Assembly: GCA_947184155.2 (NCBI GenBank)
Contig: CAMXCT020001431.1
Location: 89,107 to 153,106, forward strand
Source of the DNA: Cladocopium goreaui
Taxonomy: Eukaryota > Sar > Dinophyceae > Suessiales > Symbiodiniaceae
Direction: 5' to 3'
Length of the DNA stretch: 64,000 nt
Below the pieces are notes generated by a model. The model did not search any database and was not told where the DNA came from. It saw nothing but the letters and a program-made list of their open reading frames with translations. Numbering within the stretch: the first letter of the stretch is position 1; each line of letters begins with the position of its first letter. The position numbers were made by a program, and so were the translations under genes. Below are positions 1-64,000 of this stretch, piece by piece.

Positions 1-225
1 ATAGACTCAAAGACCTCCAGCACAGACCTTGACGTGTGCCTTGCATCGAATTCAGATCTCGGCGAGCACCCTCGCTCACAATACTTTAAAGGGCTGATGC
101 ATAAACACATGCGCGCGGGCACGCGTACGAGCACCAAACAATATCAAACATCACGACCATGCATGTGTTCTTTGTTTCCTTTTCAATCTAATGGAACTTT
201 TCAAACTTTCGCGGGTTCCGCCTAC

Positions 226-290
226 CTTCGGCGAAGCAAGTTGTGCTTCTGCGAGAGCAATCTGTTTCTTTTGCTTGCTCCACTTAGCTT
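226..290 (-). CDS. Exon-like block encoding a basic helix
   Basis: On the minus strand a GTTGCAG acceptor is followed by about 21 codons reading EAKWSKQKKQIALAEAQLAS, then AAG and a canonical GT donor (AAG|GTAGGC). The acceptor phase (one base needed from the previous exon) is the same as in most KH exons further upstream on this strand, so it could be a later exon of the KH gene. The peptide is charged and helical; no family is recognised. It is short, and exon status rests only on splice-like borders and composition. Confidence 0.35.
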
Positions 291-680
291 CTGCAACACA
301 GAAGGAAGCTTCCGAGTTTTCACCGAGGATAGGAATAATTTCCCATGTCTGCCAGCCTGCCTATTGTCGTCATCACAGCATCCACACCAGAAATATTTGT
401 GTGCGCACACATCTCCAGACTCTAAACTTAAAAAATGCAACTTCCCAAAAGTTTGTGCTCTCACTGTGGCTTGTTGTCCTGCACCAGATGCGGGTCGACT
501 GGGTTCGGTTCAAAGTTCGGGGGAGGGCCTGGTTCAGCGACCTCCTTGGCTTGTGGCAGCAGTTTGGATTAAATCAAACCGTCTCTGCTTGATTCAGCAC
601 CAACTCGCAACTCGCATTCAACAGGATTCTTTGTGTGAAAAAGTGTCCCTGTTTTTATGTTTCAGGCAAGCGGCTTCATG

Positions 681-817
681 TTGGGTCTCGTGGTATCTTC
701 TCATAAGTAAGGCATGGGCCCGGTACACTTTCAGCATCGGACCACGAATTATAAGTGTCTGCCCATCCATACCATCTTGGGCTGGATCAAAGTGAACGTA
801 GGTTCCACTAGCTTTGC
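681..817 (-). CDS. KH domain 3, second half (exon)
   Basis: The minus strand encodes GKASGTYVHFDPAQ..., ending in a helix with ALLMRRYHET. This matches the C-terminal part of a type I KH fold (SGTxIxF strand, then 'G...V..A..LM..RY' helix). The acceptor AAG|GCAAAGC at 818/817 joins in phase to the exon ending at 3092, restoring the continuous motif GEDVQRI-R-KASGTYV. The intron (3091-818) is GC-AG and both ends carry GCA, typical of dinoflagellate introns. The 3' end of this exon is uncertain; the frame stays open to a stop near 618. KH domains bind single-stranded RNA or DNA. Confidence 0.7.
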
Positions 818-1110
818 CTTGCAATGGAGCGAACATTGACTTGGGAAACTTCGGGGAACCAAGCAGAAGCAGTTGTGTTCAATTCCTGACCGCGGGATGC
901 TGAAATCACATGTATCACTCATTAGGCTACGCTCTAAAAAACTAGTCCAAAAAGAACATCAAACAGATGGATATCCCGACTGAGCCTCAAGACCAACCTA
1001 CTGAGGACTTGTAGTTATTGGCGGCGGAGGTGGATGACATTACAATATCATTATTCACCCCGCTTCGCGTGGGGTGGCCGCCCACACCGCAGGTTTATTT
1101 CGGTCCGTGA

Positions 1111-1330
1111 GAGGGGCTAAGAATTTTCACTTTCCCCCCCCGTGGGGGCTCCCCAAGCTAGGGAATTTTCACTTTTCCCCCCCGTGGGGGCTTCCCAAGC
1201 TAGGGAATTTTCACTTTTCCCCCCGTGGGGGCTTCCCAAGCTAGGGAATTTTCACTTTTCCCCGCCGTGACAGCTTCCCAAGCTATGGAATTTTCACTTT
1301 TCCCTCCCTTGGAGGCTCTCCAAGCTGCGG
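1111..1330. repeat. 41-42 bp tandem repeat, 5 copies
   Basis: Five head-to-tail units begin at about 1121, 1163, 1205, 1246 and 1288, each with GAATTTTCACTTTTCCCC followed by GTGGGGGCTTCCCAAGCTA. The CCCCC-GTGGGGG core is itself nearly self-complementary. The array lies inside the inferred 2.3-kb intron between the two KH3 exons. Confidence 0.9.
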
Positions 1331-1394
1331 AATTTCAAATAGCTAGACAACGACGCCTAGATAGTCCCCCAAATCCCGTGTTCTTTGAATGTGT

Positions 1395-1880
1395 TTCCAT
1401 GTTTTTGCAATGGTTTCCTTCCAAGCACGGTACTTTACACTTTTGTCGCCATAAAACCGGTCGAAAACATCATGTTCGACAATGCTTCCAATTCCCTTAT
1501 CTCCCCAACCGTTGAAAATACCGCTATTTACAGTGTTTTCTTCAATTTTTCCATGTTCCAATGCCGGTAGCCAACTCCAACATATATATAAGAAATCCTT
1601 CCAAAACATTGTTTTTGACAGTGTTTTTCCAATGTTTCCAGTCAAACAGACGGTAATTTACACGTTTTTTGCCATAAAGGCAGTAAATCCTTCCAAAACA
1701 TTGCTTTTGACAGTGTTTTTGTAATGTTTCCAGTCAAGCATACGGTAATTTACACGTTTTTTGCTATAACGTCAGTCCAAAACACTTGTTTTTGCAGTGT
1801 TTTCAATGCTCTGGCATCCAAAAACCCTGCAAAATCTTGCTATGTACAATGTTTTTTTTCATTTTTGGCCGTTTTTCCAT
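1395..1880. repeat. Degenerate ~105-bp tandem repeat
   Basis: Two clear consecutive copies lie at about 1590-1790 and share TCCTTCCAAAACATTG, TTGACAGTGTTTTT, AATGTTTCCAGTCAA and GGTAATTTACACGTTTTTTG. More diverged copies extend on both sides (for example ACACTTTTGTCGCCATAAAA near 1438). The repeat is intronic if the KH3 gene model is right. No coding content is seen. Confidence 0.75.
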
Positions 1881-3080
1881 TGCCGGAAAGCTACCAAAAT
1901 GACCCAAAATTCCATTTCAATACCCTCTTGCGCTCAGACACCCAAAAATCCTCGAAAAATGTCGAAAACACCACCGTATTCTGGTCTCGGTGCGAAACCG
2001 TTTTTGGCCTCCCCCCAGCTAAAGCTGATATAGCGACTGCTATATTAACAAATGTCATTGAGCATTTAGTGTTGCTGTTTCCCCCCAATAAGCACGCCTT
2101 CACCGCCAAAGTTGGAGTTATATTTTAATTGGGAGAAAAACATAGAACAACATCCGCCTCATGACAGAATCAAAATTACAGTAGCAGCTCCCACCAAAAC
2201 TCAAAATTGGCGCACCAAACGAAGCAAATTGATCTCCAGCGACTTTGATGCCCGCATGGATTCTTTCAGTTTTGCTAGATCATCATTCTATTTCCAGAAC
2301 TGCCAAATCACATCCTCAACTCTTTTTTGGACATTCATGGGTGGTTATTCACAGTTTCGTTTTGGGTTGTTCGCAGCATCTTGCAGCTCGACGTGCAGTT
2401 TACGAAACTAGAACAATGCGATTCCTATGGCCAAACAAATCATATTATTCACACTTATTCCAAGGACATGCGCCCCAACTGCACGTCTTGATTTTTCAAC
2501 TGTTGTCTGGGTATTTATTGAGACTTTATTGTTTTGTTGTAATTTGAAGTATCAAACATATTCAGACATTCCGTGACTCACAACATGTCATGACATGTCA
2601 TGATTGTATGACAATATGATAAATGTTTGTCTCAATTGTCCCATCATTCCCCGCTTACAATCCCTTTTGATCCTTCTGTACCTCTTGTCAATGTATCCTT
2701 ATGTACCTTGTGCATTCTTACGTAGCGGCGTGGCCTAGTGAAGTGTTTGCCGCGTTCCAAGTTGAGGCTAAACAAAGAGGTCCGGATAGTCCGGTAGCGG
2801 AGATTGACTGACTACACTGAGTACACTTCCCAGCAGTAGGTTTTGGCCGAACGTCAGCCTGTCCCTCCGGCGAAAAAAGCAATATCACTTTTGCTAGTCT
2901 CTCGGTAGGTTTTCAGTCGAGCAATTCCCAGTGAATGTTCAATTGGATGCTGCAACTGGAATCACCCCACTTAAAGCTTCAAGCCAGGCCAAGCGAAACC
3001 TTTGTGCAGCCATATGCCATAGTATGGCTCTTTGTACGCTCTTTACGTTGCACAATTGGGTCACAATGTTGCCATACTGT
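1881..3080. other. Non-coding, probably intronic
   Basis: No reading frame here resembles a protein. A short stretch of direct repeats occurs at 2580-2612 (ACATGTCATG twice). The stretch lies within the inferred intron 3091-818 of the KH gene. Confidence 0.5.
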
Positions 3081-3091
3081 AGCCAAGCTGC

Positions 3092-3187
3092 GTATCCTCT
3101 GCACGTCTTCACCTCTCTTTCCAATCAATAGGCCAACTTTGTCACTTGGCAGCTCACACGTAATGGTGTACTCTTCATCAAGGGCAC
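3092..3187 (-). CDS. KH domain 3, first half (exon)
   Basis: This 96-nt minus-strand exon encodes ALDEEYTITCELPSDKVGLL followed by IGKRGEDVQRI. It is the beta1-helix1-GXXG-helix2 part of a KH domain, and the nucleic-acid-binding loop is GKRG. The acceptor is TTGGCAG|GTGCC and the donor ATAC|GCAGCT (GC type). Entry and exit are both phase 1, so the exon joins cleanly to 817-681. The copia element lies immediately upstream on the same strand. It is probably a hnRNP K/PCBP-like RNA-binding protein; cellular role unknown. Confidence 0.75.
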
Positions 3188-3429
3188 CTGCCAATGCCAC
3201 AAGCAAATAGAAGCTGCATTCCCCATCTGTATCCACAATTCGGATATATCAAGACTGGGGGGGTTGAAGGCTTTCGGCAGCAAAACCAACTGTTTCATAC
3301 TCTCCCTGCAATGCAAGAGGTTTCTTCTAATACAACCAGCTTTCAACACCCTCCACGCAGGCAGCAAGATCCAATACGGCGAACGCAATGACACTTGCAG
3401 TACTTCAGACCAGGCGAGAAAAAAATCAG

Positions 3430-3570
3430 CAATCATCAATACTGGTCAATACTGCAGCCATCGGGAAATTGGACAGCTTGTCAACTTGCCTGTCGATCTG
3501 GAAACGCGCCAGCCATGATTTGCGTTCCTGCCTGGAGGAAAACCACGAGCGACCTCGCCGAGCGTACCCA
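3430..3570 (-). CDS. Possible exon upstream of KH3
   Basis: A minus-strand frame reads RKSWLARFQIDRQVDKLSNF and continues MAAVLTSIDD before a stop. It has a protein-like, Arg-rich then amphipathic composition and sits just 5' of the KH3 exon. I cannot fix its splice sites and recognise no family. Confidence 0.3.
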
Positions 3571-3705
3571 GCAATGCTGAATCCAAATCCCCTTTCTGTG
3601 CTTTATGCGATGTCCTCAGTAGATCTGCGCAATCTATGGAAGTCCCAAGTGCAGGTGTGGGTAGCGTGCGGGGCAGCGGAGGTCAACACTATAAATCATG
3701 ACGTA

Positions 3706-3763
3706 GACGAGAGAGCGAGAGAGCGAGAGAGAGAGAGAGAGATATATTATTATATATATATTT
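3706..3763. repeat. (GA)n and (TA)n microsatellites
   Basis: A run of GAGAGAGCGAGAGAGAGA is followed directly by an alternating AT tract (ATATATTATTATATATATA). It borders the 286-bp tandem array. Confidence 0.9.
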
Positions 3764-4812
3764 TCAATCCAGCACAGCAACTGCATTTTTCATGCGCAGC
3801 CGTGCTGCTGATCTAGATTGGGTGCCACCACCTCCGGCTTCGCAGAGGCAGCAGCCACCTATCCTGGCCCTCAGGCCCAGCACTTGCCCGCAGGCAGAAA
3901 ATTCTACCTCCGCCACAGCGGAAACTAGCCAGGCACCCTTTCCCCATCAAGGGGGGGATGGGAAGGGAGCTCAAACGGCTACAAGCGCAAGTGGATAGAA
4001 ACCACCGTCATTCCAACACTACATGTTGTCACAGACTTGGTTCATTCAATCCAGCACAGCAAAGCGCACTGCATTTTTCATGCACAGCCGTGCTGCTGAT
4101 CTAGATTGGGTGCCACCACCTCCGGCTTCGCAGAGGCAGCAGCCACCTATCCTGGCCTTCAGGCACAGCACTTGCCGCAACCAGAAAATTCTACCTCCGC
4201 CGCAGCGGAAACTAGCTAGGCACCCTTTCCCCATCAAGGGGGGGTGGGAAGGGAGCTCAAACGGCTACAAGCGCAAGTGGATAGAAACCACCGTTATTCC
4301 AACACTACATATTGTCACAGACTTGGTTCATTCAATCCAGCACAGCAAAGCGCACGGCATTTTTCATGCACAGCCGTGCTGCTGATCTAGATTGGGTGCC
4401 ACCACCTCCGGCTTCGGAGAGGCAGCAGCCACCTATCCTGGCCCTCAGGCCCAGCACTTGCCCGCAGGCAGAAAATTCTACCTCCGCCGCAGCGGAAACT
4501 AGCCAGGCACCCTTTCCCCATCAAGGGGGTGATGGGAAGGGAGCTCAAACGGCTACAAGCGCAAGTGGATAGAAACCACCGTCATTCCAACACTACATGT
4601 TGTCACAGACTTGGTTCATTCAATCCAGCACAGCAAAGCGCACTGCATTTTTCATGCACAGCCGTGCTGCTGATCTAGATTGGGTGCCACCACCTCCGGC
4701 TTCGCAGAGGCAGCAGCCACCTATCCTGGCCCTCAGGCCCAGCACTTGCCCGCAGGCAGAAAATTCTACCTCCGCCGCAGCGGAAACTAGGCGGGCACCC
4801 TTTCCCACTCCC
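3763..4812. repeat. ~286-bp tandem repeat, 3.7 copies
   Basis: Copies start with TTCAATCCAGCACAGCAAAG at 3763, 4045, 4331 and 4619, a period of 282-288 bp. Each contains GCCGTGCTGCTGATCTAGAT, CACCTCCGGCTTCG and a CCCTTTCCCCATCAAGGGGG hairpin-like segment. The last copy is truncated after GAAACTAG. The array lies just downstream (in minus-strand sense) of the copia coding region, so it may be the element's 3' untranslated region or flanking satellite. Confidence 0.95.
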
Positions 4813-5058
4813 AATCGCACCCAACCGATGCCCTTGGTGTAGCTATTTAAAAAGATACCAAAAGGACGCCAGAGAGCGTAGGTGGAGGGTAGTGGGAGGG
4901 TTAAAAGAAAGCTTGACCAGTGTGGCTCGGGCGTCGTCAAGATAGATTCTTGCAGTTCGAAGGTCTTTCCAACGACCTTGCCAGCCACATAGTGGAGGTC
5001 CCGGGACATTGTGTAGCAGCGCGTTGCGCCCCCACGGCGAATACTGTATAAAGAGAAT

Positions 5059-5244
5059 TCATTGAGTTGAATTCGGAAAAGCACTTTTCAATAGTCTACC
5101 TAAGAAGTCGCTCATCTTGGCCCTCATTTCATTTTTCTCCTCAGGAGAGCCCTTCATTTTCTGCATTGGGACGAGGAACTGGAGGTCGTCGGGCTTGAAA
5201 CCTGCAAGCACCATCAAGCACCAGCCTTTCCATGAGTTTCTCAT
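5059..5244 (-). CDS. Possible C-terminal tail of the Tpt1-like ORF in another frame
   Basis: Where the main frame drifts into RRPPVPRP and stops at 5141, the +1 frame reads GFKPDDLQFLVPMQKMKGSP and then EEKNEMRAKMSDFLGRLLKS, ending at a TGA. This is more protein-like than the tail of the main frame. A 1-nt indel, a programmed shift or an unrecognised intron near 5230 could join them. The evidence is compositional only. Confidence 0.4.
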   Translation of the reverse strand: MRNSWKGWCLMVLAGFKPDDLQFLVPMQKMKGSPEEKNEMRAKMSDFLGRLLKSAFPNSTQ

Positions 5245-7180
5245 AGATTTCCAGCGTCTGGATCACGGGTGTTAACATATCCCGTGGACGTCCTCCACAC
5301 ATTTTCTCGCCCTGCATCCACTCTTCCTCCTTTGCCTTGGCCCTGAACATTACATCAAGCTCCTCTTCCGATGGGCGTCGAAGCGTCCCATCATCGTTGT
5401 CGCCTGTGTAAGGGCAAATACCATCCAAGTCCAGCCTCCCGACGTTAACGGTAGTCATTTGGGCCCGGTATTCCTCGGGTGTCATCATGACACGCTGCTT
5501 GTAGTAGTACTTGTACATGCCCATAATCTTGACCAAAACAGCATTGTCGAAAAGCTGAGCCGCACCTTCGGACGAATCGTTGTTGATCAGTCCTTTTGCG
5601 GGCAATCGTATGCTCCCGACATCAAGGTTCAATGCCCAGTTCGGCATCTTTTCTGCCTCGCCGGCAGTTCCGGCATCTCCAGTGCCTTCTTCCTCTTCTT
5701 CATCATCAACGGCGACTTCTTCATCATCGTCTTCTTCTTTCATTTCCTCGTCGCCTTCGTCATAGTCAACCTCGCTAGGGTCAAACCCGTAGTTGTTGTC
5801 TTGGGCAGCATTTTCTTGTGCCTCGTTGACAACGTCTTTGAAGATGGTCTCATTGTGCCGGCGGACTTCTTCATCGATCTGCCGTTTTGTGGTCTCCTCT
5901 TCGTCCTCCTCCTCAATGATTCTGTATGGCTTGATGCCATGGCTTTCGAGTGCTGTCCAGCACGCCAAGCAAATGGCAAAGACAGTTGGAGTCTCCTTGA
6001 GACAGTGAGGACAATACCGGCACCCTGATTCTGTGACCGGTTTCTTTTCGAGGATATAATCCACGAGCCTGATGCGCCCTTCGTATTGTTCTTTTCCACC
6101 TTCTGGAATCATGTGGTTCTCAAACTTGCTGATGAGGCTCATGGCGTCCATGGTCAGCTCATCGAAGGGTTGCTCCTCCACGCTCAGGCATTGCTTGGCC
6201 AATCGCAGCAGTGACTCTTTCGTTGCGACAATAGGAGACTGCACGCGCCCAATGCGGACGACTTGATCATCTCCTGATTTCACAATCAATCGTTCCCATG
6301 CTGCTTTGGAATTTTGAATCCATTCACCCTTGATCTTGGAGAATGGAATGATTTGGTCCGTCACCACTTGTCCTGAGTCGGTCAAGCGTCCGTTGAACTC
6401 GTTCATCAGGATCTCCGTGGGAATGTAGAGGCATATAAATCCTCCTTTCCTGGTGTCCACACTCTTTGTCACCTTCCATGAACGTGGATCCCATGGGACA
6501 TACGGATTGAAGAATGTAAAAATTCTTGCACTTGCGCTCAATCCACCAGGAATCAGACCTTCCTTCCAAATACTCCTCAAGTGTCTGCTGGATGTGATGT
6601 GAAAACAGACCGGCATTGATACCACCGTGCTTGGAGCAATTGGATGGGATAGCAAGGTCGATCTCAACTCGACGTCGTTCGAAGTACGAGCATCTCCATG
6701 TCCAGTAGGAGCTCTCACCGCGACAGGGTAAAGAAGCAGGCCCTCTTCAGGGATGAAGGTGGCGGTCGATACACCGTTACACCGACATGTGTCACTGCTT
6801 CGATCGATGTCAGGAAAGATACCGAACGCGAGCACTTGTTCACGAACACGTCGACCATACCTTGCACAGTAAAACATGATCTTGAAGAGCGTTTGCAGCC
6901 GGAACGTTGCTTCCTCTTCGTCCCAGTTGTCCTTGGTCTTTGCTTTCCCAAAGGGAACAAGGAACGTGTGAGGCCATCTTAATCTTTCGCGCCTCCATAT
7001 TCCTTCGCATTGAAGAACATCATCGATTGGGACCCATCCGGCATCGTCGCATACTAAGCTCTGATTCTCAGAAGCTTTTCCGACTTGATGCCTATAAGGA
7101 TGCGATTCAGGGCTCCACTCACTTCGTCTTCGTAGTTTGACAGCTTGTTCTGTTGCCCGAATCGAGAATCGATTCCATAC
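5141..7180 (-). CDS. Tpt1/KptA-like RNA 2'-phosphotransferase domain protein (ORF6)
   Basis: The first ATG is at 6877 (578 aa to the stop), but the frame is open from 7180 and the upstream part carries family motifs. In order: SHPYRHQVGKA (R-H dyad, codons 7093-7088) and DDAGWVPIDDVL resemble the Tpt1 N-terminal lobe. PVAVRAPTGH (Arg 55, counted from the ATG) resembles 'IRAxQGH'. CFHITSSRHLRSIWKEGLIP matches 'lyHGTs...sI...GL.pG'. GFICLYIPTEIL and GRLTDSGQVVTDQIIPFSKI match the C-terminal lobe, with Arg 164. Known Tpt1 enzymes remove a splice-junction 2'-phosphate from tRNA using NAD+. A zinc-ribbon-like CPHC...CLAC (Cys 289-306) and an acidic stretch follow. The usual H-x-H after the GL motif is replaced, so activity is uncertain. 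The true start lies inside the end of ORF5. Confidence 0.75.
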   Translation of the reverse strand, partial: VWNRFSIRATEQAVKLRRRSEWSPESHPYRHQVGKASENQSLVCDDAGWVPIDDVLQCEGIWRRERLRWPHTFLVPFGKAKTKDNWDEEEATFRLQTLFKIMFYCARYGRRVREQVLAFGIFPDIDRSSDTCRCNGVSTATFIPEEGLLLYPVAVRAPTGHGDARTSNDVELRSTLLSHPIAPSTVVSMPVCFHITSSRHLRSIWKEGLIPGGLSASARIFTFFNPYVPWDPRSWKVTKSVDTRKGGFICLYIPTEILMNEFNGRLTDSGQVVTDQIIPFSKIKGEWIQNSKAAWERLIVKSGDDQVVRIGRVQSPIVATKESLLRLAKQCLSVEEQPFDELTMDAMSLISKFENHMIPEGGKEQYEGRIRLVDYILEKKPVTESGCRYCPHCLKETPTVFAICLACWTALESHGIKPYRIIEEEDEEETTKRQIDEEVRRHNETIFKDVVNEAQENAAQDNNYGFDPSEVDYDEGDEEMKEEDDDEEVAVDDEEEEEGTGDAGTAGEAEKMPNWALNLDVGSIRLPAKGLINNDSSEGAAQLFDNAVLVKIMGMYKYYYKQRVMMTPEEYRAQMTTVNVGRLDLDGICPYTGDNDDGTLRRPSEEELDVMFRAKAKEEEWMQGEKMCGGRPRDMLTPVIQTLEIYEKLMERLVLDGACRFQARRPPVPRPNAENEGLS

Positions 7181-8082
7181 TCAACACCGCTGTAAAATTT
7201 GTAATTGTAAAACTGACACCCGGTGTTGGGAACGATTTTCAGGAAGCCATCCATCGGTGCTTCGACTCTCTTATGCATTGGCTTGCGGGTGTTCTTGTCG
7301 GCGTAGGCCGCAAGGAAGTCTGGAACCTTCCAGACGTCACCTCCTCCACGCATGATGGCGTCTCGAATCACATCGTCGAGATCGTAGCGTGTCTTTGGCC
7401 CCTCGCTGACAATGTCGCAGCCATCAATGCAGAATCTTCCTGCCTCATCCAAGTCTCCGACCTCGGACATCAAACGACTGTCATCGTACCAATGGTACTC
7501 ACCTGTTCGGGCTTGATCTGGTTCTGCTGGCCCTTTGGACTCATCTGTCTCGCCCGAACCATCCTTCTTCTTCTCACCCTCCTGCTCCATTTCAACGCCG
7601 GAGCCTGAACTTTCACCTTCAAGTGCAGTTCTGATTGCATCAAGAGCCTTCTTGAGGTCAGTCCTTTTGGGGTCTTCGCATTCGTCGTGGGTGTGTTTTG
7701 TGCTCCCACAAAAGATGCAAACATTGACCTCCTCGGAGGCGGTGAAGAAATTCCCAAGAGCATCGAGGAGATATTGCTTCCCAGATCTTTCGGAAGCACG
7801 GGCGGCCTCAGTGTCGGCTTCGTTAGGCTCCTTGGCTTCTTCCTCGTCGCCCATGTCAACGTCATCCACGATGTTGTATTTCTTGCGGAACTTGTCAATC
7901 ACCTGTTGCTTGTCCCATGTGGTCATGCAATCAAACTCAGTGAGGCTTTCGTAATCGGGGATGGTGTTGATGATAGTCAGCACCTCTTCGGCCTCAGAGG
8001 GTTGTAGAGTGCAGTCGAATGATCCGCGTCTCTTCTGATTTGTGGTGAATGTGGTTCTTGCCATGGAACCAAATGCGGTCAA
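7054..8082 (-). CDS. CCHC zinc-knuckle protein of the retroelement (ORF5)
   Basis: The open frame begins near 8124; the given start at 8082 is TTG and the first ATG is at 8064. Residues 122-135 read CIFCGSTKHTHDEC, an exact CX2CX4HX4C retroviral-type zinc knuckle, followed by a Glu/Lys-rich linker. The C-terminal region (TGEYHWYDDSRLMSEVGDLD and onwards) is globular but unrecognised. Zinc knuckles normally sit in Gag and bind RNA; here Gag has CCCH fingers instead and the knuckle is in a separate frame. The ORF overlaps ORF4 by ~34 nt and ORF6 by ~127 nt, each downstream frame being -1 relative to the upstream one. Confidence 0.7.
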   Translation of the reverse strand: MTAFGSMARTTFTTNQKRRGSFDCTLQPSEAEEVLTIINTIPDYESLTEFDCMTTWDKQQVIDKFRKKYNIVDDVDMGDEEEAKEPNEADTEAARASERSGKQYLLDALGNFFTASEEVNVCIFCGSTKHTHDECEDPKRTDLKKALDAIRTALEGESSGSGVEMEQEGEKKKDGSGETDESKGPAEPDQARTGEYHWYDDSRLMSEVGDLDEAGRFCIDGCDIVSEGPKTRYDLDDVIRDAIMRGGGDVWKVPDFLAAYADKNTRKPMHKRVEAPMDGFLKIVPNTGCQFYNYKFYSGVEYGIDSRFGQQNKLSNYEDEVSGALNRILIGIKSEKLLRIRA

Positions 8083-8090
8083 TGCCTTCT

Positions 8091-11000
8091 CTAAACCATT
8101 GAGAAATTCGGTGGGTCGATGTGGTCATCGAACACATCAATGACGCCCTTGGCCATGCTGGCGATGTCCAGAACTCCAAGCCAGAACTCTATGATGTCGC
8201 CCACTTTCTCAGCAGTTGCTCTTGTGAAAGCAAAGATCCCATTTCTCTCCTTCATCTCGGGGACCGCAACCTGTTCAAAGAAATCTTTGTATGCGACGTT
8301 GCCGCAATCTTTGGTGACCCTAAACGCCAAAATCCACTTCCCAGGACCTTTGTCAAAGATCCTCTCTCTGTAGATGCTGAATTGCTTTCCTCGGCCGTTC
8401 TTGAAGATCTCCTTGGCCTGATTGTGAGGAATGCGTGCACTACCCATGTGGGACAACGATTTCATCAGCTCTTCCCCATATTTCAATTGCTTGTTGCTGA
8501 TTACAGACGCTGCTGCAAACACCAACCATTTTTGGAAGTTCTTGCCGATGTCGAGTTTGTCCAAGCCGCAATTCTTGAAAGCGACTTTCAGGCGGGCAGC
8601 AAGCAAAAGCACCGACTTTCGTGCGCCCAGCGTAGGAGCCGATTTGCGATAATGGTCCTGAGTGTTCACTGAACAATTGATGCACGAAGCGGGCTTGTAC
8701 TGAGCAATCTCAATTTCGTCCATGGTCCTGGCGGCCCTGCAATGTTCACATAGAAAATCGACACTATCAGGAAACACCGGGAACCAGTAACAGTTGAATG
8801 ATTCCTCGGGTTCAAGCTCATGGGACCTGACCATCGGTTCGATCCACTGAGCCTTGTGCCGTTTCTCCTTGTTGAATCTCGTGGTGGTTGAGCCTGTAGT
8901 GGATGTGCCCTTTTGGTAGATCGGTACATCACCTTTGGCGTAGTCATCTGGTGTCATATCACCGCTAGCGATTCTGAACACCTGAGGTGGGCCGGTGACA
9001 TCAGCGAGCATCTCCGCATTCACGCCAGAATGTTTGGGTCGATATGCGCCCTCGTTGAGGGTTGACACATGTTCCCGATTTGTGGCGCACATAAGGAAAA
9101 CGCGCTGTCTGAAAAGGTTCTTCTCAATCACAGACCAAATGGCGTTCTTGCCAAGTGTACCCTTTCTCGTGGCCCTCAACGGACTGAATTGGCCACCAAA
9201 TTGTGAATGCATCGACCTCCACATTCTTTGGTCAGTCGTTACCATCACACCTTCCCTCTTCAGACCTTCAGTCAACTCAACAGCGAGTCTGGATGTGATG
9301 GAATCCATGCCATTGAATAGGGAGTCAGTGTTGATGGCAACGATCACGGGTCGCGATGCAACTTGGTCGAGATCGGTCACGCACTGGATGAACTCCTTTT
9401 GGAACGATGGCGGCACCACCACGTTATGTGGCGGTTTGGCATCATGCAGGAACTGGAGCGATAACCAAACATGAACGGTAACCAGTCCCAGATCATTCAA
9501 ATCCTTGCTCAAGTACTCGATGACTTTGTCAACAGTGTCACGGAACTTTGAAATGGGGAGTGCGGATTCCGATTCATGGATCTTGAACAAATCGATGTTC
9601 CATCCCATGTCATGCAATCCCATGCCCAAGTCATGCCTGCCAGTCGAAGTCACGATGTGATGAGCCAAATCTGTGATCAGGATCGTTGTTCCTTTCCTGA
9701 ATTTTCCAGACAGCATGTCGGAGTTCTTCTGTGTCCTGGGGTTCTCAACAATCTCACATGCGAGTGGATTGCAGATCTTCTTGACCACTTCCCCCATGCC
9801 GGACAAATGTGCCACGTCCTTGTCGTTCTTTCCGAGCATCATCAATAGCCCGGCAGTCGACAAATAGCATCCCGTACGGGTCAATCCGTACGTTCTCACT
9901 AAGTGGCTATAGCACTTCAACCAATCTTTCTCAGAAATTCGGGCGGCATCTGCATCCGTTACAACGTTGTTGTTGCACACACCAAAAACCATGCAACCGT
10001 ATGTTGTAACCCTACGCAAATATTGTGCCCAGCCCGATACATGTGCCCCAGCTGCTGCTGGGCCTTGGATGATTGAAAGCAGAAAAGCATCATTCTCATT
10101 CATCCATGCTGAAGAAGATAACATCGTTCCTCGATGATCAGGACAAGATGATGTGAACAACTTGTAACCGATAGGCGGCTCTGGGGTTACCCAATCTGGC
10201 GGGTAATCAGGTGGCTTCGGTCGCGCCTTCGGAGGTGGCTTTGCAGAACTTCCTGTCGCTCCAGCTGAAGAGGATGCGTCGCCCCCGGTGGGGGTTGGAC
10301 GTGCCTTTGGTTCAGGAGGAGGAGGTGCAGGCCCTGCTTGTGCTCTCCTTCTTTCATCATCAGCCGCTGATTGCTGCTGATTCATCATCACAATTGGATG
10401 TGGGTCCCATGTCGGAGGCACCCCTTGTGCTGGAGGGTATCGACCATCTTTGGGCAAAAGTGGAATGTTCCAGTTGTCGATGTGCTCAACCTCGGTGACA
10501 CCTTGGGCGACTTGACTTGCGGATGTTGTCGTGATAAAATCACGGATGCAAGAAAAGGTGCGATTCCTCTTCTCGATGGAGTCGAACGATCCTTGGTCTG
10601 CGCTGGCGACGTTGTAGCCCCCAACTTCCCAGATGTCATCCCGAAGGTCAAATGATCCCTTCACATTCTTCAACTTGTTCTGGATGGTCCTTCTGAGGCT
10701 TTGCATCTCCTTGAATGTCTCCATTTTGGAGACCCACTCGTGCAGCATTGCCGATGCCATGAGCATCGTCTGCAAATGGATGACCGCAGCCGTCCTTTCG
10801 AGGGTCAGGTCGTACCTCATAGACACCCAGTCTTCCAAGACGTCCTGGATGATGATAGATTGGCCAGGAGTGCTGGCCTGGTGCATCTTGGCGTTATGAC
10901 GCCGAAGTGCGTAGCCAAGGTTGGCACCCTCGCCTTCTAGGATGTCCCAAAGCGTCTTTGCCCTGTTTTCGATATCAGTCATGCTGGTCTTTTCCCGCTC

Positions 11001-11771
11001 CATGACGTGGAACGCCCATTTCTCCCAATACACTCTGGTCATTGGGAACCAGGCAGCTCTCAACCTGATTTGGTGGCAAATGCTGTTGCCAGGAGGATGC
11101 GACTGGTTCAATGATCCCATGTTCACAATGCTTGTGTTGGAGATCTTTTCTCTAAGCTGCCGCACCGTGACTGTTCGGTTGATCATGTTGTTTGTGCCGG
11201 AGTACTGGCTTTTCAAGGTCTCCCAGAACTCGCCAATTCTGACTGGACATTCTCTGGTGGACAACATCTTGAGGAAGCTAAAATCATCACCACGAGCTCC
11301 TCGTTCAACCAACTTTGATAGTGTTGAAGCCTTATCCACAAAATCCGACACTGTAAGATTCAATTCATCTTCATCGGTCACTTGCATCATCAATTTCAGA
11401 AGAAGATGAATCGCGTGAGACACATGAGATCTGTGAATCCTACCAGCAACGAAGCCTAATGCAACGACCACTGACGGTGGGACCTGTACGACTGTTATCC
11501 AGTTTTCCAGCTCTCGGTCAGGGTAGAATCTGCTATCGGCGTCTTCAAATGTCGAAAAGGCTTTGGGCAGCTGACCAGTCTGACCGTCTACCACTTGCAG
11601 CGTCTTCTTCAATGCTGCGTACCCTTTGGCTGCGGAGACAGTGACACTCTTCTTCTCTGGCATCGCGTCGGCGATACCAACCAGAGGGGAATCCGGATCA
11701 GCAATAGATCGTCCGCGATGCGGATTGAATCTATAAGCTTCACCTTCAAACCACCTCGGCGGCAAATCCAA
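8091..11771 (-). CDS. Large retroelement protein of unknown function with zinc ribbon (ORF4)
   Basis: 1,226 codons; the given start is TTG and the first in-frame ATG is at 11663. Residues 1-36 already look like protein (PPRWFEGEAYRFNPHRGR), and the ATG at 11803 in the frame +1 to it begins MNQYCDQLLLD, so a frame change near 11770 may join them. An alpha-helical N-terminal half is followed by a Pro/Ala-rich linker at about 490-545. A mixed alpha/beta region at about 640-900 contains ITDLAHHIV, VHVWLSLQFLHD and TTDQRMWRSMH; this vaguely recalls SGNH-hydrolase blocks but lacks a clear catalytic Ser. CEHC (1008-1011) and CINC (1030-1033) form a likely zinc ribbon. No family is identified with confidence. 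It lies between the methyltransferase-like and CCHC ORFs. Confidence 0.65.
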   Translation of the reverse strand: MDLPPRWFEGEAYRFNPHRGRSIADPDSPLVGIADAMPEKKSVTVSAAKGYAALKKTLQVVDGQTGQLPKAFSTFEDADSRFYPDRELENWITVVQVPPSVVVALGFVAGRIHRSHVSHAIHLLLKLMMQVTDEDELNLTVSDFVDKASTLSKLVERGARGDDFSFLKMLSTRECPVRIGEFWETLKSQYSGTNNMINRTVTVRQLREKISNTSIVNMGSLNQSHPPGNSICHQIRLRAAWFPMTRVYWEKWAFHVMEREKTSMTDIENRAKTLWDILEGEGANLGYALRRHNAKMHQASTPGQSIIIQDVLEDWVSMRYDLTLERTAAVIHLQTMLMASAMLHEWVSKMETFKEMQSLRRTIQNKLKNVKGSFDLRDDIWEVGGYNVASADQGSFDSIEKRNRTFSCIRDFITTTSASQVAQGVTEVEHIDNWNIPLLPKDGRYPPAQGVPPTWDPHPIVMMNQQQSAADDERRRAQAGPAPPPPEPKARPTPTGGDASSSAGATGSSAKPPPKARPKPPDYPPDWVTPEPPIGYKLFTSSCPDHRGTMLSSSAWMNENDAFLLSIIQGPAAAGAHVSGWAQYLRRVTTYGCMVFGVCNNNVVTDADAARISEKDWLKCYSHLVRTYGLTRTGCYLSTAGLLMMLGKNDKDVAHLSGMGEVVKKICNPLACEIVENPRTQKNSDMLSGKFRKGTTILITDLAHHIVTSTGRHDLGMGLHDMGWNIDLFKIHESESALPISKFRDTVDKVIEYLSKDLNDLGLVTVHVWLSLQFLHDAKPPHNVVVPPSFQKEFIQCVTDLDQVASRPVIVAINTDSLFNGMDSITSRLAVELTEGLKREGVMVTTDQRMWRSMHSQFGGQFSPLRATRKGTLGKNAIWSVIEKNLFRQRVFLMCATNREHVSTLNEGAYRPKHSGVNAEMLADVTGPPQVFRIASGDMTPDDYAKGDVPIYQKGTSTTGSTTTRFNKEKRHKAQWIEPMVRSHELEPEESFNCYWFPVFPDSVDFLCEHCRAARTMDEIEIAQYKPASCINCSVNTQDHYRKSAPTLGARKSVLLLAARLKVAFKNCGLDKLDIGKNFQKWLVFAAASVISNKQLKYGEELMKSLSHMGSARIPHNQAKEIFKNGRGKQFSIYRERIFDKGPGKWILAFRVTKDCGNVAYKDFFEQVAVPEMKERNGIFAFTRATAEKVGDIIEFWLGVLDIASMAKGVIDVFDDHIDPPNFSMV

Positions 11772-11819
11772 TCAAGTAGTAGTTGATCACAATACTGGTT
11801 CATTCTGTCTTCATCCTCA

Positions 11820-13532
11820 TCAGTATATAATGAGAGCTAAGCATGTGCATGCCTTGTTTCTCGGTTTATGGGTATTCATCTTGTTATTAACTTTCTTTGG
11901 TTGCTTCGTCCCATATGCAATGTTCCATAGCATTTGATTCTTCACTCCACGAATGATACACCTCACAATCTTGTCCGTGTATAACTGTGTTGCACGAGTT
12001 TCTCTTCCTGCGCATGGACCATGTGAATGTGAGCCATCACACTTCTCATGCAAATCAAAGAATGAACCCCCCCACGATACGATTCTCCATGGTTTCTTGA
12101 TGGCTGTGCCTGCATCTTTGAACTGTGATTTCAAACCATACATGCATCCATCAAATTCATGAATAGTAGAGCTTGTACCATTGATCATGAATTTCATCCT
12201 TTCATCGTTCCAATAATCGCACCTACGAGGCAGTTCCAACAACGCCATTGCATACATCTCATGTACATGCTGTAGACACAATGCAAACTCTTCCCAAAGT
12301 TCCCAATACAACAATGCTTTCATACGAATGTTGTGAGCAGTGACATCGCTAACGTTTTTGTTCAAACGATTCCACGGCGATCCACCTGTGCAAGGCCCAG
12401 CAAAGAATACGCAGTCACTTGCACTTCGGATGCATCTTCGCCATTTGGCTCTACCAAAGTTTGACATCAAATTGTCGTCTTCTGTGATGGTGACTATGTG
12501 CATCAACTTGAATCGGTCTTTGCGATGGATCTTTGTCATAAGGCTCTGTGTTTCGGCGCACATGAGGAGTAGGCATGGAGTCTCATCTTTCAACTCATGC
12601 AATTCCAAACATATCACTGTATCATTGAGAAACTCACCGACAAAATCACAAGACGATCTTCGGAAGTGATATTTCAAGGTTGTTCCATTCTTTCTGTGTA
12701 ATATCATTTGGATATCCCAATCCTTGTCCTTTCTGGTCTCATGCTTCAACTTGTATTGATGGGCAACAAACATGTCATCTAATGGGATGATTTTCATGTT
12801 ACCATCAAATGTGCAGGTGACTACGGAGTTCTGGCACGATGCCCTGTCCTCCACATCAGATCCACTGTCCAATAGATTGTCAATATCGGCATTGGAAATG
12901 ATCTTGAATGTTGTAGTCCCTGTCCACAATTCGTTTCTTCTGTTTGTACGTTCAATGTTATTCCCAGCTAACCTCCATGAATCATTGATTGTTCTTCCAC
13001 TCGATTGAAATACTTGATAAGTTTCGCGATCATCACGGAACCGTTTCAATCTGCATGGTAAGAAGTCAGCCTCTTTGGGAGCAAACATTCTTCTTCTTGG
13101 GGTGTTGTGCACTCTCACCAGTGTAGTTTCATCCTTCCATATCCATTCATCCTTACAATCTTCATTCTTGGGGGTCTTTCGTGCTCTTCTTGACGGTGTA
13201 GGATTGAGGAATACATCTCTTGACACTCTTGGATGGGCTATTTCACCACCAGCGAAAACAATGCGACGTCGTTTTGGGTCCTTGTTCTCTGTGGGATATG
13301 GATCATCGTTGATTTCGGGGTCCCCCGTTGGAGGTTGTCCCATTGGAAGGCTACCCCAACCTGAACTCCCCCCATGAACAACCCGAAGAAGCGTGTTGAT
13401 CACCCGAGCAGTGCCGAGAGGTGCTGCATGAATGGTTGTGGGTTGGTCTCCAAGGGATTGGTGGCAAAACAATTGTGTGGCTCCAATGGTCAATCTAGGA
13501 TATTTCTGGACGTGGGTCTGACGAGATGGCAC
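11820..13532 (-). CDS. Methyltransferase-like domain ORF of the retroelement (ORF3)
   Basis: 570 codons from a GTG; the frame is open from 13616, overlapping pol by 127 nt in the -1 frame, and there is no early ATG. N-terminal region: basic and disordered. The C-terminal half has CLLLMCAETQSLMTKI (about 320-335), HIVTITEDDNLMSNFG, FAGPCTGGSPWNRLN (Pro-Cys at 380-381), LLELPRRCDYWNDERM, FDGCMYGL and KKPWRIVSWGGSF, ending in a Cys/His cluster (CDGSHSHGPCAG). The PC followed by an E-x-P motif and a CxYG...KPW segment resembles the layout of C5-cytosine-methyltransferase-like and phage methylase families. I also recall this 'PCTGGSPW' domain at the end of dinoflagellate copia polyproteins. Classical ENV and QRR motifs are absent, so catalysis is unproven. 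Confidence 0.6.
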   Translation of the reverse strand: MPSRQTHVQKYPRLTIGATQLFCHQSLGDQPTTIHAAPLGTARVINTLLRVVHGGSSGWGSLPMGQPPTGDPEINDDPYPTENKDPKRRRIVFAGGEIAHPRVSRDVFLNPTPSRRARKTPKNEDCKDEWIWKDETTLVRVHNTPRRRMFAPKEADFLPCRLKRFRDDRETYQVFQSSGRTINDSWRLAGNNIERTNRRNELWTGTTTFKIISNADIDNLLDSGSDVEDRASCQNSVVTCTFDGNMKIIPLDDMFVAHQYKLKHETRKDKDWDIQMILHRKNGTTLKYHFRRSSCDFVGEFLNDTVICLELHELKDETPCLLLMCAETQSLMTKIHRKDRFKLMHIVTITEDDNLMSNFGRAKWRRCIRSASDCVFFAGPCTGGSPWNRLNKNVSDVTAHNIRMKALLYWELWEEFALCLQHVHEMYAMALLELPRRCDYWNDERMKFMINGTSSTIHEFDGCMYGLKSQFKDAGTAIKKPWRIVSWGGSFFDLHEKCDGSHSHGPCAGRETRATQLYTDKIVRCIIRGVKNQMLWNIAYGTKQPKKVNNKMNTHKPRNKACTCLALIIY

Positions 13533-16500
13533 CGTATCGGTCGTTCTTGTGACGCCGGGGGTCGCGATGTGACTTGCCCGGAACGCCTTATAGCGGCTGC
13601 CGATGGCAGTTGTTCGCTATCATTGGATTGATGGTACTGGAAACAAGCACGTTCTACCCATTGATCAAAACGATCTTGTTGTTGGACAGGGTGAGCTCGA
13701 TTCTCGACTTTAATCCATGTGCCATGAGTCAATATCCATGTGCTGCGTAAACAGTCTTTGGATAGTGACAAACCGCTCGGACGTTTCCTGAAATATGTCG
13801 GCTTCTTAACGACCAAAATAGGATCCATACCGGGTAACTGTTGTACTTGTTCCTTGCCTGAAAGTCCCTTCTGATACACTTCGGGTGGTAGGATAGGAAT
13901 CTCAGTGTAAGGAAAATTTGGTACGTCATTTGTTTTGGTTTGAAAAACTTGGCGAACCGTGGTGTCGACATTGGTAGTCGGTGAGACCATGTCGAGCAGT
14001 TCCTTCGAAACGATGTCACCAGGGTCCAATAAATTGATAAGCATGCAAGCTCTTTTCCATGACAGGGGGTTCTTGAATCCTTTGGTGTGAATGTCCGCGG
14101 CCATTTTGGAAGTAACTTCATACATCAATACGTAGTTCTCCTTTGTAAAATGTTCATGGAGGGAAGTAATGGCTATGCCATGGGTCCTCTCAAGATGCCG
14201 CATAGTGGGGTTACGACGCGACCGGACAACACCGATCATGCCCTGATTGTCATCATGCAACAATAATTTGGGCGATTTCCCTGTCAAAGTTTCCCAAATA
14301 CTTAATGCAGGCAATCCCATCGTTCGAAGGGTGACATCTGCCGCCACAATCTCAGCCTCAGGTGTGGAATGACTTACGCATCCCTGCCGTTTGCTGCCTC
14401 CAGACAACGGGAAGCGGGTTTGTTTCCCTTGTATGTGCATATGAGACCCAGATGTTGATCTCAAAGTTTGTGCACAACCTGCAAAGTCCGCATCTGCGAA
14501 TAAAGATAATGATAAATCATCAAATTTGTTGCCAACACATCCAGTCATCCGTTTAGATAAACTTGAGTTGACATAGCACATTAGATGATACAGTTTAGCA
14601 TCATCGTCGACTGTCCACTTGGTCACATTCCTGGCCAAAGAATTGATAGACCGTAACAAGTCGAACCGTGCGATCCTGGCAGCGTATAGCAACTTCATGA
14701 GCACGCTGGCAGCATGTGGCGCTAAAGCGCCTCGTGCAGACTCCCTAGGAGAGACGTCTTCCCCTGTGGTGCCGGGTTTGTAGAACTCCGGAGCGTCTGG
14801 GTCAAATTCATGCGAACACCAGGGACAGGATACCTTCTTCTTGGGATCCCCTGGACATGGTGCCCTTGACTTGTGTTTCTTTGTTTCTTCTGGTAAACTT
14901 GGTGTTGACACGTGTTTCAACTTTGTGTCTTTTCCCACAATATCAAGATACCTTTCAACTGACAATTTCAACAAACCTTCCATGTCGTAGGTCATAGTTG
15001 ACACCGGGGTACCATCATGAAGTTTGGAAGACCCTTTGCTCAATATGCATCCCAAATAGAGTCCCAAGTCAGTCTCGGGCTCAATGTTCAGCTTAGAGCG
15101 TAGCATCTCCCATGCTTTAGTCAGGTTCTCTTCCGGACCAGCCAGTTTCAGGTCATCAACATAAATAACTAATAACAATTGAAGCTTCTTGTGAAAATAC
15201 ATTGACGGCCATTCTTCGCCAACAGGGACAAAGTCTAACTCCCGTACTTTCCGATCACAATGCTGTTCCCACATTGTACCTGAATCAGGATGACCATAAA
15301 GTGCTTTAACCAATCTCACTACTGGTCTACGGAACTTCCGGAAGTCAATGTCATCTGGCCATGCGTCTTCGGGTAATTCTACCCAACATGGTGGCCCTGT
15401 GAGGACTGCTTGAATGTAAGCTTGAATAGCATCTGCTAATTTTACTCCATGGCCCGGTAAACACCCATAAAAATCTGCCCATCGCGATGCCTCAAAGGTT
15501 GCAGGTGAATTGCCCAGGTCTCGGAAGAAGGCAGCCTCCCAGAATTGGTTCTTCACTTGGTTACCCAGCAAGACTCCTCGTCCTTTGAACTTCCTGCTGG
15601 GGTTCCCTTTGGGCAACTGATAGTTCTTCTCCACGCAGATTCCATGGATCCTAGCCATGTGTACCTCAGTGCCATTCTTCTTCGCTTCTGGAACAACATC
15701 ATCGTACTCTCTGACCACGCTGAAGTCGTAGACTCCAGCAGCATGCTGACCTAACCATTCCTTTCTCATGGCCTTTCGAGCTTCCTCATTTTCCATCATC
15801 TCCTTTCTAGCAACTGGTCTTGCTACTGCCGTGTTGGACATCTTGTTGATATTGATTCCACCATCATTTGTGATAATCTTATCTCGGTGATGATCTTGTT
15901 GATGAATGCACGGCATACATGGGAATGATTGGAAATTTGTGCTCTGATTGCAAGGCTCATGAACATTGGGTCCGGCATCGTGCAATGTTGCTGTTGCAAC
16001 TACCTTCCCCTGGCTAAAATCATACATGTGCTCATTGTGCCAAGTAGCCTTTGGGCCGCGCCCACTTTCAACCTCAGGCCATTCGTCCCAATCGATGAGG
16101 AAATCGTCATCAGCGGGGACGTCAGTGTCGGATGAGGAGGATAATGCTCCATAATCAGCATTGGTCCCACTCCCGATGGGAGTTAAGGACGTTTTGCCAA
16201 ACTGAAACACTTTTCCCCGGCGAACATGATCTTGCGGTTTGGCTACGCCTGTGACATGGTCATCATCTTCTCCTTTTGGTTTTGACTTAGAAGATTTCTT
16301 CTCCTCCTTCTTCTTCTTCTTTTCTTCCCTTGCCTTGATCAACGCGTCGCTCTTCTTCTTCTTCTCCACATCAGCCTCCGCTTTCTTCTCCTCAGCTTTG
16401 GCGATGCCCTTTCGGACATCAGGAGACATCTTTCGCCATTCTTCTGGAGAATACTTTGATGGTCTTGTAGTGGATGAAATCCGACGTCGGCCGCGTTCAT

Positions 16501-18940
16501 CAATTCGGTAGGGATGACCACGAGAATTCAACTTTACCCATTCACCATCATCATTCAGGTAGACAATTCCATCGCCAGCCTTTCCAACGGAGTAGTGTTC
16601 AGGACCTCCTTCAGGAATAGCAAGGTCAGGATGAGCAGGCTTGTCGATACCTGGTGGTCTCATTCTCGCTGGACTGTCAAATCTTCCCAGCAATCTTTCA
16701 GCTTCAAGTTCACCTTCAGATTTATCTGGCGGGACCTTCGATGAAGGTTGCCCACCGCCATTTCCTCCATCGTCATCGTCATCATCGTCATCATCAGGCG
16801 GTGGTGGTGGTAACATCTCAGAGTTCCCATCCAATCTGTCTTTGACCTTCAAACCTTCAATGGTAACATTGATTCTTTCATACTCAGCTTTGCAAGGGAA
16901 TTCCAAGGGTTCCTTCAACTCAACCTTTTCGGTGTAATGTGCTGTGCGTAGCTTCGCAATTGGTTTCCCAGCATCATATGCTAAGTTTTGTTTGGTCCAA
17001 TCACATAGAGCCCAAACACGATACTTCCTTGACCAGTGCAATCCCGGCCCCAATGAGTACCCAGCAAACACTCCAGGAATACCCATCGGATCAAATTTGT
17101 GTTGTTGTTCTCTAGCGCGGGCATCACTTGGTTTGAAGTACACTAATGCACCAAAAGGGATCATCTTTCCCTTGAATTCTTCCCCATGAAGCTTACACCA
17201 AGAGCTGACCTCATCATCGTTGGGTTCAATGTTGAGCAAATGGCTAACACATCTAATAGCATACATCCAAAAACACGGAGGAATGCCAGCTTCAAGTAGA
17301 CATGTTGTAGTTGCTACCAACACGAACTGATTGGTCCTCTCGGCAAGTGAGTTGTGCTTGGTCTTTCCGGCCAATGATGTATCCATGGGAATCTTCAAAG
17401 CTTTCATGGCCTTGTCAAACTGGGGTGCATCATCTGAGTACGCTTCACGGATCTTTCGTCGACCCATGAATTGCTTCACTGCTCTAATCACTGCCTCAGT
17501 GTCCTTTCGAGCAGATGGATAAGACTGTAGCATTCCTGTATATCGGTCGCGAATAACGAAGATGGTCTTGTCATCGCCATAGTCCTGTTCGGCGATTCGA
17601 CGATTGTCGACGTAGTCAAACGTGATCAAGTCTCCAAACTTTGTGAGTTTACGTTGGAATGCTCCTCGAAAAGTCTTTCGATGCTTCATCTTTGCACGTA
17701 CGCATGACTCACAATATGGGTTCTTGTATCTATGGGTTAACAAGTGGAGCTTCGACCTAGCTTCATTTTTGAGTGTCCCTCTTTTGCTAAGCCTAACTCC
17801 TCCATCTTCTTCATCTACATCGATGACATCATCATCATCTTCACGTGCTTCTCCTTCGGGGATTTCTTCAATTTCTACGTCATGCTCACCTTCTTCGGCA
17901 TCTGGACCCAAACTTGGTTCGTAGCCGTCATCATCGTCGAATTCGGAATACTCATCGCCACGGTCATCAGGTTCATCATCATGACATGCCAATTCTTCGA
18001 TATAGTCAGGATCACTTCCAACAGCAACTTCGGGCAAAGTCTTGTTCTTTTTCCTTTTGACTTTTCTGACTTTGGCCTTCTTCGATGACTTGCCATCCGA
18101 CCGCCGGACGATGTCGGTTAGGTCTTCTAGCTCGTCACCGCTCTCACCATCAATGACCATCAGGCTTTCACCCTCAGATGTAGAACATTCATCGCTGATA
18201 ATGTTGAGAACTTTGGCAATCTTCGATGATGTCCCTTTCTTCTTCTTCTGGTCTATGTTGACATAAGGGATGTAGTCTCTAACAGTCATTTCGATGATGT
18301 TGCCATTGGAGTCAAGCATATATGGAGTCTTCCCGGATGGCCATATGAATGAGTAACCAAGGTCAACACAACGTTTCCCCATCGACATTACTGACGGCGT
18401 GTCCTCCAGGATATGTGCTTGAGCAGGCTCGTCAAAGGCTTCGAACTTGATGTCAGACCGTTTGGTTGAACTTGTGACACCATTGGCAGTGTGAAAATTC
18501 ACCACCGTGTCGTCATAGGTCGGCAGATCCATTCTGTCAATCTTCTTGGCGGATATCAGATCGTGTCCGCTTCCTGAGTCCATAATGAACCTCTTGTCTC
18601 TCTCTTCAACTGGGACAGTGATGCACATGATGTTGTCCCTTTTCCCGTAGCGCCCATCAATGTGCTGGACATAGTTTTCCGCGAACACTTCACGTGTCAC
18701 GTCATCATCTTCATACTCAATTCTGATCATAATGTCCAACGTTGGGCCAACGATGATAAGGACTTCATCAATGTCACTGTAGTCATACTTCTCATCCAAA
18801 ATAATAGCCATTGCCTTCCCACGACTTCGAGCAAGTCTACAAGAATAAGCCCATTGTTCATCTTTTCTGATTTCATCCGTGGTCCTACCCACCTTATTAT
18901 GCCCTTTGGAATAAGTTTGGGACTTGCGCGAACTCTTCAC
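13490..18940 (-). CDS. pol: Ty1/copia Pol polyprotein: protease, integrase, RT, RNase H
   Basis: 1,816 codons from GTG at 18940; the frame is open from 18976 and is -1 to gag, with the first ATG at codon 44. Aspartic protease: FIMDSGSGHDLIS (Asp 121). Integrase: HHCC zinc site H399, H403, C410, C413 and catalytic D442, D503, E534 (TFDYVD, YSDDAPQFD, NSLAERTNQ). A long acidic/Lys-rich insertion of ~400 residues (700-1100) follows. Reverse transcriptase: D1170 and YVDD at 1260-1263. Unusually, a Cys-rich insertion (SCPWCSHEF near 1371) lies in the RT-RNase H connection. RNase H: D1483, E1528 or E1530, D1563 or D1564, D1616. The order integrase before RT is diagnostic of copia. All catalytic residues are present and the frame is intact. 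A ~170-residue tail after RNase H is unassigned. Confidence 0.95.
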   Translation of the reverse strand: MKSSRKSQTYSKGHNKVGRTTDEIRKDEQWAYSCRLARSRGKAMAIILDEKYDYSDIDEVLIIVGPTLDIMIRIEYEDDDVTREVFAENYVQHIDGRYGKRDNIMCITVPVEERDKRFIMDSGSGHDLISAKKIDRMDLPTYDDTVVNFHTANGVTSSTKRSDIKFEAFDEPAQAHILEDTPSVMSMGKRCVDLGYSFIWPSGKTPYMLDSNGNIIEMTVRDYIPYVNIDQKKKKGTSSKIAKVLNIISDECSTSEGESLMVIDGESGDELEDLTDIVRRSDGKSSKKAKVRKVKRKKNKTLPEVAVGSDPDYIEELACHDDEPDDRGDEYSEFDDDDGYEPSLGPDAEEGEHDVEIEEIPEGEAREDDDDVIDVDEEDGGVRLSKRGTLKNEARSKLHLLTHRYKNPYCESCVRAKMKHRKTFRGAFQRKLTKFGDLITFDYVDNRRIAEQDYGDDKTIFVIRDRYTGMLQSYPSARKDTEAVIRAVKQFMGRRKIREAYSDDAPQFDKAMKALKIPMDTSLAGKTKHNSLAERTNQFVLVATTTCLLEAGIPPCFWMYAIRCVSHLLNIEPNDDEVSSWCKLHGEEFKGKMIPFGALVYFKPSDARAREQQHKFDPMGIPGVFAGYSLGPGLHWSRKYRVWALCDWTKQNLAYDAGKPIAKLRTAHYTEKVELKEPLEFPCKAEYERINVTIEGLKVKDRLDGNSEMLPPPPPDDDDDDDDDGGNGGGQPSSKVPPDKSEGELEAERLLGRFDSPARMRPPGIDKPAHPDLAIPEGGPEHYSVGKAGDGIVYLNDDGEWVKLNSRGHPYRIDERGRRRISSTTRPSKYSPEEWRKMSPDVRKGIAKAEEKKAEADVEKKKKSDALIKAREEKKKKKEEKKSSKSKPKGEDDDHVTGVAKPQDHVRRGKVFQFGKTSLTPIGSGTNADYGALSSSSDTDVPADDDFLIDWDEWPEVESGRGPKATWHNEHMYDFSQGKVVATATLHDAGPNVHEPCNQSTNFQSFPCMPCIHQQDHHRDKIITNDGGININKMSNTAVARPVARKEMMENEEARKAMRKEWLGQHAAGVYDFSVVREYDDVVPEAKKNGTEVHMARIHGICVEKNYQLPKGNPSRKFKGRGVLLGNQVKNQFWEAAFFRDLGNSPATFEASRWADFYGCLPGHGVKLADAIQAYIQAVLTGPPCWVELPEDAWPDDIDFRKFRRPVVRLVKALYGHPDSGTMWEQHCDRKVRELDFVPVGEEWPSMYFHKKLQLLLVIYVDDLKLAGPEENLTKAWEMLRSKLNIEPETDLGLYLGCILSKGSSKLHDGTPVSTMTYDMEGLLKLSVERYLDIVGKDTKLKHVSTPSLPEETKKHKSRAPCPGDPKKKVSCPWCSHEFDPDAPEFYKPGTTGEDVSPRESARGALAPHAASVLMKLLYAARIARFDLLRSINSLARNVTKWTVDDDAKLYHLMCYVNSSLSKRMTGCVGNKFDDLSLSLFADADFAGCAQTLRSTSGSHMHIQGKQTRFPLSGGSKRQGCVSHSTPEAEIVAADVTLRTMGLPALSIWETLTGKSPKLLLHDDNQGMIGVVRSRRNPTMRHLERTHGIAITSLHEHFTKENYVLMYEVTSKMAADIHTKGFKNPLSWKRACMLINLLDPGDIVSKELLDMVSPTTNVDTTVRQVFQTKTNDVPNFPYTEIPILPPEVYQKGLSGKEQVQQLPGMDPILVVKKPTYFRKRPSGLSLSKDCLRSTWILTHGTWIKVENRAHPVQQQDRFDQWVERACFQYHQSNDSEQLPSAAAIRRSGQVTSRPPASQERPIRCHLVRPTSRNILD

Positions 18941-21900
18941 GTAGTCCTTCTTCTCATAAACACATAAACATGGACTTCATCTTTCTGTGGGCTAAACTTG
19001 ACCTTCTTCTTCATCACATTGGACGCAATCATGAAAGGTGGTTCATCCACATCGCTGTCGTCATGAAGAAGTGCAGGGGCCGCTTTTGATGATGGAGACT
19101 CAGTGTTTGGTGCTGTGTTGAACAAGTGAGCATCATGTCGCTTGTTGCACTTGTCACCATATCGACATTTGCCCTTTGCCCAGTGCCAGCATGGTTCATC
19201 GATCTTCTTGGTCTTGTTAGCTGGAGACTGTCCTCTTGGCGTCTTACCACCTCCTTTACCATGCCCACCACTCTTGCTTGCATCAAAGGTCTTCTGATCG
19301 TGACTGTACTCACAATCCTTCCCTTTCTTGCAAGATTTCTTGATGAAGTGGAAGTGACAAGGAATCTTCTTCTTTTCACGAGGACTGGCGCTTCGGCTCT
19401 TCGACTTTCCTTTCCTTCCTTGCCCTTTCCCTTTGGCATGTTGTTTCGGCTGAGGTGATGGTAGTACAGGAGCAGCATCAGATTTTGCTTTGGGCTTTGG
19501 AGTAGCCTTCTTAGCATTTGCCTTTGCTTTCGCTTTGGCGTTTGCATCAGGAGGAGCTGGAGCAATGGGAGTAGGCGCAGTCGGCCTACCTCCGCCAGCA
19601 AAGTCTCTGGCATACAAATCCCTTGCCGCGACGTGCTTGTCTTCTCTGATCCTGGCAATGTGACGCTCGATCACATTGATGAGATACTGATATGTTCTCC
19701 TAGGATCTCCTTCCATCCATGATTCATACTGCTTTATGTCATACACCATCAAGTTGGAGTTCCTGATCTTCTTATATAATGCATCACGCAACCAATCATC
19801 TTGAGGTACATCTTCAGGCATCATATTGGAGACAATCTCCATCCACTTTTCATAGAACGTTTCAATGTTGGCATCACCCAGGTATCGTGATTGAATGATA
19901 TGCTCCATGGTGAATGCAGTCTCACGCTGACCTGGGGTCCTGAAATGTTCCAGAATCATGGCAAGAATTTCTCGTCCCATGACAAAAGTCGCTCTTCGAT
20001 TGCTAGCTTGGGTCCTCAGTCTTAGCTTAATTGCAGCATGTCGAGCTACATCACCAGCTTGTGAAATAACGTTCGATAGTGCAATGGAAAGCTTTGCATC
20101 AATAGACTGAAGCCTTTGCCCACCGCTATCGTTCAGAGCATCGATGTCAGGGTTTTGCCTGAGTGCTGGTTGTAACCAGGCTTCCCATGCGGCTCTGTCG
20201 CCGTCGTTGGCTGCGAGGCATACACTTTTGATGAGATCAGATTGCCAAACACCCAAATTCTGGTGCTTTGGCCATGGACTGATGTATACCTTGTCCGCTT
20301 CTCGTCGGGATATCCTCGGGGGTTCTTCAGCAGTGAAAGCCGTTGTTGACTCAAGATCAATTGCTGAATCCCTCTGTGATCCTCGAAGCGAAGGCAAACC
20401 AGGTGGGATAGGAGGTCCAGGAGGCCCGTTGGGATCAGGAGGCCCACTTGGGAAATCTGGATCATCACTGCCGCCGGGCCTCTTGTAGTCAGGGATGCCT
20501 GCTCCTTCAGCGACACTAACTCCTTTCCCGTCCAAAATCTTCTTGTTGACCTCACGTAGGAGTTCAGATACTCTCTGATTCTCAGGATGTGCAGATCGTT
20601 GGTATACTTGCTCTGTACTTGCAGCATTGTTTGAATGAGCCGCCGTGTATTCTTTGTTGAGTTCTTCATCAAGTTGTCGAATCCATGCACGTAGAATATT
20701 CGACTCATCATTTGCTGCTTCAATATCACTCTCCAACTTCCCAATAATCATGTAGGGTGATAGACCACTGCTCGTGATACCTGCAGAGAAGGGGAGCGCG
20801 TTGAGACTCTCTTGGCTCTTGATGGCTATTTCTGCATCTATGAGACTCTTTCTCAACTTCGATATCTCCGCATCCTTCACCTTCAATTTCTCATCTCTAT
20901 CCCTCAACTCACCCAGGTATTCACATGATCGTTCATATTGCTGGGCACCTGTGGCTAGTTTGTATTTACGTTCGCTTTCAAGCTCAGTCCTGAGGATAGC
21001 GACTTCAGATCCGAGGGGGGTCGACGACCCTTGCCTCGAAGCATCAGCCAATTCGTCCTTCAGCCTGATGTTCATGCACATACATTCATCCATTTCTTCA
21101 GAAAAATCCTGGGCCCTAACCTGTGCAACCTTGACCTCTGTTTCGAGATGTTGAATTGCAGATTGGTTAGAACCGTGGCCGATGGCCATTGGGTTCTCCT
21201 GAAGTGATCGTCTCAGTTTCACGTTTCGGTCCTCGATCTCGGTCTTGAGCTCGTTGGTCAATGCTCGCTCGTTGTTGTAGAGCATCTCATAGTGTTCCAT
21301 TTTCTCTCGAGCATTTGAACTAAGATTTGATTCAAGCCTCAACTGAGCAATAGCCTCGGCCCCAGTATTCCTGTAATTGGCGAACCGCTTGACAGTATCA
21401 TGTTCAGTATTTCTATGTCTTAGATCATTTTCAAGTTTGGCATGATTGGCTTCATTGATTTTCTTGCGATACTCTCTAGTGATCTGTTCCATGTTGTTTT
21501 CGTACAGTTCGGCCTGTTTACGGGAATGGACAAGTGCTTCACCCAGAATCTGGTTCTCATCATTGAGCTCACTGACCGCAAACGCTTGTCTCTGACTTGT
21601 CATCTCCAAATGAGTGTGTGAGAAGTTTGCCAGTTCAGATTGATTACGATACTCCACTATGGAATTCTCAAGACTTCTCTGCATTTCACTTCCTTCTTGG
21701 TACAAAGTCTCAGCTACACTCCTAGCAAGGCTACTATCATGTTGCATCTGCTGTAGACGTGATTCAGTGTTCCCAAGTAGTCCTTGAAGGTGGTGTACTT
21801 CGTCCTTGTACTCTTCCTGGATCTCAAGACCGCATTCATAGATTCGTCTGGCACCATGTTCAGCTAATGCACCTCGACGTTCAAGATCTTCAATACGGAT

Positions 21901-22515
21901 AGTTGCACCTTCATCTTCCTTGGAGGCCAACATCAATTCGGCATGGTATTCAGTTACCTCATTGGTTGAGTACATCAATCGACTGTTGAGGGCATTAATT
22001 TCAGTGAATACCTGTTGATTATGTCCGCGAAGATATTCGGTGAACTTGGTCTCAATGTCCCTAATGACTTGATCCCTTGAAGCAGCGTACATCTCGGATT
22101 GTGTCACTTTCTCTCTCAGAGTTTGACATTGTTCTCTAAGCTCTTCAATGATAGCTATTGGTTCATTGCTACCACGTGCTTCTGTTGATCTTCTCTTGGC
22201 ACTAATATCACTCGACTCCCTACCATGTTGGTCCTCGACTGCCCTCGGGGTCCTATGTCCGGTAGGTGTTCTCCTTGGTGATCGACGGCTTCGTCGTGCA
22301 TTTCCACTTCGAACCACGTCACGTGCCGATCTTGGAGTACTGGTAGTTGATGCTCTTCGGTGTCTAGTAGTCATCTTCTGCCATCCAGATTTTGTTGTCT
22401 TTGTGGATTTGTCCCCACTGTCAGCAGTTCCCGGAGAAGATTGTGAAACACCTTCTGCAGGGGCTGCGGCATTACCGTCAAAGGTAAACTGCGTCTCTCC
22501 ACTGTCGCCTTGCAT
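18937..22515 (-). CDS. gag: Gag-like protein with long coiled coil and tandem CCCH fingers
   Basis: 1,192 codons from an ATG at 22515, no interruptions. Residues 1-110: Ser/Arg-rich, disordered. About 110-600: heptad-rich coiled coil. About 690-725: Pro/Gly collagen-like linker. About 760-990: helical capsid-like domain (YISPWPKHQNLGVWQSDLIK through YLINVIERHIARI), as in copia Gag. Then an Ala/Pro/Lys linker and two zinc fingers: CX8CX5CX3H at about 1053-1072 and CX7CX5CX3H at 1109-1127. Copia Gag normally has one CCHC knuckle; tandem CCCH fingers bind RNA in host proteins such as Tis11. Pol follows in the -1 frame with a 40-nt overlap and no classical slippery heptamer that I can see. Confidence 0.85.
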   Translation of the reverse strand: MQGDSGETQFTFDGNAAAPAEGVSQSSPGTADSGDKSTKTTKSGWQKMTTRHRRASTTSTPRSARDVVRSGNARRSRRSPRRTPTGHRTPRAVEDQHGRESSDISAKRRSTEARGSNEPIAIIEELREQCQTLREKVTQSEMYAASRDQVIRDIETKFTEYLRGHNQQVFTEINALNSRLMYSTNEVTEYHAELMLASKEDEGATIRIEDLERRGALAEHGARRIYECGLEIQEEYKDEVHHLQGLLGNTESRLQQMQHDSSLARSVAETLYQEGSEMQRSLENSIVEYRNQSELANFSHTHLEMTSQRQAFAVSELNDENQILGEALVHSRKQAELYENNMEQITREYRKKINEANHAKLENDLRHRNTEHDTVKRFANYRNTGAEAIAQLRLESNLSSNAREKMEHYEMLYNNERALTNELKTEIEDRNVKLRRSLQENPMAIGHGSNQSAIQHLETEVKVAQVRAQDFSEEMDECMCMNIRLKDELADASRQGSSTPLGSEVAILRTELESERKYKLATGAQQYERSCEYLGELRDRDEKLKVKDAEISKLRKSLIDAEIAIKSQESLNALPFSAGITSSGLSPYMIIGKLESDIEAANDESNILRAWIRQLDEELNKEYTAAHSNNAASTEQVYQRSAHPENQRVSELLREVNKKILDGKGVSVAEGAGIPDYKRPGGSDDPDFPSGPPDPNGPPGPPIPPGLPSLRGSQRDSAIDLESTTAFTAEEPPRISRREADKVYISPWPKHQNLGVWQSDLIKSVCLAANDGDRAAWEAWLQPALRQNPDIDALNDSGGQRLQSIDAKLSIALSNVISQAGDVARHAAIKLRLRTQASNRRATFVMGREILAMILEHFRTPGQRETAFTMEHIIQSRYLGDANIETFYEKWMEIVSNMMPEDVPQDDWLRDALYKKIRNSNLMVYDIKQYESWMEGDPRRTYQYLINVIERHIARIREDKHVAARDLYARDFAGGGRPTAPTPIAPAPPDANAKAKAKANAKKATPKPKAKSDAAPVLPSPQPKQHAKGKGQGRKGKSKSRSASPREKKKIPCHFHFIKKSCKKGKDCEYSHDQKTFDASKSGGHGKGGGKTPRGQSPANKTKKIDEPCWHWAKGKCRYGDKCNKRHDAHLFNTAPNTESPSSKAAPALLHDDSDVDEPPFMIASNVMKKKVKFSPQKDEVHVYVFMRRRTT

Positions 22516-22889
22516 CTTTGCGATGTTGGTGCTGATCGGACTTCACGATCGTTTGCACCTAACGCTGGCTAACAGCGCGCAGGTACTCCGCTTCCGATGG
22601 AAGTTGAGAGCCCTTACGGCTGATAACCTGTGAACAGACTAATCCCTGTTCCGGATGTGCTCAATGAGTTTCGGAGTTTCTGCGCTTTGCCGTTTGTCAG
22701 CGTTTCAAGCGAATGTGGAGGACATGGCAGCGTTATTATTTTCCTGTTGCGGGCGCTTGAGCCAACAGTGCGTTGGCGGTTATTGCCCTGAACACATGGG
22801 ACTATTTTACACTGTAACCCATGTGCGTGTGGTTTAGTTCCCTTTCACATTTTCATTGTTTTATCATTTATTATTATTATTGTTATTTT

Positions 22890-23410
22890 TTCATTTTTTT
22901 ATCATTTTCCTTGCCCGTGGCACCTGAAATTCAGGAAAACCATGAAAATCAATGAAAACAATGGAAAACAATCAAAAACAAAGGAAAATGAAAAAAACAT
23001 GAAATTGCAAATGAAAAAAAAATTGGACTCAAAGTTGCAGATTCTCACTCTGAACCAGGAAATCTTCAAAAACTCGAGGAAATGTTCATTTTTTTAATCA
23101 TTGTTTTATCATTTTTTTAAATCATTTTTTTATCATTCTCCTTGCCCGTGGCACCGGAAATCCAGGAAAACCATTAAAATCAATGAAAAACAATGGAAAA
23201 CCATCAAAAACAAAGGAAAATGAAGTCGCAAATGAAAAACAATGAAGTTGCAAATGAAAAAAATGAAATTGCAAATGAAAAAAATGAAGTTTGATGGCAA
23301 AAGGTGATGAACGAAAACGAAAAAAATGAAGTTGCAAATGAAAAAATGATATTCAAATTTACCCAACAAAATGACATGAAAATACAGATGATAATGAAAA
23401 TGAAAAAAAT
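22890..23410. repeat. Duplicated ~95-bp block and AAATGAAGTTGCAAATG repeats
   Basis: The segment ATCATTTTCCTTGCCCGTGG through CAAAAACAAAGGAAAATG at about 22897-22988 recurs at about 23127-23222 with ~90% identity. It is followed by several copies of AAATGAAGTTGCAAATGAAA. The block lies just outside the 5' end of the gag region, but I found no matching copy at the other end of the element, so it is not evidently an LTR. Confidence 0.8.
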
Positions 23411-24499
23411 ATGTTTGATGGTCTCAGAGTGTAGCAGTAAGAATCTTACAACATCAAACCATTGCAAGTTTCAGCACATGCAGTCCTGGAGAGCAAGCCA
23501 TCCACTCAATTTGGGCCTCATGGCAATTTTCAATTGCATAGACAACTTAAATAAATTGACAGGACACCTTCACTGCAATCGGGCAAGAAAAGAGTTCAAT
23601 TGCATATACAAACTGCCTGGAAAATGTGATGTCACTGCATGCAGTGAACATATTTTTCTTTCATTGGTACTGTTTACCTAAGAATATACCATAGTTGCTA
23701 TCAAAAAAGCATGAATTTGAAATACACATCTGAGACCTTCACAGTGTGACCACCATGCATTAACATCCCTTGAAAACCTCAGGTGCAGAGCATGCCAACT
23801 AGCTGTGCAAGTGCCAGCACAACATCAACTAGGGAAACACATGTCCTCTCAAGATTGTTCCATTCTTTCCATATGTTGATTGCACCATGACATGAAGAAT
23901 TGAGTTCTGAACGCTCAATAGGAGTGCAAGTGCCTGACCAACCAATACACTAGCAGCAAGTGCAATGATACATTATGGGCATTATTATTATACTTTGTTC
24001 ACTTGAATTGGTTGCTGCAAGTGTGAATTGAAAATCACGTCCAAACAGCAGTGCGCAAGAACAGGCAATTGAAGCTTCAAACAACATTTTGCTCACAACA
24101 TCATATGCTGAAGTATATCTGCATGATCGATCCTTGCGAATCCTTCAGATGAATTTTGGCAAACAGAGTGCCATTGCTGAGCAAAAAAGAGGTCAGCCAA
24201 ATGTGCCGATTGCACTGGCCGATGCTAGCAGCACAAGCACCAATGTTCACTTGGCAAGTGACAACAAAAAACACCACAGAAACAATAGAATGGTGCTGCT
24301 GCTTGTCAAAAATGGTTGAACAAAATTGAATATAAATGTTCATGCATTTTACTGATGGGCACTGGGCACTTGTCTGCTAGCTAGCGTGCTGCTCTTATCC
24401 AAGAAAGGGACTGGTTTAACCAATTCCCCCCCTTGCCAATAGTTGCGCCAGCCTTCGCAGCTGCACAGACAGAACAAATCTTACAGCTGCAGCTTGAAA
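23411..24499. other. Intergenic or intronic, CAAGTG-rich, no gene seen
   Basis: No frame here is convincingly coding. CAAGTG/CACTTG words recur (for example CACTTGGCAAGTGACA around 24250), as in the following intron-rich gene. Confidence 0.4.
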
Positions 24500-27400
24500 C
24501 AAGTAGCCCTGGAGTTGAGTACTTGAGCTCAAACTGCCAGATCTTGTGCACACTGGCAATTGAACCAACCCAGATGTTCATGGCACCGATGTGCTCCATG
24601 TCGTGGCGCATCTCCCCAACAGCCCTGAGACAGTAACAATTGACAATAACAAGGAAATTCCTCAAAACAAACACTAACATCACATAAGCAACACTTGGCA
24701 AGTGACTGTGGAAAGTTGCAGTCAATTGCAACCCAAGGTTCGGCTCACCACCACGCAAATAACTGATCACCTTCCAAGCTGCCCATCCAGGGCGCTGGTG
24801 GAGGTTCTGGATAGCGCACATCACTTGGCAACCAAACCCCTTAGTCAGTGACCAGTGAAAACTGGAAAGAAGAGAAATCATTGCAGACTGTGACATCAAA
24901 TGCATATTGACATCAACTAAAGCAGAATGACTGTGACCTGTTTTGACCAAAGAACGGAGAGCCAGCCATCCAAGAGCAACATCATAGTGAGTGTTCGTTG
25001 CCAGCAATTCAAGCAGGTCAACCTCCAAGTCAAACAATGAAAAAGGATTTCAATTTGCCTTTAGACACCAAAAAAGTTTAAGCTATGAACTGAACTGTTA
25101 CTGTTACTGTTAATAATACAATGAATGCATTTTCCAGCATGGCCTGATCAAGTTGTGCGGCTTGCGAAGGATCTCAAACAGCACTTGCTCGATATCAGGG
25201 TGGCTGAGCACCTCATCAACTCATATTCTAGCAAGTGGTTTCAAACTGCACAAAGTAAAAAGAAAGTGAATGCACAACTTATCAGCATCACAACTTTGTC
25301 AAGTGACATGTTTCTGGCACACTGGGTGAAGGCCTATTTCCTTTGGGAGCTTGCCATTGAATCGCCTTGATGCAATGAAAACAGCAATTGACTGGCAACA
25401 TCATCAAACAGCACTTTAACTAACTTAATCATAAAAAAAATGACACTGGATGCAAAGTCATTTTTTTCCACTTAGCACAGTCAAGATTCCAGTCAGGGAG
25501 TTCTCTCTGCAAGTTGTGCTCTGGTGAGTCCGCAAGGTGGTTTGCCACAAGTGGGATGTCCTTGAAGGACTTGAGCTCAACCCCATCGATGAAGCAAGTG
25601 CCCTGGAATGAAGCCAAGAAAACTCCATTAATTATTCAGTTCAATTATCCACAGTGCCTTTAATTTAAAAGCAATGCCACTCGCTTTGGCCACAAGACAA
25701 TCTCACCATTGGCAAAGCTCACTTCAACCTTCTCCTTGGCACAGCAACAAACTAAAAATATACAGTCAGTGGCCAGGGCAATACTTCAAGTTGAAGCGAC
25801 AGCTGACATGATTCAAGAATTTTGAAAATAGCTGAGACTCTTCATCACTGGTGGCCTCCCCTCCGCTGGCACTGGCTCCACCACTTCTGACACTGGCTCG
25901 CTCTTTTTCAAGGTGTTCGTCAAGTGCCCTTGGACCGAGCAAGAAACAGTATCATCATTTCACTGAATATCTGAAAATTGTTTCAAACATGATTCAGCTC
26001 ATTCAATTGGCAAAAAATGCAAACAAGCTGCGCTCCAATGGATGTCTTGATGTTGTACAAGGCGAACCCTTCAAGGTTTCGGACATGGCCCCGAGCTTCC
26101 TTGATGATCTCCCTGAGCTCCAATTCAGTTGACAGTTGATTGCAAAAATAGAGTGAGCACAACGCACTTAACCTAAAGTCCCAAAGGTTGACAAGTGGCA
26201 ATGGCAATCACATTTCTGCACTTTCTATGACCGACAAGAAGTCAAAACACTGGGAAAGTGACAGCTCCCCCTCGGCTGCTTTGATGTCCACAAGAGCCAG
26301 CAAGTAGAGTGCCTAAGGCTGAGTGAGGATTGAAGAGAACAGTTGCAGCTTTTATCCACCATGAATGCCAGCAGCAGCAAGCATCACTGGAAAGTAGTCT
26401 CTTAGTTAGATTCTTTTGAATTTGAAAAAGTTGGTGAAATTTTCGACCTTGACTCAATCTAAACACACAAATGCTGCAAAGAAGCTTGCTGTCCTTTCCT
26501 CAGCTGTTTCCAAGTGGTTCACAACATGACATAGCCTGAAACATGAAATTAATGAAGAGAATGAGAAAGACTTGTCATATGTGTATAATGCACTGCATGC
26601 AGAAAAGGATCCGACCAATATGTGGCACAGTTTGATCACGGGGTAAATAGTCCGAGGCCACACTTGCGTGTGTCGGGAAGTTGGCCATGCAGCGGAAAGC
26701 ACACTGGATGAAATGCAAAATTAAATGGTGGAGTTCAGTTTTTATTTTAATCAAAATGTGCACCTTGCAAACATGTTGAAATCATTTTTGTGTATGTTTG
26801 TCCATTGGAATCTTTGCATGCCGGTTACTTTTCCATTGTCTGACATTGCTGCACCGTACTCAATTGATCCAACAAAATGTTGCTGCACAAACACTGGGCA
26901 CTGGAAGTTCAATCCAACTCAACATGCTTTTCCAACAGTGAATCAGTATAATGACAAGCCAAGTTAATACATTAATATCTTTCGATGTGCACTGGTTCAT
27001 GATGTGCCTTCTTTGTGTCGATTTTCTCCACGATGGGGCCACTTCTTGCCTTAGACATGCACAGGCAGAGCTTGAGGGACACTTTCTTAAATTTAAGAAT
27101 AAAAAACACCTAGCAAGTGGCACTTGGCAAATGAAAGTGACATAGTGCATTGTCATAACAAATCGAAAAACAAGGCACTTGGCAAGTGGATATTAAATGA
27201 TATTAAGAAAGTAGTGGTACTTGCAACATCCCTGCAGCTCATTACAAAAACAACATTGGCATGAACACTTGGTGCTGCACCGCATCAGCCACATCACCTC
27301 AGTCCACAGTGCAAGTTTACACAATTTGCCATGCAAACACTGAACAAAATGAAGTGTACAGTTATTGCCAAGACAATGTGATTTGATTTTTTAAAAAATG

Positions 27401-30400
27401 TAGGGTGTGATTTGATTGCCCCAAACCATCAATGACCCATGGCAAACACCATCACTTGCAAATACTTGGAAAATTGCACATGCTGGAGAAGAACAAGTGG
27501 CACTGATTGGCAGCTTCAAAGTTGCACTGGCACTGGTTCATTGAGGCCCCCCACAGTCACAGATCCAGGATCCACCTGTACTTTTTCATTCATTTTCCTA
27601 TGGCATGAGTTCAATGGATAAAGCAACTGTGTGAGCACCAAAACCATGTTCAACCATGTTACAACATCCATGAAACTTTTGAAAACTAATATGCAAGCAC
27701 ATTTTTACATATGAATGATCACATGCAACCTCTAAAGCCGGTGCTCCTGCCAAACACTGGATGGAATCACATCAGTGTGTGATGGCAGTTGGCAAATTAA
27801 CATGCAAAACCAAACAGTCATCCATTTTCCGGACAACCCTTGACAATTGATCACCAGTACACCAACTGATTCAGTTCAAAAAAAGATTCCTCCTCTTCGT
27901 CATCCAGGCTATCTGCCCCCACTGGCTTCGAACTGCAACTGCCCTGGTGCTTGTCAGCACTTGCCATGTCCTTCCTTGAAGCTGGAGCAACATATGCTTT
28001 TTTTGCTTGCAAGTGGAACCAGCTTTCAAGTGAGCACTTGATGGATCAAGCTGAGCCAACACATGCCCAATTGTAGCAGCAAGGAGGTGGGCAGATGGGT
28101 GCACCTTGATTGATCCAAATGATCGGACCACTTGAAAACAAATCAGTTTTGCATAACTAACAACAACCAGAAGTGCAGATTGCCACTGCTTGAACTTATT
28201 GAACTCTGTTCCAATTAGACTATTTGTAGTTTGATCTCAAGCACTTGAAAATAATTGCCAGCCATGACTAGCTACTGACTCCATCAACAGCTTTCTCCTC
28301 TTGTGCAATTGCACAACTGAATAATTGCCTGGCCGTGCACGGTGTAGCTGCAAAATCTCTGCTGCAGTTTGGGGGCCATCATCCTTATGGCCTTATGGCT
28401 TGGCATCCTGGGCTGTGGTGGAATCCTGGCACTTGGCAGCTACGCTACACTTGGGCAAGTGCCTTATTCTCTGGGCCATGAAATTGAGCAGCAGCCAAGT
28501 GACAAGTGGCAATCTCAAGTGACTCAAGTGGCAATCAAGTGGCAAGCCTAGTCTGTTGAAATCAGCTGACAACAAGATTTGGAAAAGAGTTTCACAATCA
28601 CAGGTTTGGCTTGGACCCTGGCCTGACTGCTGACAGGGCTGACAATACAAGTGATCACCTTGGAAGTGAGCAGGCAGTGTACAGTGAAGCCAAGTAAATA
28701 TTAAATTAAAGTAGGTACACCCTATTCAAATCCCTCAAGGCACACATCATGCAGCCTGCCCAAACAAGAGCGGGTGTGAAAACTGTAATGCATTGTGTCT
28801 GTATATTTGAGTTGCAAATACATAGTAACAGTAATACATACATAATTGTCCCATTTGGACTTACAGTGTCACTTACCACCGAATACATGGCAGAAAGGCA
28901 AAAACCACCACTGCAATGAATTGAAAATGACATGATTTTTTGTTGGCTGGCTGGCTGGCAGTCAAGAATTGAGGGCGCCACATGCCTCATGCAATGGCTA
29001 CACCTGGCAGCACACAGTTGCATTGAGATTCATTGCTGAATGCCAATGGCCCAAGGCAAAAATGAGGTATGAAAAATCTGGCTAGCGCAACTAAGTCAGT
29101 AATTTTTTTCCATTCACTGGCAAAATTGTGCAATGTTGATCACATCACGTGACACCCTTGCCTACAAGCAGCCTTGCGCCCTTCAAATGACAAATAAAAT
29201 ATACCATTGATCTCAAGGTAAAGGTTGGTTGAAATTCTACAAGACTTCGCTGGGCACTTGGCAGGCAAAATCACTTGGCATTAAAAGGTTCAGCCAACCA
29301 CAGCCGTACTCCCAGAAAATGTTGCACACAGAGTCAAAAAGAATCCACTGTGCAAGAGCACCAGCTGCCCATCACCTAGAGCGCAAGTGCACAAAATCGA
29401 ATGGCTCATTGAAGCTGCCTGCCTAGTATATCCTTTGGCCCAGGCAATACATAATGATTGAGGATAAATTAAGTTAAGATTGAATCAAAATCCGGCCCAC
29501 TTGTCTCATAACATGTACAAATTAATGATCAAATGAAGGCTTCGATGATGATTTGAAATTCAGTTATCATGTCAAATCAAACCCCATGGGGTGCAGCACA
29601 ATCAAGTCAAGAGTCGCTCTTGGAAATGATCAGGCCCTTGATCCACATTGAGGCTGGTAACACATTGCCAAATCTTCCCGGCAAGTGGCAACTGAATTGA
29701 GAATGTGAATGTCTGCAGGGTTTCATCCCCCAAATTCCCAAGAGTATGACAACTTGTGATCAAACTTCATCAAACAACCACTTGATCAGCACTGAGTCAA
29801 TATTTACCAGTACACAGTTCAGCACTTTCATAACAAATTTCCAATATGACAAACGTTTATATTTATTCATTGCTGCTTGGAAACCAAACTCCAATGTTTC
29901 AACATTCACTTGCCTCATTCAAAGTAGCCAGCCGTTCCTGAACACTGGGCATTCCCCCCTCCCATTCTCTGGAAGTACTCTGCCGTCTTGGCCAAGTGAG
30001 TCTTGACCCTCTGATCAAGCATCTCCATTGCCAGCCTCTAGTGCTGAAACTAATGTGCAACAATAGCGGCTTATAAAAATTTGTCAAGCAATAACACTGG
30101 TTCACTGGTCACTGGCCACTTGTCATGAAACGTTATCAAAAATAAGGAACCTTGCACACACACAAACAACAACAATAAACATAATTTGATTCAATTAACG
30201 CCCAAGGATCTCAAACATAGGGTGATCATTGACATGGTCCATGGAAACCTTGCGACCTCCATCCATCCTAGGTGCGAGCATAACACCAAACTGATCTGTG
30301 ATGCCAAGATATTTCATTTCAAAATTGATTCAAAACACATTCAAGTTTTGCATTGGCATTGCAAGTTAGTAACGCAAGGCATGGTGGCCAGGACAATTTC

Positions 30401-30903
30401 TTGCTCACTTGGACAGCATGGGCAATGTGCCTCATGGGCAAGTGTTGAAGCAAAATAGTTGGTTGTTGGTATTAGTTAAGTTGGTTTGGTGTTGCGCTGG
30501 GGCCCAAGGATGTGGTTGAAGGATCTCAAAACTTGCGCTTTAAGCCTAGGTTTTAACTCAAATGTGATTCAAGCACACCTCAAATTGAAGGATCTCAAAA
30601 CTTGCGCTTTTGTGCCTAGGTTTTCACTCAAATTTGACTCAAATTTGCCTCAAATTTCATCTAAGAAAAATTGAGGCAAATTTGAGTGAAAACACAGGTA
30701 GAAATGCACTTTTTGTGGTTACCTTCAAAAACAAAGTCAGTAAAGTAATCTTGAATAAAGGACATCTCCAACTTGTCTTCCTCCGGCAGCTCCTCCATCA
30801 TTCGCTGGGCACACACCTCATAGTACGCCTGTGCTATGCCAAGGTCAGCTGGGGCAACTGGCTCTGGCACAAACATAGCAAAGGTTGCTGTGGCTCCCTC
30901 CAT
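24500..30903 (-). CDS. Intron-rich gene of unknown function, possible helical repeats (exon blocks)
   Basis: At least ten minus-strand blocks read as protein and have AG acceptors and mostly GT donors. Approximate positions and diagnostic peptides: 30903-30724 (MEGATATFAMFVPEPVAPAD, donor GAAG|GTAACC); 30038-29950 (LDQRVKTHLAKTAEYFQRM); 28100-28010 (HPSAHLLAATIGHVLAQLD); 26740-26630 (CAFRCMANFPTHASVASDYL); 26520-26460 (HLETAEERTASFFAAF); 26130-26020 (LELREIIKEARGHVRNLEGF); 25915-25835 (RALDEHLEKERASVRSGG); 25760-25690 (KEKVEVSFANGEIVLWPKRV); 25610-25475 (GTCFIDGVELKSFKDIPLVA); 25225-25140 (LSHPDIEQVLFEILRKPHNL); 25018-24932 (LLELLATNTHYDVALGWLAL, donor AACAG|GTCACAG); 24620-24500 (AVGEMRHDMEHIGAMNIWVG). 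Several blocks look like Armadillo/HEAT helices, but this is a guess. Exon order and borders are approximate. It lies inside the inferred KH-gene intron, same strand, but its exons do not share the phase-1 pattern. Confidence 0.5.
30519..30693. repeat. 68-bp tandem duplication with embedded inverted repeat
   Basis: GAAGGATCTCAAAACTTGCG starts at 30519 and again at 30587. Inside the second copy, GTTTTCACTCAAATTTG (30620) plus CCTCAA is inverted at 30671-30693 (TTGAGGCAAATTTGAGTGAA), the left arm being expanded by an extra 11-bp ACTCAAATTTG unit. It is a small fold-back, intronic in context. Confidence 0.85.
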
Positions 30904-31436
30904 TGGTCAAGTGGCAAGGCTGGCACTGGCTGGCTAACACTTACTTGAGAAAATCAATTTCAGCACAGCAAATGAACAACAACCACCACCACCACAACAA
31001 CAACAACAACAGCAACAATTCGCGAATTGATGACAAGTTACTCTTGCTAGTATACAGCTTTGTACATTAGGAATAAAAGCACTTCCACAAGCAACACAAA
31101 AGCACTTGAATTTCAGGAACAATCTCAAGCCCCACCACCCTTCCCCAAAACAAAACATGCTTGGGCGCACCCTCTGGTTTCCAGCTGCAATCATCTGCTG
31201 CTCCAAGTCTTGCTCCAGCAAGTGATGCAGGAAAAGGAAATAAGCAAAAAAAACATCTCGAAATCCTCTATCCAACTATGAATATTGATATTGCCAAAAT
31301 ATTTTCCAAGGGGATTTGCAAAAGGCACTTGGTCAAGTGGCAAGTGGCAAGTGGTTCCTACAAGAGAGTTTATCTACCCCAAATTTTCTCAAATGTTTCC
31401 AAAAACTTTTTTTTTCAGGAAACATCTTTTTTCTGA

Positions 31437-32240
31437 TTTCTGGGGAATGCTGAAAACCCTACTGATCTAAAACCCTACTGATCTAGGGCTGGTCTTCGGC
31501 ATCCTGATTATGTTAGCTTTCCGTAACTAGTTATGTTAACTTCCCTAACTGGATATCAAAAATTAACATAAAGATAAGAAAGATATGCTAACTTCGATAA
31601 ATAGATACATTTCAAACAAATACTTACAACTTCACCTATGCTGCTACATGAAGTTAAAGCTTAGTTATGAAGACTTAAGGAACTTGGCATACTTACAAGT
31701 AGTTTACACCATGGTTGTAATCACTGACTTTATATATATATATACACATTACATCTCTTCTAAGTTCCTAAATTTGTTTAACTTCAAACGATCAGAGTCT
31801 CCGTTCGAAGCTGTGCCAAGATAGCGATTCCAAAAATGCAAAATACACAAAAACACCATCAAGGCCAAATTGGCCTACCACCTGCTACCCTCACCAGAAA
31901 AATCCGTTGAGGGGATCACCCTCGGAACCTGCTCCGCTACCAGTTTAAATCTCGGCTGGATCCTTTTGTTCGTTGCCACGAAAAGCTCAAGGGCCCTCAA
32001 GGTTTAAGCCAAAAGGTGCGCGACATAAGAGTCATTCACAACCAGGTAACCAGGCTTCTCTAAGACCATGCGTGTGACAGCGTGGAATCACACTTGTGAC
32101 TCACCATTTTCATATATTTTCAACGTCTTGTCCAAAGTGGATCCCCTCTCAGCTGCGTGGTGAACACACATGCATTCAATTACATAAAAATAAAGGTGTT
32201 AGGTAGGCCATCTGCCAAACAACTGTGGCACAGCGTCACG
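31437..32240. other. No gene seen
   Basis: AT-rich spacer with a short duplicated CCCTACTGATCTA (31455-31490) and a TA tract near 31730. No coding frame or RNA gene is supported. Confidence 0.4.
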
Positions 32241-32244
32241 AAAT

Positions 32245-32318
32245 CACTCGGTTTGTCCAATCATCGTAGCCATGATGCAATGATTCTGGCGGAGGTATGG
32301 CTGCACGGCGAGCTGGGC
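32245..32318 (-). CDS. Proline-rich exon following KH2
   Basis: Acceptor TTTGCAG|GCCCAG at 32319/32318 is followed by PARRAAIPPPESLHHGYDDW and TNRV on the minus strand. Entered in phase 1 it continues the Pro-rich end of the KH2 exon (PMPAAPPPG). A donor could lie at CGA|GTGATT. No domain is seen; it is probably a disordered linker after KH2. Confidence 0.45.
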
Positions 32319-32628
32319 CTGCAAACAATCTGGCAGGACCCTACAGAAGTGTTTTTGTTGCATATCTTCAACAGTCTTGTCGCACTTTGCTGCAGCCCAT
32401 CATGTTCTATGTCTATGATGTTCTATGCATCCCTGTTTCTCATTCAGTGTGCTTTTGCATCTGGAAACCCTCGTACGGCCCAAAACAGGGTTGGAGGACC
32501 TCCATTGTAGGAATTTCTGCTGAAACCCATCAAAATTCAAAAGCTGTGGAAATGTGGAAATATCATAGTTGTTCATAAATGTTTCCCGTCAAAGGCCACC
32601 GGCGCCATCAGGAACAAAAAACATCTGC

Positions 32629-32904
32629 CTGGTGGTGGCGCTGCTGGCATCGGAGGCCTTCTGGGCGTGCGCTCGCGCTCTTCCTCCCACTCACTCCACT
32701 GATCTCCCCGATCTCCTTTGATCCACGAGGTGCTGAGCTCCCCTGGGGAGCAATGCACAGGATTCCCTGCTCTGTCAAAGCCCTTAATTGTGGACCATTC
32801 TGTGTAGCCAGGCGTGCCAAATTGATCTTGTATATGTCGGTTTACCATGGCCAGCGCGAGGGTCAGGTTGCGCGGTTCACCAATGAGTTTCACTTGCTGA
32901 TGAC
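32629..32904 (-). CDS. KH domain 2, second half plus linker (exon)
   Basis: The minus strand encodes HQQVKLIGEPRNLTLALAMV and NRHIQDQF, the last strand and helix of a KH domain. It continues into YTEWSTIKGF and a Pro-rich tail ending PMPAAPPP. Acceptor CTGCAG|GTCATC; donor CCACCAG|GCAGAT (GC type); entry and exit phase 1. It joins seamlessly to the preceding KH2 exon across a 123-nt GC-AG intron (33027-32905). Confidence 0.75.
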
Positions 32905-33027
32905 CTGCAGGGCAGGACATGTCAGCTCTTTCCAGTCTGCCAGGAGTTTAATATTGGGGGAGACTTGCGACGTCCTACTACGAATACATGTTGATCGACA
33001 AACAAGAAAGAGCGAACCCGTGCTGGC

Positions 33028-33195
33028 CTGAAGTAACGTTGGTGTCGATTGCTACTTTGCACGAGGATTCCTCACGAATCGCGCGCGCGTTGTTTCCTTT
33101 GGGCCCAATGATGGCAGAAGACATCTGCTTTGTGACAACGCAGCGGATGATGCACTGCCCCGCTTCGGGGCCACGAAAGTTAGCCTCCGCATTCC
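33028..33195 (-). CDS. KH domain 2, first half (exon)
   Basis: The minus strand encodes ANFRGPEAGQCIIRCVVTKQ then MSSAIIGPKGNNARAIREES and CKVAIDTNVTSG: the first strands and helices of a KH domain with a GPKG loop. Acceptor TCTCAG|GGAATG, donor ACTTCAG|GCCAGC (GC type), both phase 1. The phase also fits the donor of the KH1 exon 24.5 kb upstream, giving ...QQPS-G-NAEANF. Confidence 0.8.
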
Positions 33196-33742
33196 CTGAG
33201 ACATGGGCGTGGGTCATTCAGCACCAAGACAATAAAATGTTGAAATATACGTTGAAATTTTCAGTCGAACAATGTCGAACATCGGACAAAGTATTTGGAA
33301 ACGTACTCCATCGGTAAGCAGCGGCAGCAGCCCCCTGTCTTCCTATAATTTCATATTATTTCCATTAACTCGGGCAACTTGCTCATCGCCTATCAAAAAA
33401 TGATAGATATTGATAGCTCTGGAATATATATACATATATATAATTTGGCTCTAGCCTATTATTGGCTGTAACAGTGAGCACAAAACAGAGCACAAAAAGG
33501 AGCACCAGGGAAACAGACAAATTTAACCACAATCCTCCCTGCAGAGCGCCATTTTTTTTGCTGTTTCTGGTGTAGCTCTGCCTAATTGCTCGCGACCTGC
33601 CAAAGCAAGACAATTCAACCACAATACTTGCATGTGCCAGGGGCTGTGTGTCCGGGCACCTCAAGTGTTCAACATGTGTTCAACAGACAGCTGGGCTGAT
33701 TCCTGGGGTGGCTCCCCCAGAGAAAACGAATACATAAACGCA

Positions 33743-34690
33743 AAATGGCACGAGGGAGTACACCAAAAAGCGCACGCTGGAGCACACAAAATGGCACGAA
33801 GGAGTACACCAAAAAGCACGGCCTGGAGCACGCAAAATGGCACGAAGGAGCACACGAAAAAGCACGAAATGGAGCACAAAAAATGGGACGAGGCAACCCA
33901 CCAAAAAGCACAAACTTGAGCACGCAAAATGGCACGAGGGAGTATATACACCAAAAAGCACGAACTGGAGCATGCAAAATGGTACGAAGGAGTACACCAA
34001 AAAGCACGAACTGGAGCACACAAAATGGCATGAAAAGGAGCACACCAAAAAGCACGAACTGGAGCAAACAAAACGGCACGAAGGGACACATGAAAAAGCA
34101 CGAACTGGAGCACGCAAAATGGCACGAGGGAGTATACACCACAAAGCACGCACTGGAGCACACAAAATGGCACGAAGGAGTACACCAAAAAGCACGACCT
34201 GGAGAAAAACAAAATGGCACGAAGGAGCACACGAAAAAGCACGAAATGGAGCACAAAAAATGGCACGAGGCAACCCACCAAAAAGCACGAACTGGAGCAC
34301 GCAAAATGGCACGAAGGAGTACACTACCAAAAAGCACGAACTGGAGCACACAAAATGGCATGAAAAGGAGCACCCCAAAAGCACGAACTGGAGCAAACAA
34401 AACGGCACGAAGGGACACATGAAAAAGCACGAACTGGAGCACGCAAAATGGCACGAGGGAGTGCACCAAAAAGCACGAACTGGAGCACGCAAAATGGCAC
34501 GAGGGAGTATACACCACAAAGCACGCACTGGAGCACACAAAATGGCACGAAGGAGTACACCAAAAAGCACGACCTGGAGAAAAACAAAATGGCACGAAGG
34601 AGCACACGAAAAAGCACGAAATGGAGCACAAAAAATGGCACGAGGCAACCCACCAAAAAGCACGAACTGGAGCACAGAAAAATGCATGAC
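33743..34690. repeat. ~46-bp minisatellite, about 20 copies
   Basis: Consensus elements are AAAATGGCACGAAGGAGTAC, ACCAAAAAGCACGAACTGGA and GCACGC. A block of several units is itself duplicated (compare 34140-34260 with 34520-34640), indicating higher-order amplification. Long open frames here on both strands are a by-product of the repeat. Confidence 0.95.
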
Positions 34691-34959
34691 TGGTTGCTGA
34701 AAAACAAGATGCTTTGCTCAAGGTAGAGCGATACAGATTGAGCTTCAACCTTGAGCTTGGGCAGGAACATTGTTTATGCTATTGGCTATTTGTTTTATTA
34801 ATTCCTTTTTAAAACAAGCACAGAAAAAACACAAAAAACAAAAAGGAGCACGAAGAAGAACCAGTTTTTTGATCTTGACTCAGGTGCTGGTGTGCCGAAA
34901 GAAGCTCCGACCCACCAACTGGCGAAATGCCAGAGAAGCAAGGCATCAGTAACTGCACG

Positions 34960-35126
34960 CAAAATGGCACGAGGCAACCCACCAAAAAGCACGACCTAGA
35001 GCACGCAAAATGACACGAGGCATCCCACCAAAAAGCACGAACTGGAGCACGCAAAATGGCACGAGGGAGTACACCAAAAAGCACGAACTGGAGCACGCAA
35101 AATGGCACGAGGGAGTACACCAAAAA
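34960..35126. repeat. Same ~46-bp minisatellite, left of TIR element
   Basis: Three to four further units (GCACGCAAAATGGCACGAGG) end at CACCAAAAA, where the TIR element begins. Confidence 0.9.
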
Positions 35127-36193
35127 GATCGGGGTTACCATTACCCAGGGTAACCTGTGCCCCAGGTTTTGTAGATACAAATCTGACTTTAGAACACAAA
35201 ACTACAAAAGTGGAGTCAGTCAGGAAAAAAAAACCTACAGAAGAATGTCGCGGTTAGAAAAAATATTCCTACAAAAGTCTCAGGGTTTTACAACCTATGT
35301 TTTTTTTGTGTTTTTTTGTTTTTGAAATAGCCTTAAATTTCTATAATACTTTTGTAGGGCCTTGTTCACATGTTGGTTGATAACTTCTGTAGTGAAATTT
35401 ATAAGGTCCTTTTTCTGGATGGTCCAAGGGCACAGGATATTTTTGTAGTGAATCTGGGGTTGATTTTTCTTCTACGGCAACTGCTTTCAACAGCTTTCAA
35501 CCAGGGATTATTCTGACTAACTTAAGCTACTTCTTGGGTCGTACCATGTCGTACCTTAAAAAAATAAACAACACTCCCATTTCCCCAAGATTTCCTAAGT
35601 TTCTTTTTCACGGTCTTCGCGATGGATTGCTTCTCGTCATTTTTCTGCATAGCTGGGCTATGCACCAAGACGATCCAAGACGATCCTACAGGATCCTACA
35701 GGCCCTTGCTTTTGTCTACCCCTGACAAAAAATACATATAAATGTATATAAATATAAATAAATATATGAAAATTCAATAAAATTCATGGTAATTCTTGGA
35801 GAATTATTCTTGGGAAATGTGTTTGCATGATGTTGACTGAACATAATTTCCGTAGATTTGCAAGGCCTTTGTGAAAACTTAGATTGGAACTAGGCCTAGC
35901 AGTACTACAAAACAGTCTGCAGCTACAGTTTTTTGGGGCACAGCATACCTACAAATTGTTTTTGGCCACAATTTATCCATTACAAAAGACTCTTGGTTTT
36001 CGCAGTAGGTCCATTTAAGGATTCATACAATTTGAACACTTTTGGTGGACCAGGCAGGAATGCCTACAAAGGTATCGCTCTACTACAAAACCCGGGTACA
36101 CAGCAAAGTGATCCTTACAAAATGGAGCCTTACAGAACCCTTTGTAGGGGTCACATGATACCGGCTTTTGTAGAGACAATGGTATCCCCGATC
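35127..36193. mobile_element. 1,067-bp non-autonomous DNA transposon with TIRs
   Basis: The left end GATCGGGGTTACCATT (35127-35142) and right end AATGGTATCCCCGATC (36178-36193) are inverted repeats with 15 of 16 bases matching. The flanks are CAAAAA on both sides (35121-35126 and 36194-36199), a 6-bp target-site duplication within one unit of the minisatellite. Just inside the left end, GGTTACC and GGTAACC form a small hairpin. The interior repeats TACAAAA/TTTTGTA words and has no transposase frame. Superfamily unknown. Confidence 0.8.
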
Positions 36194-36470
36194 CAAAAAG
36201 CACGAACTGGAGCATGCAAAATGGCACGAAGGAGTACACCAAAAAGCACGAACTGGAGCACACACACACACAAAATGGCACGAGGGGGTATACACCAAAA
36301 AGCACGAACTCGAGCACACAAAACGGCACGAAGGAGCACACGAAAAAGCACGAACTGGAGCACAAAAAATGGCACGAGGCAACCCACCAAAAAGCACCAT
36401 GGAGCATGCAAAATGGCACGAGGGAGTGCACCAAGAAGCACGAACTGGAGCACACAAATAATGGCCACAG
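36194..36470. repeat. Same ~46-bp minisatellite, right of TIR element
   Basis: About six units resume exactly at the right end of the TIR element (CAAAAAGCACGAACTGGAGC), showing that the element inserted into a pre-existing array. Confidence 0.9.
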
Positions 36471-36479
36471 GTAACAGGT

Positions 36480-38100
36480 GACAGCTACAATACAAATAAT
36501 GGCCACACAAGCCATGAAGCAATGAACAGCCATCATTTGTAAATTGCAAACAATCTCAAGGGACAACAGGCCCAAGCCTTTTGCACAACAGTCGAGGGAC
36601 CATGGCCCATGCAAGGAAGGAACCAACTTGCCAATTGAAAAAATGTCGCTAGTATATACCGGCAACACATCTGATGGGAAATTTGTCATTGGAGACTACC
36701 AGACTCAAAAATGTTCAACTGCAAATTGCCATTTGTAAATTGAATGAAAAGCTGCAGAGAGAGCAAGAAGGTCGGGCAGGTGAAGAATACACACGCACAC
36801 CATGTCACTCAAATCCCCGATTACCAGTTCCCCAAAATAACAATTTGCTTTGTGCACCTTTTGGGGGGGGTCCCTATGTGGAAATCCCTTTTTTTGACTG
36901 TTACTGGTATTAGGATAGACTGTAGACTCAATATATAATTATCAAATCAAAGGAAGTTGGGAAGCAATCTTCCGAGTTACGGATAAATAGAATATATATA
37001 TATGAATTAAAATAAACACCTGAAGATAGAAAATTTCGCTTGACTCACCTGTTTCTTCACTTGACATGGAAAAATTGGGCCAATATAGATTGAACCAGCA
37101 TGGGTTGTACAACATTCTATACTTTAGAGAACTACCTGAGGCAACAGTTTAAACCTCGCAGGTGGAAATGCGATCCTTTGGAAACAACCAAACACAACAG
37201 AGAATAACATGTGTGAGTTTTCTGACAAATTAGTTACTTCTGTTGGTTCCGCGGCCAAAATGTAACAAACAGAAAGGTTCGCGACCAAAAAACCACATAC
37301 CTGTATGTTACAGGACAAAGCAACGCTGCAATGTTCACAGAATTTATTTAGTCTGTTGATTAAAGACTTCTATTGCCCAATAAATAATGTTGTAACTTCC
37401 AGTCTCACACACACTGGTACTAAGTAGCATGTGAATTCAAAATTTGTTTGTTTTCTTTACATGTCGTTCATGCCGCTGTCGGGTTGTACATTTTTGGCGC
37501 AGCGCCTCAGCACAGCTATTGACCACCTTCACTTGCACAACTTCGCTTGCCAATCCATACTTCCAAGCCTCCACTGCCAAACATTGAGCTGAGTAGATTC
37601 ACTTGAACACCTTCACTTGTACATCTCTACTTGCCAGCAAGTACTTGCACACCTCCACTGCCAAGACCGGAACAGAAGATATTCACTTGATAACTTTTGC
37701 CCCTCAAATATAAAAACTTGAACTGAAGACATCCGCTTGACAACCTTCGCTTGTACAACTTCACTTGCGAAACAACGCGTGCATAGCCCCAGTGCCAACC
37801 TTGAATTGTACACAACCACTTGATCACATGCACTTGCGCAGCTTCACTTGCCAACAAATACAAGGACACCTCCAATGGGAAACCTGGAGATGAAAACCTT
37901 CACTTGACAAGATTCTTCTTCTTCAGTGCCCAACACGGTCGTGTCGTTGGCACACAAGGACAGGACAGCGAGGTAACAAAATAACGCAACTGCACAACCA
38001 AAGATGGTAAGATGTGACACATAACCGTCAAGGTGTGATCTCCGTCGCAAACTCAATTGGAGAATCTACTAAATAGAAGCGATATAGAAGCGAAAGGCGC
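36480..38100. other. No clear gene; degenerate CTTCACTTG repeats at 37500-37910
   Basis: From about 37500 to 37910, phrases such as CACCTTCACTTGTACA and CACCTCCACTGCCAA recur irregularly every ~30-50 bp. A plus-strand segment near 36650-36710 (YTGNTSDGKFVIGDYQ) reads like protein but has no support. The stretch includes the 3' flank of the non-LTR element. Confidence 0.4.
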
Positions 38101-38107
38101 TCTGGCC

Positions 38108-40600
38108 TTATCCAAAAACCCCTTGCCTCTGCACTGCTTGCGTGTGCAAAAAATTAATTTGGTCAAGGTCTGCTTTGAAAACAGCAGGGTTGCCAAAACT
38201 AGCCCACGCAGCCTTCAAAGCAATGTACGACCAATTGTGCCTAGGTCTACCTTGTCGTCGATGGGGTGGTGTCGCTAAACAATAATTTGACGAAATAACC
38301 GAACATCTCATGACATCATTGCCGTGGAACCTAAGAAGGTGGCCAATCAATTTCAATTTCCTTGCTTCCAAGACTGCGCTGACTGTCCTTTGCGGACGGT
38401 GAAAGGAAGCTGCCTCTAGTACCCTGGCATTGGTCCATGTTCTGTTTACGAAAGTTGGTGGAATCTTCAGAATTCTACGTAAACCTTTTTGTTGAAATGC
38501 ATCTAGCCTTTTAAGATGGTTGGCATTGAGCTGAAGAGTTTCTAGCCCGTATGTTAATCTCGAATCAACGATAGACTCATACACTGCGAGTTTCCAGGCG
38601 ATTGGACAGTTGCAAGTCCAGAATTTTTTGAGTGAGGTCACGGCATCCATGGCCGAAGCGATCCTCCCGCTAATCTCCGTAGAAACACATGCATACTTCG
38701 ATAGTAGACAACCCAAAAATTTAGCATGATTTACATTCTCAAGGCGTTCTCCATTTTGGAAAGAAATTTGCTTGTTACCGTTCATGCAAAGCACTTGACA
38801 TTTTGAATGGTTGAATTTCAAATTATAATACGCTGACTCCTTCTCAATCAAAGAAAGAAACCGATGAGTGAGGTGAGAACCGGTAGTGATCAAAAGAGTG
38901 TCGTCAGCGTACAGAATGTCGCTATACCTGATATGAGGCAGCCGGTTGTTCAACAATTCAACTCCAATCACATCATAAACATCATGGAACAAGACAGTCA
39001 TCAATAATATAAAAAGAAAAGGGCTTAACGGACAACCTTGTCTAATTCCACTGCCCTGTGTATGAACAACTGACTTGCCCTGCATATCTTTGACAAAGAA
39101 GCGCGGATTCCTGTACATAGCTTGAATGGCGCCAAGCGTTTTCCCAGAAATGTTTAACCTACGAAGGGCTTCCAGTAATTTGGGCTGATCAACACGGTCA
39201 AAAGCTTTTTCGAAATCCAATAGAGTAAATATTAAATTGGTTCCACTCCTCTCGGCTTGGTCCTGCGCCCGTCTTGCCAAGAAAACAGCTTGTTGCGTAC
39301 TGTGCGCTCTCCTAAATCCAAATTGGGTTTTCCAGACATAAGGATCAATCTTTGGGCGAAGTCTGTGTAAGACTAAGGCAGCAAAAAGCTTGTAGAATAT
39401 ACTGAGGAGACTGATTGGCCTATAATTATGCAAAAGTGCAGGGTTACCCTTTTTAAAAATAGAAGTGACACTAGCGAGCTCAAGATCGGATGGGAGAACG
39501 GACGTGTTCCAACAATGATTAACGATATCTAACACAAATTGTAAGTCTTCATCGTTGAACAACTTCAGCATGTCTGCAGTGATATCATCGGGGCCAGGAG
39601 CCTTGTTTTGCTTAGACTTAGCCAAAACAGACTTAAGCTCCCCCAAAGAAAAATCTGAATCGTCAAGGTTGAGATCATCAAAAATAATAGGTCGGGGGTT
39701 GATCTTAGAAGGACAAGGCTCCGGGCGGGACCATTGCACATTGGCAAGGTAATCGGCAGTCGCTGAAGCCTTTTCGGAAAAATCAATATATTCACCATGA
39801 CGGTTTTTGAAACGGACAAAGCGGGGAACAAATTTCTTTCTGGCTGACCTAATGGACTTCCATCTGTCTTCGACGTGCTGTGCGTTCTCAAAAGAATTAA
39901 CCAAGTGGGTCACTTTATCTTTCCTTGCGGAACGCCGCACCAGCTTCCTTGTTTCGATTTCAGCCTGCTTATCTCCTATGATACGGTATTGGCGCTTGAG
40001 TTCGATCAAACGCCACGTTTCGTCTGAAAGATATGATTTTCGCTGTTGGCGAGGCAAATGTGAAAAAGACTCTCTCGCAGAAGTCAAAATGTTGCTATTG
40101 AACTCACGCAGCCAAACTGAAGGATCTTCACCACTGTCGGACAAAGATCTGCAATCTCTCGAGATTGCCGAATTAAAATGCAAAATTTGTTCGGGCGATG
40201 GATTCTTGAACTTAAAGCGAGTATTTCCAGGCAATTTTTTGTTAGCTTTAAGCTTGACTAATAATGAAGTGACAACTAGGAAATGGTCAGAATCTGTCTG
40301 TGCATCAGGAAATGCCTCCACATTTTGAACACTATTTTTCCATCGCGACGGTGCAAGGCTATAATCAATTTGGGCATATCTAGTTGCATCCCAGGGAGGT
40401 CCGCCAGTAGTGTTCGAAACTTCCGAATATGTACAAAGGCTTTTGGGATGTTTTTGGAAATGCGTATTCATAGCCCAGAAATCTTCAGATTTTAAAAAAT
40501 CAACAAGAAGCTCCCGATTTTCAAGAGTGTTGGGGGATGCGCTGCTTAAAAAATCAAAGCCCTTGACAATTTTCGCCCTTGAACCTGCGCTACCTTTTCT
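38108..40600 (-). mobile_element. 5'-truncated non-LTR (LINE) retrotransposon, ORF2
   Basis: One uninterrupted minus-strand frame, first ATG 40471, open from about 40600. It begins inside an APE-type endonuclease (RYAQIDYSLAPS... and TDSDHFLVV, the SDH motif). It continues through a full reverse transcriptase: YRPISLLSIFYKLFAALVLH, LLDFEKAFDRVD (catalytic Asp), GIRQGCPLSPFLF, ILYADDTLLI (YADD). The end is a HLLRFHGNDV and GRPRHNW segment typical of LINE ORF2 C-termini. The N-terminal half of the endonuclease is missing or out of frame, as expected of incomplete target-primed insertion. No stop codon interrupts it, so it is fairly young. Clade not assigned. Confidence 0.85.
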
Positions 40601-40609
40601 TCAAGTCAG

Positions 40610-41620
40610 AAAACCCACAATTTTGGAATGCGGCATCCAGCAGCTTGCTCCCCCTGGCAACCACATATGGAGGATGTACACCTGCAAACCTTTCCTTCAC
40701 ACTCCTCACTTTGATTCATTTACAAAAAAACACATGCGGACTCACAAAAAAACCTCAAACAACCTGAAACTTCTTTAGTCTATTTTTATTAAAAGAAACC
40801 TTATTAGTAGAAAAACATAACACGTGCAAGTGTTTAGTCTCAATATGTTGAATAATGCCAAGGTTTACATATGCGAAGCGAAGAAACATGTCTTGACCTG
40901 ATGAGAAACAAGTGGAGTCAGGAGGAAACAAATGAAGAAAGAAGTCAAAAGGCGCAAGCGGAAAGCTATTTGAAAGCAGGAGCACAAGTGACACGAAACC
41001 CAGTGAAAGGCAAGAGGTGGCTGTATGCAAACCAAGAAACCACAATAAATACTAAAGAGAGGCGGCATTTTCCAAACAGGTGAGCTGGGCAAATACCTTT
41101 TGGCTGTTTTCAATGGTGTAAAAAACCTAGCTGGGTCTCTTGACCCATTGATGCTGCAGATGAATCATGATACCAAAGAAGTGTTCAGTTCAAACCGTAA
41201 AACTATCATTTAGTTTATTTAAGAAATGACCTGAAAGGCTCAATCAATTGCATGTCCATTGGGATTAAGCTGGAAATGTCAAGTGAATACCCAAGTGAAA
41301 ACTCCAATCAAATCATGACACGTAGAGATCAGGTGAAGGTTTTAAGTGGGAATTCAAATTCAAGCTGAAAAATATTTCAGGGCACCAGTTCAAATGAAGG
41401 TTCCAAGGTGGTGTGGTAAGTTCGGTTTTAATGATTCATCAAACACCTGAAAAAAGTAGTTGAGCAACAGAACCGAAGTTGTGTGTGGTCAAGTGAAATT
41501 TGGGAACTGTTGCGCGCCAGCATTCACAAGTGAAAGTTCACGGGAAAATCTCAGGAAGCAATCCAATGAAGTTTCACACATGTTATTTGTAAAAACGTTT
41601 TGCAAACGCTACGATTAGCA
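40610..41620. other. No gene seen
   Basis: AT-rich spacer between the truncated LINE and the CCTAA-rich tract. Frames are short and not protein-like. Confidence 0.4.
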
Positions 41621-41629
41621 GACATTTTT

Positions 41630-41885
41630 TAGAATAACGCCTCATTTAACCTGTAAGAAAATTAGATTATTTAAATGAATAACCTAAAACATTGGAGGTT
41701 ATTGATACAAAAACCTAAAACAGGTTATATAGAAAAATAACCTGACGGATTGTAGGTTATTGTATGATTAACCTAAAAAATAACCTAACCTAAAACACCC
41801 TTTTCATAACCTATAAAACAACCTAATTAGGCGAAATTAACCTAATCAGGTTAGCATAAAAGCAACTTTTTAACCTAACCTGATC
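41630..41885. repeat. AACCTAA-rich tract
   Basis: AACCTA, TAACCTAA and their complements (TAGGTTA) recur many times over 250 bp, in both orientations, with AT-rich spacers. This loosely recalls degenerate telomere-type sequence but is not a regular CCCTAAA array. Confidence 0.6.
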
Positions 41886-41889
41886 TTGA

Positions 41890-42536
41890 GGGTGAGCTCC
41901 ACGAAAAGGTCGTCATCTGCTGACACCACGATTTGCCAACTCCAGTGATTGGTACCCCATCGCCGTGCATGGATAATGGAATGACCAATCGGTTGTAGCC
42001 CCTGATGTGTCGGATCTCTCAATCTTGAAAAGCAGGGTGATCACGGTTCAACTGCCAGAATCGCTCCAGTCTTTCCACATCTGGCATGTTGGATTTGCGC
42101 CAGATCGAAGGGCAGGAATGAAACAAAGCCGCAAACAGTTCATGTGGCAACAGGACATGTTGAGTCAAATCACCCAAGCTTTCTTTGAAGGTCAGCTTGC
42201 ATGAGGTTGCCATTGGTATGGAAACTTTGAAAGGCAGTGCATGCAGGAGGTCAAAATAGCATTTGTTGGGATATCTCCCAGCAGAACCAATCGAGGCGAT
42301 CTTTTCAAGATCCTGTAAAGTTGGCCTGCCGCCAAGGCCTGGGCATCTTCGAAGGCTGCGCTTGCATTTTTTTGGACAAGTTGGGGAGACATCTCGCCCC
42401 AACTGAACAAAGACAAAAGTAACCTGGCCAACGCTGAGGTGCTTTGGACATGTCCATCCCTCTCTCTAGCATATGCTTTGAGACGCTGTCGCGCTCCACC
42501 TTTATCTGAACGAGTCCGTGACCGAGCGTGCCTCAT
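41890..42536 (-). pseudogene. Broken copy of a dinoflagellate multi-copy family (HGDGVPI..GKSW)
   Basis: Frame 1 from the ATG at 42536 encodes SLFSWGEMSPQLVQKNASAA. Near 42330 the sequence continues in another frame with DLEKIASIGSAGRYPNKCYF, VLLPHELFAALFHSCPSIWR and NRDHPAFQD, then TGA at 42019. After that stop the same frame continues HIRGYNRLVIPLSMHGDGVP and ITGVGKSWCQQMTTFSWSSP. I recall this 'LLPHELFA...HGDGV.V.G.GKSW' protein as abundant in Symbiodinium-type genomes, apparently transposon-associated; function unknown. One frameshift and one nonsense codon make this copy a pseudogene. Confidence 0.6.
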
Positions 42537-42989
42537 TGCAACAGGGAATCGAAATTGAACTATGTTGTGCTGGTCTTGTGTTGTTCCAAAAATGACTAAA
42601 TATCATTGGTTTCTGATACTTGGTGTTTGGTTAGCCAAAAATGTGCGGTTGCTTGTTTATATAAAACGCTGCAATTCTTTCATGGCTGTATATTGTGTCT
42701 TGAAGTTGGTCAATATTAGATCATAGCATCGTTTCCACTTCCACTTCCCCATGGTAGTTGATGGTTTCGGATTTAGTGAATAAATTTGGCCCCACGGTTT
42801 CCCTCTAAGATCTTGGTGGCTCACACCGGAAAATTTTGAACTTAGATTTAGCAACAAAAACAAACCTGCTCATTGTGTTTCTTTGGCTTGGCCTGTTTAA
42901 CCAGCTATAGCTGTTTATAGGCCAGAGGCCACGGACACGCAGTGACACAGAAGCCGCTTTGGTGAAGAGACCTTCTACGCAGATCATCT

Positions 42990-43110
42990 ATGAAGGTATC
43001 ACCCCCAAAGGTTTCTCTCAAAGGTTTCTCTCACAGGTATCTCTCAAAGGTTTCTCTCACAGGTATCTCTCAAAGGTTTCTCTTAAAGGTATCTCTCAAG
43101 GTAGTTTGAA
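42990..43110. repeat. AGGTTTCTCTCA / AGGTATCTCTCA repeats
   Basis: About seven tandem 12-bp-like units (CAAAGGTTTCTCTCA, CACAGGTATCTCTCA). The words resemble the CTCTCAAGGTAAA motif found near 45.9 and 56.4 kb. Confidence 0.8.
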
Positions 43111-43264
43111 AACACTAAACACAAAACTATATCACATGGGTTAGGATTTAGGATATGTGAAAACAAAACACGCATGAAATCACATGAAACCACAACAACA
43201 CATGCATGCAACATTAACTGGGAAAAATGAAGGGACAGTTTCTTTTTGGACCAGAGATAGTCTA

Positions 43265-43375
43265 GCATATGAGTTTCCCCAATACCGTGAGAGTTTACCA
43301 TGAGAGAGTACTTCCCAATACCATGAGGGTGTTTACCATGAGAGTTTCCCCTACCGTGAGAGTGCTTCCCCAATC
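43265..43375. repeat. Alternating CCGTGAGAG / CCATGAGAG repeats
   Basis: Repeated phrases such as TACCATGAGAG and TACCGTGAGAG with TTTCCCCAATA spacers. It lies ~150 bp from the previous array; the CTCTCA core is in inverted orientation (TGAGAG). Confidence 0.75.
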
Positions 43376-43684
43376 CCCTTTCTGGACATGGCGGTAATGA
43401 ATAGGGAAATGGCATTTAAGAAACCAGCACCAGATGCAACCCAAGTGAATCCTTCCACATACTTTCAAAAAGAAGTTCGGGTCCAGGGATTCGATCCAGC
43501 ACAAGTGAGGCGACGTTTTTTTCAATGTCGATAGCCTTCTTGTCCAGATGATTTCTCACACGGGCAAAGATCCATCAGAGATCTTTTCAACAACTCAAAA
43601 CTTTAAGTATGGCCCAAAAATGGCCAACTTGTGCACAAGGTTTACCCTGTGCTCCCAGTAAAGCTGAATTGAATGCCTTTGGCA

Positions 43685-44670
43685 TCAGTTCTTCAAAGAA
43701 CGAAGGACGCCACGACAAGTCCCCATCAGCTCGTTGTACTCCTTGGTGTGCGTGGCCATTGCCATCATGATCTTGTCCAATTGGACTTCGTGGGCTCCAT
43801 GTCATCTGGCAACTCATGGAACTCCTTCATGTGCGTCAACTTTGCCAGATTGGAGTCGCAAGCGGCATGGCCCTTCTTGAGCTTAGCCAGCCTCTCATCA
43901 CTTTTGGTGCCCTTCCAATTCTTGATGATGGTCTTGGCCTCCTTTGCAAGATTTTGCTGCGACTCCGTGGCCTGGGTCACAAGCTTCAAGATTGCAGGTG
44001 GGATCTGGCCGTCCGCCAGCTTGGCAACGTCACCGTCCTGATACTTCCACGACCAGGAAGCATGCTTGAAGGCTTCCGCCAGCAATTTGGCATGCTCCTT
44101 GCTGACTTTTTTCTTGCTGAAAAGGGATTGCTCTTCTTGTCGTCCGGTCTCAACTCCCTTGGAGAAGGTGGTGAAAGCCTAATAAACCTTGTCGTTGCCA
44201 CAGTCGACAGGAATGATTTCACCACGTTTCTTTGCTTCCTCCATCGCAGACTCACTGTTTGCGAAATACAAACCACGCATAACCAATTCGGGCATGGCGG
44301 ACTCCTCCTCGCGGGCAAACTTTTTGGAGTAAATTTTCTTATGCTCCTGGAAGAGCTCGTCCTCCAAGTTGAGAACCAACTTCCCTGAAGCATCCCTGAC
44401 GAAAAGCTTGTTGATGATCATGGTCTTGTACTGGCGGGGCGAGCTAGCTTTCGTTGACTCTCGTTTGAACAAATCCAGAACGTGGTCAGGGAGAAAGCTT
44501 CTCATTTTGGTGAACTTTTGGCCCTTGGCCTTGTCTCTGCCTTGATCCTCGGAGATCTCATCAGCTCCATTTTCAACAGCTTTGGAGATTCCCCTCTGCA
44601 TCTTGGTGATAGCCTCATTGATCGAAGACGCAGGACGCTTCAGACTGGCAGAAGGTCTCCTCATAGCCAT
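43685..44670 (-). pseudogene. Broken copy of a KRPA-type dinoflagellate family
   Basis: From ATG 44670: SLKRPASSINEAITKMQRGI, a conserved core (FLPDHVLDLFKRES, YKTMIINKLFVRDASGKLVL, LVMRGLYFANSESAMEEAKK), then VDCGNDKVY and TAG at 44181-44179. The same frame continues directly AFTTFSKGVETGRQEEQSLF and HASWSWKYQDGDVAKLADGQ down to ~43790. There a 1-nt shift leads to LDKIMMAMATHTKEYNELMG and a terminal TGA. One nonsense codon (a Tyr codon would restore the family pattern) and one frameshift suggest decay, although readthrough cannot be excluded. I recall this family as multi-copy in dinoflagellates; function unknown. Confidence 0.6.
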
Positions 44671-44892
44671 GAGGACACTGGCACAGGTAAAACTTCAAGC
44701 TTTAAGTTTGGTGAAAAGGCTCCGGTAATGCCAAGCAGTGGCATGGTATGTGTCTCTGGTAACTCTCAAGCACATGCAAAATGATTTTCACAACGTCCAC
44801 ACACATGAAACAACAAAACAAAAAAAAGTGCACTGATGTATCTTTGATAAACACATTCTTGAAGAGCAATATGTTGGCTTCAGTGTCGGTGA

Positions 44893-45132
44893 GGAAGTTT
44901 GGAGGAAATTTCCTTGAAACTTCCTTGGTTGATTTGAAGCAGTTTGGCGGCAGTTTGTATGTAGTTTGAATGTAGTTTCAAACCAGAAGTGAGGAAGTTT
45001 GCAAATATACTTCAATGAAATGCAGGTAATATGCACAGTTTCTATACGAAACTTCCTCGGAACATCTTGAAACTTCCTCACAAACTGCCACATAGACCAT
45101 GGAAGTTTCAAGGAAATTTCCTCCAAACTTCC
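44893..45132. repeat. Fold-back with perfect 32-bp inverted repeat
   Basis: GGAAGTTTGGAGGAAATTTC at 44893 continues for 32 bp and is exactly inverted at 45101-45132. The 176-bp loop contains further GAAACTTCCTC/GAGGAAGTTT copies, so the whole segment could form a hairpin. It could be a small MITE; no clear target duplication. Confidence 0.9.
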
Positions 45133-45249
45133 ACATGACATAACATACTTTTTCTCTCTCAGCGGTAACACAGATCAAAATCTGTTTAAATTGTATTGGA
45201 AAAAACGGTAGGGTCTGATCAAAGCTGAAGTGCGATCAGTTTGACTTGA

Positions 45250-45611
45250 TCATTTCTTTCCCTTACCTTTCTTGGACTTCTTCGATGACTTCTTGGGCGA
45301 TGGCTTTGCCTGCATCTCAGTAGGCAAGGTCATGCCAGCACTGGAAGTCGATGCAGTCAAGGTAGTGCCAGCGCTCGAGGAGGACGTGGGGAAGTTGCGC
45401 TGCCAAGCTTCTCTTCGTTCTTGTTGGTGGTGTCCTGGGTGGTCAGAGAATGGCTTGACTCGGCCTCCATGGCATCTTCAGTTTCTTTCTGAACTAAAAC
45501 CTTTTGAACCTGCTGCATGATCAGGATCGTTCCCAACGACGGAGGTCGGCCACCAGTGGCATTCACTTCAAGGTTGCCCTCTCCATCCACGTCGAAAGCA
45601 GCCCAAGACAT
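45250..45611 (-). pseudogene. Small Ser/Lys-rich ORF with frameshift
   Basis: From ATG 45611: MSWAAFDVDGEGNLEVNATG then RPPSLGTILIMQQVQKVL, ending in frame at 45357. An alternative frame from about 45390 reads TTLTASTSSAGMTLPTEMQA then KPSPKKSSKKSKKGKGKK to a stop at 45250, a typical basic tail. A 1-nt change or an intron near 45390 would join them. It lies between the RRM-like and KRPA-type ORFs on the same strand. Function unknown. Confidence 0.45.
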
Positions 45612-45879
45612 CGTGCTAGGTATGAAAAAAGTATCCAATAAGTTTTGGAACCAAAAAGCTACATGATACGACAAACACATTTTGACATGTGGGGCCATGC
45701 TTAAAACTAGCCATTTTCCGGTTGGCTTGGCACCCCCAAAAAATGCCCCCACAAACCCAACAAATATGTAGGAAAACTATAGGAAATATGCTATTCGAAG
45801 TAGACTTGTGGGGGCCTTTTTTTGAGGTGGCAAACCACCAGGAAAATTACAACTTAAAACAACTTATATATATATATAT

Positions 45880-46015
45880 AAATATTTATATACATACTCT
45901 CAAGGTAAATCTCTCAAGGTAAGGCAAATCTCTCGTGGTAAATCTCTCGTGGTAAATCTCTCATGGTAAGGCAAATCTCTCGTGGTAAATCTCTCAAGGT
46001 ACATCTCTCAGGGTA
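45880..46015. repeat. CTCTCAAGGTAAAT tandem motif
   Basis: About nine units of AATCTCTCAAGGTA / AATCTCTCGTGGTA, preceded by a (TA)n run at 45864. The same word recurs at 56.4 kb beside another broken family member. Confidence 0.85.
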
Positions 46016-46176
46016 TCGCAGGTTTGAAAGACAGCAGTGAACATAGACATGCACATGGGGAAAAAAACGTAAATCAGCACAGGTACACACAATGATAAAA
46101 CCTTCGCAACTGTCAGTGTGAAATTCACAACAGTTGAAGTGCAGCTCAGGCGGCGCCTTTTTTGGCCACCCTGCGA

Positions 46177-46749
46177 TCAGAAGTCCGGATCTGCCTTTCT
46201 CTGTTTGAGCCTTCTTTCCCATGGAGTGCCAGAAACTTCCAAGTCCTTGGAACCCTTGTCCTTGCTCTTCTTGTCCTTCTTTTTCTTGGGCTCCTCACTG
46301 TAAACTCGAAGTTCATTCAAGAAGGCATTCTCAAGCTGGGATTCTTCCTTTTTCACATGCATAAGATGGTGCCCAGCAGCTTGTCCTTCACTGGGAGCGG
46401 GAGGCTCGGGTGCAGCGGAAGAAGAAGTCCCAGAGTTGCATTTCAAAGTATTGAGCCTTGCTAGTGCTGTTTCAGCACGTAGAGCTTTCCAGGAGCATGA
46501 TGGAACCAGTCTGCCATGAAGTAGCTGGATGCCCAGTTGTACATGAGCAGCACTTGCCATTGTTACAAAGGCAGTGCAAAGCTTCTCTTTGTGGCACATG
46601 CCTTTCCTGACGACGTTCACGTCATCTTCTGTCACGTAGTCAAATCCACAGTTGACCAGTTCCTGGGCGATGGTTGCCTTAGAGACTCCAAAGCTGAGTT
46701 TATGCAGGCACAAGCGATCGGTGTTGGCGACGCCATGTGGTGAGGACAT
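46177..46749 (-). CDS. RRM-like protein of a dinoflagellate family
   Basis: 190 codons from an ATG, intact. Residues ~10-85 have an RRM-like pattern: RLCLHKLSFGVSKATIAQEL (RNP2-like strand and helix), a VNVVRKG strand, LCTAFVTMASAAHVQLGIQL (RNP1-like) and a LHGRLVPS strand. The C-terminal tail is Pro/Glu-rich then Lys-rich (KKKKDKKSKDKGSK). RRMs bind RNA; key aromatic RNP residues are not evident, so RNA binding is uncertain. It precedes two broken ORFs on the same strand, which may be parts of one unit. Confidence 0.5.
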   Translation of the reverse strand: MSSPHGVANTDRLCLHKLSFGVSKATIAQELVNCGFDYVTEDDVNVVRKGMCHKEKLCTAFVTMASAAHVQLGIQLLHGRLVPSCSWKALRAETALARLNTLKCNSGTSSSAAPEPPAPSEGQAAGHHLMHVKKEESQLENAFLNELRVYSEEPKKKKDKKSKDKGSKDLEVSGTPWERRLKQRKADPDF

Positions 46750-46884
46750 ATGGTCAAAACAACTAGACGACGGATTGCCCGAGAGCGTAGAGGAGCAGGG
46801 TCTTCTCTTGTTAGTATGGAGACACCATATTAGAAATTATATATTAAGACAAAATAGCAGAAGTGCAAGACAATAGTTTGCATC

Positions 46885-47440
46885 GCAAACACTTTTACAC
46901 ACACAAGCTTTCACACACAGAAGCTTTCACACACAGAAGCTTTTACAGACAGACACTTTCACACACAGACGCTTTTACACAGACACTTTTACACACAAAG
47001 CTTTTACCCACAGAAGCTTTTACACAGACGCTTTTACACACAGAAGCTTTTACACACAGAAGCTTTTACACACAAACACTTTTACACACAAACACTTTTA
47101 CACACAGACGCTTTTACACACAGAAGCTTTTACACACAGAAGCTTTTACACACAGACGCTGTTACACACAGTCACACAGAAGCTTTTACACATGGACGCT
47201 TTGACACACTGCCACTTTTACACACAAACACTTTTACATACAAACACTTTTACACACAAACTGTTTTACACATAGACGCTTTTACACGCAGAAGCTTTTA
47301 CACGCAGACGCTTTTACACACAGAGGCTTTGACACACAAACGCTTTTACACACAAACGGTTTTACACACAAGCGCTTTTACACACAATCACTTTTACATA
47401 CAGACGCTTTTAGACACAGACGCTTTTACACACAGGCCGG
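46885..47440. repeat. 16-bp minisatellite CTTTTACACACAGAAG/ACG
   Basis: About 34 units of CTTTTACACACAGACG with variants AGAAG, AAACA and AGACA at the variable 5 bp. Long plus-strand frames (YTQTLLHTEAFTHRSF) arise only from the repeat. A second locus with the same unit lies at 49.4-50.3 kb. Confidence 0.95.
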
Positions 47441-48140
47441 CCCATGTTTACGCAGTCACAGTGAAGTCATTGTTGTCGTGTCCACCTCAGCAATTCGACG
47501 GAGGGGTGAAGTTTGTACCATGTATTGGGAAGTCAGTGACAATAGATGTACCATGGCTGATGGCAAGGCCATGGTACACCATCACTTCCATTGAAAGTCA
47601 TAAGACCTGAGGAGGAGCCTGGACACGTATACCTTAGATCGTGCGTGCATGTGTCGATGGGGTGGTGTGGTGAAGTCCAATTTCCATGTGAACCGGAACA
47701 AAAAAGGAAATGACGTGACTCGAAACCAGCATGTATAAACATGTCATGAGGGCTGTGTGCTTTGGGGCCCCCCAACCAAGGTGGTTTGCCATCTCCCCCA
47801 AAAAGGATAAACGGGCGGACCTGGCAGGCGGCGAACGTTTCTGGGATATAATGGGATGGCCCTTGCGCTCCTGTCCATGTTCTTTTTGGGTTTAGGGTCC
47901 TGCCTCCTGACTGTGACTTGAATTGAAACTCTTATCTTAACACTCATACATCCATCTCATATATTAACACTCATACATCCATGTCTATCTCATATCTCTA
48001 TTTCTATATCAATATATAATATATCGATTTGTCTCTTTGTGGTAACAGCCTATCCATGTAATCCATCCCATCCCTTGGCCCTGACTCGATGCAAACCTAG
48101 CTACATAGACCAACCATGCGGATCTGCAAAGCATTCACGG
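47441..48140. other. No gene seen
   Basis: Spacer with short duplicated CACTCATACATCCAT (47940-47985). No coding or RNA gene signal recognised. Confidence 0.4.
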
Positions 48141-48142
48141 AC

Positions 48143-48240
48143 TATATATCTCACTCCGAAGACGGGCAACCAAAAACTAGCTGCAAAACATCGAATGACT
48201 GCCACGCACTGCTGACAACATGCAGCAGGCCTCCAAAACA
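48143..48240. repeat. ~95-bp direct repeat, copy 1
   Basis: TATATCTCACTCCGAAGACG through GCAGCAGGCCTCCAAAA recurs at about 48915-49012 with only a few substitutions. The two copies bracket ~680 bp that contains the perfect palindrome. Confidence 0.9.
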
Positions 48241-48720
48241 CCTGCAACGAAATACGACCGCCCACATCTCCACGGTCCTGCCGCCGCATAGGCTTCCAAC
48301 CCGCATTGTGCGCGGGCACTTCAAGTAACATGTGGTTTCATGAGATCCACTTCTACATGCTGGTGAAACGCGCTTTGTTGCAAGCCAAAACAACACAAAG
48401 GTCGACAACACGCATCTACACTACAATTCAACTTTGCTTTTACTTGTTGGGCAGCGGGTGCTCATCATCCCCCGCCTCGGACACATCCGAGCGGCGCGAC
48501 AAACTTGACGGCGAGGCCACGCCACTGGTTCCAGATTCCTGTGCAGAGAACTATCAGAGCATCCCCCAAAAACAACTATCCACACAACTTCTCCGACTGA
48601 ATCCAAACGAACATCTTCTGTGGTGCCACCCAAAGAAACCGGCTAAAGCCTTCAATGCATTGATCCCGAGTTTGCGCACCTGTCGCCGGAAGGGATCAAC
48701 TCCCCCCTCTTTCAAGCCTT

Positions 48721-48782
48721 GTTGTTTCTCTTGGTTCGTTTCAACCGGACATGTCCGGTTGAAACGAACCAAGAGAAACAAC
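48721..48782. repeat. Perfect 62-bp palindrome
   Basis: Two 31-bp arms with no spacer: the left arm starts GTTGTTTCTCTTGG and the right arm ends CCAAGAGAAACAAC. The centre is CAACCGGACATGTCCGGTTG. Every base pairs. Flanks do not match beyond the arms. Confidence 0.98.
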
Positions 48783-48914
48783 TTATAAAGCCCAAGCGAG
48801 ATCCGAATCTCGAACCAAAGGCTGCGCTGACCAGCTTCATGCTTTGACGAACAAACAGAACGCAGGCTTGCAATTGAAAATTTCAAGATCATACTATCAT
48901 GCAAATAAACTTGC

Positions 48915-49012
48915 TCTATATATATCTCACTCCGAAGACGGGCAACCAAAAACTAGCTGCAAAACATCGAATGACTGCCATGCACTGATGAAAACATGCA
49001 GCAGGCCTCCAA
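48915..49012. repeat. ~95-bp direct repeat, copy 2
   Basis: Second copy of the 48143-48240 block (GCAAAACATCGAATGACTGC core), diverging after CCTCCAAAA. Confidence 0.9.
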
Positions 49013-49374
49013 AATCTCCGAGGACAAGCGGCACAGCCACGAAAAGAAGCTCTGGAAATGCTGACAGTCATGTCTGCTCGGACAGTTCGGGTGACAAACA
49101 AAAAATGTTCATGCCAACCTCAGCAAAGAAATGTGATGCTAAAGTGTCACCCACAAACTCCACAACCCCACGATTACCGAATCACAATGTAACCTCATGA
49201 ATCCATTTATATCACTTTGGAGGTAAAATTAAGCATGCCGACGAAACATGCCAAGCAAACAAGTCAACATTGCTCAAAACTGGCAAGCAAGACCTAAACA
49301 TGACAGGGGTGACCGGAAAACAAACATGCCAAGCAATCAACAAGGCAAGAAAACAAAACTTGTAAGCAAAGCCG

Positions 49375-50280
49375 CTTTGACACACACATTGCCGCTGTCA
49401 CACAGAAACACCTTTTTTACACAAAAACCCTTCTGCACTCACACCATTTTACACAGAGACGCTTTAACACACAAACCTTTTTACACACAGACACTTTTAC
49501 ACACAAAAGCTTTTACACACAAATCCTTTTACACAGATACACTTTTACACACAAACACTTTTACATACAAACATCTTTACACAGAAACACACTTACACAC
49601 AAACCCGTTTACACAGAAACACTTTTACACACAGAAGCCTTTACACACAGACACTTTTACACAGATTGACTTTTACACACAAACACTTTTACACACAAAC
49701 ATCTTTACACAGAAACACTCTTACACACAAACCCGTTTACACACAAACCCTTTTACACACAGACACTTTTACACACAAAAGCTTTTACACACAAATCCTT
49801 TTACACAGATGCACTTTTCCACACAAACACTTTTACATACAAACATCTTTACACAGAAACACACTCACACACAAACCCGTTTACACAGAAACACTTTTTC
49901 ACGCAGAAGCTTTTGCACACAGACACTTTTACACACAGACGCTTTTACACACAGAGGCTTTTACACACAAACACTTTTACACACAAACACTTTTACACAC
50001 CAGACGCTTTTACACACAGACGCTTTTACACACAGACGCTTTTACACACAGACGCTTTTACACACAGACGCTTTTACACACAGACGCGTTTACACACAGA
50101 CGCTTTTACACAGACGCTTTTGCACACAGACGCTTTTACACACAGAAGCTTTTACACACAGAAGCTTTTACACACAAACACTTTTACACACAAACACTTT
50201 TACACACAGAGACTCTTATACACAGAGACTCTTATACCCAGACGCTTTTACACACAGACGCTTTTACACACAGACACGTC
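49375..50280. repeat. 16-bp minisatellite CTTTTACACACA, second locus
   Basis: About 55 units related to those at 46.9-47.4 kb. An internal block is duplicated (compare 49480-49640 with 49740-49900). Confidence 0.95.
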
Positions 50281-50420
50281 CGGCACAAGTAAAGTCGCAA
50301 TTTTACCTCAGTTTTTGCTGATCGACCCTCATTTCGTGCGAAAGGGTTGCTCCGGGACAAGTAAAATCGCAATTTTTCCTCAGTTTTTGCCGATCGACCC
50401 TCATTTCGTGCGAAAGGGTT
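50280..50420. repeat. ~70-bp tandem duplication
   Basis: Two copies of a unit with CAAGTAAAGTCGCAATTTT, CTCAGTTTTTGC and GATCGACCCTCATTTCGTGC, differing at a few bases. It links the ACACAG array to the GATGAG array. Confidence 0.9.
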
Positions 50421-50457
50421 GACGTTTCGTGACTCCCCGCCGGCACCACCCTCGGCC

Positions 50458-50830
50458 TAAAGAGAGAAAGATAAAGAAGGCGAGAGAGAGAAAAGGGAGA
50501 GAGAAAGGAGAGAGGATGTGAAGATGAGAAGATGTGAGAGAAGGTGTGAGGATGAGCAGATGTGAAGATGAGCAGATGTGAAGATGAGCAGATGTGAAGA
50601 TGAACAGATGTGAGAGAAGATGTGAAGATGAGCAGATGTGAGAGAAGATGTGAGAGCAGATGTGAAGATGAGCAGATGTGAAGATGAGCAGATGTGAAGA
50701 TGAGCAGATGTGAGAGAAGATATAAAGATGAGCAGATCTGAAGATGAGCAGATGTGAGAGAAGATGTGAAGATGAGCAGATGTGAAAATGAGAAGGTGTG
50801 AGAGAAGGTGTGAAGATGAGAAGATGAGAT
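50458..50830. repeat. GATGAGCAGATGTGAA minisatellite
   Basis: About 20 units of GATGAGCAGATGTGAA alternating with GAGAGAAGATGTGAA, preceded by GAGAGA-rich sequence. Confidence 0.95.
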
Positions 50831-51284
50831 ACAGACCCCCACTATTGGAAGAACCCTGCGCTCAGACGCTCTCGGGAAAAAACCATATTCAATTCTTCTC
50901 CTCAAAAACAGTTTCGGTGTAAGGCCCAAGTTAGGTATCCCTGAACAAAACGTTGGTTTGAGCACATGCATGCCAAAAGAACTGAGAACACACGCTGCGG
51001 CCAAAAAGCTGGTTCATGAAAATACAGTTTGAGCACATTCTCACAAAACAAACGCATAAAAAAATAAGATGGAAGCCACGAACCCGAATGTATTCACGTT
51101 CTTAGACTACGAGTGCGAACCTCTGCGATAGGAAAACGAACCTTTTTTTGCATGCATCGTGCGCTCATATCGTCTCAGCGAAGGCACCTGGGCAAAAATT
51201 CACAAAGAGACGACTAACCAGCGCAACAACATCACCAGCACACCGAGATCACCACCACCTGCCACACTCCCCACTTTACCCACT
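50831..51284. other. Spacer, no gene seen
   Basis: Between two minisatellites; no coding frame beyond those running into the repeat. Confidence 0.4.
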
Positions 51285-51960
51285 GCAAACTCCACACTCT
51301 ACACTCTACACTCCACAATCCACACTCTACACTTTACACTCCGCACTTTACACTCTACACTCGACACTTTCCACTTCACACTCCACACTCTACACTTTAC
51401 ACTCCACACCCCGCACTTTACACTCCACACTCCGCACTTTACACTCCACACTCTACACTTTACACTCTACACTACACTCCACGCTCGAAACTTTCCACTT
51501 CACACTCCACACTCTACATTTTACACTCCACACTCCGCACTTTACACTCCTCACTCCACACTCAACACTTTAAACTCCACACATTACAGTTTGCACTTTA
51601 TACACTCCTCACTCCACACTTTACACTCCACACTTTACACTGTACCCTTTACACTCTACACGCCACACTTTACACTTAACACTCCACGCTTTCCACTTTA
51701 CACTCCTCACTCCACACTCCACACTTTACACTCCACACTTTGCACTTTACACTCTTCACTCCACACTTTACAATCCACACTCCACACTTTACCCACTGCA
51801 CACTCCACACTCCTCACTCCACACACTACACTCCGCACTCCACACTCCACACTTTACACTCCACACTTTACACTCTACACTTTTACACTCCACACTCCAC
51901 ACTCTACACTTTACACACTCTACACTCCCCACTCCACACTTTACACTCCACACTCCTTAA
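51285..51960. repeat. CACTCCACACTTTACACT minisatellite
   Basis: Irregular 6-7-bp words (CACTCCA, CACTCTA, CACTTTA) arranged in 20-bp and longer groups over ~675 bp; one ~100-bp group is repeated (51310-51400, 51480-51560). Confidence 0.95.
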
Positions 51961-51984
51961 TTTACACAAAGTTTGCACAAAACA

Positions 51985-52965
51985 TTTCCAGTAAGTACTA
52001 CTTTGTACTTGAAAGCTTGCACAAAGCACTTCCCAGTACTACTTTGTACTACAAAGCTTGCACAAACTACTTCCCAGTACTACGTTGCGCTACAAAGCTT
52101 GCAGAAAGTACTTCCCAGTACTACGTTGTACTACAAAGCTTGCACAAACTACTTCCCAGTACTACTTTGTACTACAAAGCTCGCACAAAGTACTTCCCAG
52201 TACTACTTTGTACTACAAAGCTTGCACAAAGTACTTCCCAGTACTACTTTGTACTACAAAGCTCGAACAAACTACTTCCCAGTATTACTTTGTACTACAA
52301 AGCTTGCACGAAGCACTTCCCAGTACTACTTTGTACTACAAAGCTTGCACAAAGTCGCTCCCAGTACTACTGTGTACTACAAAGCTTGCACAAACACGTT
52401 CCAGTACTACGGTATACTACAAAGCTTGCACAAACACTTTCCAGTACTACCGTATACTACAAAGCTTGCAAAAACACATTCCAGTACTCCCGTATACTAC
52501 AAAGCTTGCACAAACACGTTCCAGTACTGCCGTATACTACAAAGCTTGCAGAAACACGTTCCAGTACTACTGTATACTACAAAGCTTGCACAAACACGTT
52601 CCAATACTACCGTATCCTAGAAAGCTTGCAGAAACACGTTCCAGTACTACCGTATACCACAAAGCTTGCACAAACACGTTCCAGTACTACCGTATACTAC
52701 AAAACTCGCACAAAAACGTTCCAGAACTACCGTATACTACAAAACTCGCACAAACACGTTCCAGAACTACCGTATACTACAAAACTTACACAAAGTCATT
52801 CCCAGTACTACCGCATACTACAAAACTCGCACAAACACGTTCCAGTACTACCGTATATTACAAAACTCGCACAAACACGTTCCAGTACTACCGTATATTA
52901 CAAAACTCGCGTAAACACGTTGCAGTACTACCGTATGCTACAAAACTTACATAAAGTCATTCCCA
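51985..52965. repeat. 40-bp minisatellite with a sequence gradient
   Basis: About 24 units of roughly 40 bp. Left units read CTTCCCAGTACTACTTTGTA + CTACAAAGCTTGCACAAAGTA. Middle units change to CGTTCCAGTACTACCGTATA and right units to CTACAAAACTCGCACAAACA. The ordered change along the array suggests local unit-by-unit amplification. Confidence 0.95.
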
Positions 52966-54293
52966 GACACGAGGTCTTGCAGCAACCCCTATAGACACGG
53001 CGACGTCTACGCAGCAAAAGACACGAGGTCTTGCAGCTTCCCCTATAGACACGGCGACGTCTCTGCAACAAAAGACACGAGGTGTTGCAGCTTCCCCTAT
53101 AGACACGGCGACGTCTCCGCAGCAAAAGACACGAGGTGTTGCAGCTTCCCCTATAGACACGGCGACGTCTACGCAGCAAAAGACACGAGGTCTTGCAGCA
53201 ACCCATATAGACACGGCGACGTCTACGCAGCAAAAGACACGAGGTCTTGCAGCTTCCCATATAGACACGGCGACGTCTCCGCAACAAAAGACACGAGGTG
53301 TTGCAGCTTCCCCTATAGACACGGCGACGTCTCGGCAGCAAAAGACACGAGGTCTTGCAGCAACCCCTATAGACACGGCGACGTCTCCGCAACAAAAGAC
53401 ACGAGGTGTTGCAGCTTCCCCTATAGACACGGCGACGTCTACGCAGCAAAAGACACGAGGTCTTGCAGCTTCCCCTATAGACACGGCGACGTCTACGCAG
53501 CAAAAGACACGAGGTCTTGCAGCTTCCCCTATAGACACGGCGACGTCTCCGCAACAAAAGACACGAGATCTTGCAGCAACCCATATAGACACCGCGACGT
53601 CTACGCAGCAAAAGACACGAGGTCTTGCAGCAACCCATATAGACACGGCGACGTCTACGCAGCAAAAGACACGAGGTGTTGCAGCTTCCCATATAGACAC
53701 GGCGACGTCTACGCAGCAAAAGACACGAGGTCTTGCAGCTTCCCCTATAGACACCGCGACGTCTCCGCAGCAAAAGACACGAGGTCTTGCAGCAACCCAT
53801 ATAGACACGGCGACGTCTACGCAGCAAAAGACACGAGGTCTTGCAGCTTCCCATATAGACACGGCGACGTCTCCGCAGCAAAAGACACGAGGTCTTGCAG
53901 CAACCCATATAGACACGGCGACGTCTACGCAGCAAAAGACACGAGGTCTTGCAGCTTCCCCTATAGACACGGCGACGTCGGCCCAGCAAAAGACACGAGG
54001 TGTTGCAGCTTCCCCTATAGACACGGTGACGTCTACGCAGCAAAAGACACGAGGTCTTGCAGCTTCCCCTATAGACACGGCGACGTCTACGCAGCAAAAG
54101 ACACGAGGTCTTGCAGCAACCCATATAGACACGGCGACGTCTACGCAGCAAAAGACACGAGGTCTTGCAGCTTCCCATATAGACACGGTGACGTCTACGC
54201 AGCAAAAGACACGAGGTCTTGCAGCTTCCCCTATAGACACCGCGACGTCTCCGCAGCAAAAGACACGAGGTCTTGCAGCTTCCCCTATAGAGA
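52966..54293. repeat. 54-bp minisatellite, ~24.6 copies, open in several frames
   Basis: The unit contains GACACGAGGTCTTGCAG, then CTTCCCCTATAGACAC or CAACCCATATAGACAC, then GGCGACGTCTACGCAGCAAA. Because 54 is divisible by 3, minus-strand frames of 443 and 464 codons stay open (18-residue repeats such as CLLLRRRRRVYMGSCKTS). Units vary at a few fixed positions (TT/AA, CCTA/CATA, CTACG/CTCCG) in a non-periodic order. Whether it is translated is unknown; I treat it as a satellite. Confidence 0.95.
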
Positions 54294-54299
54294 CCGAAT

Positions 54300-54690
54300 T
54301 AACGATGCGAAAAACGACGCGCCGACCAACTGGGGGCGAACAAGGGTGCAACCCCCAAACCCCCAGACTATAAACGGGAACCCTTCGCTACGCATTCGGG
54401 AACAAGTTTATGTCTGTTAGCACCTTGAGGGATCATCAACCTGTGAGAAACCACACCACTGAGAGAAAATGCATTGAGAGCAATTTTTACCGATGAGTGA
54501 CTGACCTACTGTTTGAAGGGTTCTTGTTTACATCCCATATCACTGCGTCATATTTTACCCACAACATGTTCCCCATAAACTCTTCCCCCTACTTTGGCAT
54601 ATGTTTCCAAAACTAAGTTGTGCAAAACAAAGTGCGTGTGCAAACGCTTTCCTGTTTTTTTCTCCCCGCATGATCGTTCTCAGCCACGTG
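54300..54690. other. Spacer, no gene seen
   Basis: Unique sequence between the 54-bp array and the broken ORF; nothing recognised. Confidence 0.4.
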
Positions 54691-54693
54691 TGT

Positions 54694-56196
54694 CTAGTCG
54701 ACATCAGCAGCCCGTGCAGCGTCTGCTGGTGTGGGCCAGAGCCTTTCAAACTCTTCAGAAGCCCTTTGTGAGAATTCCCTGGCTTTCTCGTAGTAGGCAT
54801 CACCTTCCAACCCTTGATGCTTAGCTTCCACAGCGCCTGCATGCCAAGCTCGAGATGTATACCTCTTTCTGTTGACTGTACGGGTCACATGTGGATCGAA
54901 ACCATCTGGTGTATTTGGGTACTGAGCACGGGGGGCTGGAGGTTCAGGAGCTGGTGCTGCTGAGGTATCCTCTTCAGCTGGCGGTTCCTCTGGTTCTGGT
55001 GGTTCTGACTGTTGCTAAGCAGAGGCGGTTCTCTTCAGGCCTCTCTTTTTCTTCAATTTTTTCTTTTTTGCAATCTTTTTCTTGACCTTCTTTGGGGCTT
55101 CCTTGGAGCCAGACGCCTCCAGGGACAGCGACTGAGACGAAGGCTTCTTCATCACTTTTCCTTTTTCCCCTTTGGCCGCAGGCAACTTTTTCTGACCCTT
55201 GCCGCGGCCCTTTCCCTTCGTTGCATTTTTATTTTTCTTTCAGCCGCACCATCTTCTTCCTGTTCCCCTTCTTGCGCTTTCAAAGCCTTGTTGGCTTTGA
55301 AGATGGCTCGAGTAGCCCTTGTTGATGGGCTCCTGGTTTGCACTGTCTTGCAGCAACTGGTAGTCCTTGTCACTGTCTTGCAGCAACTGGTAGTCCTTGT
55401 CATCATAGGCACCCATTTCCATCATGCCAGTGAGGAATCCAGCGAAAGAACTTGGGCTATCGACCATTCTCTTCTGTTCTGAGCAAGAAAATTTCACTGG
55501 GCTCCCGGAACTGGATGTCAAGGATGGCCTTTTCAAAACTCGGGCGAAAATTTCGGAGGGATTGAGCTCTTCCAGCTTGAGCTGCAGAGTTTCAGGTTCC
55601 TTCGAAACTGCAGTTTCTGCTGTTGAATCTTGTGAGTCATCCCTTCCTTGCACTGGTTCTCCACAGGCTGGAACCAAAGCTGTGGACTGCGGCTGGGCGC
55701 TGCTGCTTGCTGAACATTGGGGCTCGTCCTCAACCTCAGTCAAGAGGGGCAGCACTTCTTCCAACTGCTGCTGCTCTTCCCTGGTCACTTTTCTCATGGC
55801 CCTGGACTTCTGAAGCTCACTTTGTTTCAGATCTCGGAGCTGCGCCAAGCCTATTCGCATATATTCATCTATTTGGTCTGCGAATGCTTGCTTCTCAATT
55901 TTCCCATGGTTCACATTGCGGGCATCTTGTAGTCTCTCAAGACTCTGTCGGTTCTTCTTGCTTGGTATCATCCCATTGGGAGCTAAGCGGAGGAACTTGG
56001 ACCATAAGGAACTCAAAGAAAGAAGCCATCCAGGGTCTGGGGCAGTCTTCCACGTAGTCTGGGCCGGAGGCTTGATCGTGGAGTACAACCTGTTGTGGTT
56101 GAGTTCGTCCAGCCAAGTCTCCATGCACTCAAGCAAGTCGCCAACTCCCATAGAAGGGTCAGCGACTAAGCGCGGTTTCCCCCGAGGTGCAGCCAT
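54694..56196 (-). pseudogene. Broken copy of a dinoflagellate multi-copy ORF (Lys-rich, SRAWHAG end)
   Basis: From ATG 56196: MAAPRGKPRLVADPSMGVGD, WLDELNHNRLYSTIKPPAQT, a helical charged middle (AFADQIDEYMRIGLAQLRDL), and a tandem duplicated DKDYQLLQDS. The protein then moves through two other frames (ANKALKAQEGEQEEDGAAER near 55.3 kb; KKPSSQSLSLEASGSKEAPK and KKKLKKKRGLKRTASA near 55.1 kb). It meets a TAG at about 55016, and the same frame continues QQSEPPEPEEPPAEEDTSAA through RTVNRKRYTSRAWHAGAVEA to a final TAG at 54694. I recall this type from Symbiodinium-like genomes; function unknown. Frameshifts plus an in-frame TAG indicate a pseudogene. Confidence 0.55.
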
Positions 56197-56404
56197 GGCA
56201 CATGTGAGACGTGTTTGGGCTACCTGCAAACTTGCACCCTGTTTCAAAGCTTCTGTGCTGGGGAACCATGCCTGGAAAAGAGAAACAGGCGGCCTTTCCG
56301 AAAATATGGAAAATATGTGTATACATGTGTTTCAGTGTTTCATGTTTTCGTGAAATATCATTGTGTCATTGTTTGTTGAAGATCAACGGTATATATACCT
56401 AAAT

Positions 56405-56515
56405 ACAGGTCAACTCTCAAGGTTAAAAATCTCTCAAGGTCTCTCAATGTAAAAAACTCTCAAGGTAAACATAAATCACTCGAGGAAAAAATCTCAGGGT
56501 AAAAAATCTGTCACA
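56405..56515. repeat. CTCTCAAGGTAAA motif cluster
   Basis: Seven or so irregular copies (CAACTCTCAAGGTTAAAAAT, ACTCTCAAGGTAAAC, ATCTCAGGGTAAAAA) upstream of the broken ORF. Same word as at 45.9 kb. Confidence 0.8.
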
Positions 56516-56779
56516 ACCACTCTAACACCTGGGCAAAACGAACTCACATTTGGTCAGGTTGTTTCGCGTCCATACTTGCTCAGAAGCTGTCTCACAACTT
56601 TGTTTCACAAAAACTTGTGGTTTTCAGAACTGTGGCTCCATTCCTGCTAACATTTTTCCTTCCGAAATTCTCACAGGTACGCAAAACTGTCTCGATGTTT
56701 CTGAAAGCTGGACACATCCCTAAATTTCATTCTCACGGTGGACCAACGAAAAGTGAGCTTGAGCAACAACCATCCTTTC

Positions 56780-57030
56780 TGATGTGCAGAAGAGATGAGA
56801 TGATTTGAGACTAGCTTCGGTGAGATGAGAAAGGTTGAGCTGTGCTCCGATGAAGTGGAAATAGGTGAGTAGAATTTAGCTGACATATGACAAGAGATGA
56901 CATGAGATGAAAAAAGCTCAGGCGAGGTGAGAAGAGCTCAGATGAGATGAGATGAAGTATGGAATGCGAAGTGCAAGTGTTAAGTGTGAAGTGCGGGGTG
57001 TGAAGATTGCAGTGTGCAGTGTGAAGAAAG
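56780..57030. repeat. GAGATGAG and AAGTGTGAAGTG repeats
   Basis: A GATGAGATGA-rich stretch followed by AAGTGTTAAGTGTGAAGTGC. The two word types echo the larger arrays at 50.5 and 51.3 kb, the second in inverted orientation. Confidence 0.75.
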
Positions 57031-57740
57031 TGTTTGCTTGGCGTTGCATTCCGCTGGGGTCGTGAGCAGGTCATGTTCTTGGACAACAATCGTGCAACAG
57101 CTTGGCGCAAAGCACGCACAGACGGGCCTGTTTGGCGCACGGCGCATGCAAGATTCTATAGATGACAAAGGTTTTATAGTATATCCCTAAGGCAACTTCC
57201 GCCCCGCCCCGTGCGGGTAGTACTGGTATGTATTATGAATTATATACCTGGACCTTCGAATGTTACTTAAATTTATGCCACCCCCCTGTTTGATACACTT
57301 TTTCGGATTTGGCGCCTAAATTCCAAATGCGAACGGAAATTTCAAATTCGAGCGTGTTTTAGACACATTTGCGGGCAGGCCAATCAAACATAAGAAATTC
57401 GAGCGTTTTTTAAATGCAAATTGGGGCGCGATATCCACAAAACGAGCGCAAGCGCAACAAACAAAAGCAGGGTCACTCAACGGAGTCACATGGGTTGAGA
57501 TCTTGATTCGGGCGTTTAATAGCGTTTATTTGAGTTTGAACTTTTTCTAGCACTTGCAACCCAAAAATCTTGTAGCCAAAATATAAGTATTGGAAGTCAA
57601 GTTTATATATATATATATATACAATATCATGCACTTGCATGGGTGGTTGACAGTGTTTGTGATTTCTGCTTGGACGGCTTGCGCTTCCTGGGTTGTGCCA
57701 CCATGCAGGTCAAACTTAGTTTTTCTATGTTTTCCTAGCC
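57031..57740. other. No gene seen
   Basis: Contains AATTCGAGCG three times (57344-57436) and a TA run at 57605. It is inside the inferred KH1-KH2 intron. Confidence 0.4.
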
Positions 57741-57743
57741 GAC

Positions 57744-57924
57744 CTGAAGGTTGTTGCTCTTTCTTGGCGCAGTCAGTGATGTCGGGGATCAGGTGGTCCA
57801 GGACTCCCAGCATCCCATCGGGAGTCTCGCCCAAAATCACGAGGACGCGAAAACGAGTTCCAGGAAAATAATCATCCCTCCCGCTGATGATGATCTTGCA
57901 TCCCGTTTCATCTTGAATTTGGTC
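57744..57924 (-). CDS. KH domain 1, main exon
   Basis: The minus strand encodes DQIQDETGCKIIISGRDDYF, PGTRFRVLVILGETPDGML and GVLDHLIPDITDCAKKEQ. This is helix 2, the strands and the C-terminal helix of a KH domain, with the PGT insertion seen in many KH proteins. Acceptor CACAG|GACCAA; donor CCTTCAG|GTCGGC (canonical GT, phase 1). It joins in frame to the short upstream exon at 58421-58365. The next in-phase candidate on this strand is the KH2 exon at 33195. Confidence 0.8.
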
Positions 57925-58364
57925 CTGTGCGGCAGGAGAGACTTTTCATGGGGCTTCAAATCAAGATTGGTCAAGAAGAGCTATGCCGTGGTCGTGCCAG
58001 GCAATCGCATGCTTCCGGATGCGGGTTCGATAAAATACACTGAAACCAAGCCCTGTACACTCAAATGATTCAAATGTGCAAATTCAAAGGAACACTCAAC
58101 AGAATGCGCGGCCATGATCGGCCATGCAATTGCAAACAAGAAAAAACGGGTCTTCAATCATAAAATATAAAAAACTATACCCCGGAAGTCCAAGGACACA
58201 AAAAGTACGTCCTCATGAATATCCGTAGAAGTGGACCAAAAAAGTACGTCCATGTCTGGTGCATGATGATGTACCTTTTGAGGTCCCGGACCTCAAAAGG
58301 AACGTTGCTATATGGCATCCTCAATCGTGAGTACTGTAATCGTTTGTTCTCTCCGTTTGCGGTC

Positions 58365-58421
58365 CTTGCGGTTGCCCCCCTTGCCAAGCATGCGTGCAAT
58401 CAACTCTTTAGGGCATAGCAC
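58365..58421 (-). CDS. KH domain 1, first exon with GXXG loop
   Basis: This 57-nt minus-strand exon encodes VLCPKELIARMLGKGGNRK: strand 1, helix 1 and the GKGG loop. Acceptor TTGCCAG|GTGCTA; donor CGCAAG|GACCGC, a GA-type donor known from dinoflagellates. The 440-nt intron (58364-57925) has GAC at both junctions. Splicing yields GKGGNRK-DQIQDETG, a standard KH core. The 5' part of the gene lies further upstream and was not found in the window. Confidence 0.75.
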
Positions 58422-58429
58422 CTGGCAAC

Positions 58430-58835
58430 CGTTGACATTAAATGGTAGTAAAAAGTATATAAGTATATAGTATAGTGTTTAAAGTAAAAAATATATATTA
58501 TGGAAACAAAGAAGATAATATATAGTAAATAAACAAGTAAATAAAAACATAGAGTAAATTATATATATAGCAAACAGTATACAGAAAAAATATAGTAAAT
58601 AATTTAAATTCTATATAGTATATAGTTAAAAAAATGTATATAGGGTATATAGTTAAAATGTTATGCAAAAATAGCAAAAACATAGTAAACAAATGTGAAA
58701 AATTGAACAGTAAACAGTATATAACAAATAGTGGAACAGGATATAGCACTGTGTAAATATTGAACAATATATAGCATGGAAGAAAAAGTGAACAGTATAA
58801 AGTAAAACATATATAGTATATATTAGGCAGTTACC
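58430..58835. repeat. AT-rich ATAGTAAA-word region
   Basis: Words such as TATAGTAAATA, ACAGTATA and AAAATATA recur without strict period. A sister region lies at 60460-60850, so the two bracket the TTCTGT satellites. Confidence 0.7.
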
Positions 58836-58859
58836 CTATCACGTTTTCTTTAGAGCCTT

Positions 58860-59135
58860 TGGGGGGGTTCGCGTTCTGTAAAACGGGTTCCCGTGTTCTG
58901 TAAAAAGGGCCTTCGTGTTCTGTAAAAAGGGCCTCGTGTTCTGTAAAAAAGGATCCCGTGTTCTGTAAAGAGGGTTCCTCCTCGTGTTCTGTAAAAAAGG
59001 GCCTCGTGTTCTGTAAAAAAGGGGCTCGTGTTCTGTAAAAAGGATCTTGTGTTCTGTAAAAAAGGGGTCTCGTGTTCTGTAAAACGGGGTCTTGTGTTCT
59101 GTAAAAAAGGGCCTCGTGTTCTGTAAATACATACG
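58860..59135. repeat. ~22-bp minisatellite CTCGTGTTCTGTAAAAAGGG
   Basis: Thirteen or so units sharing CGTGTTCTGTAAAA. Confidence 0.95.
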
Positions 59136-59154
59136 GTTACATACGTAATCTTTT

Positions 59155-59930
59155 TGCAGAACAAATGTTACAGAACACATCTAGATTTTTGACAGTACAC
59201 ATGTGGATATTGACAGAACAAATGTATTGTTTTACAGAACAAATCTTCTTTTTCAAGAGAACAAATGTGAAATTTTTACAGAACAAATGTGATTTTTTAC
59301 AGAACAAATGCGATTTTTTTTTACAGAACAAATGTGAATTTTTTACATAACAAATGTGATTTTTTACAGAATAAATGTGAAAATATTACAGAATAAATGT
59401 GAAAACATCTGAAATTCACATTTGTCCTGTAAAAAATCACATTTGTTCTGCAAAAAATCACATTTGTTATGTTAAAATTTCACATTTGTTCTGTAAAAAT
59501 TCACATTTGTTCTGTAAAAAAATCACATTTGTTCTGTAAAACTTTCACATTTGTTCTGTAAAAAATTCACATTTGTTCTGTAAAAATTTCACATTTGATC
59601 TGTAAAAATTTCACATTTGTTCTGTACAAATTTCACATTTGTTCTGTAAAAAAATCGCATTTGGTCTGTAAAAATTCACATTTGTTCAGTAGAAGTTTCA
59701 CATTTGTTCTGTAAAGATTCACATTTGTTCTGTACAATTTTCACATTTGTTCTGTAAAAAATAGATTTGTTCTCTAAAGATTTCACATTGTAAAATAATC
59801 ACATTTGGCCTGTATAAGACATACATTTGTAGTGTAAAAAGTTTATTTGTTCGTTTTAAAAAATTACTTTTGTTCTGTTAAAAAATTGAAATGTGTTCTG
59901 TATAAATTCTACATTTGTCCTGTAAAAATC
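59155..59930. repeat. ACAGAACAAATGTGA satellite, two opposed arms
   Basis: From about 59155 to 59400 units read TTTTTACAGAACAAATGTGA. From 59411 to 59930 they read TCACATTTGTTCTGTAAAAA, the reverse complement. The switch is abrupt near 59405. The two halves could pair as a long imperfect hairpin. Confidence 0.95.
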
Positions 59931-59989
59931 TAAATTTGTTCTGGAAAGCAACCTTCTGTACAAACAAAAACTTGTATGTGTGCCAACAG

Positions 59990-60400
59990 AACACGAACCC
60001 AAAAATAACAGATCACGAAAGCAAAAATAACAGAACACAAACCCAAAAATAACAGAACACGAGCGCAAAAATAACAGAACACAGACCCAAAAGTAACAGA
60101 ACAAACCCAAAAATAACACAACACGAGCGCAAAAACAACAGAACACGAGAGCAAAAATAACAGAACACAAACCCAAAAATAACAGAACAAACCCCAAAAT
60201 AACAGAACACGAGCGCAAAAATAACAGAACACAGACCCAAAAGTAACAGAACAAACCCAAAAATAACACAACACGAGCGCAAAAATAACAGAACACGAGA
60301 GCAAAAATAACAGAACACAAACCCAAAAATAACAGAACACGAGAGCAAAAATAACAGAACACGAGAGCAAACATAGCAGTACACGAGACAATGCAAAATG
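59990..60400. repeat. ~22-bp minisatellite AACAGAACACGAGCGCAAAAAT
   Basis: About 19 units. The core ACAGAACACGA is the reverse complement of the CGTGTTCTGT core at 58.9-59.1 kb. Confidence 0.95.
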
Positions 60401-60459
60401 ACAAAAATAACAGTACACAATGGTCTAAAGAGACCTGCCAAAAACGTGTTAGAGCAACA

Positions 60460-60850
60460 CCCTAAAGTATATAGTATACAGTTAAAAAAACTAGTAAACA
60501 AAAAAAAGTATACAGCATACTTTGTTTAGTAAAACGAAAAAATAGTAAAAAATAAACAGTGAAAACTCGATAGTAAATCATAAATAGTAAATAGTATACA
60601 GTAAATAAAAGAAAATTAAAGAGAATATAAAGTATACAAAAAATAAAATGTGATGCATTAAACAACAGAAACAACAAAAACAGTAAATAACATATAGTCA
60701 ATAGTAAACAGTATTTAGTAAATTGTATATTGTATGAAATAAACAGAAAATAATCGATAGTAAACTGTATGCAGTATAAAAATTTATAGAGTTAAAACTA
60801 GTATGTAGTATGTGGTATTTTAAAAATGTAAATAATATATACAGGGCGCC
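60460..60850. repeat. AT-rich AGTAAA-word region, right side
   Basis: Same word content as 58430-58835 (ATAGTAAATAGTATACAGT). Confidence 0.7.
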
Positions 60851-60869
60851 TGCAGCTTGGGTCTGACGT

Positions 60870-61690
60870 TTGGCGCTGACGCTGACGACGCATTGTGACG
60901 ACACGTTCCCTGACGACGAATTACCGCCTGACGACGCATTGTGACGACACAGTCCCTGACGACGCATTGCCCCCTGACGACGCATTACCCCCTGACGATG
61001 CATTGTGACGACACATTCCCTGACAACGCATTGCCCCCTGACGACGCATTGCCCCCTGATGACGCATTGTGACGACACATTCCCTGACGACGCATTGCCC
61101 CCTGACGACGCATTACCCCCTGATGACGCATTGTGACGACACCTTCCCTGACAACGCATTGCCCCCTGAAAACGTATTCTATGACGATGCATTGTGACAA
61201 CACATTCCCTGACGACGCATTGCCCCCTGACGACGCATTACCCGCTGACGACGCATTGTGACGACACATTCCCTGACGACGCATTGCCCCCTGACGACGC
61301 ATTACCCGCTGACGACGCATTGTGACGACACATTCCCCGACGACGCATTGCCCCCTGACAACGTATTCTATGACGATGCATTGTGACGACACATTCCCTG
61401 ACGACGCATTGCCCCCTGACGACGCATTACCCGCTGACGACGCATTGTGACGACACATTCCCTGACGACGCATTGCCCCCTGACAACGTATTACCCGCTG
61501 ACGACGCATTGTGACGACACATTCCCTGACGACGCATTGCCCCCTGACAACGTATTCTATGACGATGCATTGTGACGACACATTCCCTGACAACGCATTG
61601 CCCCCTGACGACGCATTACCCCCTGACGACGCATTCTGACGACACATGCCCTGACGACGCATTACCCGCTGACGACGCATTGTGTATTGC
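60870..61690. repeat. GACGACGCATT higher-order satellite
   Basis: Basic words CTGACGACGCATTGCCCC, CTGACGACGCATTACCCG and GACGACACATTCC are arranged in ~64-bp groups, some of which are in turn duplicated (61195-61330, 61375-61510) around a variant CTGACAACGTATTCTATGA. Rich in CpG relative to its surroundings. Confidence 0.95.
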
Positions 61691-61699
61691 CTGTAGACA

Positions 61700-62030
61700 G
61701 ATGCCTGTTGACAGGCTAGGCGAGACGAGCAAGGGCGCAGGCGTACTGTAGTCTTAGTATGTGGGAAGATAAATACAGGAATGTAGAGAGGAAGAGGAAC
61801 CGGAGGGCAGACAGGGATTTGGTCTGATCACCAAGGCTAGGTTATGTAGAAATATAAAGTGTAGAGGTAATTATTAATATCAAGATCGTGTGGCGCGTTT
61901 TTGCAACCTCAGTTGAAAATCCTTGAGGCAAGGATCAATGATTAAGTTGAAGTAGTAGAACCTTCTTAGCTTCTTACCAAACCCAAACGAAGAGAGTGCC
62001 CGAGTGTTCCAGGAGAAAGCTCAGGAAGTT
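61700..62030. other. No gene seen
   Basis: Unique spacer between two repeats. Confidence 0.4.
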
Positions 62031-62380
62031 CAATGAAAAAGTATTGAGCGTGTAGCATTCAGAACATGCGGGAGTTTAGTGCGTAACATCAAGAGCCTGT
62101 TGGAAGAAACCTAAGCGAGTAATACCAAGAGAGCGTGTTGAAGGACCAAGAAAAACCTAAGCGTCTAGCATCCAGAACGTGTTGGAGGTCAGAGCGTAGC
62201 GTCAAGCGCATGCTGAAATGCTTGAGGAAGAACAAAAGAGCGTAGCAACTAGAGCGTCCTGGCATGTTCCAGAACAAAGCTAAGAGCGTAGCACGAAGAG
62301 CGTGACTTTCTCCAGACCGCAGCGTCAAGAGGCGGAGCGTAGCACCAACAAGAGCGCGTTGGAAGTTCCAAGAAAAAGTT
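62031..62380. repeat. Degenerate GAGCGTAGCACCAAGAGCGT repeats
   Basis: Loose ~60-bp units containing GAGCGTAGCA, AAGAGCGTG, TTGGAAG and CCAAGAAAAAC. The reading is approximate because units are diverged. Confidence 0.65.
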
Positions 62381-63190
62381 TTAAGGTTTTGCGATTGAAA
62401 GTGGGCCTCTGGAATTTGATTTCTTTAGGTGGATCCATGTGTATGCAGATTGTCTGGCAAGGAACCATTAGATTTGAATATTATTTGAATATATTTGAAT
62501 ATTATCTGTTTCATTTTTTCGTATCTAAGTTGCAAATAAGATATTGTTTTGCATCTAATTCCAGGACCAAGGGAATCGGACATATTATATAATATATATA
62601 TATATATAAATATAAATATTTGATTGATAGCACATCGTTACCCTCATACCATAGCATACAGTTCTATAAATGCGACAACTCCGAAGATGCAAGTATACAA
62701 CAGGTCTTGCTTTATTTGATTTTTCTTGGGTTTTGCACGTGTATTGAAACTGACATATGGTGTTTTAATTATTCATGGTGTGCAGCATTCTTTCCAATAC
62801 CACACCAAAGGAATTGGAAGGAATCACGAAACCCAGTGCCAAACACAACATCAGATTCAGAGGCGCGATATCAATGACTAGTGGAAATTTAACCGCTTAT
62901 CTATTTGGATCCAACCAGCAGGGAATCCATCCAATGGCAACCATCAGGATCTATTTACGATACAAAAAGAAATAGGTGGCGTTGATCAAATCTGAGGATC
63001 TCTCACGAAATGAATAGATTATTTTCTCCAATTTTGCATTCTGCGGAACGCGCGGAAGTATGAATACGTAATTGTCTAACCTTCTAACGGGTTAACCCTA
63101 AATTAAAACATATTAAAATTGATGTCATTAGTTTGCATATTTTGTGGGTGGGCCTGTGCCGATCTGTGCCGCCTGTATTGTGGGGCTGCA
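62381..63190. other. No gene seen
   Basis: AT-rich sequence with a TA run near 62590. No convincing coding frame. Confidence 0.4.
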
Positions 63191-63229
63191 AGCCGCCGGC
63201 AAAAATAAAAACAAAGTGCGTGCGGTTGA

Positions 63230-63520
63230 TAATGGGTCCTGAGATAGGCTGAAAAAAAATCGTCCTAAATCCGGTTTGAACGACCCCGAATTAATTGAAC
63301 AAAAACATGTGCATTTTGAGTTTTGGTCCTAAGTCCCACTCGCGAAATGTACACCCCAAGACTGAAAAAAAAATCGTCCCAAATCTAGGGTGCGAGGTAC
63401 ATTTCGTCCTAAGTCAGCCGCGCGTTTTGCCCCCCCCAGGATAGGCTGAACCCCACCTCCAACCCAGGATTTAGACTGATTTTTTTGTTCGTCCTAAATC
63501 ACGGCGCGTTTTGTGAACTG
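63230..63520. repeat. CGTCCTAAATC motif cluster
   Basis: About six copies of CGTCCTAAATC or CGTCCTAAGTC-like words (one inverted as GGATTTAGAC), several followed by CGCGTTTTG or CGCGAAATG and preceded by GACTGAAAAAAAAA. Spacing is irregular. Confidence 0.7.
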
Positions 63521-63539
63521 GACTTCGGCCGAATCCCAT

Positions 63540-64000
63540 TTGAGTGAGTGAGTGAGTGAGAGTGAGTGAGTGAGTGAGAGCGAGTGAGTGAGTGAGAGTG
63601 AGTGAGTGAGTGAGAGTGAGTGAGTGAGAGTGAGTGAGTGAGTGAGTGAGTGAGTGAGAGTGAGTGAGTGAGTGAGTGAGAGTGAGTGAGTGAGTGAGTG
63701 AGTGAGAGTGTGTGAGTGAGTGAGTGAGAGTGTGTGAGTGAGTGAGTGAGAGTGTGTGAGTGAGTGAGAGTGCGTGGGTGAGTGAGAGTGTGTGAGTGAG
63801 TGAGAGTGTGTGAGTGAGTGAGAGTGTGTGAGTGAGTGAGAGTGTGTGAGTGAGTGAGAGTGTGTGAGTGAGTGAGAGTGTGTGAGTGAGTGAGAGTGGG
63901 TGAGTGAGTGAGAGTGGGTGAGTGAGTGAGTGAGTGAGAGTGAAAGTGAGTGAGTGAGTGAGTGAGAGTGAGTGAGTGAGAGTGAGAGTGAGAGTGAGAG
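63540..64000. repeat. (GAGT)n microsatellite running off the window
   Basis: Continuous GAGTGAGTGAGT with interspersed GAGAGT and GTGTGT variants to the last base. Confidence 0.99.

What the first reader, a model, noticed from the sequence alone, without database searches (positions are those of the whole stretch)
5059..22515. Giant copia-type retroelement with four extra protein modules after pol
Seen directly: ~17.4 kb of almost gap-free minus-strand coding sequence. After a complete copia pol come a methyltransferase-like ORF, a 1.2-kaa zinc-ribbon ORF, a CCHC ORF and a Tpt1/KptA-like ORF. Known copia elements end at RNase H and are about 5 kb. A retroelement that apparently carries DNA/RNA-modifying functions would be a distinct mobile system. 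Retrotransposons with captured cytosine methyltransferases have been reported in dinoflagellates, which makes the general idea plausible; this combination of modules is, to my knowledge, not a standard one.
Basis: partly seen in the sequence, partly recalled or inferred. Interest (0 to 1): 0.92.

Follow-up and report, generated by a model that had tools for sequence, protein, structure and literature searches.

The report
Giant algal retrotransposon with RNA-repair domain
A 19-kilobase jumping gene in a dinoflagellate genome makes one protein of about 6,000 amino acids that adds an RNA-end-repair domain and a DNA-methyltransferase-like fold to the usual copying machinery, and its ends carry a piece of the host's own spliced leader RNA.

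Summary
The six minus-strand ORFs are one degraded copy of a giant Ty1/copia LTR retrotransposon. Five other copies have LTRs of 195-211 bp and measure 19.0-19.2 kb; two read the whole unit as one open frame (6,045 and 6,044 codons). The modules after RNase H belong to the element: all six window ORFs are collinear with that frame; 18 of 19 further KptA-bearing copies have RT about 7 kb upstream; 15 of 19 copies chosen only by LTR/PBS have the KptA region about 16 kb downstream. The extra modules are under purifying selection (omega 0.01-0.20 where computable). KptA/Tpt1 is solid. The 'methyltransferase' has a predicted C5-cytosine-MTase fold without any sequence match; the '1.2-kaa zinc-ribbon ORF' also holds an SGNH fold without nucleophile serine. 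New here: 18 of 18 LTRs examined carry 9-15 nt of the 3' end of the dinoflagellate spliced leader at one position, so the RNA is probably trans-spliced and the leader starts R. The window copy keeps its 5' LTR, has broken frames and lacks its 3' end. Enzyme activities are untested; the primer RNA was not found.

The parts
22629..22849 (-). 5' LTR of the window copy (about 221 bp, TGTGAAAGGG...TTCACA)
   Evidence: blastn to the LTR of copy C1665 (73%, E 3e-15); ends read from sequence; aligned with five other LTRs
22756..22765 (-). 10-nt match to the 3' end of the dinoflagellate spliced leader (TTGGCTCAAG) inside the LTR; proposed start of R
   Evidence: 0 of 2000 dinucleotide shuffles of this LTR have as long a leader-3'-end match
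22615..22628 (-). primer-binding-site-like sequence GGTTATCAGCCGTA directly after the LTR
   Evidence: one match in the window, 0.02 expected; the same 14-mer follows the 5' LTR in the five other copies
18937..22542 (-). Gag-like ORF, 1201 aa stop to stop (first Met near 22515): coiled coil, then CCCH zinc fingers near 19132-19371
   Evidence: Pfam zf-CCCH_4 and zf-CCCH above cut-off; 89-91% identical to C1665, 62% to C6079
13490..18976 (-). Pol: aspartic protease (DSGSGHD), integrase and RNase H (motifs read by eye), RT (YVDD); copia order
   Evidence: RVT_2 1.5e-6, Asp_protease_2 0.0035, SH3_retrovirus 0.046 (all below cut-off in this copy; RVT_2 above it in P0110); 82% identical to C6079 pol
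11820..13616 (-). Module with a C5-cytosine-methyltransferase-like predicted fold; core about 11835-12596 (FFAGPCTGGSPWNRLN...LLELP...FDGCMYGL...KKPW)
8091..11771 (-). 1226-aa ORF: helical module; SGNH/GDSL-hydrolase-like fold (about 9084-9716) with TDL in place of GDS; CxxC...CxxC zinc-ribbon (about 8670-8753)
7054..8124 (-). CCHC zinc-knuckle module (CIFCGSTKHTHDEC, CX2CX4HX4C) and N-terminal edge of the KptA domain, cut by a frame break
   Evidence: collinear with C6079 and C1665
5141..7180 (-). Rest of the RNA 2'-phosphotransferase (Tpt1/KptA) domain and downstream CxxC region; truncated near 5059
   Evidence: 90 homologues, many carrying PF01885; unbroken homologue L011:1679-2731 PF01885 4.1e-7, 30.6 bits against cut-off 26

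Best explanation
This is a 3'-truncated, frame-broken copy of a giant autonomous Ty1/copia LTR retrotransposon of a dinoflagellate. The intact form is about 19 kb with about 200-bp LTRs and one open frame of about 6,045 codons: Gag (coiled coil + CCCH) - protease - integrase - RT - RNase H - C5-MTase-like fold - helical module - inactive-looking SGNH fold - zinc-ribbon - CCHC knuckle - KptA/Tpt1 - C-terminal region. SHOWN: the element's anatomy, its multi-copy nature, co-inheritance of the extra modules with pol, purifying selection on them, and conservation of the KptA active-site residues. INFERRED with good support: the genomic RNA gets the host spliced leader (DinoSL) by trans-splicing at the AG of ...GGCTCAAG inside the LTR, so the leader begins R, and strand transfer writes leader sequence back into each new LTR. 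INFERRED only: after cleavage of the polyprotein, KptA clears 2'-phosphates from RNA ends that the particle needs (a processed primer RNA, or genomic RNA nicked by host RNases), and the zinc modules and MTase-like fold bind or modify the RNA/cDNA.
For: Five LTR-bounded copies, LTRs 98.5-100% identical; LTR TG...CA in 4 of 5 (C463 is reported with one extra G before TG); clear 5-bp target duplications in 3 (TGATA, CAATA, TTTAT), ambiguous in an AT repeat in 1, not seen in 1; purine run before the 3' LTR. Single frame of 6,045/6,044 codons in C6079/C5892. The window ORFs are collinear with it. 531 exact LTR-end/PBS junctions in the genome, control 0. LTR core motif 166 places, control 3; the 100 places listed contain 30 neighbouring same-strand pairs, 20 of them 18.3-19.5 kb apart and 18 of these 18,810-18,953 bp. 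18 of 19 and 15 of 19 linkage tests. omega 0.01-0.17 in the post-RNase H modules for the five pairs with dS computable throughout. KptA: PF01885 in 14 of 18 members of alignment A3; in those 18 rows, not chosen by motif, the tetrad columns read Arg 15 of 15 and His 14 of 15 (3 rows gapped), Arg 17 of 18, Arg 18 of 18, and HxT 18 of 18. DinoSL 3' end in 18 of 18 LTRs. Diverged clades (P0110, P0121; 45 and 43% identical in the MTase region) keep RT-RH-MTase-KptA motifs in one protein.
Against: No RNA data: trans-splicing, expression and cleavage are not shown. No primer RNA found: patterns for an anticodon-arm half-tRNA gave only control-level matches, none of them tRNAs. The MTase-like module has no PF00145 or PHROG match and a null profile-profile score to seven C5-MTases; its motif I region lacks glycines; Foldseek's own list shows other methyltransferases (METTL16, PsiM) and no C5-MTase. 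CpG is not depleted in the elements (o/e 0.69-0.84, against 0.33-0.63 in the four flanking stretches sampled), so there is no footprint of self-methylation. omega of the extra modules is somewhat above that of AP, INT and RT. 4 of 19 junction-selected copies lack the KptA region at the tested distance; 1 of 19 KptA-selected copies lacks RT there, and 3 of the 18 with RT carry stops in it.
Confidence: 0.85

Rival explanations
1. Chance arrangement: an ordinary 5-kb copia element beside unrelated host genes.
For: No Pfam hit reaches its cut-off in the four downstream ORFs of this copy, and the frames are broken.
Against: One uninterrupted frame between identical LTRs in other copies; LTR spacing clustered at 18.8-19.0 kb; linkage in 18 of 19 and 15 of 19 copies.
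Confidence: 0.01
2. The region after RNase H is a structural or env-like module set (particle assembly, RNA packaging, membrane or cell-to-cell steps); KptA, MTase-like and SGNH folds are kept as dead scaffolds that bind nucleic acid.
For: SGNH nucleophile missing (Leu or Phe in 20 of 20 rows with a letter there); MTase motif I degenerate; no CpG depletion; rotifer LTR elements and some LINEs carry SGNH domains with proposed assembly or membrane roles (PMC5408684, abstract and passages).
Against: KptA keeps its tetrad and HxT in nearly all rows; the MTase-like core keeps Pro-Cys and Glu in 30 of 30 rows, more than a scaffold should need.
Confidence: 0.3
3. The MTase-like module is an active C5-methyltransferase that marks the element's cDNA or RNA, as proposed for SymbioLINE-Dnmt and SymbioDIRS-Dnmt3.
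For: C5-MTase fold; conserved PC and ExP; precedent of active retrotransposon DNMTs (PMC5890265, abstract and sections 6-7).
Against: No sequence relation to PF00145 detected; motif I glycines absent; only a short segment with a conserved CxxxHxHxxC lies where the target recognition domain would be expected (position inferred); no CpG depletion.
Confidence: 0.2
4. TGGCTCAAG in the LTRs is an inherited promoter or polyadenylation element unrelated to the spliced leader.
For: Most copies match only 9-12 nt; 14 nt in one and 15 nt in one. The LTRs are related, so the 18 cases are not independent.
Against: 18 of 18 LTRs match exactly the leader's 3' end, 117-135 nt from the LTR end, including five from a clade whose LTRs otherwise look different by eye, with the sequence after it not shared between subfamilies.
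Confidence: 0.15

Closest known systems
Ty1/copia LTR retrotransposons (Pseudoviridae type)
   Same: Protease-integrase-RT-RNase H order, RVT_2 RT, short TG...CA LTRs, 5-bp target duplications, PBS-like site after the 5' LTR, purine tract before the 3' LTR.
   Different: 19 kb against about 5 kb; one 6-kaa frame; about 2,900 aa of extra modules after RNase H; leader sequence in the LTR.
SymbioLINE-Dnmt and SymbioDIRS-Dnmt3 (PMC5890265; abstract and sections 6-7 read)
   Same: Dinoflagellate retroelements with a cytosine-MTase module.
   Different: Those are LINE and DIRS elements with recognisable DNMTs; that paper states that the Copia superfamily of Symbiodinium lacks any DNMT domain. Here the fold is only structurally recognisable and sits after RNase H of a copia element.
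Rotifer LTR retrotransposons with GDSL/SGNH or DEDDy ORF3 (PMC5408684, abstract and passages), SGNH ORF1 of some LINEs (PMC3905857, search listing only), additional ORFs of plant LTR elements (PMC7264820, search listing only)
   Same: Extra enzymatic ORFs in a retroelement, SGNH among them.
   Different: Here inside one polyprotein, without the nucleophile serine, and beside KptA.
Tpt1/KptA, RNA 2'-phosphotransferase (PMC6333775, passages; E. coli KptA read from NC_000913)
   Same: PF01885 match, Arg-His-Arg-Arg tetrad, HxT.
   Different: Embedded in a retroelement polyprotein. PMC9503650 (passages) reports KptA in phages, sawfly baculoviruses, a mimivirus and a few RNA-virus polyproteins; the words retrotransposon and transposon do not occur in it.

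Membership tests
Ty1/copia LTR retrotransposon | protease - integrase - RT - RNase H in that order | tested here: met
   Motifs in order, integrase and RNase H by eye, in window ORF 13490-18976 and in C6079; RVT_2 and protease matches
Ty1/copia LTR retrotransposon | paired LTRs, target-site duplication, PBS, purine tract | tested here: met
   Paired LTRs in 5 of 6 places fetched, clear TSD in 3 of these 5; the window copy itself has only the 5' LTR; the RNA that pairs with the PBS was not found
Ty1/copia LTR retrotransposon | RT branches within the copia clade in a tree | not tested
   No tree was built
Tpt1/KptA (PF01885) | profile match above curated cut-off | tested here: met
   30.6 bits against 26 for L011:1679-2731; the window's own broken ORF reaches only 17.8 bits
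Tpt1/KptA (PF01885) | Arg-His-Arg-Arg active-site tetrad | tested here: met
   A3, 18 rows: Arg 15/15, His 14/15, Arg 17/18, Arg 18/18; columns matched to E. coli KptA by eye; tetrad definition from PMC6333775
Tpt1/KptA (PF01885) | NAD+-dependent removal of 2'-phosphate | not testable with these tools
   needs biochemistry
C5-cytosine methyltransferase (PF00145) | C5-MTase fold | tested here: met
C5-cytosine methyltransferase (PF00145) | sequence match to the family | tested here: not met
   No PF00145 hit at E<=10 in 4 MT cores; hhalign to 7 C5-MTases prob 0.3
C5-cytosine methyltransferase (PF00145) | motif IV Pro-Cys, motif VI Glu, motif I FxGxG (motif names recalled) | tested here: inconclusive
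   Pro-Cys and Glu in 30 of 30 rows of A1; no glycine in the five motif I stretches printed
SGNH/GDSL hydrolase | fold | tested here: met
SGNH/GDSL hydrolase | catalytic Ser in GDS block | tested here: not met
   Column after the conserved Asp is Leu in 18 and Phe in 2 of 20 rows with a letter, 8 gapped
DinoSL-trans-spliced transcript | leader relic at the acceptor site in DNA | tested here: met
   9-15 nt of the leader 3' end in 18 of 18 LTRs; leader sequence from PMC12014239
DinoSL-trans-spliced transcript | full leader at RNA 5' ends | not testable with these tools
   no transcript data were searched

The most novel reading that the evidence does not exclude
An LTR retrotransposon whose terminal redundancy is supplied by the host's spliced leader: its RNA is capped by trans-splicing at a site inside the LTR, the first strand transfer pairs leader cDNA with the leader relic in the 3' LTR, and each round rewrites the relic. 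The same element carries its own KptA/Tpt1 to clean 2'-phosphorylated RNA ends (primer or genomic RNA) inside the particle; as far as the searches named here go, it would be the first NAD+-dependent RNA-repair enzyme in an LTR retroelement.
Probability: 0.45. Interest if true: 0.88.

Novelty: new variant of a known kind. Interest (0 to 1): 0.82.

Why it matters
If right, retroelements can extend pol into a 6,000-residue polyprotein with RNA-repair and MTase-like modules and keep it under selection over many copies. The leader relic in the LTR offers a simple explanation of how an LTR element can live in a genome whose nuclear mRNAs are trans-spliced, and a concrete DNA signature to look for in other trans-splicing lineages. 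It would also qualify the published statement that Symbiodinium Copia lacks any DNMT domain, at the level of fold, and it gives a testable role for KptA outside tRNA splicing.

Tried and rejected
Primer: I guessed from the copia-like start GGTTAT (recalled) that a half-tRNA primes synthesis. A pattern for a perfect anticodon arm gave 1 match against 7 in controls; the tRNA-Ile(AAT) form gave 2 against 2; none is a tRNA by ARAGORN. Not supported; primer unknown. A third, broader tRNA pattern did not complete and I did not repeat it.

DNMT by sequence: no PF00145 hit, no PHROG hit, hhalign null; kept as fold only. PDB sequence searches with the KptA region and its alignment found nothing, hhalign with the untrimmed alignment was weak; the trimmed profile gave P 5.8e-4 to E. 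coli KptA against 0.15-0.48 for three other modules.

KptA motif count: one search chose its sequences by a pattern that itself asks for LRH and RAxxxH (15 of 18 proteins passed, P0018, P0109 and P0139 dropped), so it cannot count those two motifs; I use the unfiltered rows of A3 instead.

Viral contigs: no relative of P0004. An RT-selected genome search did not complete, so the unbiased test was done from the LTR/PBS junction instead.

Novelty searches. No title or abstract start that they listed describes a KptA-bearing LTR retrotransposon or a copia element of this make-up. A paper on heat-activated copia (PMC5776459) is not held and was not read.
Full report
WHAT IS THERE. The window holds six long minus-strand ORFs between 5141 and 22542. 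Pfam sees CCCH fingers in the first, RVT_2 and protease traces in the second, a sub-threshold KptA trace in the last, and nothing convincing in the other three.

COPIES. The window lies in a 1.17-Gb genome of 6,202 contigs. A search with P0004, a homologue that runs from the end of the 1226-aa ORF through CCHC and KptA in one frame, gave 42 matches (a lower bound), with open frames up to 6,045 codons. I fetched six places in 10-kb pieces. Five have paired LTRs: C6079 257935-258130/276834-277029 (196 bp, 100%), C5892 (195 bp, 100%), C463 (204 bp, 98.5%), C4146 (196 bp, 99.5%), C1665 (211 bp, 100%); C3002 showed no pair in the pieces. Element lengths are 19,095, 19,095, 19,153, 19,094 and 19,022 bp. 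Target duplications TGATA, CAATA and TTTAT are clear in three; C4146 lies in an AT repeat; C463 shows none. Each 5' LTR is followed by GGTTATCAGCCGTA, and the 3' LTR is preceded by a purine run. C6079 and C5892 have a single frame; C1665, the closest relative of the window copy among these, has frame breaks of its own. The six window ORFs align in order to the C6079 frame at 55-82% identity and to C1665 at 76-94%.

THE WINDOW COPY. It keeps the 5' LTR (22629-22849) and PBS (22615-22628) and stops near 5020-5059; the 3' part of C1665 matches the window only through its LTR. A 288-bp tandem array lies beyond the truncation.

ARE THE EXTRA MODULES PART OF THE UNIT? Three tests. (a) Of 20 further KptA-bearing places asked for at the predicted RT position, one ran off its contig; 18 of the other 19 encode the RT with YVDD, 3 of the 18 with stops. 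(b) The LTR-end/PBS 18-mer occurs 531 times (control 0). Of the first 20 listed places, one ran off its contig; 15 of the other 19 have the KptA region 15.3-16.7 kb downstream: 9 best matched by C6079, 1 by P0108, 5 by the diverged P0110. Four have none there. (c) A 14-mer of the LTR occurs 166 times (control 3). The 100 places listed contain 30 neighbouring same-strand pairs; 20 are 18.3-19.5 kb apart, 18 of these 18,810-18,953 bp, and 10 have other distances. The window copy appears in that list with one LTR only.

SELECTION. Module-wise dN/dS (Nei-Gojobori, name recalled) among five copies and the window, seven pairs: in the three close pairs omega is 0.01-0.15 for the nine stretches after RNase H; C6079-C463 gives 0.04-0.13 and C1665-window 0.04-0.17; in the two widest pairs dS is saturated for many modules and omega is 0.06-0.20 where computable. 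In the three close pairs AP, INT and RT give 0-0.05 and RNase H 0.12-0.29 (few changes). So the extra modules are constrained, a little less than AP, INT and RT.

KPTA. PF01885 scores 30.6 bits (cut-off 26) on the unbroken C6079 domain and matches 14 of 18 members of alignment A3. In those 18 rows, not chosen by motif, the columns read: LRH Arg 15 of 15 and His 14 of 15 (3 rows gapped), RxR second Arg 17 of 18, RAxxxH Arg and His 18 of 18, HxT 18 of 18, next Arg 18 of 18. The correspondence to E. coli KptA was read by eye from a motif-filtered alignment. The tetrad definition is from passages of PMC6333775.

SPREAD. Protein searches gave 90 homologues of the KptA ORF, 16 of the 1226-aa ORF (only the best candidates were scored) and 39 of the MTase region. 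P0108 (4,868 aa), P0110 (4,558 aa) and P0121 (3,455 aa) hold RT, RNase H, MTase and KptA motifs in one protein.

SPLICED LEADER IN THE LTR. DinoSL is DCCGTAGCCATTTTGGCTCAAG and its genomic relic CCATTTTGGCTCAAG (PMC12014239, passages). C6079's LTR contains the whole 15-nt relic (0 of 2000 shuffles); the other five carry 9-11 nt of the leader's 3' end (0-3 of 2000), and the shared TGGCTCAAG is the longest invariant block of the LTR alignment. I then fetched the LTRs of 12 of the 15 KptA-positive places (5 of them P0110-type, whose LTRs otherwise look different by eye; none of the 4 KptA-negative places): all 12 carry 9-14 nt (0-1 of 1000 shuffles each). In total 18 of 18, 117-135 nt from the LTR end; the LTRs are related, so these are not independent cases. 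The sequence after the relic differs between subfamilies, as expected if the leader part is rewritten from RNA and the rest inherited. Trans-splicing itself was not tested.

MECHANISM. Transcription from U3; trans-splicing of DinoSL at the AG that ends the relic; translation of one polyprotein; protease cleavage; particle with RT; first strand to the leader; transfer to the relic in the 3' LTR; integration into AT-rich targets with 5-bp duplication. KptA would clear 2'-phosphates from primer or nicked RNA. The anatomy is shown; the RNA steps and domain functions are inferred. PMC9503650 (passages) describes a clean-up role for KptA in viruses. CpG is not depleted in the elements, which does not favour heavy self-methylation.

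KNOWN OR NEW. LTR elements with extra ORFs are a known kind of thing (PMC5408684; PMC7264820 in a listing). This combination, size and single frame appear in none of the titles and abstract starts listed. The leader-in-LTR point was not searched for in print. I file it as a new variant of the Ty1/copia kind.

Noticed in passing
window 22756-22765 and LTRs in L009, L014, L015, L018, L024, L076-L087: 3' end of the dinoflagellate spliced leader inside every LTR examined (18 of 18); now part of the main explanation.
   Followed up: yes
window 22615-22628: PBS-like GGTTATCAGCCGTA has no identified primer RNA; together with the next bases in C6079 (CCGTAGGGCTCA) it resembles the leader with its middle missing. 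Unexplained.
   Followed up: partly
window 38108-40600 (-): 830-aa ORF with RVT_1 reverse transcriptase (1.2e-36), a different retroelement.
   Followed up: no
window 3780-4806: Tandem array of a 288-bp unit (3.6 copies) beyond the truncated 3' end of the element.
   Followed up: no
window 33738-36465, 46892-47435, 49415-50277, 51262-54291, 58864-61681, 63541-64000: Minisatellite arrays, some open in more than one frame and so giving spurious ORFs.
   Followed up: no
window 23001-33000: Strong CpG depletion (o/e 0.33) beside the element (o/e 0.77).
   Followed up: no
flanks of the copies in L009/L011, L012/L014, L015/L017, L018/L020, L024/L026: The five LTR-bounded copies sit in AT-rich or TA-repeat DNA, suggesting a target preference.
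   Followed up: partly
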